64,000 bases of DNA, from the NCBI GenBank assembly GCA_015179125.1, contig WHVA01000215.1, forward strand, positions 114,880 through 178,879, given 5' to 3'. The translations under genes were made by a program, and so were the position numbers. Below the pieces are notes generated by a model. The model was not told where the DNA came from and did no database searches. It worked only from the letters and a program-made list of their open reading frames with translations. This document shows, piece after piece, positions 1 to 64,000 of the stretch. Numbering within the stretch: the first letter of the stretch is position 1; each line of letters opens with the position of its first letter. The stretch is from Gautieria morchelliformis (Eukaryota > Basidiomycota > Agaricomycetes > Gomphales > Gomphaceae).

Positions 1-581
1 GTGTCGTTATCCAGCAAATCACAGATATCAGGACACAATCTGCATGTTCATAGGGATAGTAAATGTGAGGATGAACAAGCAGATCATATGTTTGATGGGA
101 ATGCATACCAATGACCAATGTAGAATTTGAAGGAATGTTTGCTCTATCTTGATCTCGGTAACCATATTTAGGGGGTATCATGATCAAGCGCCTCCCGCCC
201 TCGCACATTCCAAGCATGCCTCATTCCCACCCTGCAAAGGATATCAGATCGACAAAAGAATGAGAGCACAATGTATACCTTGCACAACGGATGTTTCAAT
301 GGATCCCAAGGCAACCTTCACCTATTTGACTTCCATGAGCTGCTCAATGTGAAGAGGAATATGGTAGCATTAGAAGTAGCATAACAGTAGCATTAGCAGT
401 AGCATACCCTGTAGCATGCACAGTAGTGTGTACACAGTAGCATCCACTGTAGTGTACAAGGGATCATAAATGGTACCATACACTGTAGTAGCATCAGTAT
501 TGATGTTGGTGTCAGTCTCAGGGAAACCCCCTTCCATGCTGGGTACCACTCCTGCAGGAACCGAGTTCCCAAGTCTTCAGT
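1..581. other. No gene recognised; short-motif repeats
   Basis: I see no convincing coding region here; the open frames are short and lack recognisable motifs. Between about 360 and 490 the motif GTAGCAT and close variants recur (AGTAGCAT, GTAGCATCC, GTAGTGTAC), giving a low-complexity imperfect repeat patch. Confidence 0.5.
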
Positions 582-594
582 CTTGGTGCCCATT

Positions 595-602
595 TTTTTT
601 TG

Positions 603-634
<32 letters not shown>

Positions 635-1033
635 CCGTTTATTATACTGCCACCTTGGGGCCGGGCCCTATATAGGCAGTCTCTACCCGGAATGCGGAAT
701 AGAGTAATCAAAGTGTTTTACATGCTAGGGTATCATAGTTACCGAAGTAAGCCAGAGATATGCTGGCACCAACATAGGATACTTCCTGTTTGTTTACAAT
801 GCCTAATCACCTTAGATACATGTCAGTACCGGTCAGTTTCAGTAGGTCTTATATGCCAGATGGAAGTCCAGGAGCCTCGTAATCCTAACACTTATCGACA
901 CCTATCGGTGGGGCGAAACATTGTAGTAATTACTGCTACAAATGCGGAGGGGGGTGGTTCAAACTGGAGGCTCTTCCTTCGTGCCAAATAGGCGCTTGGT
1001 TTGGGTTAGTTCCACCTGCGCTAACCTGCCCCC
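595..1033 (-). mobile_element. tRNA-type SINE with poly(A) tail and 13-bp target duplication
   Basis: On the minus strand the element begins near 1033 and ends in a long A tract (T run at 593-628 on the plus strand). The same 13 bases, CTTGGTGCCCATT, stand at 582-594 and 1034-1046, which is a long target-site duplication of the kind left by LINE-type reverse transcription. Near the minus-strand 5' end, TAGCGCAGGTGG resembles a tRNA box A. About 60 bases on, GTTTGAACC resembles box B. AATAAA lies just before the A tail. There is no coding capacity, and the length (about 440 bp) suits a SINE. The partner LINE is not in the window. A processed pseudogene of a Pol II transcript is the alternative. 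Confidence 0.72.
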
Positions 1034-1084
1034 CTTGGTGCCCATTATAGAATGGCATCAGGGGTTGGGGGGAGTCTGGGTACC

Positions 1085-1990
1085 CAAGGTGCTATTTAGC
1101 TGAGCCAAGAAACCCCATAATAACCCAAGCTTGATATTTTTCAAGGATATTTTTCACAAAGAAACCCATAAAAAAAAAACATAAAAAACCTTGAAAAAAA
1201 CTTTGAATTTCTTTACAATTTTCTGACATTTATTTTTACAAGCATTTCCAGATTTTCTTGCTCAAAAAATTCTAAAAAAAACAGTGAATTTCATTAGAAT
1301 TTTTACCTTTGGAAAACCTCAGTTTCTCAAGGATTTTCATACCAAAAAAAACCCTAATAAGAACTTGAAAAATTTCCCAAGTTTTTGGCTATTTTTATTA
1401 CAATATTTGAAAGATTTTTTATCCCAAAAAATCTTGAAAAAAATCAAAATTTTTCGGAGAGTTTCTTGATCCATAAAAGTCTTAAGAAACTTTGAATTTT
1501 CCTATGTATTTTTGTAAAGTTTTTTGAGGTTTTCTTTTACAGTTTTATCACACTTTTTTGGGATTGAGAAATTTTTAAAAAACCCAAGATTTTTTTAAAG
1601 TTTATAAATGCAAAGCAAGCCGAGTTTGCAGTGAAAAAATTCAGATCCCACCACCAATGTGGGCCTAGTGTCACAATGAAGCCTTGGAATATTAGACAAT
1701 CCTGTCTAAATACTTTCTAGAATAATTGATATATTTTTTACACTATTATTATGTGCTGCACAGGAATGTCACTTGGCAACCACTGGCGACCGGCAAACTC
1801 AGCTAACAACAAACTCTGACATCTCCACTCAAAGTCCAAATTTTGGAGGGGGTCCACCGGTTAAATGTTGGAATTTTGAAAAAGTAATTAGATACAGGTC
1901 TAGCTAAGCTCAATCACAGTCGCATAAAAATCACTCAAAATTTTTGGAAACTCTTTAAAGTTTTTTTCACAGTTTTTTGGACCAAAAAAC
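1085..1990. repeat. AT-rich dispersed repeat, related to the fold-back at 56.7-57.0 kb
   Basis: This is a very AT-rich stretch full of A and T runs with no credible gene. Segments such as CACAAAGAAACCCATAAAA (about 1157) and TTTTCTTGCTCAA (about 1255) also occur, in both orientations, in the fold-back repeat at 56740-56995. Coding frames inside it are chance products of low complexity. Confidence 0.5.
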
Positions 1991-1996
1991 CTTACT

Positions 1997-2289
1997 ATGC
2001 CTCCAGTGATGTATGCTTTTTATTCTGAAATCAGATAATCACCTTCAATATGTGATTCCCTTTGCTCTATCTCCTGTTCTTAGCACAGCGAGTATTGCAA
2101 GACCTCTGCCTCTATGCCTTCTGCCTCCCACCTTCTGACTTGGTCTATGACCTCTGACTCACCTCAATACTTTCCAACTTCCGACTTCTGATCTGAAATA
2201 CTTAGGACAATAGTTCATTGGGGTGAAACATATAAGTTGAAGCTGCTGTCCTTTCTAGTCCCAACTGCCAGAAATTGCCATACGTAACA
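1997..2289 (-). mobile_element. LTR-E fragment
   Basis: Read on the minus strand from 2289 it starts TGTTACGTATGG and follows the LTR-E copies at 13770-14517 and 17255-17901, sharing TTCAACTTATATG, CTAAGTATTT and CTGTGCTAAGAACAGGAGAT with small differences. It fades out near 2000, so it is truncated. It ends 33 bp before the start codon of the G1 gag remnant. Confidence 0.65.
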
Positions 2290-2322
2290 GTATTATCTGA
2301 TTCACACCTGATAACTATCACT

Positions 2323-2602
2323 ATGCCTCCTCATACCACAGCTACCTCAACTCGTGCAGGAGCTGTTGAAGCTCTTTCTTATTTCAGAACACTTAGGTCC
2401 ACAGCATCACCAAGATGTGCAGATCATTCCAGCTCCCATGCCAATGACCTGTTTACTGACAATATTCCACCAAGCCACATCAAAGATGTTACTGATATCA
2501 ACCCTGGCAATCCCAGCTATTACGGAAACTCCTCGAGTAGCAACAGCAAACATACATCTATGTCATCTGGACACTCAGCACCACCTCCACCACAACCCCC
2601 AG
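2323..2602 (+). pseudogene. Gypsy G1 gag, N-terminal part (split by element D)
   Basis: The frame starts MPPHTTATSTRAGAVEAL and continues through a Ser/Asp-rich stretch to a Pro-rich hinge (APPPPQPP). This matches the usual N-terminal layout of Agaricomycete Ty3/Gypsy Gag, before the conserved capsid region. The frame is cut at 2602 by the LTR of element D. The same Pro-rich hinge resumes at 9942 after a matching CCCAG duplication, so the two parts were one gag before D inserted. The family is inferred from pattern, not from a search. Confidence 0.6.
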
Positions 2603-2816
2603 TGTAAAGATGTCGATCTTAAGACCTTGTATCACAAGGGCACAACAGAACTTGACCAATGAGTGGTATTCTGAATGCTATGTAGTGACAGGTAAGAGTA
2701 AGATGTGATGGGAACCGCTGACCAGTTCCCACACATAAACTATACAGTGGGTCCCTAAGGGGCCCACTGGGATTATGTAATAACTAGTGTACATGTAGAT
2801 ACATAGGTTATTTACA
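2603..2816 (-). repeat. LTR-D, 3' LTR of element D1
   Basis: This 214-bp LTR begins TGTAAAGATGTC and ends GTTATTTACA on the plus strand; its partner at 9727-9941 is nearly identical. CCCAG at 2598-2602 and at 9942-9946 is the 5-bp target duplication. A G-rich polypurine tract on the minus strand (2817-2829) abuts it, which makes this the 3' LTR of a minus-strand element. Confidence 0.85.
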
Positions 2817-2829
2817 CCCTCCCCCTCTA
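2817..2829 (-). promoter_or_regulatory. Polypurine tract of element D1
   Basis: On the minus strand the sequence AGAGGGGGAGGG lies directly before LTR-D. This is the expected primer site for plus-strand DNA synthesis and fixes the orientation of D1. Confidence 0.6.
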
Positions 2830-2849
2830 TAGACAACTATAGGGTACCA

Positions 2850-3302
2850 CCTAGGACTCATAGAGGTCATCCATGATGGCATCCTCTAGTGATTCTGATT
2901 TCATCGTATGGGGCCGGTGGAGCACGTGACTCCTCCGGAGGCACCTCCGCATCCGCAGGGGTGGTTGGGTGAGGGGGCTCTGCCTCACCACTGGCGGGGT
3001 TTTCCGCTTGGTTGACGAGGGCGGTGTCCTCGTGGAGCATGGCCTCGACGGCCGGGTCCTCAGCCTGGGGAGAAGGCCGGAAGTGCGCCAGCTCTTTATC
3101 GAGCTGAGCGTGGGTGAGCAGTCATGGCACTGTGGCCCTCACATGGCTGGTCTCGAGGACCTTTTGTTGGCCCTCCCGAGCGGCGGCACTGAATGCCGCG
3201 CCGGTGAGGCTGCGTTGAACGTAATGTTCAATGCGTGCCGCTCATTTGTGAGTGATGCCGGCGTAGCGGGCCAGCCATTGCGCGAGCTCGGCGAGCAGAA
3301 TG
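2850..3302 (-). pseudogene. Element D1, C-terminal part of 3' reading frame
   Basis: On the minus strand from 3302 the frame reads LLAELAQWLARYAGITH, then, past two in-frame stops, a region rich in Ala, Glu and Pro (NPASGEAEPPHP), ending near the polypurine tract of D1. No named domain is recognised. At 3302 it is broken by a Copia element whose flank is GAATG. The frame that would precede it lies at 44938-45328, whose end carries the same 5 bp (CATTC, reverse complement) beside the other Copia copy. The reading frame is uninterrupted across the joined junction. See the first finding. Confidence 0.6.
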
Positions 3303-3800
3303 TGTTGGGTGCATTTATGCTCCTGCACCAAAATCAAGCATAATATATCCAATTTGTTGTGTGGCCTTCCAATTTCTTCTCACATTGTTCTTGTATTATG
3401 CATCCATTTCTCTGGTTATTTTCGAAATTTTCCACTCATTCCTTATCTCTCTATTTCATCTTGTTATTCCTACTTTCACAAGCGGCTGCACCCAGCGGAG
3501 TCTGAAATGACTTCGACGCGCGAGCTCTTGGGCGCTAAAGGGCCGGGTAGTAGTACATGCGCAGTGGAACACATTTCCCCCTCTCTCAGTGACCACTAAA
3601 TTCACTGAGAGAGGCAAGTAAATTAGTCTAGTAGTCTTTGCATTTATTGACCTAGAAATGCTCTGTAGTGAATTGATTTCTAGGTAGTGTATAATATATT
3701 TACAGTGACCACTAAATTCACTGAGAGAGTGAATTGATTTCTAGTCTATTCTTTTGAATAACAAGTCCATACCTACTGCCTATAATTCCTGTCCTCTACA
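3303..3800 (+). repeat. Copia-1 5' LTR
   Basis: It is 498 bp and apparently identical to 8063-8560 and, inverted, to 45329-45826 and 50090-50587. At 3580-3612 a perfect 12-bp inverted repeat, CTCTCTCAGTGA / TCACTGAGAGAG, encloses a 9-base loop. The loop and right arm recur at about 3703-3727. Confidence 0.95.
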
Positions 3801-3814
3801 GGGTTATGGGCCCC
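3801..3814 (+). promoter_or_regulatory. Copia-1 candidate primer-binding site
   Basis: GGGTTATGGGCCCC directly follows the LTR and nearly complements the anticodon stem-loop (CUCAUAACCC) of initiator tRNA-Met. This resembles half-tRNA priming in Copia and Ty5. It overlaps the gag start codon at 3806. The assignment is inferred from pattern. Confidence 0.5.
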
Positions 3815-6800
3815 GGAGACACTTCTGAGAAGCTGTTGGGTGTTGAGAAGCTTGCTACTGATGGAAGTAATTGGCCATTGTGGCGAGCCACTCTCATCAG
3901 CTATTTCGAGTCCAAAAATTTGCTCAAGCATGTAGAAGGGAGAGTCACTCGACCTCCTGATCCTCCAGTCATGCCCCCAGGCCATATTCTAACAGAAGCT
4001 GAGGAAACTCAGATGGATAAGGCCGAGGAGAAGCTGGAGAGATACCTTGCTAGAGAAGGACAAGCCAAGACCCAAATCATCGTCTCAGTGTCAGAGTCAT
4101 TAGCCCTGATGCTACAGAAGCAGAAGACAGCAAAAGAGACTTGGGATGCACTGGTCAATGAAATGATCAAAAAGCCCAAGATGGTCCTCACCAGCCTGCA
4201 GAGACAACTCCGCAGTATGAGATGTCCTGAGGATGGAGACTTGAGAGATCACTTGGACAAGGCCCAAGACCTATATGCTCGTCTTAATGAGATGGGAGCT
4301 AGAGTTTCTGAAGAAGAATTCATGGACATAATCCTTGCGTCACTTCCACCATCCTATGAGGCAGTCATGAATGCCCTTACAACTTCGCTTGAAGAATGCG
4401 GGATGCCATTGGTCCCTGATAATATTATTAGGGTACTAAAGGCTCAGTATGACAGGAAGAAAACACTCCCGCAAGAAGAGCAGGTGTTTATTGGTTCATC
4501 TACTAAGAAGGACCAGAAGGGGCAGAAGGTGCATGTATGCACCAACTGCAAAAAGCCTGGACATTCCATCGAAAATTGCTGGGCTAAAGGAGGTGGTAAA
4601 GAAGGTCAAGGACCACGTCAGAAGAAGAAAGCCAAAGGCAAGAAGAAGAAGAAGGGTAAAGCAAAAGCGAATGTTGCCGAAGAAGAGTCTACTTCTGAGG
4701 AAAGTGGTGATGGGCATCTTGCCTTCACCAATTTTGACGAGTGCTCTAATTTCAATTTGAGCACATCCTCAGGAGTTATAGTCATACTCGACACCGGAAC
4801 GACATCGCATATGACTCCTCACAAAAATTTATTGAGGAACTACTGTCAATTCTCACAGCCGAGGACTATCCGAGCAGCCAACAAAGGTACCTTTGATGCC
4901 TTCGGCTCAGGACTGCTCGTATTATCCAATAAGGTTGGAGATAGAACAGTAGAAGTCACGTTGCAAGATACATACTATGCACCCAAAATTGCTGCTACCC
5001 TCGTCTCGATCGGTCGGTGCGATGATGCTGGCTACGACATTCGACTCGGTGGCCAGAAATGCACAATATCTAATGCTGCTGGAAAAGTATTGATGCAAGC
5101 ACCGAAAGTCAATGGCTTATATCGACTAGACCTCCAGTCACCAAGTGCTCAAGCCCATATGTGTTTATCTGCCATGGAAATTCATCAAAAGATGGGGCAC
5201 ATCTCGCAGAAGTCCCTACAACATCTATTAAATCATGGCATGATATTGGGCATTGAACTGAGCTCCACAGGCGATAGAATTGTCTGTGATGCGTGTATTC
5301 AGGCCAAGATTGCGCGCAAACCTCTTCCTCGAGAACCAGAGACCGAACATCAAAATTCGGTGACAGAATTTATTCTGATGTCTGGGGACCTGCAAGACAC
5401 CTCACGATCGATAAGAAGTCATATTATGTCTCCTTTATCGATGACTACTCAAGAGAATCGGTGATCTATCTCATGGCGAACAAATCAGAAGCATTCTCAA
5501 AGTACAAGCTCTACGAGGCTTTAATGCTTCGACAGAGAAATGTGCACATCAAGGCACTTGTTTCTGATCGAGGGGGCGAGTATACGAGCTCTGAATTCGA
5601 ACAGCATCTAGCCAAACAAGGCACGAAGCATCAGTTGACGGTACATGACACACCAGAGTCCAATGGTGTTGCGGAACGCCTGAACCGAACCCTCACTGAG
5701 AGAACTCGTGCCATGCTGCTAGAATCAAGCCTTCCTAAGATATTATGGGGCTATGCGATACAGCATGCCAATTATCTTAGGAACAGGACGCATACAAGAG
5801 CTCTACCAGATAAAACGCCCTACGAGATGATTCACCATGAAAAACCGAATCTCAAAGACATTCACGCGTGGGGAACTGAAATTTACGTTAAAATCACTCA
5901 GGGAGATAAATTGGCAGCTCGTGCCAAAAGAGCTCGGTGGATAGGAATTTCTGCGCAGAGCCATGGTCATTATGTTTATTGGCCTGACTCGCACAAAGTT
6001 TCTGTCGAGCGGAACGTTGTCTTTGATTCAGAAATGAAGAAGGGAAAGGTCCCAATCATTTCTATTGAGGAATCCAAGCTACCTACGTCTAAAGAAGAGA
6101 AGAAAGCCATTCCGGCATCAGTGCCTGTGCCCGGTCGCTTAGTCAGCGAAGAGGCAAAGATCGAAGAAATTGATGAAAGTGCACCGGAAGAATATCTTGA
6201 AAAGCTGCAACCTATTCAGGGAGTTGATGACAGACCTAGAGAAGCTGAACCGATAAGGAGAAGCGAAAGGATCCGTCAACAACAAGTGCAGCCGGCCCCA
6301 TCAGGTCCCGTGACAAGATCTCAAACTCAGAGACAAACTGGCGCACATATGACTACGCTAGCTTACGAGGACGTTGAGGACCATGAAGAAGTTTTATTCG
6401 ACCAAGAATTATCCTCCGAGATTGATGGCATCAGTAGCTATGAGTGTGCCATCAGTGCGTTTCTAACCGACGGTCAAAACAACATTAAGGCGCCGGATTT
6501 GAGTCAAATTGAACCTAGCAATGCAGACGAAGCTCTGAATAATCCTATGTGGAAGAAATCAATGGACAAAGAGTATGAGGCCCTAATCGACAAGGGAGTG
6601 TGGGAAAGAACCAAACCACCTCCTGGAGCCAACATTGTCGGCAACAAATGGGTCTACCTTTGGAAGCGTAATCCAGAAGGGAAACCAATAGTACCTAAAT
6701 CGAGAATGGTCGCCCAAGGCTTCACGCAGAAGTTTGGAATCGACTATGATGAGACATACTCACCTGTTGCTCGGTTATCCTCCCTACGGATCATATGCGC

Positions 6801-8049
6801 CATTGCTGCTAGGAATGACTGGCCTATTCATCAAATGGACGTGGACTATGCATACCTCAATGCTAAGTTGCCCGAACCTATTTACATGAAGCAGCCGTAT
6901 GGATATGAGTCAGGAGACAAAGGCGAAGTGCTACTTTTGAAGAAAGCACTCTACGGCCTCAAGCAATCTGGAAGAGAATGGTACAAACGTCTAAGTGGTG
7001 AATTCCACAAGTTAGGATTCACTACGTCAGCCACAGACGGGGCTGTATTTTATAGACGTGGCGGAAAGGGGCATGTGATCATTGCAACAGCTGTGGACGA
7101 CCTTACCATCACAGCTGAGAATCAATCAGTCCTGGACGAAGTCAAACGAGATCTTGCTCAGGTCTTCAGTATGAAAGATCTAGGCGAGATTCATTGGCTA
7201 TTGAATCTCAAAATCGAAAGAGACTGGCAGAAGAAGACCATTGCAATTTCACAACCTGCATACATCGAGAAGATCATCAAAAAATTTAATCTCGAAGATG
7301 CAAAGACTTATGCTACGCCTCTTGATCCAGCCGTAAAATTATCTAAAGACCAATGTCCTTCTACAGAGAGAGGCAAGAAAGCCATGTCGAAGTTTCCATA
7401 CAGGCAAGCTATAGGATCACTGATGTGGGCGGCTGTAGCCACTCGACCTGACATTGCATTTGCGGTGTCATTACTCTCGCAATTCCTTGAAAATCCAGGT
7501 GGCACACACTGGAATGCAGTCAAACGTGTCTTCAAATATTTGAAAGGCACGAAGCATTACAAGCTCACACTTGGAAGAAATCAAGACGGCTTGATGGGGT
7601 ATTCAGATGCGGATTGGGGTTCACAGAGTCATAGGCGTTCGTATTCGGCATACTTATTTCAGATTGATGGAGGCACTGTTTCATGGAGTTGCCAGAAACA
7701 GTCGATAGTAGCCCTCTCATCAACTGAAGCCGAATTCGTCGCCCTGACCCATGCGGGCAAAGAGGCTCTTTGGATGCGCCATTTTATTTCTGAAATATTC
7801 CAACCACTGAACAGACCCATCCAAGTTTATTCAGACAATCAATCAGCCATTGCCATCACGTATGGCACCCAACAACACACGAGAACCAAGCATTTCGACA
7901 TCAGGTTATATTTCCTTCGAGATATAATCAAAAATCAACAAGCCAAGCTCGTTTATTTGCCAACCGAACAAATGTTGGCAGATATCCTCACTAAAGGACT
8001 TCCTAGTCCTAGAGTGAAGATTCTCAACGAGCAAATCGGAATATATTAA
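3806..8049 (+). pseudogene. Copia-1 gag-pol with one frameshift
   Basis: This is the Gag-Pol polyprotein of the element. The first frame (3806-5464) holds Gag with a CX2CX4HX4C zinc knuckle near residue 245, the protease motif ILDTGTTSHMT near residue 329 and the pre-integrase HHCC region. The second frame (open from 5293, useful from about 5336 to 8049) holds the integrase core, RT with AVDD, and RNase H with SDADWG and LSSTEAEF. Compared with Copia-2, one C is missing at about 5335 (GAACCAGAG instead of GAACCCAGAG), which breaks the frame at the start of the integrase core. A few substitutions (Ile for Thr, Lys for Gln) also differ. The rest looks functional, so this copy is a very young pseudogene. 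Confidence 0.9.
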
Positions 8050-8062
8050 GCTTGAGGGGGCG

Positions 8063-8560
8063 TGTTGGGTGCATTTATGCTCCTGCACCAAAATCAAGCA
8101 TAATATATCCAATTTGTTGTGTGGCCTTCCAATTTCTTCTCACATTGTTCTTGTATTATGCATCCATTTCTCTGGTTATTTTCGAAATTTTCCACTCATT
8201 CCTTATCTCTCTATTTCATCTTGTTATTCCTACTTTCACAAGCGGCTGCACCCAGCGGAGTCTGAAATGACTTCGACGCGCGAGCTCTTGGGCGCTAAAG
8301 GGCCGGGTAGTAGTACATGCGCAGTGGAACACATTTCCCCCTCTCTCAGTGACCACTAAATTCACTGAGAGAGGCAAGTAAATTAGTCTAGTAGTCTTTG
8401 CATTTATTGACCTAGAAATGCTCTGTAGTGAATTGATTTCTAGGTAGTGTATAATATATTTACAGTGACCACTAAATTCACTGAGAGAGTGAATTGATTT
8501 CTAGTCTATTCTTTTGAATAACAAGTCCATACCTACTGCCTATAATTCCTGTCCTCTACA
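8063..8560 (+). repeat. Copia-1 3' LTR
   Basis: It is 498 bp, matching the 5' LTR base for base as far as I can read. It is followed by CATAC at 8561-8565 rather than the GAATG found upstream of the element. Confidence 0.95.
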
Positions 8561-9161
8561 CATACATGCTACCCTGCACGGACTCTTCGTCTACTGGGTT
8601 GATCCCACACGACCTACGGAAGGGACGTCCTGCGAACACACTTTGGCCATATGAACACCCAAAGGGGTTGGATTAAGAAGATGATGGGGTTAGTGATGAG
8701 CCATCGTGGCGGGTAAATGGTATTGATCGTATTTGATGGCGTGCCTGCTGGCGAAATGCGCGAGCGGTGAATAGCAGTTCGGAGAAATGCAAGGAAGGGC
8801 GAACCGGAACGACATAGGGGAGAAGTGGTTGAAGTGGAGGGCAAAGCCGAGCGAACACAGGGGGAGGAGTGGCAAAAGGGGAAATGGGGATAACAAGGTC
8901 CAGGAAATACACAAGTCATGACAGTCCGATCATAGGAACACCATCGAAAGAGGGTTGAGCAGAGGAGGTGATAGGCCCAGCGATGACTGCTAAGTTAGTT
9001 CAGGGACGTCGATCGTGCTTCGATGGCGTGGCCATGGTAAATTGCGCGAACAGCGAGGATCGGTTGCCAAACACGGGAAGGGCGATCGGAACGAACACGA
9101 AGGTGGAGTGAGAAATGGAAGAACAGAGCATCTGAGTATGGGAACTAAACACGTCATGACA
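8561..9161 (-). repeat. LTR-B, 5' half (cut by Copia)
   Basis: Read on the minus strand from 9161 (TGTCATGACGTG) this follows the intact LTR-B at 35630-36900 for its first half and stops at the Copia boundary. The outer flank, CCGTC at 9162-9166, is the reverse complement of GACGG found after the other half, which ends at 51263. Together the halves make 1272 bp against 1271 bp for the intact copy. Confidence 0.9.
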
Positions 9162-9726
9162 CCGTCGTCTGGGGCTTGCCTTTTTTGCCTTCGTCCTCCT
9201 TCGGGGACGATCGTCGTCACTCTACTTCGTGAGCGGCGGTTCGAGTCGTGGCTTTGTGCCCGTCTCAGTGTTGATGCTCTACCGTCTGATGACAGCGAGA
9301 CCTCTCTGCCTTTTACCTTGTCTCTGGGCAGAGGGGATTGGGGGGGCGGCACCGGCTTGTTGCCCGGCGCCGTCTCATCCTCGACCACACTCAACGAGAC
9401 ATGGTCGGGATTTTCCTCCTCCTCTATTGGGGGACGAGGGTGGTGAGACCTATGATCCCTCCATCTTCTGGCATCCTGGACTCTTGGTCCAGGGTAGCGT
9501 CAGCCATCATGTCACTGGGCTGTGCCTGTGGCATGGACTGTGAGCTCGACGCTCGTGTCTGTCTTTGACTGCGTGGAATCATCACGCTCGCAGCCGACAT
9601 TAGAGGGTGGTCTACTGGAGGGTATCAACGATGTTTAGTCGTCGACGCAGCAATCTTTTTCAAGATTGCTTCGAATCCCCAATCAGTTGGTCGCATGGCA
9701 ATCAACCGCAGGATAGTTCAAAAAGG
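9162..9726 (-). pseudogene. Element D1 5' leader and N-terminal frame
   Basis: On the minus strand, after LTR-D, there is a leader of about 125 bp. A frame then starts with ATG at 9600 (MSAASVMIPRSQRQTRASS), rich in Ser, Gln, Arg and Pro, with at least one stop or frameshift before 9400. It continues in another frame (RPQKRQ/APDD-type basic stretch) to the LTR-B insertion at 9162. It looks like a disordered Gag N-terminus. By flank matching (GACGG) its continuation lies at 51264. No domain is recognised. Confidence 0.5.
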
Positions 9727-9941
9727 TGTAAAGATGTCGATTTGAAGACCTTGTATCACAAGGGCACAACAGAACTTGACCAATGAGTGGTATTCTGAAA
9801 TGCTACATAGTGACAGGTAAGAGTAAGATGCGATGGGAACCACTGCCTGGTTCCCATGCATAAACTATACAGTGGGTCCCGAAGGGGCCCACTGGGATTA
9901 TGTAATAACTAGTGTACATGTAGATACATAGGTTATTTACA
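9727..9941 (-). repeat. LTR-D, 5' LTR of element D1
   Basis: It is 215 bp, nearly identical to 2603-2816 and in the same orientation. The CCCAG after it completes the target duplication. The pair shows that D1 once spanned 2603-9941 as one minus-strand element inside the G1 gag. Confidence 0.85.
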
Positions 9942-11276
9942 CCCAGGTCCTCCTGTGGCAACCTCCAACACCTGGCTCAAGCACTGTGACCCAAGACCAA
10001 AGTTTGTGAACCTGACCAGTTTGATGGTTCCAACCCAAAGAAGGTTCAGCCCATTTTGGTTCAGCTTCAGCTCAATCTCTGCAACCGTCCTGATGCCTTT
10101 GCCAATGACAAGAAAAAGGTCAACTATGCCCTTTCCTAGCTCCATGGCACCACTCTTGACTGTTTTGAACCAGCCCTCATAGATCCCTACACCATCGTCG
10201 ACTGGGTAGACAATTTTCCCTACTTCATTTCCGAACTCCGCAATAACTTTGGACATTTTGATATGGAAGCCGATGTGGAAAATGAACTCAATAAGCTTCA
10301 TATGAAAGACACTCATAAGATAGCTAAATACATCGTTACATTCCAGCAGCTCACTCCTCAAGTTCAATGGGGAGAAGCCACACTTCGCTGACAGTTCTAC
10401 CTGGGTCTTCCATCCCGCATCAAAGACGAAATCACCCATGTCGGAAAACCCTCCACCCTGACCGACCTCCGCAACCTTGCTCAATCCATCAATGCATGCT
10501 ACTGGGAACGTCACTCTGAGATCGCTTGTGAAACTTCCACGCAGAGCAAGCATGCTAAATATTCCAACAAGAAGTCTGAGAAGGAGAAGAAGAAGACCAA
10601 CTCTGGAAACAACAATGCCAGAAATAACAACAACAACAATTCCAGCACCAATTCCGGCAACCAAAATTCTACTCCTGCATCTCACAACAACCAGGCATCC
10701 GGCTCCAACACAAACGCCAATAAGACCACTCCCAACCTTTCCAACAAACTTGGGAAGGATGGAAAACCAACCCCTGCAGAATGCCAGTGTTGTATGGACA
10801 ACCCTTTGCCTTTGCTGCAGCAAAAGTGGTCACGTTGCCTGTGAATGCACCTGAGCCACTTCTTCTTCTGCCAAAGCCAAGGGCCGCACAGCAAAGATGG
10901 AGGTTCACTAAGGCTGGCAGTCGTTTTTTCACCCTCAGACCTCCTGACAATATGCACGCAGTACACCCAGTTTTCCATGTCTCTATGCTTGAACCATCAG
11001 TTCTGAACACCATAATCATGAACAGCCTCTGCCTCTGTGAGTCATCATCAACAGAGAACAAGAATATGAGATTTTGGAAATTCTCAACTCCAAGCTCGAC
11101 AAGCAAACAAGCAATACCGCTGCCAACTCCAGTACTTAGTCAAGTGGGCAGGCTATGAAAACACCAATGAAGAAACCTCATGGATTTCTGCTACAGAATG
11201 CAACCACACCTCTGAAATCGTCTCTGATTTCCATAAGGCATATCCAGGCAAGCCTGGACCCCTTCCTGCACAATAG
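9942..11276 (+). pseudogene. Gypsy G1: gag remainder fused to chromodomain end of pol
   Basis: After the Pro-rich hinge the capsid region is plain: EPDQFDGSNPKK, QLQLNLCNRPDAF, then a long conserved stretch to GLPSRIKDEI. It has several stops. A CX2CX4HX4C zinc knuckle (CLCCSKSGHVACEC) lies at about 10797-10845. Near 10900-10925 the sequence jumps straight to the end of Gypsy pol: HPVFHVSMLEP, then a chromodomain (EYEILEILNSKLDKQ, LVKWAGYENTNEETSW). Protease, RT, RNase H and integrase are all missing, so this is a large internal deletion derivative. It is non-functional. Confidence 0.8.
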
Positions 11277-11327
11277 TTTTTCTGACCCTCATGTCAGGAT
11301 TGGTTCTTTTAGGGATTAAGAGTGGGG

Positions 11328-11634
11328 TGTCAATGAATTCGAGACACCTGAATGCAGCGAACCAAGAAGTCCTTGTGGGAAATGACTACATAGTTGGCGA
11401 AGAGTACCAGACTACTACTAGTACAACGTGGGTGTACACAGTAGATGAACCCCAAGTCTACAGTTGAAGTGAAGCCTTTACAACACTCGGCAGAATTGTC
11501 CAAAGTGATGAGGGAGGGTTATCTGAGATAGATGATCCCCTCGTTGGCGAAGGCACTCTTTAGAGGCCTTCGCCAACAGGCTCAGAGTAATTCCAAGGGT
11601 TCGGAGTAAGGAGAATTGATGGTGTCAACTCACA
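11328..11634 (+). repeat. Possible 3' LTR of G1
   Basis: A purine-rich run (AGAGTGGGG) follows the chromodomain and leads into TGTCAATG; a matching CA end could be TCAACTCACA at 11634. No second copy is in the window, so the limits are uncertain. Confidence 0.3.
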
Positions 11635-11639
11635 AGTGA

Positions 11640-11950
11640 TGTTCCTGTTCTTGATAAAGACGGAGGTACAATGGGAGGGTAGGGCTCAAGAGTTGGTTCT
11701 TGCAAGCACACGACCAGTTGGGACACAAGGGGCTGTATTTGATGTGGTGCATGCTTCTGGACACATTTTGGTGGCCTGGACTTCCTGGTTTATCAAAACT
11801 TGTCATGAATGTCAGATCCAAAACCCGGCGCAACTTTTCATTCCGCCTACTCCTTCCATTCCTGCGCCATTGTTTCGCAAGGCGTTTTTCAACACAGCCT
11901 TGTTCCCAGTTGCTCAGGGGTTCCGCTACCTTGTCCAGGCATGCTGCATG
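11640..11950 (+). pseudogene. Gypsy integrase zinc-finger fragment
   Basis: In two frames the plus strand reads AHDQLGHKG, FWWPGL, KTCHECQIQNPAQL, then PPTPSIPAPLFRK and FRYLVQACC. These are the HHCC zinc-binding region and following residues of a Ty3/Gypsy integrase of another family. It is only about 310 bp and frameshifted. The next stretch, to 12104, has no recognisable gene. Confidence 0.7.
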
Positions 11951-12330
11951 GTGAATCACTGCTTGAATATTGTATGACAAATAGTGGAATAGCTGACTAT
12001 CTCTTGACATCCAAGTACTGTACAGTACCCAAGTTTCAATGTCTGATCCTAATGCCATTGTTGACACAATCCCTCTTTCTCCTCAACTCACAAATGAAGG
12101 CCCATATAGGGGCAACCTAGGCAGACACTCTACACTCAAGCGGCGGACGCAAAGGGGGATCCAAAGTAAGATTGAGAACTATATACATGACACAGACATA
12201 CCTGGCAAAGGGGGATCCAAAGATAAAACTCTAAGGAACCCCTTCACCACCTAGCTACAACTATAAGTAAGCTTGGGGATGCTAGCCCGATCACCGAATG
12301 CCCAATTTACAGAAGTAATCATGCCAGCGA

Positions 12331-12829
12331 TGTTAGAAACTTGGGGTTATTGCAGGGAAGGTTCGGTAGAGTTCTTAGAAAGCTAGAATCAAATACACTC
12401 TCTCAGTGAATTTATTGTCACTGTTATATTGATACAATACCTAGAATCAAATACACTACATGATTTTCAGTCAACATGCTATGTAAATGCTATGTAAATA
12501 TGAAAGATACTACTCGCCTCTCTCAGTGAATTTATTGTCACTGAGAGAGGAGTACAATCCTGTCTCAGAAGGCATATACATGCACCCGGCCCTTTAGCGC
12601 TCAAGAGCTCGCGCGTCGAAGTCATTTCAAACTCCGCTGGGTGCAGCCGCCTGTGAAAGTAGAGATAACAAAGTGAAATAGAGAGATAAGGAGTGGCTGG
12701 AATTTTTCGAAAATAATCAGAGAAATGAATGCATGGTACAAGAACAATGTGAGAAGAAATTGAAACACCATACAATAAATCGAATATATTATGCTTGATT
12801 TTGGTGCAGGAGCATAAATGCACCCAACA
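12331..12829 (-). repeat. Solo Copia LTR (Copia-3-like)
   Basis: Minus-strand LTR of 499 bp, starting TGTTGGGTGCATTTATG at 12829 and ending at TGTTAG (12331 on the plus strand). AGCGA stands on both sides (12326-12330 and 12830-12834), a perfect 5-bp target duplication. It resembles the Copia-3 LTR (CAATAAATT loop in the hairpin). It arose by insertion followed by LTR-LTR recombination. Confidence 0.9.
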
Positions 12830-12963
12830 AGCGATAACAGGGCTGGCCAGATAAGGGAGGAATGACGTCGGAAGGGGCCGGAACAGGAAGGGAAATAAAC
12901 GGAACACAAGACAGAGGGATACCGAATGCTAGGCAAAGCTTGGGGGCCACCAATCACATGTTG

Positions 12964-13110
12964 TAATAATGTGCACACCATGGTAATGCACAAGCGCCAA
13001 TAATGCACATGGCGATAATGCACAATCAGCGATAATGCACATCATGACAATGCACACAGCAACAATGCTCACTGTGATAATGTGCATTGCAATAATGCAT
13101 TTCGCAATAA
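12964..13110. repeat. Imperfect tandem repeat, unit about 15-17 bp
   Basis: About nine degenerate units built on the core TAATGCACA (TAATGCACAAGC, TAATGCACATGG, TAATGCACAATC and so on) lie inside LTR-G copy 1. The other LTR-G copies do not show it. Confidence 0.7.
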
Positions 13111-13139
13111 AGCAGTGTATAATTGGGGTTCCCCTGACA

Positions 13140-13293
13140 TCACCCCCCCTCTAGAATGCGGCAACCAGACGCATGAAGGCCCACTGGTGGAACCGGGATG
13201 CGATTCTGAAAGGTGACAGCCTCCGAGGAGAGAATGCGACGAGGGGCACCTGGATGCAAACGGTGGAAGTCAGCAATGAGGTCAGGAGCTTGA
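13140..13293 (-). pseudogene. Gypsy G2 pol, last C-terminal segment
   Basis: The minus strand reads IADFHRLHPGAPRRI and, about 30 codons later, CRILEGG followed by a stop. This is the tail that follows the chromodomain in Agaricomycete Gypsy Pol, and it abuts the LTR. It continues upstream at 15273 beyond the LTR-B insertion. Confidence 0.75.
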
Positions 13294-15272
13294 TGTCAAG
13301 ATTGGTTTTTAGGCATTAATATCGTGTATTAGTGAACACAGCGAATGCCCGAATAACTTGTGTGAATAAGTATGCCGTTTGGCGAAGAGGGTGAACCAAT
13401 AAATGTTCACAAGATAAGAGGGCTGTCAGAACAGGGCTCACCCTATCTATAGTCGTAGTGAAATAGCCCGTGACACTTGACAATGTAACATGCAAGGTGC
13501 CACTGAAAGGTTGTCTAAGTAGCAACAATCCTTTCGCCGACAGCGTAGAGGATAATTCGAAGGCTAAGGTAACAAAGGTGAAGTACGAAAACTCACCAGT
13601 GGTACTCAAGTCCTCCTCTGGTTGAAGATCAGAATCTACAGGTGAGGGCTCAAGACGATGATCACAGTGAGGTCAAGTTTGCACAAGATGGACGTATGAT
13701 AATTGAACTGGGGAATATACATGCGAATGTAAACTACTTATATTGAACGCTCGTAAGGTATCAGCAAATTGTTACATATTGGAAATCCCGGAGGTCGGAA
13801 CTGGAAAGGACAATGGCTTCAACTTATATGTTGCGCCCCTGATGAACTACCGTCCTAAGTATTTTGGATTTGACTTCCTGATGTCAGAGAAGGCAGAAGT
13901 CAAGAGTAAGGTCAAGGGTCGAGGGTCGGAGAACAAAGGTTGGAATAGGTGGAAGAGGCAGAGGACAGAGGATCAAGAACAGAGAGGGACAAGACTAGCA
14001 AAACTTGCTGTGCTAAGAACAGGAGACAGTGCGAAAGGATTCACGTATCAAAGTCGATTATCTGATTGCAGAAACGGAGACATACATGAGGGGGTTTTAT
14101 ACAAAGAGCAGAAGCAACAGGTAATGGTATGGTACTAAGCAAATTCCGGAGAGTGCGGGAATCGGATAGACTTACGGGGAAAGTAACTAATGCGGAACAA
14201 GGGGATGACAAGGGGGTGCAGGGTAGTGTAAGTACAATGGCAAAGAACAAGGTGAGTAAGTACAATGGCAAAGAACAAGGCGAGTAAGTACAATGGGCAT
14301 CGGAACAAACGGAATTACAGAAATAGTATCTTGCTGTGTTCAGGGTCGAGTACGGGGGCCGGTATCTGGAGGTGGCCAGGGGTACTGAAAGAACAAGGGG
14401 TCGAGGTGGAGGGTTGCGGATGGTGCGGATGTTGTGGAATAGAGTTGGAGGTAGCGTGGAGGTGACGTGGAGGATATGCAGAGGTGGCAGAGATGGTTGA
14501 GCAGAACAGTCATAACACAAATAGGAAAGAGGCCGTCATGAGTCAGGGTTGGATAGGGGTGCACAGTCATGATACAAAATAGATGAAATAAACATACAAT
14601 AGAGTGAAGGAGGAGGGCGAACATGAAACGACAGAGAGTAAAGGTGGCGAAGGCACCTATGTACGAAACCATGTCTTGGGACCTGCATATATGCTACCCT
14701 GCACGGACTCTTCGTCTACTGGGTTGATCCCACACGACCTACGGGTAGGACGTCCCATGAACGCACCCTGGCCATATGAACACCTAAAGGGGTTGGATCG
14801 AGAAGCTGATGGAGCCAGTGACGAGCCATCATGCTGGGTAAGGGATGTCGATCGTGTTTGATGGCATGCCTGCTGGCAAATGATGCAAGCAGCGAATGGT
14901 TGTTTGGCGAAATGCGGTGAAGGGTGAATAGAATGATCATCGAAGAGCCATGGCCCAAGGGGAGGGAGAAGCCACGCGAACATAGAGGAGGACTGGGGAA
15001 ATGGATAATAAGGCTAACTGGGTACAGGAAATAAATGAGTTGCGCCATCTGATCAGGGGAGCATCCAACAGGGTTTGAGCCAGGGAGGTGAGGGGACCCA
15101 TGATGGACCATTGAGCTGGGGAGAAGGCGTTGATCAGGTACAGGTAGCACTGCTACGTGTGAATGACATGACAGTGAATAAACATTCGGTGCATTCAGCG
15201 AGGAGCGAACAGGGAGAACGTAAAAGTGGGGTGTCGAGGTTACTGGGTATACAAAATAGATGGGTCATGACA
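13294..15272 (-). repeat. LTR-B copy with nested LTR-E
   Basis: Minus-strand LTR-B: TGTCATGAC end at 15272, TGTCAAGATTGG (plus strand) at 13294. The flanks CTTGA (13289-13293) and CTTGG (15273-15277) are a target duplication with one later change. Without the 753 bp of nested LTR-E and its duplication it is about 1.23 kb, close to the intact 1271-bp copy. It interrupts G2 just after the chromodomain. Confidence 0.85.
13770..14517 (+). repeat. Solo LTR-E nested in LTR-B
   Basis: 748 bp, TGTTACATATTGG to CAGTCATAACA, flanked by CAAAT at 13765-13769 and 14518-14522. It is homologous to 17255-17901 (shared GGTCGGAACTGGAAAGGACA, CTGTGCTAAGAACAGGAGA). Removing it restores the LTR-B sequence across the site. 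Confidence 0.9.
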
Positions 15273-15500
15273 CTTGGATGTCACCCTCATTTCCCCATGA
15301 ATTCTCTTTATAGCCATACCCCCTCCACTTGATGAGGAACTGCAGGTGATTTGATTGCATGCGACTGTCCAACACCTGTTTGACTTCAAAGTGCTCATTG
15401 CCGTCCCTAAGGATGGGTGTGGGTGGTGGGGCTGGTCGCTGACCCAGGAATGGATCGTGTGGAGAAGGAGTCAGCTTGATGACAGGGAAAACAGAGCGGA
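15273..15500 (-). pseudogene. Gypsy G2 pol: chromodomain segment
   Basis: On the minus strand the frame reads SVFPVIKLTPSPHDP, a Pro-rich linker (RPAPPPTPI), then a chromodomain: HFEVKQVLDSR, LQFLIKWRGYG, ENSW. Such chromodomains guide chromovirus integrases to chromatin. It is flanked by LTR-B on one side and LTR-C on the other and is continuous with 17066-17254 and 13140-13293 once the insertions are removed. Confidence 0.85.
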
Positions 15501-17065
15501 TGTATGGGATCCTGCTTTGCCGGTCAAATAGGAGAACTTCCATGTATTTTCGATATAGTGACCTTAAAATATAGCATACAGGTATTGCTATCATTGGGGA
15601 TGAACTATTTAAACTTCCTCTAACTTCCTACCATTTTTTCGCCATTTTTAACGAAGTCTTTGGCTCAAAACACTTCTATTCTGTTGCAGCAGAGTTATGA
15701 ATCCACATGTATCCACAACTCTGCTTATTCAAACTCCGATGCGCGCGAACCCGAACTCGAGCCTGTGGACACTTACGCACCCACAAACTCTGGCCAACCT
15801 ACCGGTTCGGACTCAGCACTCTGGAAATAGCAATTTATTCCCAAGCCTCCACAACACAGTTTGTGCAATACAAACTCAGCCCAACCTATGCTACCATAGC
15901 AACAAGGCTATGCTAGGCTGTGCTGTGCCATGACTACACTCCTAAATAGAATTAGGGTCATGACTCACTGCCAAGCTGGAGTATTATTGGTCCAAAGTCT
16001 TGTGACTTGGGAAATGACTCCTGCATGACTCAGAGCCTGGCTCGGCACGTGACTCATGCTCGGACTCTGGCGTATCATTGGCTGAGAGGCCTCTTACCAA
16101 TGAAAGGCTGTGTTGAGCTAATCCTCTTTAAGAATAAGGGTGTATCTTATTCTTAGACGTGACTTCTGCCTGACTCACCCCCTAATCGTGGGCTGCGATT
16201 GGTCAACACGAGTTCTGACTCATTACCCTTTTTCACTCTGACTCACTACCCCATTTCTGCGTGACTCAGTGCATGACTCACTCCCTAATCATGAACCGCG
16301 ATTGGCCAACACATGCTCTGACTCACTACCCTTTTTCTCTCTGACTCACTACCCCATTTCTGTGTGACTCAGTGCATGACTCACACCCTATTCGTGGACT
16401 GCGATTGGCCAACACATGCTCTGACTCACTACCTTTTTCTCAATGACTCACTACCCTATTTCTTCGTGACTCATTCTAGTCGATTAATAGATAGTAGATA
16501 CAATATAAAAGGAGGCCTTACTGCCCACCTTTCATCAGCCAATACATCATCATCTACTATCCACGTACCTTGTGTGACTTGCCAAGCTTGCACAGCTTAC
16601 TAAGCTGCTAACCCCAGCTAGGGTTATTACACTTACTTAGTGTATTAATTCTCAGTTAAGTAGTTGCGTTTCTACTTAGCCACCCGGACTAACACTCCAG
16701 GTGAAATTCTGCAGAGTGAGTCTGACAATCGATTTCCTTGTCAATTAGCTCTCCAATACCCGAGACAAACTGATCAGTGACTTTCCTGTTCAGTGACTTT
16801 CACAAGTCACTTCTTAAACCCTAGTCGCTTGTTTATTGCAGTGCATTGACGTTAATCGGGTCAGTCCACTTACAAACTCTCCTGTGAAGCCATTCCTATC
16901 TTTTTGGAATACTTGGACCCCAATAGTCGTCCTCGAACCTACAGACTAATAGTTTGTTATTCATTATGACAGTAGTGTTTAATATTCTTGCAGTTTCGTA
17001 TACGACACATTCTGATAGACCAAAGTGTTAGCTCTGACACCAAAGTCTTGAAGGGTTCCAAAACA
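15501..17065 (+). repeat. Solo LTR-C copy 1 with TGACTCA array
   Basis: 1565 bp, starting TGTATGGGATCC and ending GGTTCCAAAACA. GCGGA at 15496-15500 and 17066-17070 is a perfect target duplication inside G2 pol. A TATA box (ACAATATAAAAGGAGG, about 16500) and the downstream leader fix the orientation. Upstream of it, 15 copies of TGACTCA occur from 15961 to 16473, with CCAAT-type motifs (GATTGGCCAA), in a partly tandem arrangement of about 110 bp. Confidence 0.9.
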
Positions 17066-17254
17066 GCGGAGGCGACTCAGAGACCTCGGGAGGTGGAGAC
17101 AGTAGGCATGTGACCCAACTTGGCATTTGACAACATAGGGGCCAAGTTGCTGATGAGCTAGCTTCTTTGAAGGATGGGTGGTGTGTATGTCACTCACATA
17201 GAGGGAAACCTTGTCACCCGGTGAAAACGTAGGTGGTGGCTCACGTTGGTGATT
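17066..17254 (-). pseudogene. Gypsy G2 pol: segment before the chromodomain
   Basis: The minus strand reads FSPGDKVSLYVSDI, SKKLAHQQLGPYVV, and QVGSHAYCLHLPRSLSRL. This is the conserved stretch between integrase and chromodomain of Gypsy Pol. It is cut at 17254 by LTR-E and at 17066 by LTR-C. Confidence 0.85.
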
Positions 17255-17901
17255 TGTTACGTATCGAGATTTCCGCTAGGTCGGAACTGGAAAGGACAGC
17301 GGCTTCAACTTGTACATTGCGCCCCCAATGAACTATCGTCCTAAGTATTTCGGAAATGGGTCGGAGGTCAGAAAGTATTGAACTAAGAGTCAGTCAGAAC
17401 TTGAGTCGGAAAACGGAAGGCGGAAAGCGGAGAGATGGAGGTCTTGCTAGACTCACTGTGCTAAGAACAGGAGATGGAGCGAAGGAAATCAAGTGTCGAA
17501 GGCAATTATCTGATTGCAGAATAACAGACATACATGAGAGGCTTTTATACAAAGAGCTGAGACAACATGTAATGAGATGGTACTAAGCAAATTCCAGGGG
17601 GAGCGGAAGTCGGGTAGACATACGTGGGAACTAACTAATTGGGAACAATGTGACTACAAGGGGGGTTCAGGGTAAGGTAAAACAATGGCAAAGAACAAGG
17701 GGTCGGAAAACATATCTGACAACGAACTACAAGGGTGACCGGATATATGATCTTGATGAACAATGAAGCGGGTCCGGTGGGTCCGAGTAATAGAGTCAAA
17801 AGAACAAAGGAGTAGAATAAGGGGTGGAATGTCGGAATCATCGGAGGGGCGGAATGTGTATGGAACTGAAGGTTGGAAATCAGAAATGCACGGTCGTAAC
17901 A
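17255..17901 (+). repeat. LTR-E, 5' LTR of truncated element E
   Basis: 647 bp, TGTTACGTATCG to CGGTCGTAACA, homologous to 13770-14517. The left flank TGATT is not repeated after it. A gag-like gene follows, so this is a 5' LTR whose 3' partner has been lost. Confidence 0.75.
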
Positions 17902-18022
17902 GTATCTCCCTTCTAAGGTTGAGCGCTGCGAGACCACAAGTTGGATCACGTGACTTGTGAACAAACGTGTCGGAGTTTGAAAGATAGGCAGGAAACAAAA
18001 CGCGTCTTCATCCTAATCCACC

Positions 18023-19270
18023 ATGAGCTCCCAAGTTGACTTCTCCAAAATGACCAGTGCCGAGATGAAACAGCATTTTGCTGATATACTCGCGCAAAAG
18101 GAATTGACGGAAAAACGTGAGGCCAAGGAAGCTGCGCGGAAAGAGAAAGAGCAGCTGGAGGAGGAGCGCAAGGAGAAGGAGCACCAGGAGAAAGCACGCC
18201 AGGACCAGGAACGGAAGGAGAAGGAGAAGAAAGACCGTGAATGCCATGAGGAGGAGGCGAGGAGAAGCGGAAACAGGACACGGCCAAAAAAGCTGTGGGG
18301 GACAAGGCCGCTGTGGAGAAGGCAGGAAAACAACGGGTGAGTCGGAAATTGTGTGGGTAGATCCAGGAATTCACGGAAAGTCCTTCCAGAAGATCATTGA
18401 ATCCGAGTTGGATTCAGACTCGGAAAGCATAGCGGAAAGCACGCCATCTCCAGAGGGCAAGGGGAAACAGAAAGAAGTTGCCCCTGCGCTGAACGTCGTT
18501 GTGGAATGAAAACGAGGGCGGACGAGTTCCAACAGGCCAGGAAGAACAAGCTGGCCCAGATGCTGGAGTTGCAGGAGTTGGGGCCAGAAAATCCCACTAC
18601 AAAAAAGCGGAAAACACGAGATGATGACGAAGAGGAGAAGGCTCCTTGTGACCCATGCGAGTCAAAGGGGCTGGATTGCATGTGGTCCAGCAATCCACGG
18701 GAAACATCGTGTGATCAGTGCTGGGACAAGAAAAGGCACTGTGTCGTGGACGGGTGTGCCTCGAGGGTGGAGCGAAAAAAACAGAAGGTTGAAGGGTCGA
18801 CGCCAAAGTCGAAACCGGGACCGAGCAGAGGGAATTCTGGGGAAGTGTTTCCAGTGACCGGGAAATCGGAGCAGGCGGTTTTGAACCGGTTTACTATGTC
18901 CTACCCACTCCTTGACATTGCCGGGTCCTTAAGGGCCATGAGGAAACAGCAGCGCAAAATCCGGGACGTCTTGATCAACATGGCGGAGGTCCAACAACAC
19001 CAGGTTCTGTCCATACAGAACCAAATGACTGTGATTTCCACAGTCTTGGAACAGCTGACGCAGGAAATGTGTTGGCGGAACGATTTGGTCCGGGATCGAA
19101 TGGACGCGCGACTGCGGGAGCAGGGATTTGGAGTGGAAGCGGGTCCGAGCGAGAGGACGGAAAGGAGGGAAACGGTGGAAACGGAGTTGGTGAGGGTCGA
19201 GGTAGGAGAGGCGGAAAGAGGTCCAGAAGCGGAGAAAGAGGTCGAGGCAGAAACGATGATGGAGGAGTAG
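18023..19270 (+). pseudogene. Element E gag-like gene (Lys/Glu coiled coil, Cys cluster)
   Basis: It starts MSSQVDFSKMTSAEMKQHF at 18023 and passes into a long Lys/Glu/Arg-rich stretch, probably coiled coil (about residues 25-80). It then shifts frame: an Asp/Ser-rich region (SDSESIAESTPSPEG) lies in another frame up to 18509. A final frame (18506-19270) carries a paired cysteine cluster (CDPCESKGLDC, CDQCWDKKRHC) and a helical C-terminus. Position behind an LTR suggests a Gag-like protein. The Cys cluster resembles Zn-binding motifs, but I cannot name a family. The frame changes make this copy broken. No protease or RT follows. Confidence 0.55.
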
Positions 19271-19564
19271 GGGTCGAAGTACTTCTAAATAATTTCTTGA
19301 AGTGTCAGAATTTAGCGTAACGGAAATTTAATCGGATTTGACATTTGACTTGAGAACTGTAAGAATCAATGGGGGTATCGGAAGTGGGATCGGAAATGAC
19401 TATGGCGCGGAAATGGGGCCAGGCTTATCAGGTGAAGCCAAGTAACTAGTGGGGATCGTTTCATACAAATGTGATGGGATGTATAAACAATTACAAGGCC
19501 AATATTATAAAACATTCTAATCACAAGTCATGGCATGAACATTAATGCACGCAACGTGGCTCAA
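19271..19564. other. Border between transposon stack and gene island
   Basis: I see no gene here. The sequence after the element E gene lacks any recognisable LTR end. The recyclin stop codon on the minus strand at 19565-19567 marks the first host gene. Confidence 0.5.
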
Positions 19565-22500
19565 TTAACAGATGACACAGTCCTCCTTGAAGCTCAGATT
19601 ATACATCGTCTTATCCACGGTTTTCTCAATTTTTTTCCAATCACTTCGTCGCTGAATGAATTCATAGATATCCTATATAAAATCGATGAGACCTGTTCTG
19701 CTCCAAACAATAAGAGCATGGTCACCTCCGGACGAAACGATCCGCCATAGCGCGTTACATCTCGCACAATCTGTGCAAGATCTTTCGCATCGGATACTAT
19801 AAAAACATGACCAAGCATCTTGAGATTTGCAAAGTCGTTTGTAATTTGAGGCACTTTTAGGGAAGAGATGAAAGTATGGTATGCATTCAGATCCGCTATG
19901 ACTTGGAACCCTCCGTCCAGTGAGATGATCTGTCGTTTGAGATGTTTCTGTATGACACTGTCCAATGTATAAGCAAAGGTAAGACGTTAAAGACGGGGGC
20001 TCACGCGTGAAGTCGAATCCCAACTTCCTCATAAAATACTTCAAGCACGTCCTTGCTCGTACTGCCGCGTATTAGCTTGCAATGCATCTCAAGACATGCA
20101 ATGGCCTCCCGACAACCCTGTGTTGGGCCCAACTCAAGAGTGTCACCCTCCTGAGGATAGTACTCTCGCGCGCCGGTTCGGGTCCATATTATGTGTTCTA
20201 CCTGGATGAATTGACAATGAAATCCGAGGAGTGAGACTATACAAGAGCTGTACATACTTGATTCATAAGCACCTCCGTGCCAGCATTTAGGCCTGCAGCA
20301 ACACAGTCATCCAGTGCATTTTCGAACCGCTTCTTCTCTCGAACGACGCCATTCAGGAAATCCGTCCGATCAATGTGTGGTGCCTACGGGTAGCTGTTAT
20401 AAACGCCAGATCATAAATTATTACGCATGGAAACACACCATCTCCTTGTCAAAGTAGACCTGAGCCATCGATTGAATCGTGTCCCCAATGTGCACAAGCT
20501 CGAAAAATTGCATCAAAGGTGCGACACTCGTTGTCTCTTCGTGCTCAGCAGGCTTGTAGGTATGCATCTGTTCCGTCGCTCTAATTGCATATATAAATAA
20601 ATATTTGACTGTGAACTGGAGAGAAGACTCACCGCCTAAAGCCCGGGGTTATATGCCTATCGCTCAATGCTTGCAGCATAAGGATGAATAATTCTTCAAC
20701 TGTCTCCCTCACTTTGTGACCATAGTGGCCAGGATAATATTGGAATGTCTCCACCCGTTTCAGTGATTCGCGGTCAGCATGAATTAGTTCCAGTGCAACA
20801 TCTAGAGAAAGCAACATCTGCAGCCGATCAAAGGCGGCCGGAGATGGCTTGGGGGATGCCGAACGGCTTGACGCACTCGTCCCTGCCGTCGAAGACGGGG
20901 GGTCAAGTGTTGCGCGGGATGAAATCGATGCTTCCGAAAGGATAAGTACACTAGCTGAACATGAGGCATCGAGAGCAGGACATACACGGCCTCTTCTCAT
21001 GCTCCCGTTCATGCTCCTCTACATCTGTATTATCCAAGTAAAAATCACCATTTTTTCCGGTCAAGTCGGCTGAATAACCATTCGCGGCTTGTGCTCCCCA
21101 ACGCTGAGGATTTAGCATTGCAATGCCGTTCACGGCGGCTGTGGAGCTCGTAGTGACAAATGCACCAACAGTCCGCGGAACAATGGTCACCGGAAGGAGG
21201 AGGACATTTGTGAACGATGCAAGGACATTGCGTTTCATGAGCGCAGGATTGTGGGAATCGAGGAAGCGTGCTGATTGGTTGGCAGCAGTTACTTGTGATT
21301 GACTCGCAAGCTGGGTTTACTCGTTGTCAAACATCACTAAGCGACAATGCTTCTGCCTACCTGGCGCTCCCAACCACGACAGATAGTTTCGAGAGTAGCT
21401 TTCACAGACTCAACTTCTTCGTCCAAATACTCGTCCATATTCTGCTCGAACATTTGGTACCTGCAAAACAACGTCGCCGTTATTATTTGATCTAAACAGC
21501 TGGAGCATTATTGTTCTTACACGACGTCTTCCGCTTGTGTCTTTGTGATATTTTCACCACCCACGCTCACCATGACATCTACCATCCGCCAGGCTTGTGC
21601 AAAACTCGCCGCAGTAGCTCTCAAGAAAATTTCATTTGAGATTTCGCGTGCTCTATTGAGCAACGGCAGAATATACTCAGCGACCTGATTGTCAGCGGGT
21701 CACAATACATCGACTTTATGAAATGTGAAGTACTTGCCACTTCGACAGATATACGTCCAGCAAACATAGTCAAAACATTGGCAGCTGGTGGGAAAACGCG
21801 CACGGCGGTGGAACCGTGTTCCCGAATGACATTCAGCTCATAAGTCATGAATTCCACCATCGCATCGAAATCAAGGGCGTCGTCTTTCCTAAATCACTGA
21901 CCTCATTTCCATGAAGTTTAATTGAGCCCAGGAGCCACGCACGTAAAGTTTTTGAGGGGATCCCACCTCTCACCCTCGTAAAACACCTCACGTTTCTCGG
22001 CCCATACGCGTCCGATTTCCCATTCTCCTCTTTGTGCCCGATCCCACACTTCCCAGCTGGACCATGCAGCTTCTTTCATCCCATCCTCATCCTTCAGACC
22101 GTCTGCTCTTTCAAATGCGGCCAGCAAGCTAGCTTCAAATCGGTCGATAGCACTTCGTAGTGAGGAGCGTAGGGCCGGCCAATTGCGTAAGGGTTGGACG
22201 GAAGGTGAAAGATAGAGACGCAGCAGGTGCAAAGTCTGTGACTGATGTCGTAAAGTGGACAATGGCGAGGGAAACAGGTTTGAAAGAATAAGATGAGGAG
22301 AAGAATCTAGGCTAGGCAATAGCGATTTGAGGAGATTGTGGGCTCTAATGTATTTGGAGCGAAAAGTAGGTTTTGTAGGCAAAGGAGTCCGCGGCGCGAG
22401 AGTCACGTTGAAAGAACCAACAAAGTCGCCCATCTCTCCTGGCTGAGCAGGACCCATGGACACGGACGCAAAGTCTCCAAACTCGTCGTCCGCGTCCACC

Positions 22501-22844
22501 GGGAGTGTTGGCGGAGCTCGAGCTCGGGCCTCAGCCGTCTTTCCTCTGGCCAGCACCTCCAAATTATCCAGCACGTCGGCGAGACCTTCCTGCTCGCCCA
22601 GGAGAGCGTTCCACTTGGCTTCCCATACTCTTTCATCTCGTGTCAGCTTAGATAGAGCACGATTTCCACGACTGTACGCCGGGATCTGGTATACAGGTAA
22701 ATAGGTGATAATCAAGACATGCAGGTCCTTTGGTAGTCGACCTATGTACGTGGAAGGGTCGGGCTTGGTAACAGTGCGGGAGCGAAGACCTGTGGTTGCG
22801 GATGCATATAGTCTGGTGGGCTCGAGAGTGGTCCATTTGTCCAT
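19565..22844 (-). CDS. rcy1: Recyclin-1/Pof6-type F-box protein with Sec10-like domain and CaaX end
   Basis: This gene is spliced, with about ten exons and short introns. The first exon (start codon at 22844; an upstream in-frame ATG at 22898 is possible) encodes an F-box at about residues 34-80 (YIGRLPKDLHVLIITYLP). The rest is a Sec10-like region: ENMDEYLDEEVESV, SFTNVLLLPVTIVPR, DRTDFLNGVVREKKRFE, GLNAGTEVLMNQ, and near the end DIYEFIQRRSDWKKIEK. The first intron runs 21889-21942. The protein ends CVIC, a CaaX prenylation signal, as known for yeast Rcy1. Family members act as SCF-linked factors in endosome-to-plasma-membrane recycling and secretion. It is divergent from Mis12, with only 96 bp between start codons. 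Confidence 0.85.
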
Positions 22845-22940
22845 TGTGAATACGTGGAATCTGTCGTCCGTAGCATTGATGTCAGCACCCTGTGTCACGC
22901 CGTGATCAAGCCGTGACCAACACCGTTAGGAGCCAATGAC
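22845..22940. promoter_or_regulatory. Shared divergent promoter, recyclin/Mis12
   Basis: Only 96 bp separate the two start codons, so both genes must share promoter sequence or overlap in their leaders. If recyclin starts at 22898 the gap is 42 bp. No clear TATA box is seen. Confidence 0.5.
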
Positions 22941-23953
22941 ATGTCCACGTCCTTGGAGCCTGTTTCTAGCACGCTTCTGCCGGAAATTCTGGGTTTCCAC
23001 CCACAGTTGCTCCTGGATGATATCATAAACGCCGCTAATGACCCCATCTACCAATGCACAGAATTCCTTTCAGAATTTATGGTTCGTTGGGCGACTGAGC
23101 GCAAACAAAGCAGTAAAAAAGATCAAGAGGATGTCTCTAAGGAGATAGAACAGGTAAATGTGTGTTCTACTGAGTGGTATTCGCGTTTGACACGTCATAC
23201 AGGGTCTTGTCGCGTTCCAAACCCTATTGGAGTCGCATGTTGATCTAGCTTTCGATTACTTCGAAGTTTGGACACTTCGCAACATTTTCACTGTCCCTCC
23301 TGACCTTCCTATTGTTGTATCACATCAAAGTGGCCTCGACTTGCACTATGAGCCTCAGAGAGAAACGGCATTATTTGATGAAATCGAAGAGTTGCGTAAA
23401 AAACTTCAGAACGTGAGTATTCTACCCAATCCTCCCTTTATTTATTATTCACCCAATGATGCAGCGGAGGCGTCTAAATCATTTATTGAAGTCTGCGTTA
23501 CCTGTCTCTCGAGCACAGCTGGCCCGATCTCGCGCCCGTTTCGACTCCATTTCCTTCCTCCCCTCACGTCCGGTCTCTCCCACGGTCACGGAGTCACTTA
23601 CTACGCTTACTGGTGCACTACCTGACCCAATTCCACCAGACCCTTCCTCTTTTTTGCCTTCCTTGTTGCAGCTCCACGACCCATCTAAACGGCCGTGGGA
23701 GCAAAGCAAGACTGGCTATGATCATTGGGCAGTCGCACGGCTTGTCGAGCGAACCAAAGGGGATGATGAACCAGTTGACCGGGACCCACTAGTGGCTGAC
23801 GCGCAAAGTGGAGTCTTTGGCGACTCAGGGGAGATTTGGGCTTTACATGGTGCTACAGAATCTATGAAGGGAGCACGACCGCGTGAGGCGGAATCTAATA
23901 CACCACTTACACAGCAGGAGATGGAACGTCAAAAGAAGAGGAGAGTTGAGTAA
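22941..23953 (+). CDS. mis12: Kinetochore protein Mis12/Mtw1
   Basis: Three exons (22941-23153, 23203-23412, 23465-23953) with GT..AG introns of 49 and 52 bp give 303 residues, close to yeast Mtw1. The N-terminus shows the family hallmark LLPEILGFHPQLLLDDIINA. Exon 2 holds GLVAFQTLLESHVDLAFD, then YFEVWTLRNIFTVPPDLP, the helical region that assembles the MIND/Mis12 complex, which links the inner centromere to the KNL1 and Ndc80 complexes. The C-terminal part is basic and less conserved. The frame is kept exactly across both introns, so the model is firm. It is expected to be essential and nuclear. Confidence 0.92.
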
Positions 23954-24226
23954 GGAACGTGGGTGTACAGGTATTCCTGCAAGCGGTTGTATCGGTAATC
24001 ATCATGTTGGAAAGTCTGTACTACTTACCACTTTGGAGCGCTCGTTATAATGATATATTTTACCCGATTGTATACTTCGATCGAACCTAGTGTAGTCCGA
24101 GTCGTTATGTACTAAATGATGACACATCTACCTACAGGCACCTACGTGGATTCCTAATACAGTAGCTAATAATATCACCCACGTACTCATAGTACTTCTT
24201 TCCCGCGACAGCGAGTGATTTCCCAA
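23954..24226. other. Intergenic region
   Basis: I see no gene. It holds the Mis12 terminator and the promoter of the reductase-like gene, but no clear motif stands out. Confidence 0.5.
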
Positions 24227-25574
24227 ATGGCAAGTAGAAAAGAGGTATTAGTTGTAGGTAAGGCCAGGCTTTTTGACTGGGTATCTTTTTGGTACGTCCT
24301 CCAAACACTGATCCACTTGCAGGATTTGGTGCGGTAGGCATAATGTGTGAGTCGCTTAACACAGGCTGGCACGATATCACCGTACCTTCATCGATCTTTC
24401 TTGCAGACTCTTTCATTATCAAACGTGGCGGGAAAGCGAACGTCACTTGCGTTGCACGAGGAAACTATGAAGCAACTCAAGGTAATCAACAAGTGGCTAC
24501 GAAAGTCTGAGAAAAATCATCGTCTCACTTATGTCGGTTTCTTTTCTCTTTACAAGCTAATGGTATTTATATCAAGTCCCGAAAATATGGTGATGTACAG
24601 GGTTGGAAGCCCGATAGACGTTGGTAGAGTTCTGCGCTCTCTGTCGTGTTCTAACTGGTCTATTTGCCTGCCAGTCTTCAGGACAGTAGCTGATGCTGCG
24701 GATAGGCCGTATTCGCATGTAATTGTCACGACAAAGGCCCTCTCGAATGCACCGACGTCCACCCTCTTGGCGCCTCTCTTCTCGGAGAAGAGCCCTTATC
24801 CCGTACCAATCTTTGTCCTCTTACAGAATGGTCTCTCTGTTGAGAGAGATCTGTACGAAGTTGTGAAGAAAGTTCACCAGAAAGAACCTAATATCATCAG
24901 CACAGCTCTTTGGATAGGCACAAATGTGCTCGAAGGGAACATCGTGGATCACAGTCACCCAGTGAGAGATCAGCCTTCTTCAGAGTATAACACGGTAATG
25001 AGTCCTTGAAGGAGCGCATGTCCATTGGAATGTATCGACCGAGCTATATTCCCGATGTCACTAATACTCCTGAAGAAAGGGCGATCCTCCATGAATTTGC
25101 CCGCCTTCTAGAAGATAGTAACAGCCCAGTTTCTGTCTTTGACGAAATACAAAGAATCAAATTCAAAAAGAACTTCTGGTGGGCAAAAACAGAGAGCAGC
25201 GAGGAAGGCCATGCTGACTACTTGTCCCAAGGAATGCTGCGTTTGGGACCTGTGCTACATTGGTCCGATATCCCCTGGGTACTTTTTTCAACGATGTCAT
25301 CGTGGAAGCACTTGTCATACCCCAAGTCCGTGTCATGATGCTCGAGATTTTAGCTATTGGTCGCGCGATGGGATTCGATGAGAAAGCCTTGCCGTCGGAC
25401 GTGGTGGATGATGTTCTCAAGAGCACCGAGGAAATACATAAAGGAACGGACATCACTCATCGACCAAGTATGTTGCATGATCTTGAGTACGGTCGCCCAA
25501 TGGAAGTAGAAGCGATACTGGGCGAGTTAGTCAGGAATGCTAGAGAACATCAAGTAAATGCGCCTGTCTGTTAA
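24227..25574 (+). CDS. Ketopantoate reductase-like (PanE/ApbA family) protein
   Basis: Seven exons: 24227-24257, 24323-24346, 24407-24481, 24557-24619, 24675-24961, 25012-25178 and 25232-25574. Their sum is 990 bp, 329 residues in one frame. The N-terminus is a Rossmann nucleotide loop (VLVVGFGAVGIM), followed by KANVTCVARGNYEA and VIVTTKALSNAPT, then FVLLQNGLSVE. The C-terminal domain has KFKKNFWNAAFGTCATL and SMLHDLEYGRPMEVEAILGE. PanE reduces ketopantoate to pantoate with NADPH in coenzyme A synthesis, but fungi carry several paralogues of unknown substrate. The intron at 24962-25011 uses a less common AAG acceptor. The C-terminus stops about 20 residues earlier than usual. The first intron falls inside the glycine loop. 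Confidence 0.85.
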
Positions 25575-26637
25575 TTCACCATCTTATTCAGGACCATCTG
25601 AAAACTGACCATACCCTTCCATAGCGATTGGAATTGGTATACTCACTACTGTCTGTGATCCAGAACCAACTCATCCAACGGAAGTAGACGTACGGGCTTT
25701 CGGACCCCTTTATCCTGACCAATGAAACGAAGTGTGCTATTACCAAGTTGCAAATTAGCAAATTGGGTGCATACAACGGCATATAATCATGGCTGTCCAA
25801 TCTGAACTAGCTGGCTTGCTCTGGGGAGGGTCTGTTTTTTTTTTTCTGAAGTTTCACTTACAACGCTGAAGACACGGCCCTCGAGGCGTGCCTCCAGTTT
25901 AGTCAGGCGTTGCAGTTCATCAATGCATCATTACTGATGCCCGAACAAGCAGCTTATTGCCCTTTTCTGGATATACCAGATTTGGCAACTAATTTAGCGC
26001 CAATTCCCTGGTCATCTGGAGTCGATTGAACGAAAGTTGTCGTTCTGCTCATGACCCATCACCATGTTCAAGCGCTAGCTCAAGGCCTGTCGGCATCAGC
26101 CACCTCGGCTTTGAGAGATAATCCTTTAGTTTGTGGCTGATAGGTATACATGCGATCACTTCTATTTTCTAGAGTGCTAGGGTGCGAACTTGATTTCAAT
26201 GAACACTGATTTATGGCTTCATAAATCAGTTGTTCGGAAGAAGAATACACGCACACAAGTTCTTGGGAGGTATGTACAATCGTACCTCTGCAGTGTTAAC
26301 AGCTCCATATTTCATGTATGCATTCCACACACCGATGACATCGCCCTAAATCTTCCTGAGGGAACACATACAGGCACTGCATTCAGCTGAACCAAAGCCC
26401 AGTCGTAGCATCTTGAACTGGTTATATAGTCCAACACGGAAAAAGGAACAATGGGTTCCTCACCACCACAGGTCCACAATGAGCGTTTTTAAGCACACCG
26501 TCGCAAAGACATATAATGGGATCTACAATGATCGACTATATCAGGATGACACATCCCATACTAATAGTCAAACACAATTAATGTTCAAGTTCGATATGTA
26601 TCTGGTGTCAGGACTGCATAGTCGCCCGAACGCCCGC
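25575..26637. other. About 1.06 kb without a recognisable gene
   Basis: Short frames on both strands show no family pattern, no consistent splice structure and no repeat shared with the rest of the window. A short T run lies near 25836. Confidence 0.5.
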
Positions 26638-26943
26638 TTAACAACAACAGCACGGCAGAGGAAGTAGGACACAACATCCACCCTTAGGCACCAAACGATG
26701 TGTTATTCCACATTTACGGCGACAAAATGAAATGATACGTACGGGACATGGAAGACATCCTCCTCGAAGTCTCATGGCTTTATTCTGCTGCTGCTCTACC
26801 TCATCGAGCTTCGTGGTCATCGTGGCAGAAGACTTTGGCTGCATTGAGACGGTTAATGCCTCGTTATTTGCACCAGGTCCTGACTGGTGTGGATCGTATG
26901 CTGACTTTGGGAACGTAGGCATCTCGGTGGTGGTCAAGGACAT
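26638..26943 (-). CDS. Small protein with RLRGG motif and cysteine-rich tail
   Basis: Two exons (26943-26743, then 26682-26638) joined over a 60-bp GT..AG intron encode 81 residues. The N-terminal two thirds is polar and probably disordered (TEMPTFPKSAYDPHQSG, ALTVSMQPKSS), followed by a short Glu/Gln/Lys helix (LDEVEQQQNKA). The end reads MRLRGG followed by CLPCPGGCC and PLPCCCC. RLRGG is the terminal motif of ubiquitin, here not terminal. There is no signal peptide, so it is probably cytosolic or membrane-attached by acylated cysteines (inference). I believe small basidiomycete proteins of this layout exist but cannot name a family or function. The splice keeps the frame and adds further cysteines, which supports the model. 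Confidence 0.6.
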   Translation of the reverse strand: MSLTTTEMPTFPKSAYDPHQSGPGANNEALTVSMQPKSSATMTTKLDEVEQQQNKAMRLRGGCLPCPVRIISFCRRKCGITHRLVPKGGCCVLLPLPCCCC

Positions 26944-27258
26944 AATGTGGGGCTTGCAAGATATAACTGAGGGCAACTGCGGCCGCTCTACTACTTGGCC
27001 ACTTAAAGTGCACAGCACACAGGCACAGCCAAATGCGCTGTACATGACGTCATAATGTCACGTCACGCCAATCTGGTGTCGTGAATCCTTCCCAAAAGTT
27101 TACTTACAGGAAGTCTATCGAAGTTACTGGTATGCGCCCTAAGGCGTTTGTCGACATGAAAACTAAAAGATGAAGTCTACGCTATTTTATATAAAAGAGC
27201 ATAGGTTCAAACTGCAAAACACAAAGCTATCCAAAACCTATCCTCATGCTTACTAGGA
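26944..27258. other. Intergenic region
   Basis: I see no gene. It contains the promoter side of the small RLRGG gene and the 3' end of cdc20. Confidence 0.4.
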
Positions 27259-29025
27259 TCACCGCAGCTGTAAGATGCTTTCTCCAGTAGCCGCCCTCTG
27301 CGTCTTGTGTTCTTTCTTCTTCTTGGGAACCTCCCACAACCTCCAAAACTTGAGGTTCTCGTCCCCAGCTCCAGTGCATACAACATCGCCTTGAGGGCTG
27401 ACCTGAGAAAATAGTACCCGGGAATCATGGGCGTCACGTATTTCGGCCACGCGCTCCATCGAGGGATACGCATGTATCATAAGAGAGTTTGTTGGATATC
27501 CATGTGTTGTAAAGATTTCTTTTTTGTGTGGCGCAAACTTGACGGACGTAATCTGCGAAGGCGTCTTCACAGAATGAATACGAGCCCCTGTGGTGATGTT
27601 CCAGATATGAAGGGTCGTATCAGAAGTGCCGCCCCCAGTAGCGAGGAGGGCAGGTTGCCACGGGCACCAGGAGAGACCCTGTGAAGAAGAACAATTAAAA
27701 CAATATAAAGGGAATTGCTCGGACATTATACCTTGACAGCAGCCGTATGTGTTCTCTTGGTCATTGTCGGAACACCGTCGTGATCACTCCCAGCATCACC
27801 CATTCTTGCATCCCAGACATTGACCACATTATCGTTTCCTCCACTGGCAATATACTCGCCATCCCCGCGCCATTCCAATCCACAAACTTCCCCGGTGTGA
27901 CCTAACAATTCGCATGCCTTGTGTCTCGCGACCCTTACATCATGATGCCAGATGCTCCCGTCACCACAGCCCGAACTGACTATGTGCCCATTCCATGACA
28001 TACAGGCAACTTGTCCTTGATGGCCTGCCATTGTACGTAACTTCGATCCCGTCTCTATATCTCGGAGTTCAACATCTCCTGTGCCCATGCCAATGGCAAG
28101 GAACATCCCATCGTTGGAAAAAGAAACCGAAGACACATAGGAACCCTCAGGTGCCTCAGCTATTTGTGTGACACTTCCACTGTCGGCGCGCCAAATATAG
28201 GTCGTTTCGGATAATGCGACAGCCACGACGTTTGTCGAAGACCAAGAAAGAAGATTGAGATAGAAGTCATCTGGCATATCGTGTATGAGACTGGGGCATG
28301 CAACAGCGACGAGAATACGTACCAACCATGCCCGGGGCATCCAACACACGCTCCGGCTGAGACGGTATTTTGCGGGTTTTGTTCGTACTGACGGACACCG
28401 AATTCGCAATTGCACCAGGTCGTTGGTAAAGTGCCCGAGCTTGGAGACGTTGTTGACTCAAGTCTTTGTCAGCCGATGGCATTGGAGGAGCCTCATGGTA
28501 CTTCAAAACTCTATCCCCCACAGCAATACCTGCTGCTTCAGCTAAGCGGGCAACGTGTCTCGGCGAACCATCTGGATGAAACTCCTTCATAGGAACTGCT
28601 GCGATGTCGCTATCATCGAGGCCTCGTGATCGGGGCAAAAAACGGTCCTCCGTGCCGAGTCTTCCCATAGATTTTGATCGCTTCGGCGACCGTTTTGTCT
28701 GCACAGGAGGGAAATAATCATGACGGACGACATCCATCCGACTCTCAATCCCCCCCCTTCGAACCACACCTGAGTTTGCCTGTCTTTGTAATTCGGCATT
28801 GACAACAAAGGCATTGTTGGATTGCTTGTCTGGTGAAGGCGGCCGCGAAAGAAATGGGTTTCCGGTGAGATCTTGGATATGTGTGCGTCGTGGTTTCACA
28901 GGTGAGCCACCAAGAGACAAAGCGTTGAGCCCAGCTGTCAATGATGGTGTCAGCGGAGGGCGTGAACGGGAAGGTGTCTTTGGCTTATGCGATTTATGGG
29001 AAGTGGATGTTTTGGTAGAAGCCAT
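27259..29025 (-). CDS. cdc20: APC/C co-activator Cdc20 (Slp1-type WD40 protein)
   Basis: Three exons (29025-28323, 28270-27732, 27678-27259) with introns of 52 and 53 bp give 553 residues. The N-terminal third is basic and disordered, with a C-box-like DRFLP at residues 127-131 (usually DRYIP). A seven-bladed WD40 propeller starts near residue 235 (VLDAPGMVDDFYLNLLSWS). Cdc20-type signatures include KRTHTAAVKGLSWCPWQP, LLATGGGTSD, EIFTTHGYP, AHDSRVL and DENLKFWRLWEV. The C-terminus is Leu-Arg, a variant of the Ile-Arg tail that binds APC3. Cdc20 recruits securin and cyclin B to the anaphase-promoting complex and is the target of the spindle checkpoint. The start is taken at MASTKTSTS; an ATG 36 bp upstream is possible. 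Confidence 0.92.
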
Positions 29026-29420
29026 ACCGTGGACGCACGTGACAGGGCGCGCTTGGAACACGCGTACGTGTCACGTGATTTGACTGGACTTCAAATTCTC
29101 CATAAGAATCCTTCACCATACGTAAGTATAGGTCACAAATTTAATCAAGTGACCGGTGATAAGCAGATGTGTCCTATCGACGAAAAAACTCCTCACGGTC
29201 AGCTCGACATTTGATGTTTGTCAGTGATGATATAGTCGCATTTGCTTTTCCACAGGAGTCGGGAATACACGGTATATACCTGATATATCCTGAGGTAAGT
29301 CTCGGGACACCACCGTAAGGCCTCGAATACCGACCTCGCGCTTTCATGCATGGTATGGAGGTTGGGAAAGGTTGCCTGCTGAATCTCAATGAATGACATG
29401 AGTACCGCATCAACACACTT
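29026..29420. other. Intergenic region
   Basis: I see no gene. It separates the Cdc20 start from the stop of the next minus-strand gene and should hold the cdc20 promoter. Confidence 0.5.
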
Positions 29421-31053
29421 TCATGCTCTGCTCTCTTTGACCAGTCGCCCAGCCTCCTTCCCCGCTCGGCGACCGAAAACGGCGCCAGAAGTCAATCCAC
29501 TCCCTCCAGGATAATTTCCCCAGAATATGTTACCAACCATCTCCCCAGCACAGAGTAATCCATCAATCGTCTCATCTCCGCCAGGTTTTATTACTGCAGC
29601 CGTCTCCGCATCGATTGGTAACCCGCCAAATGTGAACGTAACACCACATGTGATTTTCACAGCGACGAATGGAGGCTCATCCAATGTCCTTGCCCAATTT
29701 GACTTGGGTATTTCCAGGCTCTTTGCTGATGACTGCGACCCTAGTCCATCCTTAACTGCCGGATTAAATTGTCTCCCTGGAAATTCCGCTGCGAATGCTT
29801 TGACTGCTTCGTTATATTCGTTCAGAGTCTCCAAAAAAGCTGCCGAATCCCTAAGCCCCTCTTTCTCAAGCAGCCTGGCCAGCTCCTCGATTGAGGGTGC
29901 TTCAATTCGTTTCGTCACATTGTCGCCATACTCTTCGATCCGCAACATCCCTGTCCCTTTCTGGTCCCATACTTGAAAAGCAAAGCCACCTGGTTGCCTT
30001 AGCGTCGCTTTCCCGTATATGGCATAAGTATAGTTTCGATAGTCCGCGCCCTCGTCGACGTAACGTCGTCCTTCAGAGTTCACCATCAATCCTAGAGGGT
30101 ATCCAGACTTCGTGTATGCGTTGGTCAAATCACGAGAGCCTCCAAGTCTAGGTGAGTTAAAGTCCCAGCACGTCGAGTGACATCCAGCCCAGTCGCCCAC
30201 GAGATCTGGCCGTAGACCCGGAGGAAGATCAAGTGCCAACTTGAAACCGTCACCCTGGTTATAGGGCGTGCCGCGCACCTGGGGACATTGTGAGTGAAAC
30301 ATGTACTCTACCCTGATGCGGGATATTTACTCGAGCGTGATCCCAGCCCGGGCCCAAGTACTTGACTCTCATATCCTTATTAGCCTCAAATCCACCACAT
30401 GCCAAGATCACAACTCTGGCCGTGAGCGTTTCTTGTTTCGGTGGATGGTGGTTATACGTGACATTGACTCCCCTCACATGCTCGCCATGTACCACTACGA
30501 ACCCAACGACAGTGGTTTCCCACCTGAATTGTATTCCCAATTTCGTGGCCTTGTCCATCAGAGCCTCCACAAGACCCTTACCCCCGGCTTGTGCCGCCAG
30601 CTCCAGTCCTCCCCAGAACTTAATTCTTCCTCCCACCTCATAGGCTTGGCGATGTGAGGGAAATGCGAACCTTACTCCAACACTCTCCGTAAGCCATGTG
30701 ATCACTTCTCTACTATCTCCCACGAGAGCGTCCACCAATTTCATGTCCGACTTTCTGTTCCCCAGCCTGAGTATATCCTCGACGAACTGCTCTTTCGTGT
30801 AGGGCTCGATGTCGATCCGATTCAACCGACTTTCGTCTTTCTCCGCCATTCTCACTGCTGACCGAAGATCCTGGAGTCCTCCATGGACGGTTCGGAATGC
30901 GCCAGCGGTGAAGTAGCTATTGCCGCCTGCCCATTCCACCGGTGCTTTATCAACAATAAGCACACGCGAGGGCTCACATCCTGCTTCGACGGCGGCGATC
31001 GCAGCACATAAGGCAGCGTTCCCTGTCCCTAGGACTATGCAGTCGTAATCCAT
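29421..31053 (-). CDS. FAD-dependent dehydrogenase, fumarate reductase/tricarballylate dehydrogenase-like
   Basis: Two exons (31053-30331 and 30278-29421) with a 52-bp intron give about 526 residues. An in-frame ATG at 31140 would add 29. The N-terminus is a dinucleotide-binding fold (MDYDCIVLGTGNAALCAA, then VLIVDKAP). Further FAD_binding_2 features are GGNSYFTAGAFR, ARVVILACGGFEAN, RGTPYNQGDGFKLAL and the C-terminal LLCAGEMVGNIFWGNYPGGSGL. The best resemblance is to the tricarballylate dehydrogenase (TcuA) branch of the fumarate reductase/succinate dehydrogenase flavoproteins. No signal peptide is seen. The substrate in fungi is unknown, and I infer only an FAD-linked oxidoreductase of an organic acid or similar compound. 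Confidence 0.8.
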
Positions 31054-31317
31054 GGGAGATTCGGCCAACGTGACATCGATGTGACGCAGCCTAATCCCAC
31101 GGCCTACGACTTCTTTCTGCAGCCTCTTGTCAGCCGACACACCACTACACGCCCAAAAGTTCCTGACGCAAGTTTATGCCAAGTAAGCCGACGTAATCCA
31201 TGGTATCCAGCCGGATGGATTTAAAGTCATGTTTATGGTGTTGATAAAGGGAAGGTCACTTGGTCATCAAGTCGGAGGTTTTCGTCAGCCTGGGGCCCAA
31301 AGTACCTGGTGAATGTA

Positions 31318-31431
31318 AGGGCCCGTTCGGTGCCTGGAAACCGTTCCAATTTCCAAAAGTAATTTCAGTTTCTGCACCTTAAAACCGTTTTTAAATGTTT
31401 TGGAAATTGATGTGCCACCGAACGCACCAGT
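31318..31431. repeat. Possible MITE with imperfect terminal inverted repeats
   Basis: GGGCCCGTTCGGTGCC at the left end and GTGCCACCGAACGCACC at the right end are roughly inverted, around an AT-rich middle. This layout recalls small hAT-type MITEs. There is no clear target duplication, so the call is tentative. The rest of 31054-31832 shows no gene. Confidence 0.35.
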
Positions 31432-31839
31432 TGAAAACTGGTGCGAAATGAATCTATTATTATGCTAGTCGGAGATTGAGTCAATGCCGTCGACCCAGAG
31501 TCTCACCAATTGAGTCCTGAATGTCACAGGAAAGCTATGACAAACAGAAGGCAGCTGTTTTAGCGGCCACTATTGCTGTGTACTGGAGCAATATATTATC
31601 AAAATCTGACTGACAGCCTTACAATGTGCCAAATATGTTGAAATCCAGATGACGACTGACCAGTCACTGTTCCTTGTCCTTTCCTATGACCGATTGTTCT
31701 TTACTCATCCCCTTGCTCGTCAAGGGCACTGGGAAGTGAAAATCCCGTGGGAATTCTGACACCTCTTTCCGAGGTTTCACTGTGTATTATGCAATCACTC
31801 TTTCCCTGTACGTGTTCTTCCTTTTTCCCTCACTAGCCA

Positions 31840-31862
31840 ATAGACCCGTGCTTTGCACGGGG
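31840..31862 (-). terminator. Helitron 3' terminal hairpin
   Basis: CCCGTGC and GCACGGG pair around a 3-base loop, close to the CTAG end. Such a hairpin marks the end of rolling-circle transfer in Helitrons. Confidence 0.75.
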
Positions 31863-32440
31863 TATTTCAGGTTAACATCGCACAAGGGTAGTTAATAGAA
31901 TTAAAGAATTATTTGGTGAAAAGAAACTACATACACTAAATACAAATGGAAATACATATTTAATTAGGCTTCAGCAACACTTCTTTGTATACAATATTAG
32001 AAGTTTTGTTCCCTCCCCTAAAAGAACATGGACTCTGTTCCAATTAGTGCCTCTTGACACTGCAACATAAAACTGTCCATGTGAAAATACCACGTATCGC
32101 AAGTATATTCCTATTGTGCCAAGAGACTGCCCTTGAGACTTGTTGATAGTCATGGCAAAGGCCAGCCTGACAGGAAACTGGCAACACTGGAGCTCAAATG
32201 GCAATTGCTCTGAGGTGGGTGTCAGTGTAATCCTAGGGATAAATGCAGTCTCTCCTGCAAATGGTCCCGAAATGATCCTCACAAAGAGCACCCTGTTGGT
32301 CATATTGATGAGATGCAACCTTGTACCATTGCAGAGTCCATGACCAAGGTCAATATTCTGAAGAGGCATGAGTACCACTCCAGGTTTAAGCCTGAGTTGA
32401 GATGGAGGAAGCCCACCCATGTTGAGATACTCCACAGGAT

Positions 32441-32977
32441 TGTAAGAACCCGGCCTTTGGCCGGTTACTTACCGGTATAACTTTCTTCCGAGCCCGAGCC
32501 TTGTGATACTCGTGCCCGAGTACATATGATTCTTATCCTGCGCCCGAGCCCAAGCCCGAGCTAGAGCTCATATCCGACCTTGATCCCATGCCCGTATCCC
32601 CTTAGTTACTGATTCCGCTCCATCACGCATCATTCACATATTACCTCGCCCTGACCTCGCCCTGATCTCCACTAATATGTTCGCCCCTGACTCGTACCCT
32701 CACCCTGTATATAAACCCCCCTGTATGCATTCCTACTCCTCAGTCTGAAAATCAACTATCGTATAACTTTGATCCTTAGTTAGTTTCTAAGCCTCGCCTC
32801 TTAAGCCAAACCTCGCCTCTTATTCGTTTGCCTCCGAAGTTGGGACTCATGCGTAGGGTCGGCGCAGCACATAAGCTGAAGCCTAGTCCCTCTCCGACTT
32901 CCCCATCCAAACCTCGGACCATACCTCGGGTTTCGCTCCCGACCTCGGTCAACCTTACGACGGATCGTATCGTAAGA
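32441..32977 (+). repeat. 537-bp solo LTR-like insertion in the Helitron helicase
   Basis: AGGAT stands on both sides (32436-32440 and 32978-32982). Removing 32441-32977 plus one AGGAT joins the helicase frame exactly (VYP then VEYLNMGG). The insert starts TGTAAGAACC but ends CGTAAGA rather than CA. It has CCCGAGCC-type repeats and a TATA box (CTGTATATAAA, about 32707), so an LTR is likely; the strand is chosen from the TATA box. Confidence 0.7.
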
Positions 32978-35334
32978 AGGATACACATTGCCATCTTTAT
33001 TTCCTTTGACTGAGTCTGCACTGGGATAGAGATGCTCATCCCCAGGGAATACATTAAGCACCTCAGCATTAATCTCATCCATTTCCATATTGCAAGGGCA
33101 AAGGATGGCACGTCCAAAAAGTATTCGTCTTGGAGTGCCTCCCCAGTACAAATGTTAGGATAGATAGCTGCAATGAGAGCTGAGACCTGTGGTCCACAGA
33201 TCATGTGCTGAGGAAGTGTCAATGAATTGTCCAAAGGGAGATCCTTTCCCTGACCAACATCAGAGAGCTACTGAGCCAATTATTCACTCTGGGGATCATG
33301 AGGGTCGACCCGCATATTTTGAGTAAGATGGAGAACCTTGACATGATGCCACAAAGGAGATCTTTGGATAGAAGCCCCTATGATCTCCTCCTTGTTACCT
33401 CGAGGAACAACAGGCAGAGTTTGCTGGAAATATCCACCCCAAGCCACAGTAATACCACCAAATGGACGATCTGGAGGCTCTAGGACATCCCTGCAGGTTC
33501 TGTCAACAGCTTCAACTACATGACGATGCTGCATAGGCACCTCATCCCATATGATCAAATGGACCTGCTTGAGAAGTTCTGCCAGTGGTGAGCCTTTTTT
33601 GATGTCACATAGAGAACCCTCATGAATCAGAATTGGAATCTTGAGCATAGCATGTGAGGTTCGGCCCCCAATCAGAAGCAATGCTGCAATTCCTGAAGAT
33701 GCAATGCATAGGACAATAAGACCCCTTCCTCTGATAGAATGAGCCAGGTAAAGTTTTGCCTGTACCACCAGGGCCATTGACAAAGAACAGAATACCCTCT
33801 TCATTTATGGCTGAATGGAGGATCTCATCATGGACATGCCTCTGTTCCATGTTAAGCTTGTCAATATTGGTGGCGGCTTTTTCCAGCTTTGTAGCTGGGT
33901 CATAGTCCTGCTATCCAACGGTTCCCTACCAATCCCTCCCAGTGCCCCATTATCTGTGGCATATCTGGGAACCCATCCAGAGACTTCCCCCCCTGATGTA
34001 TGATCTTGTCAATGAGAACGAGACCAAAGTCATAGATTTGATCATTGGTAGGATGGTGAATGCTATATGCCTATTTTGAAGCTGATACACCAGGTCATCA
34101 CAAATATGCTCCCGAAACTCCTCCCAGATCTGAGCTGGCCAAGCAGGGTTACACTGAAGGAGAATAGTGACAAATAACCTCCTGAGCTAGAAACCTGTTT
34201 GTATATGTGCAGCCTCCTGAAGACACTGTGTCCACTCTAAATCATCTTCTAACAGGCCCCTTGCCAGCATGCAGCCTTGTAAGTAGGACAAAGGACACCA
34301 TCAAATGATCTAAGCTCCTCAAATGACGTTGCTCCTCTGACAACTGTAAGGAGGGTTCACAAGTAAAAGCACTCTCCAGAGGCTGGACTCGCAAAATGAA
34401 GGCGATCGAGACTGAAACCCCACTGGTGAGGTTTCCACTGCTTGGCTGGCTTCTCCCAGACATAATGCTCACTTGCCCTCTGTCACGCAAGGAGACTAAG
34501 GATGTGCTTGTCCACAGGGGCCGTGAGTCATTAGATCACAAACTAATTTGTAGAGCCTTGGATGCTCTTGCTGATCAGGAAAGGCAGCCCAAACCAAAGA
34601 GTCCACAGCTTCCAGTGTTCTGATCTTATCCTCCTCTTCAAACCATATAAGAAGGTGCATATGAGGGAGCCCCTGCTTCTGGAATTTGATCACATGGACA
34701 TGTGCAACTGTGTGACCAAGGATACCATCCTTCATGATACATTTGATCAATTACTCCTTCTTGAGATGAGAAGCCCTTGCAACCAAGTTGGGTCAATCAC
34801 TGGGAGTCTGGCCTGGCTTGAGAGCATCTTTGATTTCCTTCCACAGGGGGTTTGCTGTCATTGTCACAAAGACATCTGATGGACCATGCTTCCTAGTGAT
34901 AGCCATTGAATTTTGAAATTTCTCCTGCATATCCCTGGCACTCCCAGTAAATGTAGCAGGCAATATGACCTTTTTTCCCAAGTTAGCTGGATTGGCCTGA
35001 TTGTCCTCAGGTCCGAATGTATCAATTATCTGATTGTAGACCTCAGCTCGCAGCTCATTCTGATGGAATTTGATCCAACTTAGCTTCTGCTGTTCAGTCG
35101 CTGCCCAAGCATCCACAATGTATTGCTGAAAGAGCTTGCCAGCCAGGAAGAGAGTTTCAGCTTCACCCTCCCTTGGAAAAAGACGATAACGATAGTATTT
35201 TGACATGGTCACACACCTGTCACTTGAAGGGTCCTCCTCTTCTTCCTCCTGGCCTTGTCATGGAAGAGCTTGGTCTATCCATGGAATGTCCCAATGCCAG
35301 CCTGATTCACCTCTGGGCGGATGCTCGCAACTTT

Positions 35335-35629
35335 TTATTACATGTAGCTTCACCCATTTTATTCTCAGATTATAGAAGAGAAGAGGGTGAAAGTATATGG
35401 CAATTTTATTGTTGGGATATAAATAAATTTACTTTTGTCCCTCCCTGAGCGGCGGCTCCGCCGATGATAACACCTCTTCTTATTTTTTCTACCCACTTTT
35501 AATATACACTTTATCATTATAACTATTCATATTAATACTCCTTCTCATATATATTACAAATATCTAGACAAGTACTGTTACTTCATATTGTACTCTAATA
35601 CTTTCTCATTATAACTATTCATACTAATA
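35335..35629. other. AT-rich interruption of the Helitron gene, left part
   Basis: A non-coding, AT-rich stretch with a GC-rich hairpin (CGGCGGCTCCGCCG near 35450) breaks the RepHel frame. It continues beyond the nested LTR-B at 36901-37087. Together they may be a small non-autonomous insertion of about 480 bp. Confidence 0.4.
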
Positions 35630-36900
35630 TGTCATGACGCGTTTATTTCCCATACTCAGATGCTCTGTTCTCCCATTTCTCACTCCACCTCCGTGTTCGT
35701 TCCGATCGCCCTTGCCGTGTTCGGCAACTAATCTTCGCTGTTCGTGCCATTTACCATAGCCACGCCGTCAAAGCACAATCAACGTCTTTGGACTGACTTG
35801 GCAGTCATTGCTGGACCTATCACCTCCTCTGCTTGATCCTCTTTCGATGGTGTTCCTATGATCGGATTGTCATGACTTGTGTATTTCCTGCACCTTGTTA
35901 TCCCCATTTCCCCTTTCACCACTCCTCCCCCGTGTTCGCTTGGCTTCGCCCTCCACCTCGACCACTCCTCCCCTATGTCATCTCTGTTCGCCCTTCCTCG
36001 CATTTCGCCAAACAGCCATTCGCTGCTTGCATCATTCGCCAGCAGGCACACCATCAAATCACGATCGACATACCTACCCAGCATGATGGCTCGTCAGTAG
36101 TTCCATCAGCTTCTCGATCCAACCCCCTTTTGGTGTTCATATGAGCAGGGTGCGTTCGTGGGACGTCCTACCCGTAGGTTGTGTGGGATCAACCCAGTAG
36201 ATGAAGAACCCGTGCAGGGCAGTGTATATGCGGGCCCCAAGACATGATTTCGTACATAGGTGCCTTCGCCACCTTCACTCTCCGTCGTTTCATGTTCTCC
36301 CTCTTCTCTCACTCTATTGTATGTTTATTTCATCTATGTTGTATCACGACTGTGCAACCCTATCCAACCCTGACTCGTGACAGCCTCTTTCCTATTCGCT
36401 GATACCTTATGAGCATTCGATATAAGTAGTGTGCATTCGCATGTATATTCCCCAGTTCAATTATCATACGTCGTCCATCTTGTGCAAACTTGACCTCACT
36501 GTGATCATTGTCTTGAGCCTTCTCTTGGAGATTTCTATCTTTACCAGCAGAGGACTTAGGCATCACTGGTGAGTTCTCATACTTCATCTTCGTTACCTTA
36601 GCCTTCGAACTATTTTCTGCGCTGTCGGCGGAGGGCTCCGAAGGAGCACCTTCGCCGGCGAAGGGATTGCCGCTAATTAGACAGCCCTTCCGTGACACCT
36701 TGCACGTTACATTGTCAAGTACCACGGGCCATTTCGCTATGACTGTAGATAGGGCGAGCTCCGTTTGGGCAACCCTCTTATCTTGTGAACATTTATTGGT
36801 TCACCTATTCGCCAAACGGTATACTTATTCGCACAAGTTATTTGGGCATTCGCTGTGTTCACTAATACATGATATTAACGCCTAAAAACCAATCTTGACA
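35630..36900 (+). repeat. Intact solo LTR-B (reference copy)
   Basis: 1271 bp, TGTCATGACGCG to CCAATCTTGACA, with TAATA on both sides (35625-35629 and 36901-36905). There is no coding content. It serves as the reference for six other partial or nested LTR-B copies in the window. Confidence 0.92.
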
Positions 36901-37087
36901 TAATACTCCTACTCATATCTATTAGAAGTATCTATCCAAGTATTTATCACTCTCTCATATGTATATATATCTTCAAGATGTTTAAATATATACAGAATCG
37001 TCTAATAACATCTATTATTCTCCTTATAAATACTACTATATATTCCTATATGTTGTTATTAATACTCTTATAATATATATTATATAC
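36901..37087. other. AT-rich interruption of the Helitron gene, right part
   Basis: Very AT-rich and non-coding, with TATATA runs. It continues the AT-rich sequence on the other side of the LTR-B. Confidence 0.4.
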
Positions 37088-38307
37088 TCATATATACTGT
37101 ACCACATGACCTTTTTGATTAACCTCCCTGGGAAAGAGAAGGGCATAGTGTAGTGGTGCATACAAAGCATGTTTGGCCTGAATTCGTTTCAGTTCTCCAC
37201 CTCTAAGCTGAAGGACAATGTCTCTATTGCCTCCAGGCACCCCTTCTCCAGGGAGCACAATGGAAATCTCATCCCCTGTAGGAATATTATATCTTCTCCG
37301 GTCTGTATATGCTCTGTAGGTGAGTCTGGCCTCCACATTCAACCTATCTGGCTGGTTCAAAAGCCTTTCCATCGCCTGCTGATAGATGGGAACCAATGGA
37401 TTGTGAGCCTGCATCATTTCCTGGATGTCACTTAAAACATCTGAATCCAAAGGATGAAATCTGTTATGGTACTCCCGATGTCTCAAGCCTCTGCTGGATC
37501 ATAAAAGTAGAGCTGTGCATAGCTGGGTTCCCTACCCTGAGCAGGAAGAGGAGCACCATGAATATGATAGAGGCCTCCATGAATTTTGAAGACATATGGC
37601 CCTGGTGCATTCATGATATTGTCATCCATCTTCACTCCCACAGAGATGAATGCCAGTGCAGCATTATAGTTCTGAATCTTTTCCCTAAACTGTTTTCCAT
37701 GCCTGTCTTGGCTGGCCAAAAGAGTCTTTAATGGTTCTGGAGGTTCCATCAACAATTCAAGATGTATCTGGCCCTTTGAACAACATATACCAAATTTGGG
37801 CTCAGCAATAGTAGAGTTGGTCAGACGCTCTGCCTTCCAATGACATGCTTTACATTTGACATTTGTCATCCATAGCACCAAGGACATGAGGTGCAATCTG
37901 TTGTTCAATCAAAGGGCGATGTGCTAGTGGAAGGTTTCTTAAAGGCATTGGTGGAGGTGGTGGAAGTGGAGGGGGTGGAGGAGGAGCAGGTGGATGCAGA
38001 GGCTGTGGAGGCACAGGGGGCCCTGGAGGCAGAGGAGGTGGTTGTTGTCGTGCAGGCTGGAGTCATATTTGATCTGGGAGATGTTCAGGGTTTGGATTGA
38101 GTGGCCGTGCAGGTTGTTGTGCCCGTCCTCGTTGTAGCAGAGGTATAGGATTGGCATTAGCAGCCTGGGCCCGCAACTGAGCTATAGCTGCAGAGCGTAT
38201 AGGCACAGGAGGTGGTGGTGGTGCTAACTGGGCCTGTCTCTGCCTAGCTTGACACACAGGTGCAAGTGGCATATCAGCTAACTGTTCCTGTATGGCACGT
38301 ATAGCAT

Positions 38308-38660
38308 CCCTGGGACTTAGATCAGGTGGAATGGCATTTGAAGGTCCAGCAACAGGAGGTCGTGCAATTGCATTTTCCTGAGGAAGGGGAAATGGCTGAG
38401 GAGATGGAGGGTCAGGATTTCGAAGACGTTCTCGAGCTGCAGCAAGAGCGCTATCAAAGAAGGGGATGTCATCTGCTGCTCCCTGGGACTTAGATCATGT
38501 GGAATGGCATTTAAAGGTCCAGCAACAGGAGGTTGTGCAATTGCATTGTCCTGAGGGAGGGGAAATGGCTGAGGAGGTGGAGGGTCAGGATTTTGAAGAC
38601 ATTCTCGAGCTGCAGAGAGAGCCCTATCATGATGCAAAGAAGGGGATGTCATCTGCTGCT
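38308..38660 (-). repeat. Direct duplication in the Helitron N-terminal region
   Basis: Two units (38308-38480 and 38481-38660) share CCCTGGGACTTAGATCA at the start and GGGGATGTCATCTGCTGCT at the end with scattered changes. They encode two copies of a Pro-rich segment (PPQPFPLPQDNAI). A second, shorter direct repeat of about 60 bp lies at 38809-38868 and 38880-38940. Confidence 0.8.
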
Positions 38661-38940
38661 CATGGAGCCGGGCACGCTCCTCCTCCCTATCACGCTCTGA
38701 TGTAGAGGGCTCCCTTATATTACAGTCAGTCTCAAATCAAGTCAGAAATATAGGATACTCACATTTTCCCAATGACTGTAGCTCACGACAGACAATAGGG
38801 GATACCGGGGAGGTGGTCAAAGTCCACGTAAACACTCTAAATCCAATGTGTGCCACCAAACAAATCCACCACAGATACCAGTGAGGTGGTCAATGTCCAC
38901 CTAAACCCTCTAAATCCAATGTGCACCACAAAACCACTCC

Positions 38941-39302
38941 CCGTCCACAGCCCACAGCCCACACTGGCTAACAGAGGTGTAACTCTGGCCAGAATCAAAC
39001 TGCAATGCAAGCCCCCAGCAGTATGCCAATGCACAATCCAACCAACCAACCACCTTAACCACTCTAGGCAGGACAGAGATTAGCACTGCACAGACCACAG
39101 CAACAACCAAGGAGAGAAACTAATGGCCAAGTCAACATTAGCTTGAAAATACAATATAGGCATGGAAAAACCTTACCGAAATAGCTGGAGGGTTTGACTG
39201 AAAGAAATAGCAAACTGATCAGTTATAGACAAAGCCAAAAAGGAAAATTGCTATGAGAATAGGCAGATACCTAAGGAGTGATAGGCTGAAGAACAGGTCT
39301 GA
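38941..39302. other. No gene recognised; presumed Helitron 5' region
   Basis: This is the sequence between the Helitron N-terminal frame and the LTR-B fragment. No motif or repeat was identified, and no clear TC end was found. Confidence 0.4.
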
Positions 39303-40306
39303 AATCCCCATTTCCCCTTTCGCCACTCCTCTCCCGTGTTCGCTCGGCTTTGCCCTCCACTTCAACCACTTCTCCCCTATGTCATTCCCGTTCGCCATTC
39401 CTTGCATTTCTCCGAACCGCTATCTGCTGCTCGCGCATTTCGCCAGCAGGCACACCATCAAAAAACGATCAATACCATTTACCCAGCAAGATGGTTCATC
39501 ACTAACCCCATAACCTTCTTAATCCAACCCCTTTGGGTGTTCATATGGCCAAAGTGTGTTCGCAGGACGTCCCTTTTGTAGGTCGTGCGGGATCAACCCA
39601 GTAGACAAAGAGTCCGTGCAGGGTAGCATGTATGCGGGTCCCAAGACATGGTTTTGTACATGAATGCCTTTGCCACCTTTACTCTCCGTCGTTTCATGTT
39701 CGCACCCTTCCCTCACTCTATTGTATGTTTATTCCATCTACTTAGTATCATGACTGCCGCACCCCTATCCAACCCTGACTCGCGACGGCCTCTTTCCTAT
39801 TTGCTGATGCCTTACGAGCATTCAATATAAGTAGTTTACATTCGCATGTATATTCTCCAGTTCAATTATCATATGTCGTCCATCTTGTGCAAACTTGACC
39901 TCGCTGTGATCGTCGCCTTGAGCCTTCTCTTGGAGATTTCTATCTTCAACAAGCAGAGGACTTAGGCATCACTGGTGAGCTCTCATACTTCATCTTCATT
40001 ACCTTAGCCTTCGAACTATTCTCTGTGCTGTTGGTGAAGGGCTCCGAAGGAGCACCTTCGCCGGTGAAGGGATTGTCGAGACTTAGACAGCCCTTCCGTG
40101 AGACCTTGCACGTTACATCATCAAGTACCACGGGCCATTTCGCTACGACTGTAGATAGGGTGAGCCTCATTTGGGCAACCCTCTTACCTTGTGAACATTC
40201 ATTGGTTCACCTATTCGCCGAACGGCATACTTATTCACACAAGTTATTTGGGCATTCGCTGTGTTCACTAATACACGATATTAACACCTAAAAACCAATC
40301 TTGACA
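39303..40306 (+). repeat. LTR-B copy lacking its first part
   Basis: It aligns with the reference LTR-B from about its base 275 to the CTTGACA end. At 39601-39665 it reads straight through the sequence where, in another LTR-B copy, Copia is inserted (GTAGCATGTATG then GGTCCCAAGACATGG). It therefore serves as an unoccupied paralogous site. Confidence 0.85.
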
Positions 40307-40787
40307 TCTTCCTCGATGCAAGTGAAATCCGAACCACCCGGCCCTCGGCCAAGCTAGCCCACCGATACCTCGGCCCCTTCACAGTGGTTCGGAAAGTCAG
40401 GAAGAACACGTATCGGTTGCACCTGCCCGCTTCAATGGCTCAGCTGCACCCAGTGTTCAACGTCATGAAACTCCTCCCCGGAAGGCCCGATCCCGGGCTG
40501 AAGAGCCAGGCCCCCACCGCCACCCGAAATTGTTGATGGTGAGGAACGTTACGTCGTTGACAAGATACTCGACAGCCGCTTCCTACGAGGTCACCTCCAG
40601 TTCTTAGTCAAATGGGAGGGCTACGGGTATGAGGAGAACTCCTGGGTATCTGAAGATGATGTCCATGCACCGGCCAAAGTGCGGGAATTTTACCGAACCC
40701 ACCCAGGAGCACCCCGAAGGGTCAAGTCAACAGCCTTTCATTCGATAATGTCCCGTGCTTTGAGGACGCAGCACACTAGGGGGATAA
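40307..40787 (+). pseudogene. Gypsy G3 pol, C-terminal part with chromodomain
   Basis: The plus strand reads SAKLAHRYLGPFTVV, NTYRLHLPASMAQLHPVFNV and KLLPGRPDP. After a frameshift follows a chromodomain: YVVDKILDSR, LQFLVKWEGYGYEENSW, then REFYRTHPGAPRRV. A purine run (CTAGGGGGATAA) precedes the LTR. Everything upstream was lost. Confidence 0.85.
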
Positions 40788-41194
40788 TGTCAGGGGAACC
40801 CCCTCCCGAGGATATTTATAGCCTCAGCTTCGGCTCCGACCCGAGATCTGGGTCTAACCCAAACACAACCCAAGGGCCCGGCCGAGTTTCCGAAGCCTCG
40901 GTTTCGGGAATCGTCCCTGAATGGTGCCAAGGTAGTGGGTTGAGACGCGCATAGTAGGCGAGGGCTGCGGGGGCGTGGATGTGTGTCAGGAGTGGAGCGG
41001 GCATCCCTGACTTTGATCAGGGGTGCGAGGTATATAGGTAGCACACTGGTAGTGGAGGTCCTTAGCTTTTCCTCTTTGGATCCTCCTCTACCAGGTGAGT
41101 TGTATGTCATATAGGTAGCTTTTATTCATAACTTTGGATCCTCCTCTACCAGGCCGCGTGAGTCCGCCGTCTAGGAAGAGTTGCCCTCACATTG
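40788..41194 (+). repeat. LTR-G copy 2 (3' LTR of G3)
   Basis: Starts TGTCAGGGGAACCCC after the purine run, has a TATA box (GGTATATAGG, about 41030), a twice-repeated TTTGGATCCTCCTCTACCAG, and ends GTTGCCCTCACA. This is the same family as 12105-13139 and 61938-62406. The right limit is set where G4 pol resumes. Confidence 0.7.
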
Positions 41195-42673
41195 ACTGAG
41201 CCGTAGTCATTACCTCCCTCTTTAAGGTAGATGTCCCATCATCTAGTTAGAGCGTCGAGTTTTGTACCGAGCTTTCCGGGACGGAACCAAATAATGAGGT
41301 TGAATTGTGAGAGGAACTTGGACCAGTGGGCTTGTCGTCGGGTTAGCAACTTTGTGGTGGAAAAATAGTCCAAGTTTTTGTGGTCCATGACAACGTCGAT
41401 AGGGGAGCCAGAGCCCTCCAGATAGTGTCTCCAACGTTGAAACACTTCAAAAATTGCCAGTAGCTCTTTATCATGGACATTGTAATTTAGTTCGGCACCA
41501 GAAAATGTTAAGGAGTGGAAAGCGACCAGGTGCAGGACACCTTCTTTATTGAACAGGGACAGGATTGTGCCGAGGGCATAATCCGAGGCATCAGTTTCCA
41601 CGACCATGGGCCGGTCGGGAATCCAATGCGACAGAATCGGGGCTGAAGTGAAAGCTTCCTTGAGGTAATTGAAAGACTTTCGGCATTCTTCGGTAAATGC
41701 CCAAGGGGTGTCTTTACAAGTAAGCCAGGTGAGGGGGACCGTAATGTCAGAATAGTTATAGATAAAGCGGCGGTAAAAATTGGCAAAGCTGAGGAAGGAC
41801 TGTATGTCTTTTACCTTCCAGGGTTCGGGCCAATCGCAGATTGTCTGGACTTTGTCTTCGGACATGGTAAAGCCATTGGTAGACAGCATATACCCTAGGA
41901 ATTCCATGGAATCTCGGTGCCATTCACATTTATCAGGTTTAGCATAGAGACCATGTTTCCGAAGACGCCGCAATACTTTACGGACATGTTCCCTGTGTTT
42001 GACCAGGTCGTCGGAATAGATAAGTATGTCGTCAAGGTACACAACGACGCATACATCAAGCATATCTCCAAAGACATCATTCATAAAACATTGAAAAACC
42101 ACAGGACCATTGGTTAAGCCGAATGGCATGACTAGCCATTCAAAAGAACCATACCAGGTCCAGAATGCTGTTTTCCACTCGTCACCTTCTGTGACTCGGA
42201 CGAGGTGGAATGCATGCCGAAGGTAGATTTTGGTATAAATCCGCGCCTTCCAGGGTGCATACAACAAGTCGGTAATTAACGGGAGTGGATAGCGGTCCTT
42301 CTTTGTAATCCTATTGAGTGCTCAGAAATCCATGCAGAGCCGAAGTTCGCCACTCTTTTTTGACAAAGAGGATAGGGGCTCCGTGGGAGGACAGAGTGGG
42401 CCAAATGTAACCCAAATTCAGGTGCTCATCAATGAAAGCTCGGAGCATGGCAAGCTCCAAGGTAGAGAGCAAGTATAATGGGGGTTGAAGAGGAGTAGCA
42501 CCATCCTCTAAAGCGATCTTTAGATCGTAGGGTCGGTGGGGAGCCAAGGCGTCACCCTTGAACTTGCTAAAGACATCCGCAAAGTCATGATACTCCTTCG
42601 GAACATCCTTTAGATCCACTGGGTTGGGTTGCACAGAAGCTGAACGGGCCAAAGCCTTGGATTCAGGCTGCAC
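41195..42673 (-). pseudogene. Gypsy G4 RT and RNase H
   Basis: The minus strand encodes the start of RT (42673-42311; KDVPKEYHDFADVFSK, GYIWPTLSSHGAPILFVKK). After a short frame break comes the RT core (RIYTKIYLRHAFHLVRV, VVYLDDILIYS with YLDD). RNase H follows, to PGKLGTKLDALTR and then one stop. It is cut off at 41195 by LTR-G before the integrase. Confidence 0.88.
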
Positions 42674-42846
42674 CAGGTTTAGCTGGAAACATTGGAAACC
42701 CTCTAGTTTCAGGCACGGTAAAACGCTGCTGCATTCAGGAGAGCCACCTGGGGGGATTCCAAGATCAGGTTTGGCTTGGTCTTGGCCATAGAGGTGCGAG
42801 CAGCCGAAGCCGGCAGGGGTTCCACAGGACTGCCCGGGAGGGTAGT

Positions 42847-43317
42847 TCAGAACGTAATACTGCCCAGTACCCAGTCAATCAATGGATTGTAGTGGGTGAG
42901 CCAGTTGTGTCCGAGAATTACTGAAACAGACGAATCAAGTGGGGTGACATAAAAGTCTACGGAGTGGGTGTGACCATCGGGGAAATGGATAGGTAGCTCT
43001 ACAGCTTCAGTAATTACTGAATTTGTACTACCATCAAACAAACGGAGCAGGATCGTATCTACGGATCGGGTTTTCAGACTATTTCTACTTACAAAAACTG
43101 ATTCGATAAAACAATGAGTAGAACCAGAATCTACTAGAGCTTTAAACTTTTGGTTGGGGAGCAGAGACGAGGATAAACTAACTACAAGAGAATTTGGAGG
43201 ATAGAGAGCAGAAGCGTTGATTCTTACCTCCCCTAATGCGCAAGCCGAGTCAATGTGACCCTCGGTATGCGTGGCGGCCATAGAGCCACTGACTATTTTT
43301 TTTACGCCTGAAGCCAA
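42847..43317 (-). pseudogene. Gypsy G4 protease
   Basis: A retropepsin region: FKALVDSGSTHCFIE has the catalytic DSG. Further on is VILGHNWLTHYNPLIDW, the conserved second half of Agaricomycete Gypsy proteases. It lies between gag and RT and is intact by itself, but the element is broken. Confidence 0.85.
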
Positions 43318-43830
43318 GCTATCAGCTTTCCGTTGGACGTCTTCCCGTCAGAAGCCATGGCTGCCTGGGCCGACGTGTCCCTTGGACATTCCTTCGCATG
43401 GTGGGCACTCTGCGCACATACTAAGCAGAGGTTGTTATCCATGCGATGTTGGCATTATGCAGGCGTGAGTTTGCCATCCTTGCCGAGTCTGTCCAGTTTG
43501 GGTTTTTTCTGACCCTCAGACTGATCTGATTATTCCCTTTCGGCTTGTCCTTGCCTTTGCTTTGGTTGTTACCGGCATTGGCGTTGGAGTTGCCAGAACC
43601 TTGACCTTGTCGTCGGTCGTTGTTCTGGGAACCTCGGTTTTGGTTGGCTGACCTGTTGTTCTTGGCCTTGGGTTTGGGAGTGGAATGAGTCTCACGAGAG
43701 AGTTCACCACAATGTTCCCAATACCTCTGGTTGATTTTCTGAACGAGGTCTCGGAGGTTGTCAAGGGTTCGGGGTTTGTCGAAATGCACCATTTCGTCCT
43801 TGATTCACTTCAGAATAATTGCGCCCCTGG
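43318..43830 (-). pseudogene. Gypsy G4 gag, C-terminal part
   Basis: The minus strand reads IKDEMVHFDKPRTL, then LVQKINQRYWEH, a basic Asn/Gln-rich linker, and in a shifted frame a CX2CX4HX4C zinc knuckle near 43430-43390. The sequence decays upstream of about 43830. Confidence 0.75.
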
Positions 43831-44479
43831 GAATGACCAACTCACGACTGTGCTCCTGGGTTTAGATCTGACTGATCTAGTGAGATTCAAGCTCTGACAT
43901 GCAATTTTCATGTGTAGAATGAGGACATGAAGGGATTTCTAGAACCCGATGGAACCCAGAGGTGTCGTAGACCTCAGGAGCTCATATATCATAGCTCATC
44001 ATAGTGGAGGGCAAGACACATTGTATATTGGGTGTGTTTGCCTAGGTCGCGTACTTTACAAACCATACATAAATTTTCCTAGCCTAGATATATGGAAGCT
44101 GCCACGTCTTGACTCTCATACAATAACTTAGGCTTAGGTCATAAATATCATTTCCTGGCTAAGTGAGTTAAATATTAAGACTAGCTCTCTAAGTCAAAAC
44201 CACCTGAACGTGGCTATCCCAGGCCATAACAGATCGGAAATCTCAATACCCTAGTGAGGTTGATTATTCAGATGCGAGGTTAGTCCTACATTGGCATACT
44301 TATGGGTCTGCCCAGGAATCCAGATTCCGGGGCTGTTCATACAGTTGAAAAGGGCGGTACATATCATCTACTCAGAGTACTCTAATGTTGAAATAGACAG
44401 TCTATCTGTCGTTGCCTGAATAGGTGTGCCCCCCAGGGTCATTGGGAAATGTTCCATTTTCAAATATTACTTCTCTAAA
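43831..44479. other. No gene recognised
   Basis: There is no open frame with a family pattern and no repeat shared elsewhere in the window, apart from a short LTR-B-like string (GGTCCAGGAAATACA) at its right end. Confidence 0.45.
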
Positions 44480-44937
44480 AGGTCCAGGAAATACATGTGT
44501 GCCTGTTGGCGAATGATGCGAGCAGCGAATGGCTGTTTGGCAAATGCGAGGAATGGCGAATGGAGATGACATAGGGGAGGAGTGGTCAAGGTTGAGGGCG
44601 AAGCCGAGCGAACACGGGGGAGAAGTGCTGAAAGGGGAAATGGGGATAACAAGGTGCAGGAAATACACAAGTCATGACAATCCGATCATAGGAACACCAT
44701 CGAAAGAGGGTTGAGCAGAGGAGGTGATAGGCCCAGTGATGACTGCCAAGTCAGTCCAAAGATGTCGATCGTGCTTTGACGGCGTGGCTATGGTAAATGG
44801 CACGAACAGCGAAGATCGGTGGAGAGCCACTACATCTTCATCCCGAACACTGCAAGGGCGATCGGAACGAACACGGAGGTGGAGTGGGGAATGGGAGAAT
44901 AGAGCATCTGAGTATGGGAAATAAACGCGTCATGACA
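44480..44937 (-). repeat. LTR-B copy, 5' part only
   Basis: On the minus strand it starts TGTCATGACGCGTTTATTTCCC at 44937 and follows the reference for about 440 bp, then breaks off near 44495. It lies directly upstream of the element D segment at 44938. Confidence 0.85.
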
Positions 44938-45328
44938 GGCCTGTTCAAGCACATCGAGTGCAAGCAGCACGCTCGCATTCCCAAAAGGGACTGTCTTGTG
45001 ATAGCGAGTGGTACCCCGCATGACATCGCCGCCATCCTAAGGGGTTGGATACACAACCCCAAAGGAATCCCATCTGCCATCCGTGACAACAAGGATGGAA
45101 CCTTCAACCTAGACGACATGGATGTCTGGATGTGGTTGAAGGCACTCGCGCCCCGAGTTAAAGGGGTCGCGTCACATCTCAAGTTGAGACTCCTCGACTT
45201 GTTCGGCTCCACCGGCCAATGGTCAAGCCTCGTCGATGCCAGGGAATGCCTGACACCGCAGAGCACCAGCCTGCAGCTATCCATCACGGGTCCATATCCC
45301 GTGGGAGGCCAAGTTGGCCCCAACATTC
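44938..45328 (+). pseudogene. Element D, segment of 3' reading frame
   Basis: An open frame runs through this segment (ASGTPHDIAAILRGWIHN, NLDDMDVWMWLKALAPR, LDLFGSTGQWSSLVD) to the Copia boundary. I have a vague memory of similar sequences in Agaricomycete transposons but cannot name a domain. The last five bases are CATTC, the complement of GAATG at 3298-3302. Joining across that site keeps the frame into 3302-2850 on the minus strand. It therefore belongs before the D1 C-terminal segment. Confidence 0.6.
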
Positions 45329-45826
45329 TGTAGAGGACAGGAATTATAGGCAGTAGGTATGGACTTGTTATTCAAAAGAATAGACTAGAAATCAATTCAC
45401 TCTCTCAGTGAATTTAGTGGTCACTGTAAATATATTATACACTACCTAGAAATCAATTCACTACAGAGCATTTCTAGGTCAATAAATGCAAAGACTACTA
45501 GACTAATTTACTTGCCTCTCTCAGTGAATTTAGTGGTCACTGAGAGAGGGGGAAATGTGTTCCACTGCGCATGTACTACTACCCGGCCCTTTAGCGCCCA
45601 AGAGCTCGCGCGTCGAAGTCATTTCAGACTCCGCTGGGTGCAGCCGCTTGTGAAAGTAGGAATAACAAGATGAAATAGAGAGATAAGGAATGAGTGGAAA
45701 ATTTCGAAAATAACCAGAGAAATGGATGCATAATACAAGAACAATGTGAGAAGAAATTGGAAGGCCACACAACAAATTGGATATATTATGCTTGATTTTG
45801 GTGCAGGAGCATAAATGCACCCAACA
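45329..45826 (-). repeat. Copia-2 3' LTR
   Basis: 498 bp, apparently identical to the Copia-1 LTRs in inverted orientation. The adjoining polypurine tract reads CGCCCCCTC on the plus strand from 45827. Confidence 0.95.
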
Positions 45827-45839
45827 CGCCCCCTCAAGC

Positions 45840-48800
45840 TTAATATATTCCGATTTGCTCGTTGAGAATCTTCACTCTAGGACTAGGAAGTCCTTTAGTG
45901 AGGATATCTGCCAACATTTGTTCGGTTGGCAAATAAACGAGCTTGGCTTGTTGATTTTTGATTATATCTCGAAGGAAATATAACCTGATGTCGAAATGCT
46001 TGGTTCTCGTGTGTTGTTGGGTGCCATACGTGATGGCAATGGCTGATTGATTGTCTGAATAAACTTGGATGGGTCTGTTCAGTGGTTGGAATATTTCAGA
46101 AATAAAATGGCGCATCCAAAGAGCCTCTTTGCCCGCATGGGTCAGGGCGACGAATTCGGCTTCAGTTGATGAGAGGGCTACTATCGACTGTTTCTGGCAA
46201 CTCCATGAAACAGTGCCTCCATCAATCTGAAATAAGTATGCCGAATACGAACGCCTATGACTCTGTGAACCCCAATCCGCATCTGAATACCCCATCAAGC
46301 CGTCTTGATTTCTTCCAAGTGTGAGCTTGTAATGCTTCGTGCCTTTCAAATATTTGAAGACACGTTTGACTGCATTCCAGTGTGTGCCACCTGGATTTTC
46401 AAGGAATTGCGAGAGTAATGACACCGCAAATGCAATGTCAGGTCGAGTGGCTACAGCCGCCCACATCAGTGATCCTATAGCTTGCCTGTATGGAAACTTC
46501 GACATGGCTTTCTTGCCTCTCTCTGTAGAAGGACATTGGTCTTTAGATAATTTTACGGCTGGATCAAGAGGCGTAGCATAAGTCTTTGCATCTTCGAGAT
46601 TAAATTTTTTGATGATCTTCTCGATGTATGCAGGTTGTGAAATTGCAATGGTCTTCTTCTGCCAGTCTCTTTCGATTTTGAGATTCAATAGCCAATGAAT
46701 CTCGCCTAGATCTTTCATACTGAAGACCTGAGCAAGATCTCGTTTGACTTCGTCCAGGACTGATTGATTCTCAGCTGTGATGGTAAGGTCGTCCACAGCT
46801 GTTGCAATGATCACATGCCCCTTTCCGCCACGTCTATAAAATACAGCCCCGTCTGTGGCTGACGTAGTGAATCCTAACTTGTGGAATTCACCACTTAGAC
46901 GTTTGTACCATTCTCTTCCAGATTGCTTGAGGCCGTAGAGTGCTTTCTTCAAAAGTAGCACTTCGCCTTTGTCTCCTGACTCATATCCATACGGCTGCTT
47001 CATGTAAATAGGTTCGGGCAACTTAGCATTGAGGTATGCATAGTCCACGTCCATTTGATGAATAGGCCAGTCATTCCTAGCAGCAATGGCGCATATGATC
47101 CGTAGGGAGGATAACCGAGCAACAGGTGAGTATGTCTCATCATAGTCGATTCCAAACTTCTGCGTGAAGCCTTGGGCGACCATTCTCGATTTAGGTACTA
47201 TTGGTTTCCCTTCTGGATTACGCTTCCAAAGGTAGACCCATTTGTTGCCGACAATGTTGGCTCCAGGAGGTGGTTTGGTTCTTTCCCACACTCCCTTGTC
47301 GATTAGGGCCTCATACTCTTTGTCCATTGATTTCTTCCACATAGGATTATTCAGAGCTTCGTCTGCATTGCTAGGTTCAATTTGACTCAAATCCGGCGCC
47401 TTAATGTTGTTTTGACCGTCGGTTAGAAACGCACTGATGGCACACTCATAGCTACTGATGCCATCAATCTCGGAGGATAATTCTTGGTCGAATAAAACTT
47501 CTTCATGGTCCTCAACGTCCTCGTAAGCTAGCGTAGTCATATGTGCGCCAGTTTGTCTCTGAGTTTGAGATCTTGTCACGGGACCTGATGGGGCCGGCTG
47601 CACTTGTTGTTGACGGATCCTTTCGCTTCTCCTTATCGGTTCAGCTTCTCTAGGTCTGTCATCAACTCCCTGAATAGGTTGCAGCTTTTCAAGATATTCT
47701 TCCGGTGCACTTTCATCAATTTCTTCGATCTTTGCCTCTTCGCTGACTAAGCGACCGGGCACAGGCACTGATGCCGGAATGGCTTTCTTCTCTTCTTTAG
47801 ACGTAGGTAGCTTGGATTCCTCAATAGAAATGATTGGGACCTTTCCCTTCTTCATTTCTGAATCAAAGACAACGTTCCGCTCGACAGAAACTTTGTGCGA
47901 GTCAGGCCAATAAACATAATGACCATGGCTCTGCGCAGAAATTCCTATCCACCGAGCTCTTTTGGCACGAGCTGCCAATTTATCTCCCTGAGTGATTTTA
48001 ACGTAAATTTCAGTTCCCCACGCGTGAATGTCTTTGAGATTCGGTTTTTCATGGTGAATCATCTCGTAGGGCGTTTTATCTGGTAGAGCTCTTGTATGCG
48101 TCCTGTTCCTAAGATAATTGGCATGCTGTATCGCATAGCCCCATAATATCTTAGGAAGGCTTGATTCTAGCAGCATGGCACGAGTTCTCTCAGTGAGGGT
48201 TCGGTTCAGGCGTTCCGCAACACCATTGGACTCTGGTGTGTCATGTACCGTCAACTGATGCTTCGTGCCTTGTTTGGCTAGATGCTGTTCGAATTCAGAG
48301 CTCGTATACTCGCCCCCTCGATCAGAAACAAGTGCCTTGATGTGCACATTTCTCTGTCGAAGCATTAAAGCCTCGTAGAGCTTGTACTTTGAGAATGCTT
48401 CTGATTTGTTCGCCATGAGATAGATCACCGATTCTCTTGAGTAGTCATCGATAAAGGAGACATAATATGACTTCTTATCGATCGTGAGGTGTCTTGCAGG
48501 TCCCCAGACATCAGAATAAATTCTGTCACCGAATTTTGATGTTCGGTCTCTGGGTTCTCGAGGAAGAGGTTTGCGCGCAATCTTGGCCTGAATACACGCA
48601 TCACAGACAATTCTATCGCCTGTGGAGCTCAGTTCAATGCCCAATATCATGCCATGATTTAATAGATGTTGTAGGGACTTCTGCGAGATGTGCCCCATCT
48701 TTTGATGAATTTCCATGGCAGATAAACACATATGGGCTTGAGCACTTGGTGACTGGAGGTCTAGTCGATATAAGCCATTGACTTTCGGTGCTTGCATCAA

Positions 48801-50084
48801 TACTTTTCCAGCAGCATTAGATATTGTGCATTTCTGGCCACCGAGTCGAATGTCGTAGCCAGCATCATCGCACCGACCGATCGAGACGAGGGTAGCAGCA
48901 ATTTTGGGTGCATAGTATGTATCTTGCAACGTGACTTCTACTGTTCTATCTCCAACCTTATTGGATAATACGAGCAGTCCTGAGCCGAAGGCATCAAAGG
49001 TACCTTTGTTGGCTGCTCGGATAGTCCTCGGCTGTGAGAATTGACAGTAGTTCCTCAATAAATTTTTGTGAGGAGTCATATGCGATGTCGTTCCGGTGTC
49101 GAGTATGACTATAACTCCTGAGGATGTGCTCAAATTGAAATTAGAGCACTCATCGAAATTGGTGAAGGCAAGATGCCCATCACCACTTTCCTCAGAAGTA
49201 GACTCTTCTTCGGCAACATTCGCTTTTGCTTTACCCTGCTTCTTCTTCTTGCCTTTGGCTTTCTTCTTCTGACGTGGTCCTTGACCTTCTTTACCACCTC
49301 CTTTAGCCCAGCAATTTTCGATGGAATGTCCAGGCTTTTTGCAGTTGGTGCATACATGCACCTTCTGCCCCTTCTGGTCCTTCTTAGTAGATGAACCAAT
49401 AAACACCTGCTCTTCTTGCGGGAGTGTTTTCTTCCTGTCATACTGAGCCTTTAGTACCCTAATAATATTATCAGGGACCAATGGCATCCCGCATTCTTCA
49501 AGCGAAGTTGTAAGGGCATTCATGACTGCCTCATAGGATGGTGGAAGTGACGCAAGGATTATGTCCATGAATTCTTCTTCAGAAACTCTAGCTCCCATCT
49601 CATTAAGACGAGCATATAGGTCTTGGGCCTTGTCCAAGTGATCTCTCAAGTCTCCATCCTCAGGACATCTCATACTGCGGAGTTGTCTCTGCAGGCTGGT
49701 GAGGACCATCTTGGGCTTTTTGGTCATTTCATTGACCAGTGCATCCCAAGTCTCTTTTGCTGTCTTCTGCTTCTGTAGCATCAGGGCTAATGACTCTGAC
49801 ACTGAGACGATGATTTGGGTCTTGGCTTGTCCTTCTCTAGCAAGGTATCTCTCCAGCTTCTCCTCGGCCTTATCCATCTGAGTTTCCTCAGCTTCTGTTA
49901 GAATATGGCCTGGGGGCATGACTGGAGGATCAGGAGGTCGAGTGACTCTCCCTTCTACATGCTTGAGCAAATTTTTGGACTCGAAATAGCTGATGAGAGT
50001 GGCTCGCCACAATGGCCAATTACTTCCATCAGTAGCAAGCTTCTCAACACCCAACAGCTTCTCAGAAGTGTCTCCGGGGCCCAT
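45840..50084 (-). CDS. Copia-2 Gag-Pol polyprotein, intact
   Basis: One uninterrupted frame of 1414 codons. In order: Gag (residues 1 to about 230); zinc knuckle CTNCKKPGHSIENC near 245; aspartic protease ILDTGTTSHMT near 329; pre-integrase HHCC (HQKMGHIS, CDACIQAK). Next comes the integrase core with YSDVWGP, SDRGGEYTS and the downstream Glu of ESNGVAERLNRTL. RT follows (NKWVYLWKRNPEGKP, MDVDYAYLNAKL, TAVDDLTI near 1097), then RNase H (YSDADWG, LSSTEAEFVAL) and HTRTKHFDIRLYFLRD near the end. Copia makes virus-like particles, copies its RNA and integrates. The RT box reads AVDD in place of YVDD. The start codon overlaps the primer site. Confidence 0.95.
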   Translation of the reverse strand: MGPGDTSEKLLGVEKLATDGSNWPLWRATLISYFESKNLLKHVEGRVTRPPDPPVMPPGHILTEAEETQMDKAEEKLERYLAREGQAKTQIIVSVSESLALMLQKQKTAKETWDALVNEMTKKPKMVLTSLQRQLRSMRCPEDGDLRDHLDKAQDLYARLNEMGARVSEEEFMDIILASLPPSYEAVMNALTTSLEECGMPLVPDNIIRVLKAQYDRKKTLPQEEQVFIGSSTKKDQKGQKVHVCTNCKKPGHSIENCWAKGGGKEGQGPRQKKKAKGKKKKQGKAKANVAEEESTSEESGDGHLAFTNFDECSNFNLSTSSGVIVILDTGTTSHMTPHKNLLRNYCQFSQPRTIRAANKGTFDAFGSGLLVLSNKVGDRTVEVTLQDTYYAPKIAATLVSIGRCDDAGYDIRLGGQKCTISNAAGKVLMQAPKVNGLYRLDLQSPSAQAHMCLSAMEIHQKMGHISQKSLQHLLNHGMILGIELSSTGDRIVCDACIQAKIARKPLPREPRDRTSKFGDRIYSDVWGPARHLTIDKKSYYVSFIDDYSRESVIYLMANKSEAFSKYKLYEALMLRQRNVHIKALVSDRGGEYTSSEFEQHLAKQGTKHQLTVHDTPESNGVAERLNRTLTERTRAMLLESSLPKILWGYAIQHANYLRNRTHTRALPDKTPYEMIHHEKPNLKDIHAWGTEIYVKITQGDKLAARAKRARWIGISAQSHGHYVYWPDSHKVSVERNVVFDSEMKKGKVPIISIEESKLPTSKEEKKAIPASVPVPGRLVSEEAKIEEIDESAPEEYLEKLQPIQGVDDRPREAEPIRRSERIRQQQVQPAPSGPVTRSQTQRQTGAHMTTLAYEDVEDHEEVLFDQELSSEIDGISSYECAISAFLTDGQNNIKAPDLSQIEPSNADEALNNPMWKKSMDKEYEALIDKGVWERTKPPPGANIVGNKWVYLWKRNPEGKPIVPKSRMVAQGFTQKFGIDYDETYSPVARLSSLRIICAIAARNDWPIHQMDVDYAYLNAKLPEPIYMKQPYGYESGDKGEVLLLKKALYGLKQSGREWYKRLSGEFHKLGFTTSATDGAVFYRRGGKGHVIIATAVDDLTITAENQSVLDEVKRDLAQVFSMKDLGEIHWLLNLKIERDWQKKTIAISQPAYIEKIIKKFNLEDAKTYATPLDPAVKLSKDQCPSTERGKKAMSKFPYRQAIGSLMWAAVATRPDIAFAVSLLSQFLENPGGTHWNAVKRVFKYLKGTKHYKLTLGRNQDGLMGYSDADWGSQSHRRSYSAYLFQIDGGTVSWSCQKQSIVALSSTEAEFVALTHAGKEALWMRHFISEIFQPLNRPIQVYSDNQSAIAITYGTQQHTRTKHFDIRLYFLRDIIKNQQAKLVYLPTEQMLADILTKGLPSPRVKILNEQIGIY

Positions 50085-50089
50085 AACCC

Positions 50090-50587
50090 TGTAGAGGACA
50101 GGAATTATAGGCAGTAGGTATGGACTTGTTATTCAAAAGAATAGACTAGAAATCAATTCACTCTCTCAGTGAATTTAGTGGTCACTGTAAATATATTATA
50201 CACTACCTAGAAATCAATTCACTACAGAGCATTTCTAGGTCAATAAATGCAAAGACTACTAGACTAATTTACTTGCCTCTCTCAGTGAATTTAGTGGTCA
50301 CTGAGAGAGGGGGAAATGTGTTCCACTGCGCATGTACTACTACCCGGCCCTTTAGCGCCCAAGAGCTCGCGCGTCGAAGTCATTTCAGACTCCGCTGGGT
50401 GCAGCCGCTTGTGAAAGTAGGAATAACAAGATGAAATAGAGAGATAAGGAATGAGTGGAAAATTTCGAAAATAACCAGAGAAATGGATGCATAATACAAG
50501 AACAATGTGAGAAGAAATTGGAAGGCCACACAACAAATTGGATATATTATGCTTGATTTTGGTGCAGGAGCATAAATGCACCCAACA
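50090..50587 (-). repeat. Copia-2 5' LTR
   Basis: 498 bp, apparently identical to the other three LTRs of this subfamily. GTATG follows at 50588-50592. Confidence 0.95.
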
Positions 50588-51263
50588 GTATGCAGGTCCC
50601 AAGACATGGTTTTGTACATGAATGCCTTCGCCACCTTTACTCTCCGTCGTTTCATGTTCGCACTCTTCCCTCACTCTATTGTATGTTTATTCCATCTACT
50701 GAGTATCATGACTGCGCACCCCTATCCAACCCTGACTCGCGACGGCCTCTTTCCTATTCGCTGATGCCTTACGAGCATTCGATATAAGTAGTTTACATTC
50801 GCATGTATATTCTCCAGTTCAATTATCATACGTCGTCCATCTTGTGCAAACTTGACCTCGCTGTGATCATCATCTTAAGCCTTCTCTTGGAGATTCCTAT
50901 CTTCGACCAGCAGAGGACTTAGACATCACTGGTGAGTTCTCATACTTCATCTTTGTTACCTTAGCCTTCAAACTATTTTCTGTGCTGTCGGCGAAGGGCT
51001 CCGAAGGAGCACCTTCGCTGGCAAAGGGATTGTCACTACTTAGACAGCCCTTCCGTGACACCTTGCACGTTGTATTGTCAAGTGCCACGTGCCATTTCGC
51101 TACGACTGTAGATAGGGTGAGCCCCGTTCGGGCAACCCTCCTATCTTGTGAACACTCATTGGTTCACGTATTCGCCGAATGGCATACTTATTCGCACAAG
51201 TCATTCGGGCATTCGCTGTGTTCACTAATACACGATATTAACGCTTAAAAACCAATCTTGACA
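50588..51263 (+). repeat. LTR-B, 3' half (cut by Copia)
   Basis: It continues the reference LTR-B from the Copia insertion point to the CTTGACA end. GACGG follows at 51264-51268, matching the flank of the other half at 9162-9166 (CCGTC on the plus strand). It is the partner of 8561-9161. Confidence 0.9.
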
Positions 51264-51382
51264 GACGGTCAGGGCTCGGAATACTTGAGCTCAAGTCGCA
51301 AGAGCTTGAGAACTCACGCCATCGACAATGAGACGGCAGAGGCACTGAACAAGCAGGTGCAGGATGCGCTCACTGGAGTGCC
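51264..51382 (+). pseudogene. Element D, middle of 5' (gag-like) frame
   Basis: An open frame (GQGSEYLSSSRKSLR, AIDNETAEALNKQVQDAL) runs from the LTR-B flank to the Copia-3 insertion at GTGCC. It continues at 56233, one base out of frame. By flank matching it follows the D1 N-terminal part at 9162. Confidence 0.55.
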
Positions 51383-54300
51383 TGTTGGGTGCATTTATGC
51401 TCCTGCACCAAAATCAAGCATAATATATTCGATTTATTTCACTCCCTGCCTCTCCATTTCATTTTGTTATCTCTATTTTCACAAGCGGCTGCACCCAGCG
51501 GAGTTTGAAATGACTTCGACGCGCGAGCTCTTGAGCGCTAAAGGGCCGGGTGCACATATATGCCTTCTGAGACAGGATAGTGCTCCTCTCTCAGTGACAA
51601 TAAATTCACTGAGAGAGGCGAATAGTATTCTTTATATTCTCATAGCATGTTTACTGAAAATCATGTAGTGAATTTGATTCTAGGTATTGTATTAATATAA
51701 CAGTGACAATAAATTCACTGAGAGAGTGAATTTGATTCTAGCTTTCTAAGAGCTCTACCGAACCTTCCCTGCCATAACCCTGAGTTGCTAACAAGGGTTA
51801 TGGGCCCCGCAGACTCTTCGCAGAAGCTTTTGGGTGTGGAGAAGCTTGCAACAGATGGAAGTAATTGGCCTCTGTGGCGAGCTACTCTCACAAGTTATTT
51901 TGAGTCCAAAAATCTACTCAGGCATATAGAAGGGAGAGCCATTCGACCTCCTGATCCCCCAGTCATACCTCCAAGCCATATTCCAACAGATGCTGAGGAA
52001 GGACAAATTGAGAAGGCTGAGGAGAAGCTGGAGAAGTATCTTGCCAGAGAAGGACAGGCAAAGACCCAAATAATCGTCTCAGTGTCAGAGTCACTAGCTC
52101 TGATGCTACCAAAGAGGCATACAGCAAAAGAAGTCTGGGATGCATTGGTCAATGAGATGACCAAAAAGCCCAAGATGGTCCTCACCAACCTACAGAGACA
52201 GCTTCGCAGTATGAGGTGTCCTGAGGATGGAGACTTGAGAGATCACTTGGACAAGGCCCAAGACCTCTATGCTCGTCTAAATGAGATGGGAGCCAAAATT
52301 TCTGAAGGAGAGTTCATGGATATCATCCTTGCGTCACTTCCACCCTCCTATGAGGCAGTTATGAATGCCCTTACCACGTCGCTCAAAGAATGTGGAATGC
52401 CCTTAGTGCCTGATGATATTATCAGAGTACTAAAGGCTCAATATGACAGGAGAAAGACCCTTAATATTTCACAAGAAGAGCAGGCATTTATTGGTTCATC
52501 TATGAAAGGGCAGAAGGGCCGGAAAGACCCGAATGTGCCTACATGCACTAATTGCCACAAGCCTGGACATGCTATCGAGAGTTGCTGGGCTAAAGGAGGT
52601 GGTAAAGAAGGCCAGGGGCCACGTCAGAAAAAGAAAGCTAAAGCCAAAAAGAAGAAGGGCAAAGCCAAGGTGAATGTTGCCGAAGAAGTGTCTTCTGAGG
52701 AAGATGAGAGTGAAAGCTCAGCTGCTTTTGCTAATTTCGACTGCTCAAATTTGAGTAGTTTACCCTCAGAGACAGTAGTCATCCTCGACACTGGAACGAC
52801 CGCACATATGACCCCTCACAAGAATTTACTGAGGGATTACAGTCCATTCTCACAACCTTGCACAATTCGTGCAGCCAACAAAGGCACTTTTGATGCCTTC
52901 AGTTCAGGCTCACTCGTGCTATCTAATATAATTGGAGATAAGACTGTGAAGATCACATTGAAGGATACGTTCTACGTGCCCAAAATGGCTGTTACCCTGA
53001 TCGCGATCGGCCGGTGTGATGATGCAGGCTATAAAACACAAATAGCCGATCAGAAATGCACAATATCTAATCGCAAAGGCAGGATATTGATGCAAGCACG
53101 GAAGCTGAATGGCTTATATCGATTTGACTTACAACACACAAGTGCCGAAGCGCATATGTGCACATCAGCCATGGAGATACATCAGAAAATGGGCATATTT
53201 CACAAAAGTCCCTACAGCATTTGCTCAACCGTGGCATGATATTAGGCATTGAATTGAGCTCAAAAGGGGACAAGGTTGTTTGCGATGCGTGCATTCAAGT
53301 GAAGATTGCACGTAAATCTCTTCCTCAGGAACCCAGAAGCCGATCTTCAAAATTCAGTGACAGAATTTATTCTGATGTCTGGGGACCAGCGAGACACTCC
53401 ACAATTGACAAGAAATCCTATCATGTGTCTTTCATCGACGACTATTCAAGGGAATCGGTTATCTATTTGATGGCAAACAAATCGGAAGCATTTTCAAAAT
53501 ACAAACTCTACGAGGCTTTGATGCTTCGACAGAGGGACGTGCACATCAAAGCACTTGTTTCCGACAGAGGGGGCGAATACACAAGCTCAGAATTCAAACA
53601 GCATTTAGCCAAGCAAGGCACGAAGCATCGGTTAACTGTACACGACACCCCAGAGTCAAATGGTGTTGCTGAACGTCTAAACTGATCTCTAGTTGAAAGA
53701 GCTCGTGCCATGCTATTGGAATCAAGTCTTCCTAAGACTTTATGGGGCCATGCAATTTTGCACGCCAACTATCTTAGGAATAGGACACATACAAGAGCTT
53801 TGCCAGACAAAACCCCTTTTGAAATGATCCATCATCAAAAACCGAACCTGAAGGACATACACGTGTGGGGAATTGAAGTCTACGTTAAAGTCAAAGAGGG
53901 GAACAAACTAGCAGCCCGTGCCAAAAGAGCTCGATGGATAGGAATCTCTGGACAGAGCCATGGTCACTGCATCTACTGGCCTGACTCTCAGAAGGTTTCT
54001 GTCGAGCGGAATGTTATATTTGACTCAGAGATGAAGGGGGGCAAAGCTCCAATCATTTCTATTGAAGAGTCACAGCTACCTACGTCCAGAAAGGTGATAC
54101 AGGCCATTTCGGCACCAGCACCTATGCCTAGTTGCTTAGTCAGCAAGGAGGCAAAGATCGAGGAAATCGACGATAATGAACCAGAGGAACGTCTTGAAGA
54201 GCTGCAACCCAGTCAGACTGTTGATGTCAGACCTAAAGAAGCTGCTCCAATAAGGAGAAGCGAACACTACACTAGCTTACGAGGACATTGAGGACCATCA

Positions 54301-56227
54301 AGACAAATTATTTGAACAAGATTTATCCTCTGAAACTGACGGCATCAGTGATTATAACCTTGCCATCAGTACACTTTCGACCTTCGATCAAAACAAAGAT
54401 AAGGTGCTGCCGGATTTGAATCAGACTGAGCCTAGCAATGCAGATGAAGCCTTAAATGATCCTATGTGGAAAGCATTGATGGATAAAGAGTACAAGGTGC
54501 TACTCCACAAAGGTGTATGGGAAGTGGTTAAACCACCTCCTGGAGCAAATATTGTCGGAAATAGATGGGTATTCCTCTGGAAACACAATCCAGAAGGTGA
54601 ACCCATTACACCTAGATCGAGGATGGTCGCCCAAGGCTTTACACAAAGTTTTGGAGTCGACTACAATGAAACCTATGCACCCGTTGCTCGGATGACTTCC
54701 TTACGGATTATATGTGCCATTGCTGCCAGGAACAATTGGCCTATTCACCAAATGGATGTGGACAGTGCGGATTTGAATGCTACACTGCCAGAACCTATTT
54801 ACATGAGACAGCCATATGGATATGAGACCAGAGACAAAGATGATGTCCTCCTGTTGAAGAAAGCACTTTACGGCCTCAAACAGTCTGGAAGGGAATGGTA
54901 TAAATGTCTGAGTGGTGAATTTCTCAAGTTAGGATTCACTAAATCAGCTTCGGATGGAGCTGTATTTTGCAGACGTGGACCGAAGGGATATGCAATCATT
55001 GCAACAGCTGTAGACGACCTTACCATCACAGCTGAAAATCAACCAGTCCTTGATGGGGTGAAGCACGACTTTGCCCAGGTTTTAGTATGAAAGACCTAGG
55101 CGAGATCCACTGGCTTTTGAACCTCAAAATTGAAAGAGATTGGAAAAAAAAAATCGATTGCAATATCCCAAAGTGCGTACATCCAGAAAATCATCAAGAA
55201 ATTCAATCTGGATGATGCCAAAACATTTTCCACGCCTCTTGACCTAGCTGTTAAATTATCCAGGGACCAATGCCCTTCCACAGACGAAGTCAAACAGAAG
55301 ATGTCAAGAGTTCCATACAGACAAGATAGGATCATTGATGTGGGCAGCTGTAGCCACTCGACCAGACATTGCATTCGCAGTGTCATTACTTTCTCAATTC
55401 CTCGAAAACCCAGGTCCAACTCATTGGAATGCAGTCAAACGTGTCTTTAAATATCTAAAAGGAACGATGGACTACAAATTGACACTTGGGAAAAATCAAG
55501 ATGGCCTCATTGGGTATTCAGATGCAGATTGGGCTTCACAAGAGCACAGGCACTCATACTCGGCTTATATTTTTCAGATTGATGGAGGGACAGTATCATG
55601 GAGTTGTCAAAAACAATCCATAGTAGCCCTATCATCAACTGAAGCCGAATTCGTTGCCCTGACTCATGCGAGCAAAGAAGCCTTATGGATACACCACTTT
55701 ATTTCTGAAGTATTCCAACCGCTGAATTATCCCATCAAACTTTATTCAGACAATCAATCAGCCATTGCCATCGTCTATGGCACTCAACAGCACACGAGAA
55801 CCAAGCATTTTGACATTAGATTATATTTCATTTGAGATATAGTCGAAGATGGAGAAATTAAGCTTGTGTACCTACCAACGGAACACATGCTAGCTGATCT
55901 TCTCAATAAAGGACTTCCTAGTCCTAGAGTGAGAATCCTCAACGAGAGAATCAGAATATATTAAGCTTGAGGGGGCGTGTTGGGTGCATTTATGCTCCTG
56001 CACCAAAATCTAGCATAATATATTCGATTTATTTCACTCCCTGCGTCTCCATTTCATTTTGTTATCTCTATTTTCACAAGCGGCTGCACCCAGCGGAGTT
56101 TGAAATGACTTTTCTAGGTATTGTATTAATATAACAGTGACAATAAATTCACTGAGAGAGTGAATTTGATTCTAGCTTTCTAAGAGCTCTACCAAACCTT
56201 CCCTGCCATAACCCCGAGTTGCTAACA
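51383..56227 (+). mobile_element. Copia-3: second Copia subfamily, degenerate
   Basis: GTGCC on both sides (51378-51382 and 56228-56232) is a perfect target duplication. The 5' LTR is 411 bp (51383-51793). The 3' LTR is only 250 bp (55978-56227) because about 160 bp between GAAATGACTT and CTAGGTATT are deleted, removing the hairpin. The interior has the same gene order as Copia-1 but is clearly diverged. Confidence 0.93.
51800..55964 (+). pseudogene. Copia-3 gag-pol, multiply broken
   Basis: Starts MGPADSSQKLLGVEKL. The zinc knuckle CTNCHKPGHAIESC and protease ILDTGTTAHMT are intact. One G is lost in the pre-integrase region (about 53195, GGG for GGGG). A CGA-to-TGA stop lies at 53683. About 90 bp are lost near 54265, between the integrase and RT. 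A base is lost near 55084, further indels follow near 55145 and 55325, and a second CGA-to-TGA stop stands at 55833. RT (TAVDDLTI) and RNase H (YSDADWAS) remain readable. It cannot encode its own enzymes. Confidence 0.93.
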
Positions 56228-56232
56228 GTGCC

Positions 56233-56740
56233 CTCACGCGCCACAAGCACGATCAGCTAGCTTCGCAGCTTGACAACATTGCCGCTGCCATCATAGATAT
56301 TGGCAAGGAACTCCACCAAGCTGAGGAGATCGGGCTGCAAGACGTGGCCATGCTGGAGAACGTCCAGATGGCCCTCTGCCCATGTGGGGAACGTGATGCG
56401 CCACGTCAAAGCTCACGACAGTCCGCAGCTAATGGACGTGGTCACGATGCAGAAGACATACGACAAAAGGAACTGGACAGGCAGCGAATGCCGCTGCCAG
56501 CCGTCCCGGTTGAACAGGACGTGTGGTTGAGAAATGAACCACAAGAGACACCGGCTGCCCCAAAGGACAGCCGCAAGACGATCCAACAGATCGTCAGGGA
56601 ACAAGTCGCCTCAGAGCCTGACTCTGAGATCACGGCTGAGAGCTTAGAGCTCGAAGTCGAGCACTGGCAGCAAAAAGAGGCCGCAGCCGCACGCCGCCAT
56701 ATGTGGGCCCTCTGTCAAGCACCGCAGGCATATAAAGGTT
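56233..56740 (+). pseudogene. Element D, later part of gag-like frame
   Basis: The frame reads DQLASQLDNIAAAIIDI, ENVQMALCPCGERDA, then a Gln/Arg/Asp-rich region and VEHWQQKEAAAARRHMW. It is predicted to be largely helical and charged. No zinc knuckle is seen before it ends at the AT-rich fold-back. No family name is offered. Confidence 0.5.
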
Positions 56741-56995
56741 TTCTTGTCTGAAAAACTGTTGGAAAAACTGTAAAGATTTTCCAAATATTTTTAGTGTTTT
56801 TTTTATGTAAAAAAAAACTATAATAAAATTTTGTGTTTTTATTAGAATTTGTTGAGCAAGAAAATTGTAAAAAAATTCAAAGTTTTTTTCAGGGTTTTTT
56901 ATGGGTTTCTTTGTGTTTTGACAAAGAAACTTATAAAAAGACATAAAAAACCCTGCAAAAAACTTTAAACTTTTTTACAATTTTCTTGCTTTGAC
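56740..56995. repeat. AT-rich fold-back repeat
   Basis: The left arm (about 56858-56916, GCAAGAAAATTGTAAAAA to GGTTTCTTTGTG) and right arm (about 56922-56988, ACAAAGAAAC to ACAATTTTCTTGC) are imperfect inverted repeats around a short centre. It lies between the gag-like and protease parts of D. Related sequence fills 1085-1990. Confidence 0.6.
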
Positions 56996-57010
56996 AAGGC
57001 GGCCGAACCG

Positions 57011-57523
57011 GTGTATCACCACCGAAGCAAGCATAGGACGCAGCCAACGCGCCCGTGCAGTGAAAACCATACCCTCTCGGGGTACTGGGAAATAAATGGC
57101 GTAAAAGCCCACTGCCTGCTGGATAATGGGAGCGAAGGGGTACTACTGTCCCCTGAATTCACGCGAGCTACAGGGATGAAAACATTCACCCTGGAGCAGT
57201 CAATTGTGCTGCAGCTAGCCTGCATAGGCAGCTGTTCCACGATCAATTATGGAATGAACACGACCATCAAATTTGGTCATGAAACATACAACGAATATTT
57301 CAACGTAGCGAACATCGAATATTACGACACGATCTTAGGGACACCCTTCCTAAGGAGATTTGGCATCACCCTGGACTTCTCAAGCCCAGGGGCAATCCGT
57401 AAGGGGAATGAAATAATCCCCACGGGCAAGGTCTCGTTCGACGATACTGAGTTGACGAATGAGGGCAAGGGGCCAAGGGTGAGCAGGGTCACCCCAGTGC
57501 CGAAGCCAAACCTGGCTCACTGA
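57011..57523 (+). pseudogene. Element D retropepsin-like protease
   Basis: An open frame of 170 codons. HCLLDNGSEGVLLSPEF carries the catalytic Asp in DNGS, a variant of DSGS. YYDTILGTPFLRRFGI is the second conserved part of Gypsy proteases. It sits between gag-like and RT parts. The first codon is arbitrary since it would be part of a polyprotein. Confidence 0.75.
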
Positions 57524-57587
57524 AGCCAGGAGGACAAGTCGAATAATGATCATCCTCGAGCTCGCCCTACAATCATAGGGAGAGGCA

Positions 57588-57723
57588 TGGCATGACGTGT
57601 TTATTTCCCATACTTGCATACTCTATCCTCCCATTTCTCACTCCACTTCCGTGTTCACTCCGATCGCCCTTGCCCTGTTTGGCAACTGATCTTCGCTGTT
57701 CGTGCCACTCACCATAGCCACGC
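57588..57723 (+). repeat. LTR-B fragment, first 136 bp
   Basis: TGGCATGACGTGTTTATTTCCC and the following bases match the start of LTR-B. It is cut by LTR-C at 57724. Confidence 0.85.
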
Positions 57724-59037
57724 TGTGTGGGAACCGTTGCTAATGAAAAGCCTCGCGAAAAAAGGATTAAAATCGCTTTAAAACCCTGTTTTCCCAGCTG
57801 ATAGTAGCTAATACACATGGCTATTGTTGGGAGAACTCTATTCAAATATTCCTTGAATTTCCTCTTATTTTTTCGCCATTTAACTTGGCTTCCCTGGCTC
57901 AAAAACTCCTTATTCTGTCAGGCAGAGTTATGAACCCACGCACGTCCACAACTCTGCCATAGCCGCTCAGTTTCAAACTCCGAGCGGAGCTTCCCACGAA
58001 CCGTAAACTCGGAGTTGCAGGCACTCAAGCACCTACAACTCTGGTACCTTGGCTCACTCAAACTCAGCCACTGAGACTGAATGTGTGCTCTACCGCTTAC
58101 ACAGGCCTGTGCAAGGCTGCGTACAAAGTCACACAAAGATGTACAAAGCCAAAACTAGGGTGCAGGTTTGATAAAGCCTATTGGATGAATGGATCCTCCA
58201 AATGCAATGCTACAACACCAAATAGGGCCCTTGATGTCATAGTGGCTGTGTAGGGCTGTGTAGGGCAGTGCAAGGCTGTGTATGGCTGTGAAAGGCTGTG
58301 CAAACCAGGGAAGGTGATTGGCTATCAATTTCAAATTTCTTTGCACAAACACATTGCAATAGTTACGAGGGTGTGTTTCAGCAGTGCAAATATTTATATA
58401 TGACATCACTCACCTAATAGATAGAAGAACCCCATTTTACGTAATCCTGTGTATTTTACAATATAAAAGGAGGCCATTCTGACCTCCTTGAATCATCATT
58501 CTAGCAATCTAACATCTTCTATCCACGTGACCTCATGTGACTTGCATCTTACTAAGCTGCTAATCCCGGTGTAATTCTACAGAGTGAGTCTGTCAATTGA
58601 TAGTCTTGCCATTCGCACTCCAATACCCGAGATGATCTGATCAGTTGATTTTCCTGATTAGAGACTTTCACAAGTCACTTCTAAAACTCATTCATCCCTC
58701 GTTTTATTGCTGTGCACTGGTAGATTATCAGGGCAGTCCATTTATAACTCGCCTGCTAAGTACATTCCTTTATATTTTGGAATACACTTGGACCCCGATA
58801 GTGTCCTTGAACCTACAGTCTTTTAGTTTATTGTTCAGTGCTGCTAAGAAACGCATTGCCTTCCATCCGTATTAACTTGGACTAGTTTTACGCGGATTGC
58901 AACCAAGGTACAAATATTAAATTATTTCTGGAGTTGTGCTGCAGCATTGTTTAATATTCTTTGAGTCTCGTAAACGACACGTTCTGATAGATTGAAGTGT
59001 TAGCAATAACACCAAAGTCTTGAAGGGTTCCAAAACA
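57724..59037 (+). repeat. LTR-C copy 2
   Basis: Starts TGTGTGGGAACC, has the TATA box ACAATATAAAAGGAGG (about 58460) and ends GGTTCCAAAACA. Left flank CACGC and right flank GGCAC do not match, so it is not a simple solo LTR. It largely lacks the TGACTCA array of the other copies. Confidence 0.8.
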
Positions 59038-59203
59038 GGCACCATGACCCAGCAGTTTGTCCCGAATTCTTCTAGACGTGCTATGTTCGGCTTCTTGCCG
59101 AATAGTGCCTGGAACGGCATGGGAACTGCTGTGCAACCAGCATACTATATGGTCTTGGATCAGGCTGTTCAACCAGCCCTCAAATGTCTCTTTTCTGTAA
59201 CTT
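59038..59203 (-). pseudogene. Copia-type pol fragment between two LTR-C copies
   Basis: The minus strand reads PFQALFGKKPNIARLEEFG followed by TNCWVMVP, which is the conserved region just after the Copia integrase core. A frame break lies upstream. It is only about 166 bp. Its strand is opposite to the LTRs on both sides. Confidence 0.7.
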
Positions 59204-60481
59204 TGTAGTCTGCATCAGAGGCCTTTAAAATAACCAATTTCGCCATCATAATAATGTCTACTATCCTCTTAAGGCCTATTCAAACATCCCTCTAATTATC
59301 TATGAATTCTGCCTATTTTTCCGAGGCTGTCTTCACTCAAACTCATTTATTTCTGTGCAGCAGAGTTGTGGATACACATGTCCCCACAACTCTGTTTCGG
59401 ACTTCCGATTTCAAACTCCGACCGGACGCTCGCGTCGCTCGCGGCTTGTGCACCCGCGGTCACCCACAAATCCGGTCAGGTGGCTCCTTCAGACTCAGCC
59501 TCTGAGTTTGAAAAGCCTAGTCATTTGCTTGTACAGCCTCAATGACTCAACTGACTCATGCACACCTTGGTGAGTCACATGCCCATGACTCACCCAGGCT
59601 GTCATAAATCACATGAGTCCAATTAATGACTCATTCCTGACAAATCAAGCCCTGAATGGTGGAAAAGCTAGTGGAGTCACTAGTAGGAGTCATTTCAAGT
59701 CACTGTGAGTCATTATGAGTCAGACAGAACCTTCCCACACATTCCGAGAGCTTCTTCGTGACTCATTCCCCCATTCCATTAATAGATAGAAGGTCCTACC
59801 GCTTAGTTAAGCGCCTGTACAATACGATATAAAGGAGGCCCTTTTGCCTGCCTTTCATCAGCCAATCTACCCATCTTCTATCCTACATGTGACCTCATGT
59901 GATTTGCATCTTACTAAGCTGCTAATCCCAGCTAAGGTTATTCACTTACTTTAGTGTCTAATTCCTTGTTAAGTAGTACTTTACTGCTTAGCCACTTGGA
60001 CTAATCCTCCGGGTGTAATTCTACAGAGTGAGTCTGTCAATTGAAAGTCTTGCCATTCGCACTCCAATACCCGAGACGATCTAGTCAATCAATTTTCCTG
60101 ATTAGAGACTTTCACAAGTTGCTTTGTTCACAACACTCGTCCCTCGTTTATTGCTGTGTGCTGGTAGATTATCAGGGCAGTCCATTTATAAACTTGCCTG
60201 CTAAGTACATTCCTTTATATTTTGGAATACGCTTGGACCCTGATAGTGTCCTTGAACCTACATTCTTTTAGTTTATTGTTCAGTGCTGCTAAGAAACGCA
60301 TTGCCTTCCATCCGTATTAACTTGACTAGTTTTTACGCGGATTGCAACCAAGGTACAAATATTAAATTATTTCCGGAGTTGTGCTGCAGCATTGTTTAAA
60401 TTCTTGAGTCTCGTAAACGACACGTTCTGATAGATTGAAGTGTTAGCAATAACACCAAAGTCTTGGAAGGGTTCCAAAACA
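59204..60481 (+). repeat. LTR-C copy 3
   Basis: Ends GGTTCCAAAACA at 60481 inside Gypsy RT; the start near TGTAGTCTGC (59204) is less certain. It has the TATA box GATATAAAGGAGG (about 59830) and eight TGACTCA/TGAGTCA sites between about 59540 and 59770. The flanks AACTT and GGATG do not match. Confidence 0.75.
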
Positions 60482-61937
60482 GGATGTTACGCCCTACCCG
60501 GATCAGGACATCATCCGCAGCGACATGGCTCGCTGTCGGTTATCGCACAAAACTCGATATGTCCAAAGCATACGAGCAGATCCGGATTCATCCGGATCAC
60601 ATAGCAAAGACTGCCTTTGCCACGATCCTTGGCACGTTTAGAGCCAAGTGATACAGATGGGAGACTGCAACGCCCCATCGACGTTCCAATGGCTGATGAC
60701 AGCCATTTCTGCGACTGCATAGGTCGCTTTGTCCATGTCTACATGGACGACATCTTCATTTCTCGCTCTGATACAAGAGCATGATGAGCACCTCTATATT
60801 GTCTTTGACAGACTGAGGAAAACCACCTTTTTCTGAGCAAGAAAAGGTTGACCTCTATTCCATCGGAATGGAGTGCCTCATCCACATCATCGATGGCCAA
60901 GGAGTACATGCTGATGAGGATAAGATGCAATGCATCCGTGAGTGGCGTAGGCCGTGGACGTTCAACGACGTCCAATGTTTCCTTGGGCTAGTACAATACC
61001 TGGCACATTACATGCCAGATGTTAGTGCGTACACGACCCCACTATCGGACTGCACGCGTAACAATCATCCATTCGAATGGACCCCACTACTGGACAAATG
61101 CTGGCAAAGCATTAAGGCATGGCCTGTAAGGCCCCTATCCTGCGTCCAATACATGCATGGTGCCCAGAGCCGATCTGGATGATCACCGACGGGTCAAAAG
61201 CCGGCGTCGGTGCGTCTACGGCCAAGGCCCCAACTGGAAAACCTGTCGGCCAGCCGGCTTCTTGTCAAAGAAGTTCAGTGTGCTCAGCAACACTACTGAC
61301 CCACGAGCACGAGACAATCGTGGTGCTCGAGGCTCTCATGAAATGGGAGGATAAACTACTGGGACGAAGGTTCACCCTGTCACAGACCACAAAGGGCTCA
61401 AATACTTCAAGACCCAGAAGAGCCTATCTGACCGCCAGGTCAGATGGTGTAGTTTCTATCCCGGTTCAACTTCAACACCCTACATGTTGACGGTGTAGAG
61501 AACAGGTAGCGGACTGCTTGTCGCACTACTACGAAAATGACACGAGTGATGACAATCACCCGGACCACGTCTTCGTAAATGCAGACGCGCGTTTAGACCC
61601 GGAAGGTGAGCTACTTCCCACTGACCGGTATATCGAGCTGGGGACAGCGGCAATGAGACAGTGCAACCTCCTCGCAGAGAAGACAGAGGCATGAATATTG
61701 GAATCTGCCGCATTAAATGAGGGCTCACAAAAGCCCACGAACGGCACTGCATCACCCAACGACAACGACGATGGTATCCGAGTCATCGGTGCAGGCAGTG
61801 ACGGCACACCTCTGTGCTGGACTGTCGAACAAGGCATAGACCTGTCCAAGGTCTTAGGAGATGTGTACCATCTGTACCCCATGTTTGCTAAGATCATGGA
61901 GCACCTGGACGCGCACCCGATATTCGGTATCCGGAAT
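60482..61937 (+). pseudogene. Element D RT and RNase H
   Basis: Typical Ty3/Gypsy RT of Agaricomycetes: KLDMSKAYEQIRIHPDHI, VHVYMDDIFIS (YMDD at about 60738), then GVHADEDKMQCIREWRRPW and FLGLVQYLAHYMPDVSAY. RNase H follows (ITDGSKAGVGAS, HEHETIVVLEALMKWEDKLLG) up to VADCLSHYYENDTSDD. There are several frameshifts. The segment breaks at 61937 where LTR-G is inserted; the frame resumes unchanged at 62407. Confidence 0.88.
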
Positions 61938-62406
61938 TGTAAGGGCAACCCTGGCTGGTTGTGGAGATCGCACTACCACACAACTGACAAGGGGAAATCC
62001 AAGTATGTATAAATGAACAGAGTATACAAGAGAGGGGATTCTCATCTGACAAGGGGAAATCCAAAGAGAAAAGTCTAAGGACCCCCAATGTCAGCGAGCC
62101 TGTATTATACTATGCTGCGCAGCCAGGGACAACACTTGGTACCCGCCATCAACCTTGCATCCCCCTGACCTCCCTGACCCTTGATCGACCCTTGATACCA
62201 CCTATTACACAAGTCGCTTGATTTCCGACACTGTTCTGAGAGCGGAAGTCGGAAATTGGAGTGGAACTGGCAAAGCAAACAGAACTGGTGGAAGGTCTCC
62301 CAGAAGCGGAATCATTTCTGAAAGCGGAGGCGGAGATGGAACGGAACCGTAAGCGGAGTCGGAAATGGAGTCGGAACTGGAAATGGAAACAGGGTGTCCC
62401 CTGACA
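61938..62406 (-). repeat. Solo LTR-G copy 3
   Basis: 469 bp, minus strand starting TGTCAGGGGACACCC and ending GGTTGCCCTTACA. GGAAT stands on both sides (61933-61937 and 62407-62411). Removing it joins HPIFGIRN to GLIWTKNQ in frame within D pol. Confidence 0.92.
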
Positions 62407-63092
62407 GGAATGGGCTGATCTGGACAAAGAATCAGCTCAAAGAGATGTCATCGCCGTCCCCCAATCTGTTCCTCAGGGAGGAAGGAGGCTGATCGAAATA
62501 ATCATTGATCGAGCACACCAGATAGTCGGTCACTACGGCCATCTGAAGACATGGAACTATGTTCGAAGGTCATACTGTTGGCCAGGCATGAGCCCAGACA
62601 TCGAGTCATTCTGCACATCGTGCGCGAAGTGCCAGATGACGAAAACCGGGCCACAATGGCCAAAGGCTTACTACACAGCCTACCCATTCCAGATAGGCCG
62701 TGGCAGTCGATTGGCATCGACTTCATGGGGCCCCTGCCCAAATCTAATGACCGTGACTACTGATGGTAGTCATCGACCGACTAACGTCACACATCCACCT
62801 CGTCCCAACAACAACGAGCGTGTCAGCCAAGGGAGTAGCCTGGCTGTTTCTGAAAGAAATCATTCACCTCCATGGAGTTCCTGACTCCATCGTCTCGGAT
62901 AGAGACTCGAAGTTCACATCGATCTTCTGGTGTGAACTATAGCGACTCATGGGGACCAAGCTCCTCATGTCGACTGCCTTCCATCCCCAAACGGATGGAG
63001 TGACTGAGTGCACAAACCGCTCGATCGGACAGATACTGCGCATGGTCGTCAGGGACGACCAGAAGGATTGGGCGTTGAAATGCCCAATGGTT
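62407..63092 (+). pseudogene. Element D integrase, truncated
   Basis: Zinc-binding region HYGHLKTWNYVRRSYCWPG and CTSCAKCQMTK, then the catalytic core: GIDFMGPLP, DSIVSDRDSKFTS and LMSTAFHPQTDGVTE. These carry the D, D and E residues, with a frameshift or stops between them. The frame ends abruptly at about 63092 (LKCPMVE), where unrelated sequence begins. The missing end and the 3' frame at 44938 would adjoin in the original element. Confidence 0.88.
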
Positions 63093-64000
63093 GAGGTTTT
63101 TAGATAAAAATATTAAGTGATGCCTTTAGCAAACGAATACTATTGCTTAGCAGTTGGGACCGCTATGTTCGTCCCTCCCCTGTGTGCTGACTAAGCCCCT
63201 TGAGGCGTGTCCGGCACTGATGGATGGAAGTCATGTGACCATGTCGACCAGAAAATGGTGTCTATCTAAGAAATAACTAAGTCAAAAGGCTTCGCTTTTG
63301 AGGTAGTCTAGAGTAAACAGTAATAGTGAACTCTCAACGAAGAATTGGAGTGAACTATCGAGATCTAAGTTCTGTAGCTATCAAACAAGACTACAGTGAC
63401 TTCAAGGGGTGAAACAGTGGATTCTGGATGATTGATTCATACATTCGTAGTAGCTACTTATACTATACTAGTGGTAACTATTAGTGTTCGAGATAGTGAG
63501 TTGATGGGTCGAAAAACTACTTGTAACTAGAGGGGTGACTAATTATAGTCATAAAGTCATGGGAGAGAGGGATAGTAGCAGGGTTTTTTAAGCTTTGGAA
63601 TAGAGTCTTGTACCTATTATACAAAGCCCCTGTCTACATGGTGTCAAGATAGTAGTCAGCTGGTCGTGTCATGGAGTTCAATAGAAAATAGAAAATAAAT
63701 CTGTCCTGCTAGCATAAATGCTAGGCTTGGTGATGGGGCTGCGTCTCTGTGCCTCTTCTGTGGGGCAGCTGATTGAGTACACGTATTATGGATGACATTC
63801 TGAAGTCACTCCACAATGTCCGGTGCTCCTGCGCAGTCTGCATTCCTCTGCGGCGTTTGGTGCCCGCACCTCCTCGGTGCCTGTGGCCTGCCGCCTGTCG
63901 ATGTCATGGCCAATGCCATCAGTTGATAGGTGCACTGTCTCTGATCAGCCGCACGTTGTCGACACCCATATTCCTGTATCTTATCTAATATATAGATAAG
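63093..64000. other. No gene recognised
   Basis: Short frames without a family pattern. No repeat shared with the window was seen. The right end has the small palindrome CTTATCTAATATATAGATAAG. Confidence 0.5.

Follow-up and report, generated by a model that had tools for sequence, protein, structure and literature searches.

Here, we report that two nearly identical Copia retrotransposons in a 64,000-nucleotide stretch of the Gautieria morchelliformis assembly (the window, i.e., the whole stretch of DNA analysed) carry exchanged target-site duplications. The footprint of exchange is genuine; a true inversion is slightly favoured over an assembly flip as its source, and the kind of event is already known. 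In our preferred reading, with a probability of about 0.52, the swapped flanks are explained by an inversion in the genome through homologous crossover between two young Copia copies facing opposite ways. The elements and the duplication halves beside them are as follows:

3303..8560, forward strand, Copia-1, full-length LTR retrotransposon, 5258 bp
45329..50587, reverse strand, Copia-2, full-length LTR retrotransposon, 5259 bp
3298..3302, forward strand, GAATG, half of the site Y duplication, left of Copia-1
8561..8565, forward strand, CATAC, half of the site X duplication, right of Copia-1
50588..50592, reverse strand, CATAC (element orientation), half of the site X duplication, before Copia-2
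45324..45328, reverse strand, GAATG (element orientation), half of the site Y duplication, after Copia-2

An earlier, sequence-only reading of this DNA had described these four flanks and the near identity and opposite orientation of the copies; on re-inspection the flanks were found exactly so, and pairwise comparison within the window gave 99.9% identity in inverted orientation. Two independent 5-bp agreements are expected by chance about once in a million (1/1024 squared, calculated by hand). The same reading held that each copy carries half of its own and half of the other's duplication; the exchange between two sites stands, but which site belonged to which copy cannot be told.

The elements belong to the Ty1/Copia family, with a copia-type gag, integrase ahead of reverse transcriptase, LTRs of the TG...CA type (TGTTG...CTACA, 498 bp) and a 5-bp duplication that is exact in 28 of the 43 scorable family copies of the assembly, which holds about 393 copies in all. 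Copia-2 has a single open reading frame of 1414 amino acids (45840-50084) with the domains Retrotran_gag_2 (64-219), rve (525-612) and RVT_2 (932-1173); that of Copia-1 is split (3806-5464 and 5293-8049) by a 1-bp deletion near 5335, which is absent from the 12 other aligned copies. The LTRs are identical within each element and between both, and among 30 LTR places fetched from the best 40 matches only these four are identical over 498 bp. All differences between the copies, i.e., four SNPs and one 1-bp indel, lie within element positions 865-2034, and the 3.2-kb tract at 2035-5258 shows none. Of 11 other aligned copies, 4 also have the Copia-2 variant at 1433; the remaining differences are private.

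The main evidence for an exchange comes from the older repeats into which the elements are inserted. The relevant features are these:

8561..45328, no strand, 36.8-kb segment whose inversion restores both insertion sites
8561..9161, reverse strand, interrupted repeat X, one half
50588..51263, forward strand, interrupted repeat X, other half
35630..36900, forward strand, intact repeat X, 88% to the joined halves
39304..40306, forward strand, intact repeat X, 93% to the joined halves
2603..3302, forward strand, interrupted repeat Y, one half (extent taken from the match with L005)
44938..45328, reverse strand, interrupted repeat Y, other half (extent taken from the match with L005)

The reverse complement of 8561-9200, joined to 50593-51300, aligns across the junction to both intact window copies of repeat X (88% and 93%). 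In the whole assembly, where scoring took in the best 40 candidates per site, the site X junction was crossed by 40 of 40 at 94-97%, with two shorter second matches besides, and the site Y junction by 40 of 40 at 85-91%. The alternative pairing of the flanks rebuilds two uninterrupted older repeats. Since inverting 8561-45328 repairs both X and Y, the assembly and the ancestral order differ by a reciprocal exchange between the copies; this agrees with the earlier proposals of a crossover between the copies and of an inversion as the simplest single event. Three marks of a transposon-mediated inversion are present here: inverted homologous copies at both ends, exchanged duplications, and sites restored when the inversion is undone. 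Such a footprint is ordinarily explained by ectopic recombination between inverted copies.

In the preferred reading, two members of the young family would have inserted about 37 kb apart in opposite orientation, one into a copy of repeat Y with duplication of GAATG and the other into a copy of repeat X with duplication of CATAC, and the DNA between them would have been inverted afterwards by a homologous crossover within the elements, leaving each element with one flank from each site. The crossover would have taken place in the living genome, presumably within the identical 3.2-kb tract, while the cluster of differences at 865-2034 may reflect conversion accompanying the exchange. The geometry of inverted copies with swapped flanks fits one event. 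The sequence-only reading had thought excision of a circle followed by its reinsertion equally possible, and this would shuffle the flanks too; no result of the analysis supports it. Crossing-over on one chromosome between inverted copies, however, gives an inversion and not a circle, which would require direct copies or additional events; the copies are inverted in both the observed and the restored order, therefore no circle is needed, one inversion suffices, and we regard the circle as hardly credible.

A much stronger competitor is an error of assembly, which we consider a real possibility at somewhat under even odds. The organism would then carry GAATG-Copia-GAATG and CATAC-Copia-CATAC, and the assembler would have crossed inside the near-identical elements and turned the inner segment round; the identity over 3.2 kb plus the LTRs is long enough to mislead it. 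Misassembly had been rightly named before as giving the same picture, but it merits more weight than it received, because 12 of the 43 scorable copies, which are not a random sample, are discordant, with duplications that match at no more than 3 of 5 positions (one of the 12 is ambiguous). Four of these (C58, C69, C279 and C132) have one flank in common with a concordant copy that lies on another contig (C308, C929, C38 and C518, respectively), 3.0-9.5 kb from its end; these flanks align over 1054 positions with 8 gap bases and no SNP, and the four look like chimeric assembly joins through the Copia element. The C58 copy is a hybrid: 27 SNPs lie between its own two LTRs, and at about 0.86-1.0 kb the variants of one subfamily give way to those of the other. 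Its 5' flank occurs a second time, with 1 gap base and no SNP over 303 aligned positions, next to the C308 copy, which has ACATA on both sides. Contig ends also fall inside copies, one of them with many small indels (L049: 37 gaps). Clear reciprocal chimerism of the window copies, which would speak for a true inversion, was not seen, with just the four SNPs and one indel at 865-2034 to compare.

Three observations weigh against an assembly flip. First, in contrast to C58, C69, C279 and C132, all four window flanks are without a second identical place in the assembly: the next best matches reach 91% for 3103-3302, 97% for 8561-8960, 98% for 50588-50987 and 92% for 44929-45328. Each flank has one 100% place, and the search therefore revealed no contig end in which the flanks are paired the other way. 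Likewise, a single full-identity place was obtained for one gene stretch from within the segment, and the non-inverted order was not found with these five probes, nor was the second nucleus in which the earlier reading had wished to look for unswapped flanks. Second, over half of the scorable copies were traversed concordantly (the 28 exact ones, and 3 more at 4/5). Third, over its first 2 kb Copia-1 resembles a copy on another contig (L020; 3 SNPs) as closely as it does Copia-2 (4 SNPs), so that an assembler joining blindly could have taken other wrong partners; the one taken is nevertheless the inverted neighbour. Random wrong joins among so many copies would rarely choose an inverted neighbour.

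Partners of discordant copies were searched by junction patterns with an exact LTR end required. This search of the assembly led to the concordant copies on C308 for C58 and on C929 for C69. It gave no match for TGGAG (C114:204650), and of the 13 candidate 5' ends fetched, 9 lacked an LTR start and were beyond scoring. C144 and C163 (TCCAG) and C267 and C726 (CATAC) were rejected as partners, as only the 5-mer is in common and the flank differs. Please note that the finding keeps its use even if the window is an assembly flip: checking whether target-site duplications agree across a young LTR family reveals wrong joins without recourse to reads, and this check flags 12 of the 43 copies in this non-random sample.

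Other inverted pairs bear on the question from both sides. Thirteen inverted pairs on the same contig, no more than 100 kb apart, were at least partly scorable (two further pairs were beyond scoring). Of the thirteen, 3 are swapped, including the window and the half-proven C14 pair, and 10 are unswapped, which speaks against a true inversion. The C158 pair (CCAGA/TCATC and TCATC/CCAGA) is a full inverted swap with both junctions rebuilt against repeats; it gives this genome a second pair with the complete footprint. The C14 pair is half of a swap, with AATAG behind 246911- and before 262663+ and one junction rebuilt; its second copy runs off the contig, and the junction-pattern search of the assembly gave no match for the missing end, TAGAC. 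A pair on C150 (12685+ and 79895-) seemed half-swapped by a shared GGCCT and was rejected: the other side matches at 0/5, and the 3' flank of 79895- carries GGAGGGCCT.

It is conceivable, though in our view unlikely, that this recently multiplied family repeatedly flips the DNA that lies between inverted neighbours (C244, C158, C14), either upon insertion or shortly afterwards and perhaps through crosswise co-integration; a burst of insertion would then bring with it a burst of small inversions. Crosswise co-integration as the origin of the window pair itself, in which two simultaneous cDNAs meet neighbouring sites and each integration complex joins one end of each cDNA, would give inversion and swapped duplications in one step and without homologous recombination. 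The four identical window LTRs, unique among the 30 places, are in line with it, and so are the four C158 LTRs, which differ mutually by at most 1 base. Yet the window copies are not each other's closest relatives over their first 2 kb and bear private differences, the C58 hybrid points to an exchange inside the element body that co-integration does not predict (C58 is possibly an assembly product), and no retrotransposon precedent was noticed among the papers listed in a literature search; we hold this origin to be very improbable.

If the inversion by crossover is real, the window holds a recent case, as the identical LTRs indicate, in which tens of kilobases of a fungal genome were inverted by a retrotransposon. 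The idea of a rust fungus as the host found no support; among named protein hits, the best-scoring ones are from Agaricomycetes. Inversion 2z3 of Drosophila buzzatii, generated by the transposon Galileo, is comparable: in PMC2775673, opposite-oriented copies lie at the segment ends with exchanged duplications, as in our pair, and are read as the result of ectopic recombination. Galileo, however, is a DNA transposon with 7-bp duplications, whereas ours is an LTR retrotransposon with 5-bp duplications around a 36.8-kb segment; for 2z3, non-inverted chromosomes were sequenced and both copies are chimeric, whereas the Copia pair is known from one assembly and shows no clear chimerism. Unequal homologous recombination of LTR retrotransposons leaves intact elements without duplications, as stated in PMC7251063; there, as here, crossover between different copies yields full-length elements with unmatched flanks. 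The Copia pair differs from that case in having an identified partner and a reciprocal, inverted exchange.

Two copies of a young Copia family lie in opposite orientation in the window (C244:114880-178879 of the searched assembly, 122 Mb in 1113 contigs) and are 99.9% identical. The sequence-only reading had claimed that each carries exchanged halves of the target-site duplications GAATG and CATAC, which inspection of the flanks of both copies confirmed:

Copia copies of the window
3303-8560, plus strand, Copia-1, GAATG on the left, CATAC on the right
45329-50587, minus strand, Copia-2, in element orientation CATAC before, GAATG after

All four LTRs are identical to each other, and five differences separate the copies, i.e., element positions 865, 1350, 1433 and 1436 and a 1-bp deletion near 2034 that belongs to Copia-1 and splits its ORF; the Copia-2 ORF encodes 1414 aa in the Copia domain order (gag, integrase core, reverse transcriptase). 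The differences are confined to 1170 bp, a clustering with a chance of about 0.01, or 0.04 when the doublet among them is counted once. In element 865-2034, Copia-1 differs from L048, a family copy on C14, at 3 sites and from Copia-2 at 4; in 2035-5258 the counts are 15 and none. Conversion during an exchange would leave such a pattern, and a mixed consensus could be another source of it.

Since a 5-bp match is short, longer flanks were aligned as an independent test of the exchange. The two interrupted older repeats were rejoined as site X (CATAC; reverse of 8561-9200, then 50593-51300) and site Y (GAATG; 2300-3302, then reverse of 44300-45323). The X alignment runs through the junction in two intact repeats of the window:

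Intact repeats of site X
35630-36900, 88% to the rejoined flanks
39304-40306, 93% to the rejoined flanks

With an 800-base version of X (junction at 400), the junction was crossed in 40/40 scored candidates at 94-97%, and two further matches were shorter. The Y junction was crossed in all seven non-self loci (L002-L008), L033 likewise aligns across it, and the 800-base version crossed it in 40/40 scored candidates (85-91%, at least 781 of 800 bases aligned in each); these counts cover the best 40 candidates scored for each site and are not totals of repeat copies. Because the junctions are crossed in intact repeats, X and Y are each broken in the window, with their halves at opposite ends. An inversion of 8561-45328 repairs both.

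Within this inner segment, the top-scoring named proteins for two host-gene exons are from Agaricomycetes: Lyophyllum and Pisolithus (49%) for an FAD-binding protein, and, for a recyclin/Sec10-like protein whose Sec10 Pfam match is slightly below cut-off, Gautieria morchelliformis (68%, covering 75% of the query). Two neighbouring ORFs at 29421-31140, each matching part of FAD_binding_2, are probably exons of one gene. Further repeats were observed outside the segment:

Other repeats in the window
51380-56227, another Copia-like element, related to the first (80-81%) and adjoining the outer flank of Copia-2, with a copia-type gag in ORF 51785-53239 and repeated segments 51380-51516/55975-56111 and 51678-51793/56112-56227
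56855-56990, imperfect palindrome of about 136 bp, 83% to its own reverse complement
58564-59039 and 60008-60483, two direct copies of about 480 bp that share 93% identity across a distance of 1.4 kb and may mark the two ends of a small element of LTR type

Each element flank has a single 100% place in the assembly, the window itself, and the gene stretch 28267-31140 occurs in full once, with a further match of 296 bases (91%) on C550; therefore, no unswapped allele was found with these five queries.

Next best matches of the flanks
3103-3302, 91%
8561-8960, 97%
44929-45328, 92%
50588-50987, 98%

The 5' LTR/primer-site junction occurs, with at most one mismatch, at 393 places in the assembly (193 forward, 200 reverse). 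Besides the window pair, we examined 65 elements, a non-random sample: 30 taken in order from the matches listed first by contig (20 + 10), 29 chosen for a neighbour on the same contig in that listing (20 + 9) and six with both ends among the loci of the LTR search. Twenty-two were not scorable (ends missing, cut or degenerate); among the 43 scorable in this sample, the duplications match at 5/5 in 28, at 4/5 in three and at no more than 3/5 in 12, one of which (C150:79895) is ambiguous because its own duplication lies 4 bases off.

Three of these 12 discordant copies belong to inverted neighbour pairs:

Inverted pairs outside the window that contain these copies
C158:194739, minus strand, flanks CCAGA/TCATC
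C158:198639, plus strand, flanks TCATC/CCAGA
C14:246911, minus strand, flanks TAGAC/AATAG
C14:262663, plus strand, AATAG in front, copy runs off the contig

When rejoined, both sites of the C158 pair match repeats of the window or of the other loci retrieved, with alignments that cross the junctions, and the pair's four LTRs are identical to within one base. The rejoined AATAG site of C14 aligns across its junction, at 91%, to window 12352-12829, a related LTR that is part of a solo-LTR-like stretch (12331-12829), itself 83% to the Copia-1 LTR. Three close copies (L047, L048, L049) occupy about 26 kb there (C14:241262-267376); 246911- and 258159- show no SNP over about 1.0-4.9 kb, yet their LTRs differ at 4 sites each, which suggests conversion or mixing. 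The elements read include 15 pairs that lie on one contig in opposite orientation within 100 kb, and 13 of these are scorable on at least one side (not C166 and C271). Three are swapped (C244, C158, and C14 on its sole readable side) and ten are not (C1, C14:258159/262663, C141 twice, C228, C279, C150, C189, C238 twice); the swap rate is 2/12 without the window pair, left out because it was selected for study as swapped.

For four other discordant copies, one flank recurs beside a concordant copy on a different contig:

Concordant twins of discordant copies
C58, twin on C308, 5.3 kb from contig end, 303 aligned, 0 SNPs, 1 gap base
C69, twin on C929, 9.5 kb from contig end, 301 aligned, 0 SNPs, 7 gap bases
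C279, twin on C38, 4.4 kb from contig end, 301 aligned, 0 SNPs, 0 gap bases
C132, twin on C518, 3.0 kb from contig end, 149 aligned, 0 SNPs, 0 gap bases

We take most of these to be wrong assembly joins, because a contig should end in this way if reads traverse the element correctly there and the longer contig has followed another branch; coexistence of two arrangements, or duplication of segments, would give the same picture. The C58 element (L053, C58:187987-194446) is a hybrid with flanks from two sites and LTRs from different subfamilies, 27 SNPs apart. Variants of one subfamily dominate its first 0.86 kb and those of the other most of the remainder, where patches of the first kind recur, as they do in copies L054 and L056. 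No partner is established for the remaining five: C91 and C150:12685, whose candidate partners have unreadable 5' ends, C114:204650, for which a junction-pattern search of the assembly gave no match, C238:395024 and C150:79895.

We put the probability that the window records a true inversion in the genome at about 0.52, by judgement and not computation, because the exchange is reciprocal, local and inverted, both sites are rebuilt, no competing contig end was found for the window flanks, and C158 is a second complete case. An assembly flip through the near-identical elements is, likewise by judgement, a serious though somewhat less probable explanation, favoured by the 3.2 kb at their 3' end over which the two copies are fully identical and by the high frequency of discordant copies in the family (12/43 scorable in the non-random sample).

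In a search of openly licensed papers, we came across no fungal Copia example with swapped duplications. For the Galileo inversion 2z3, ectopic recombination is reported on the evidence of copies that are inverted and chimeric and have exchanged their duplications (PMC2775673), and this reasoning holds for the window pair too.
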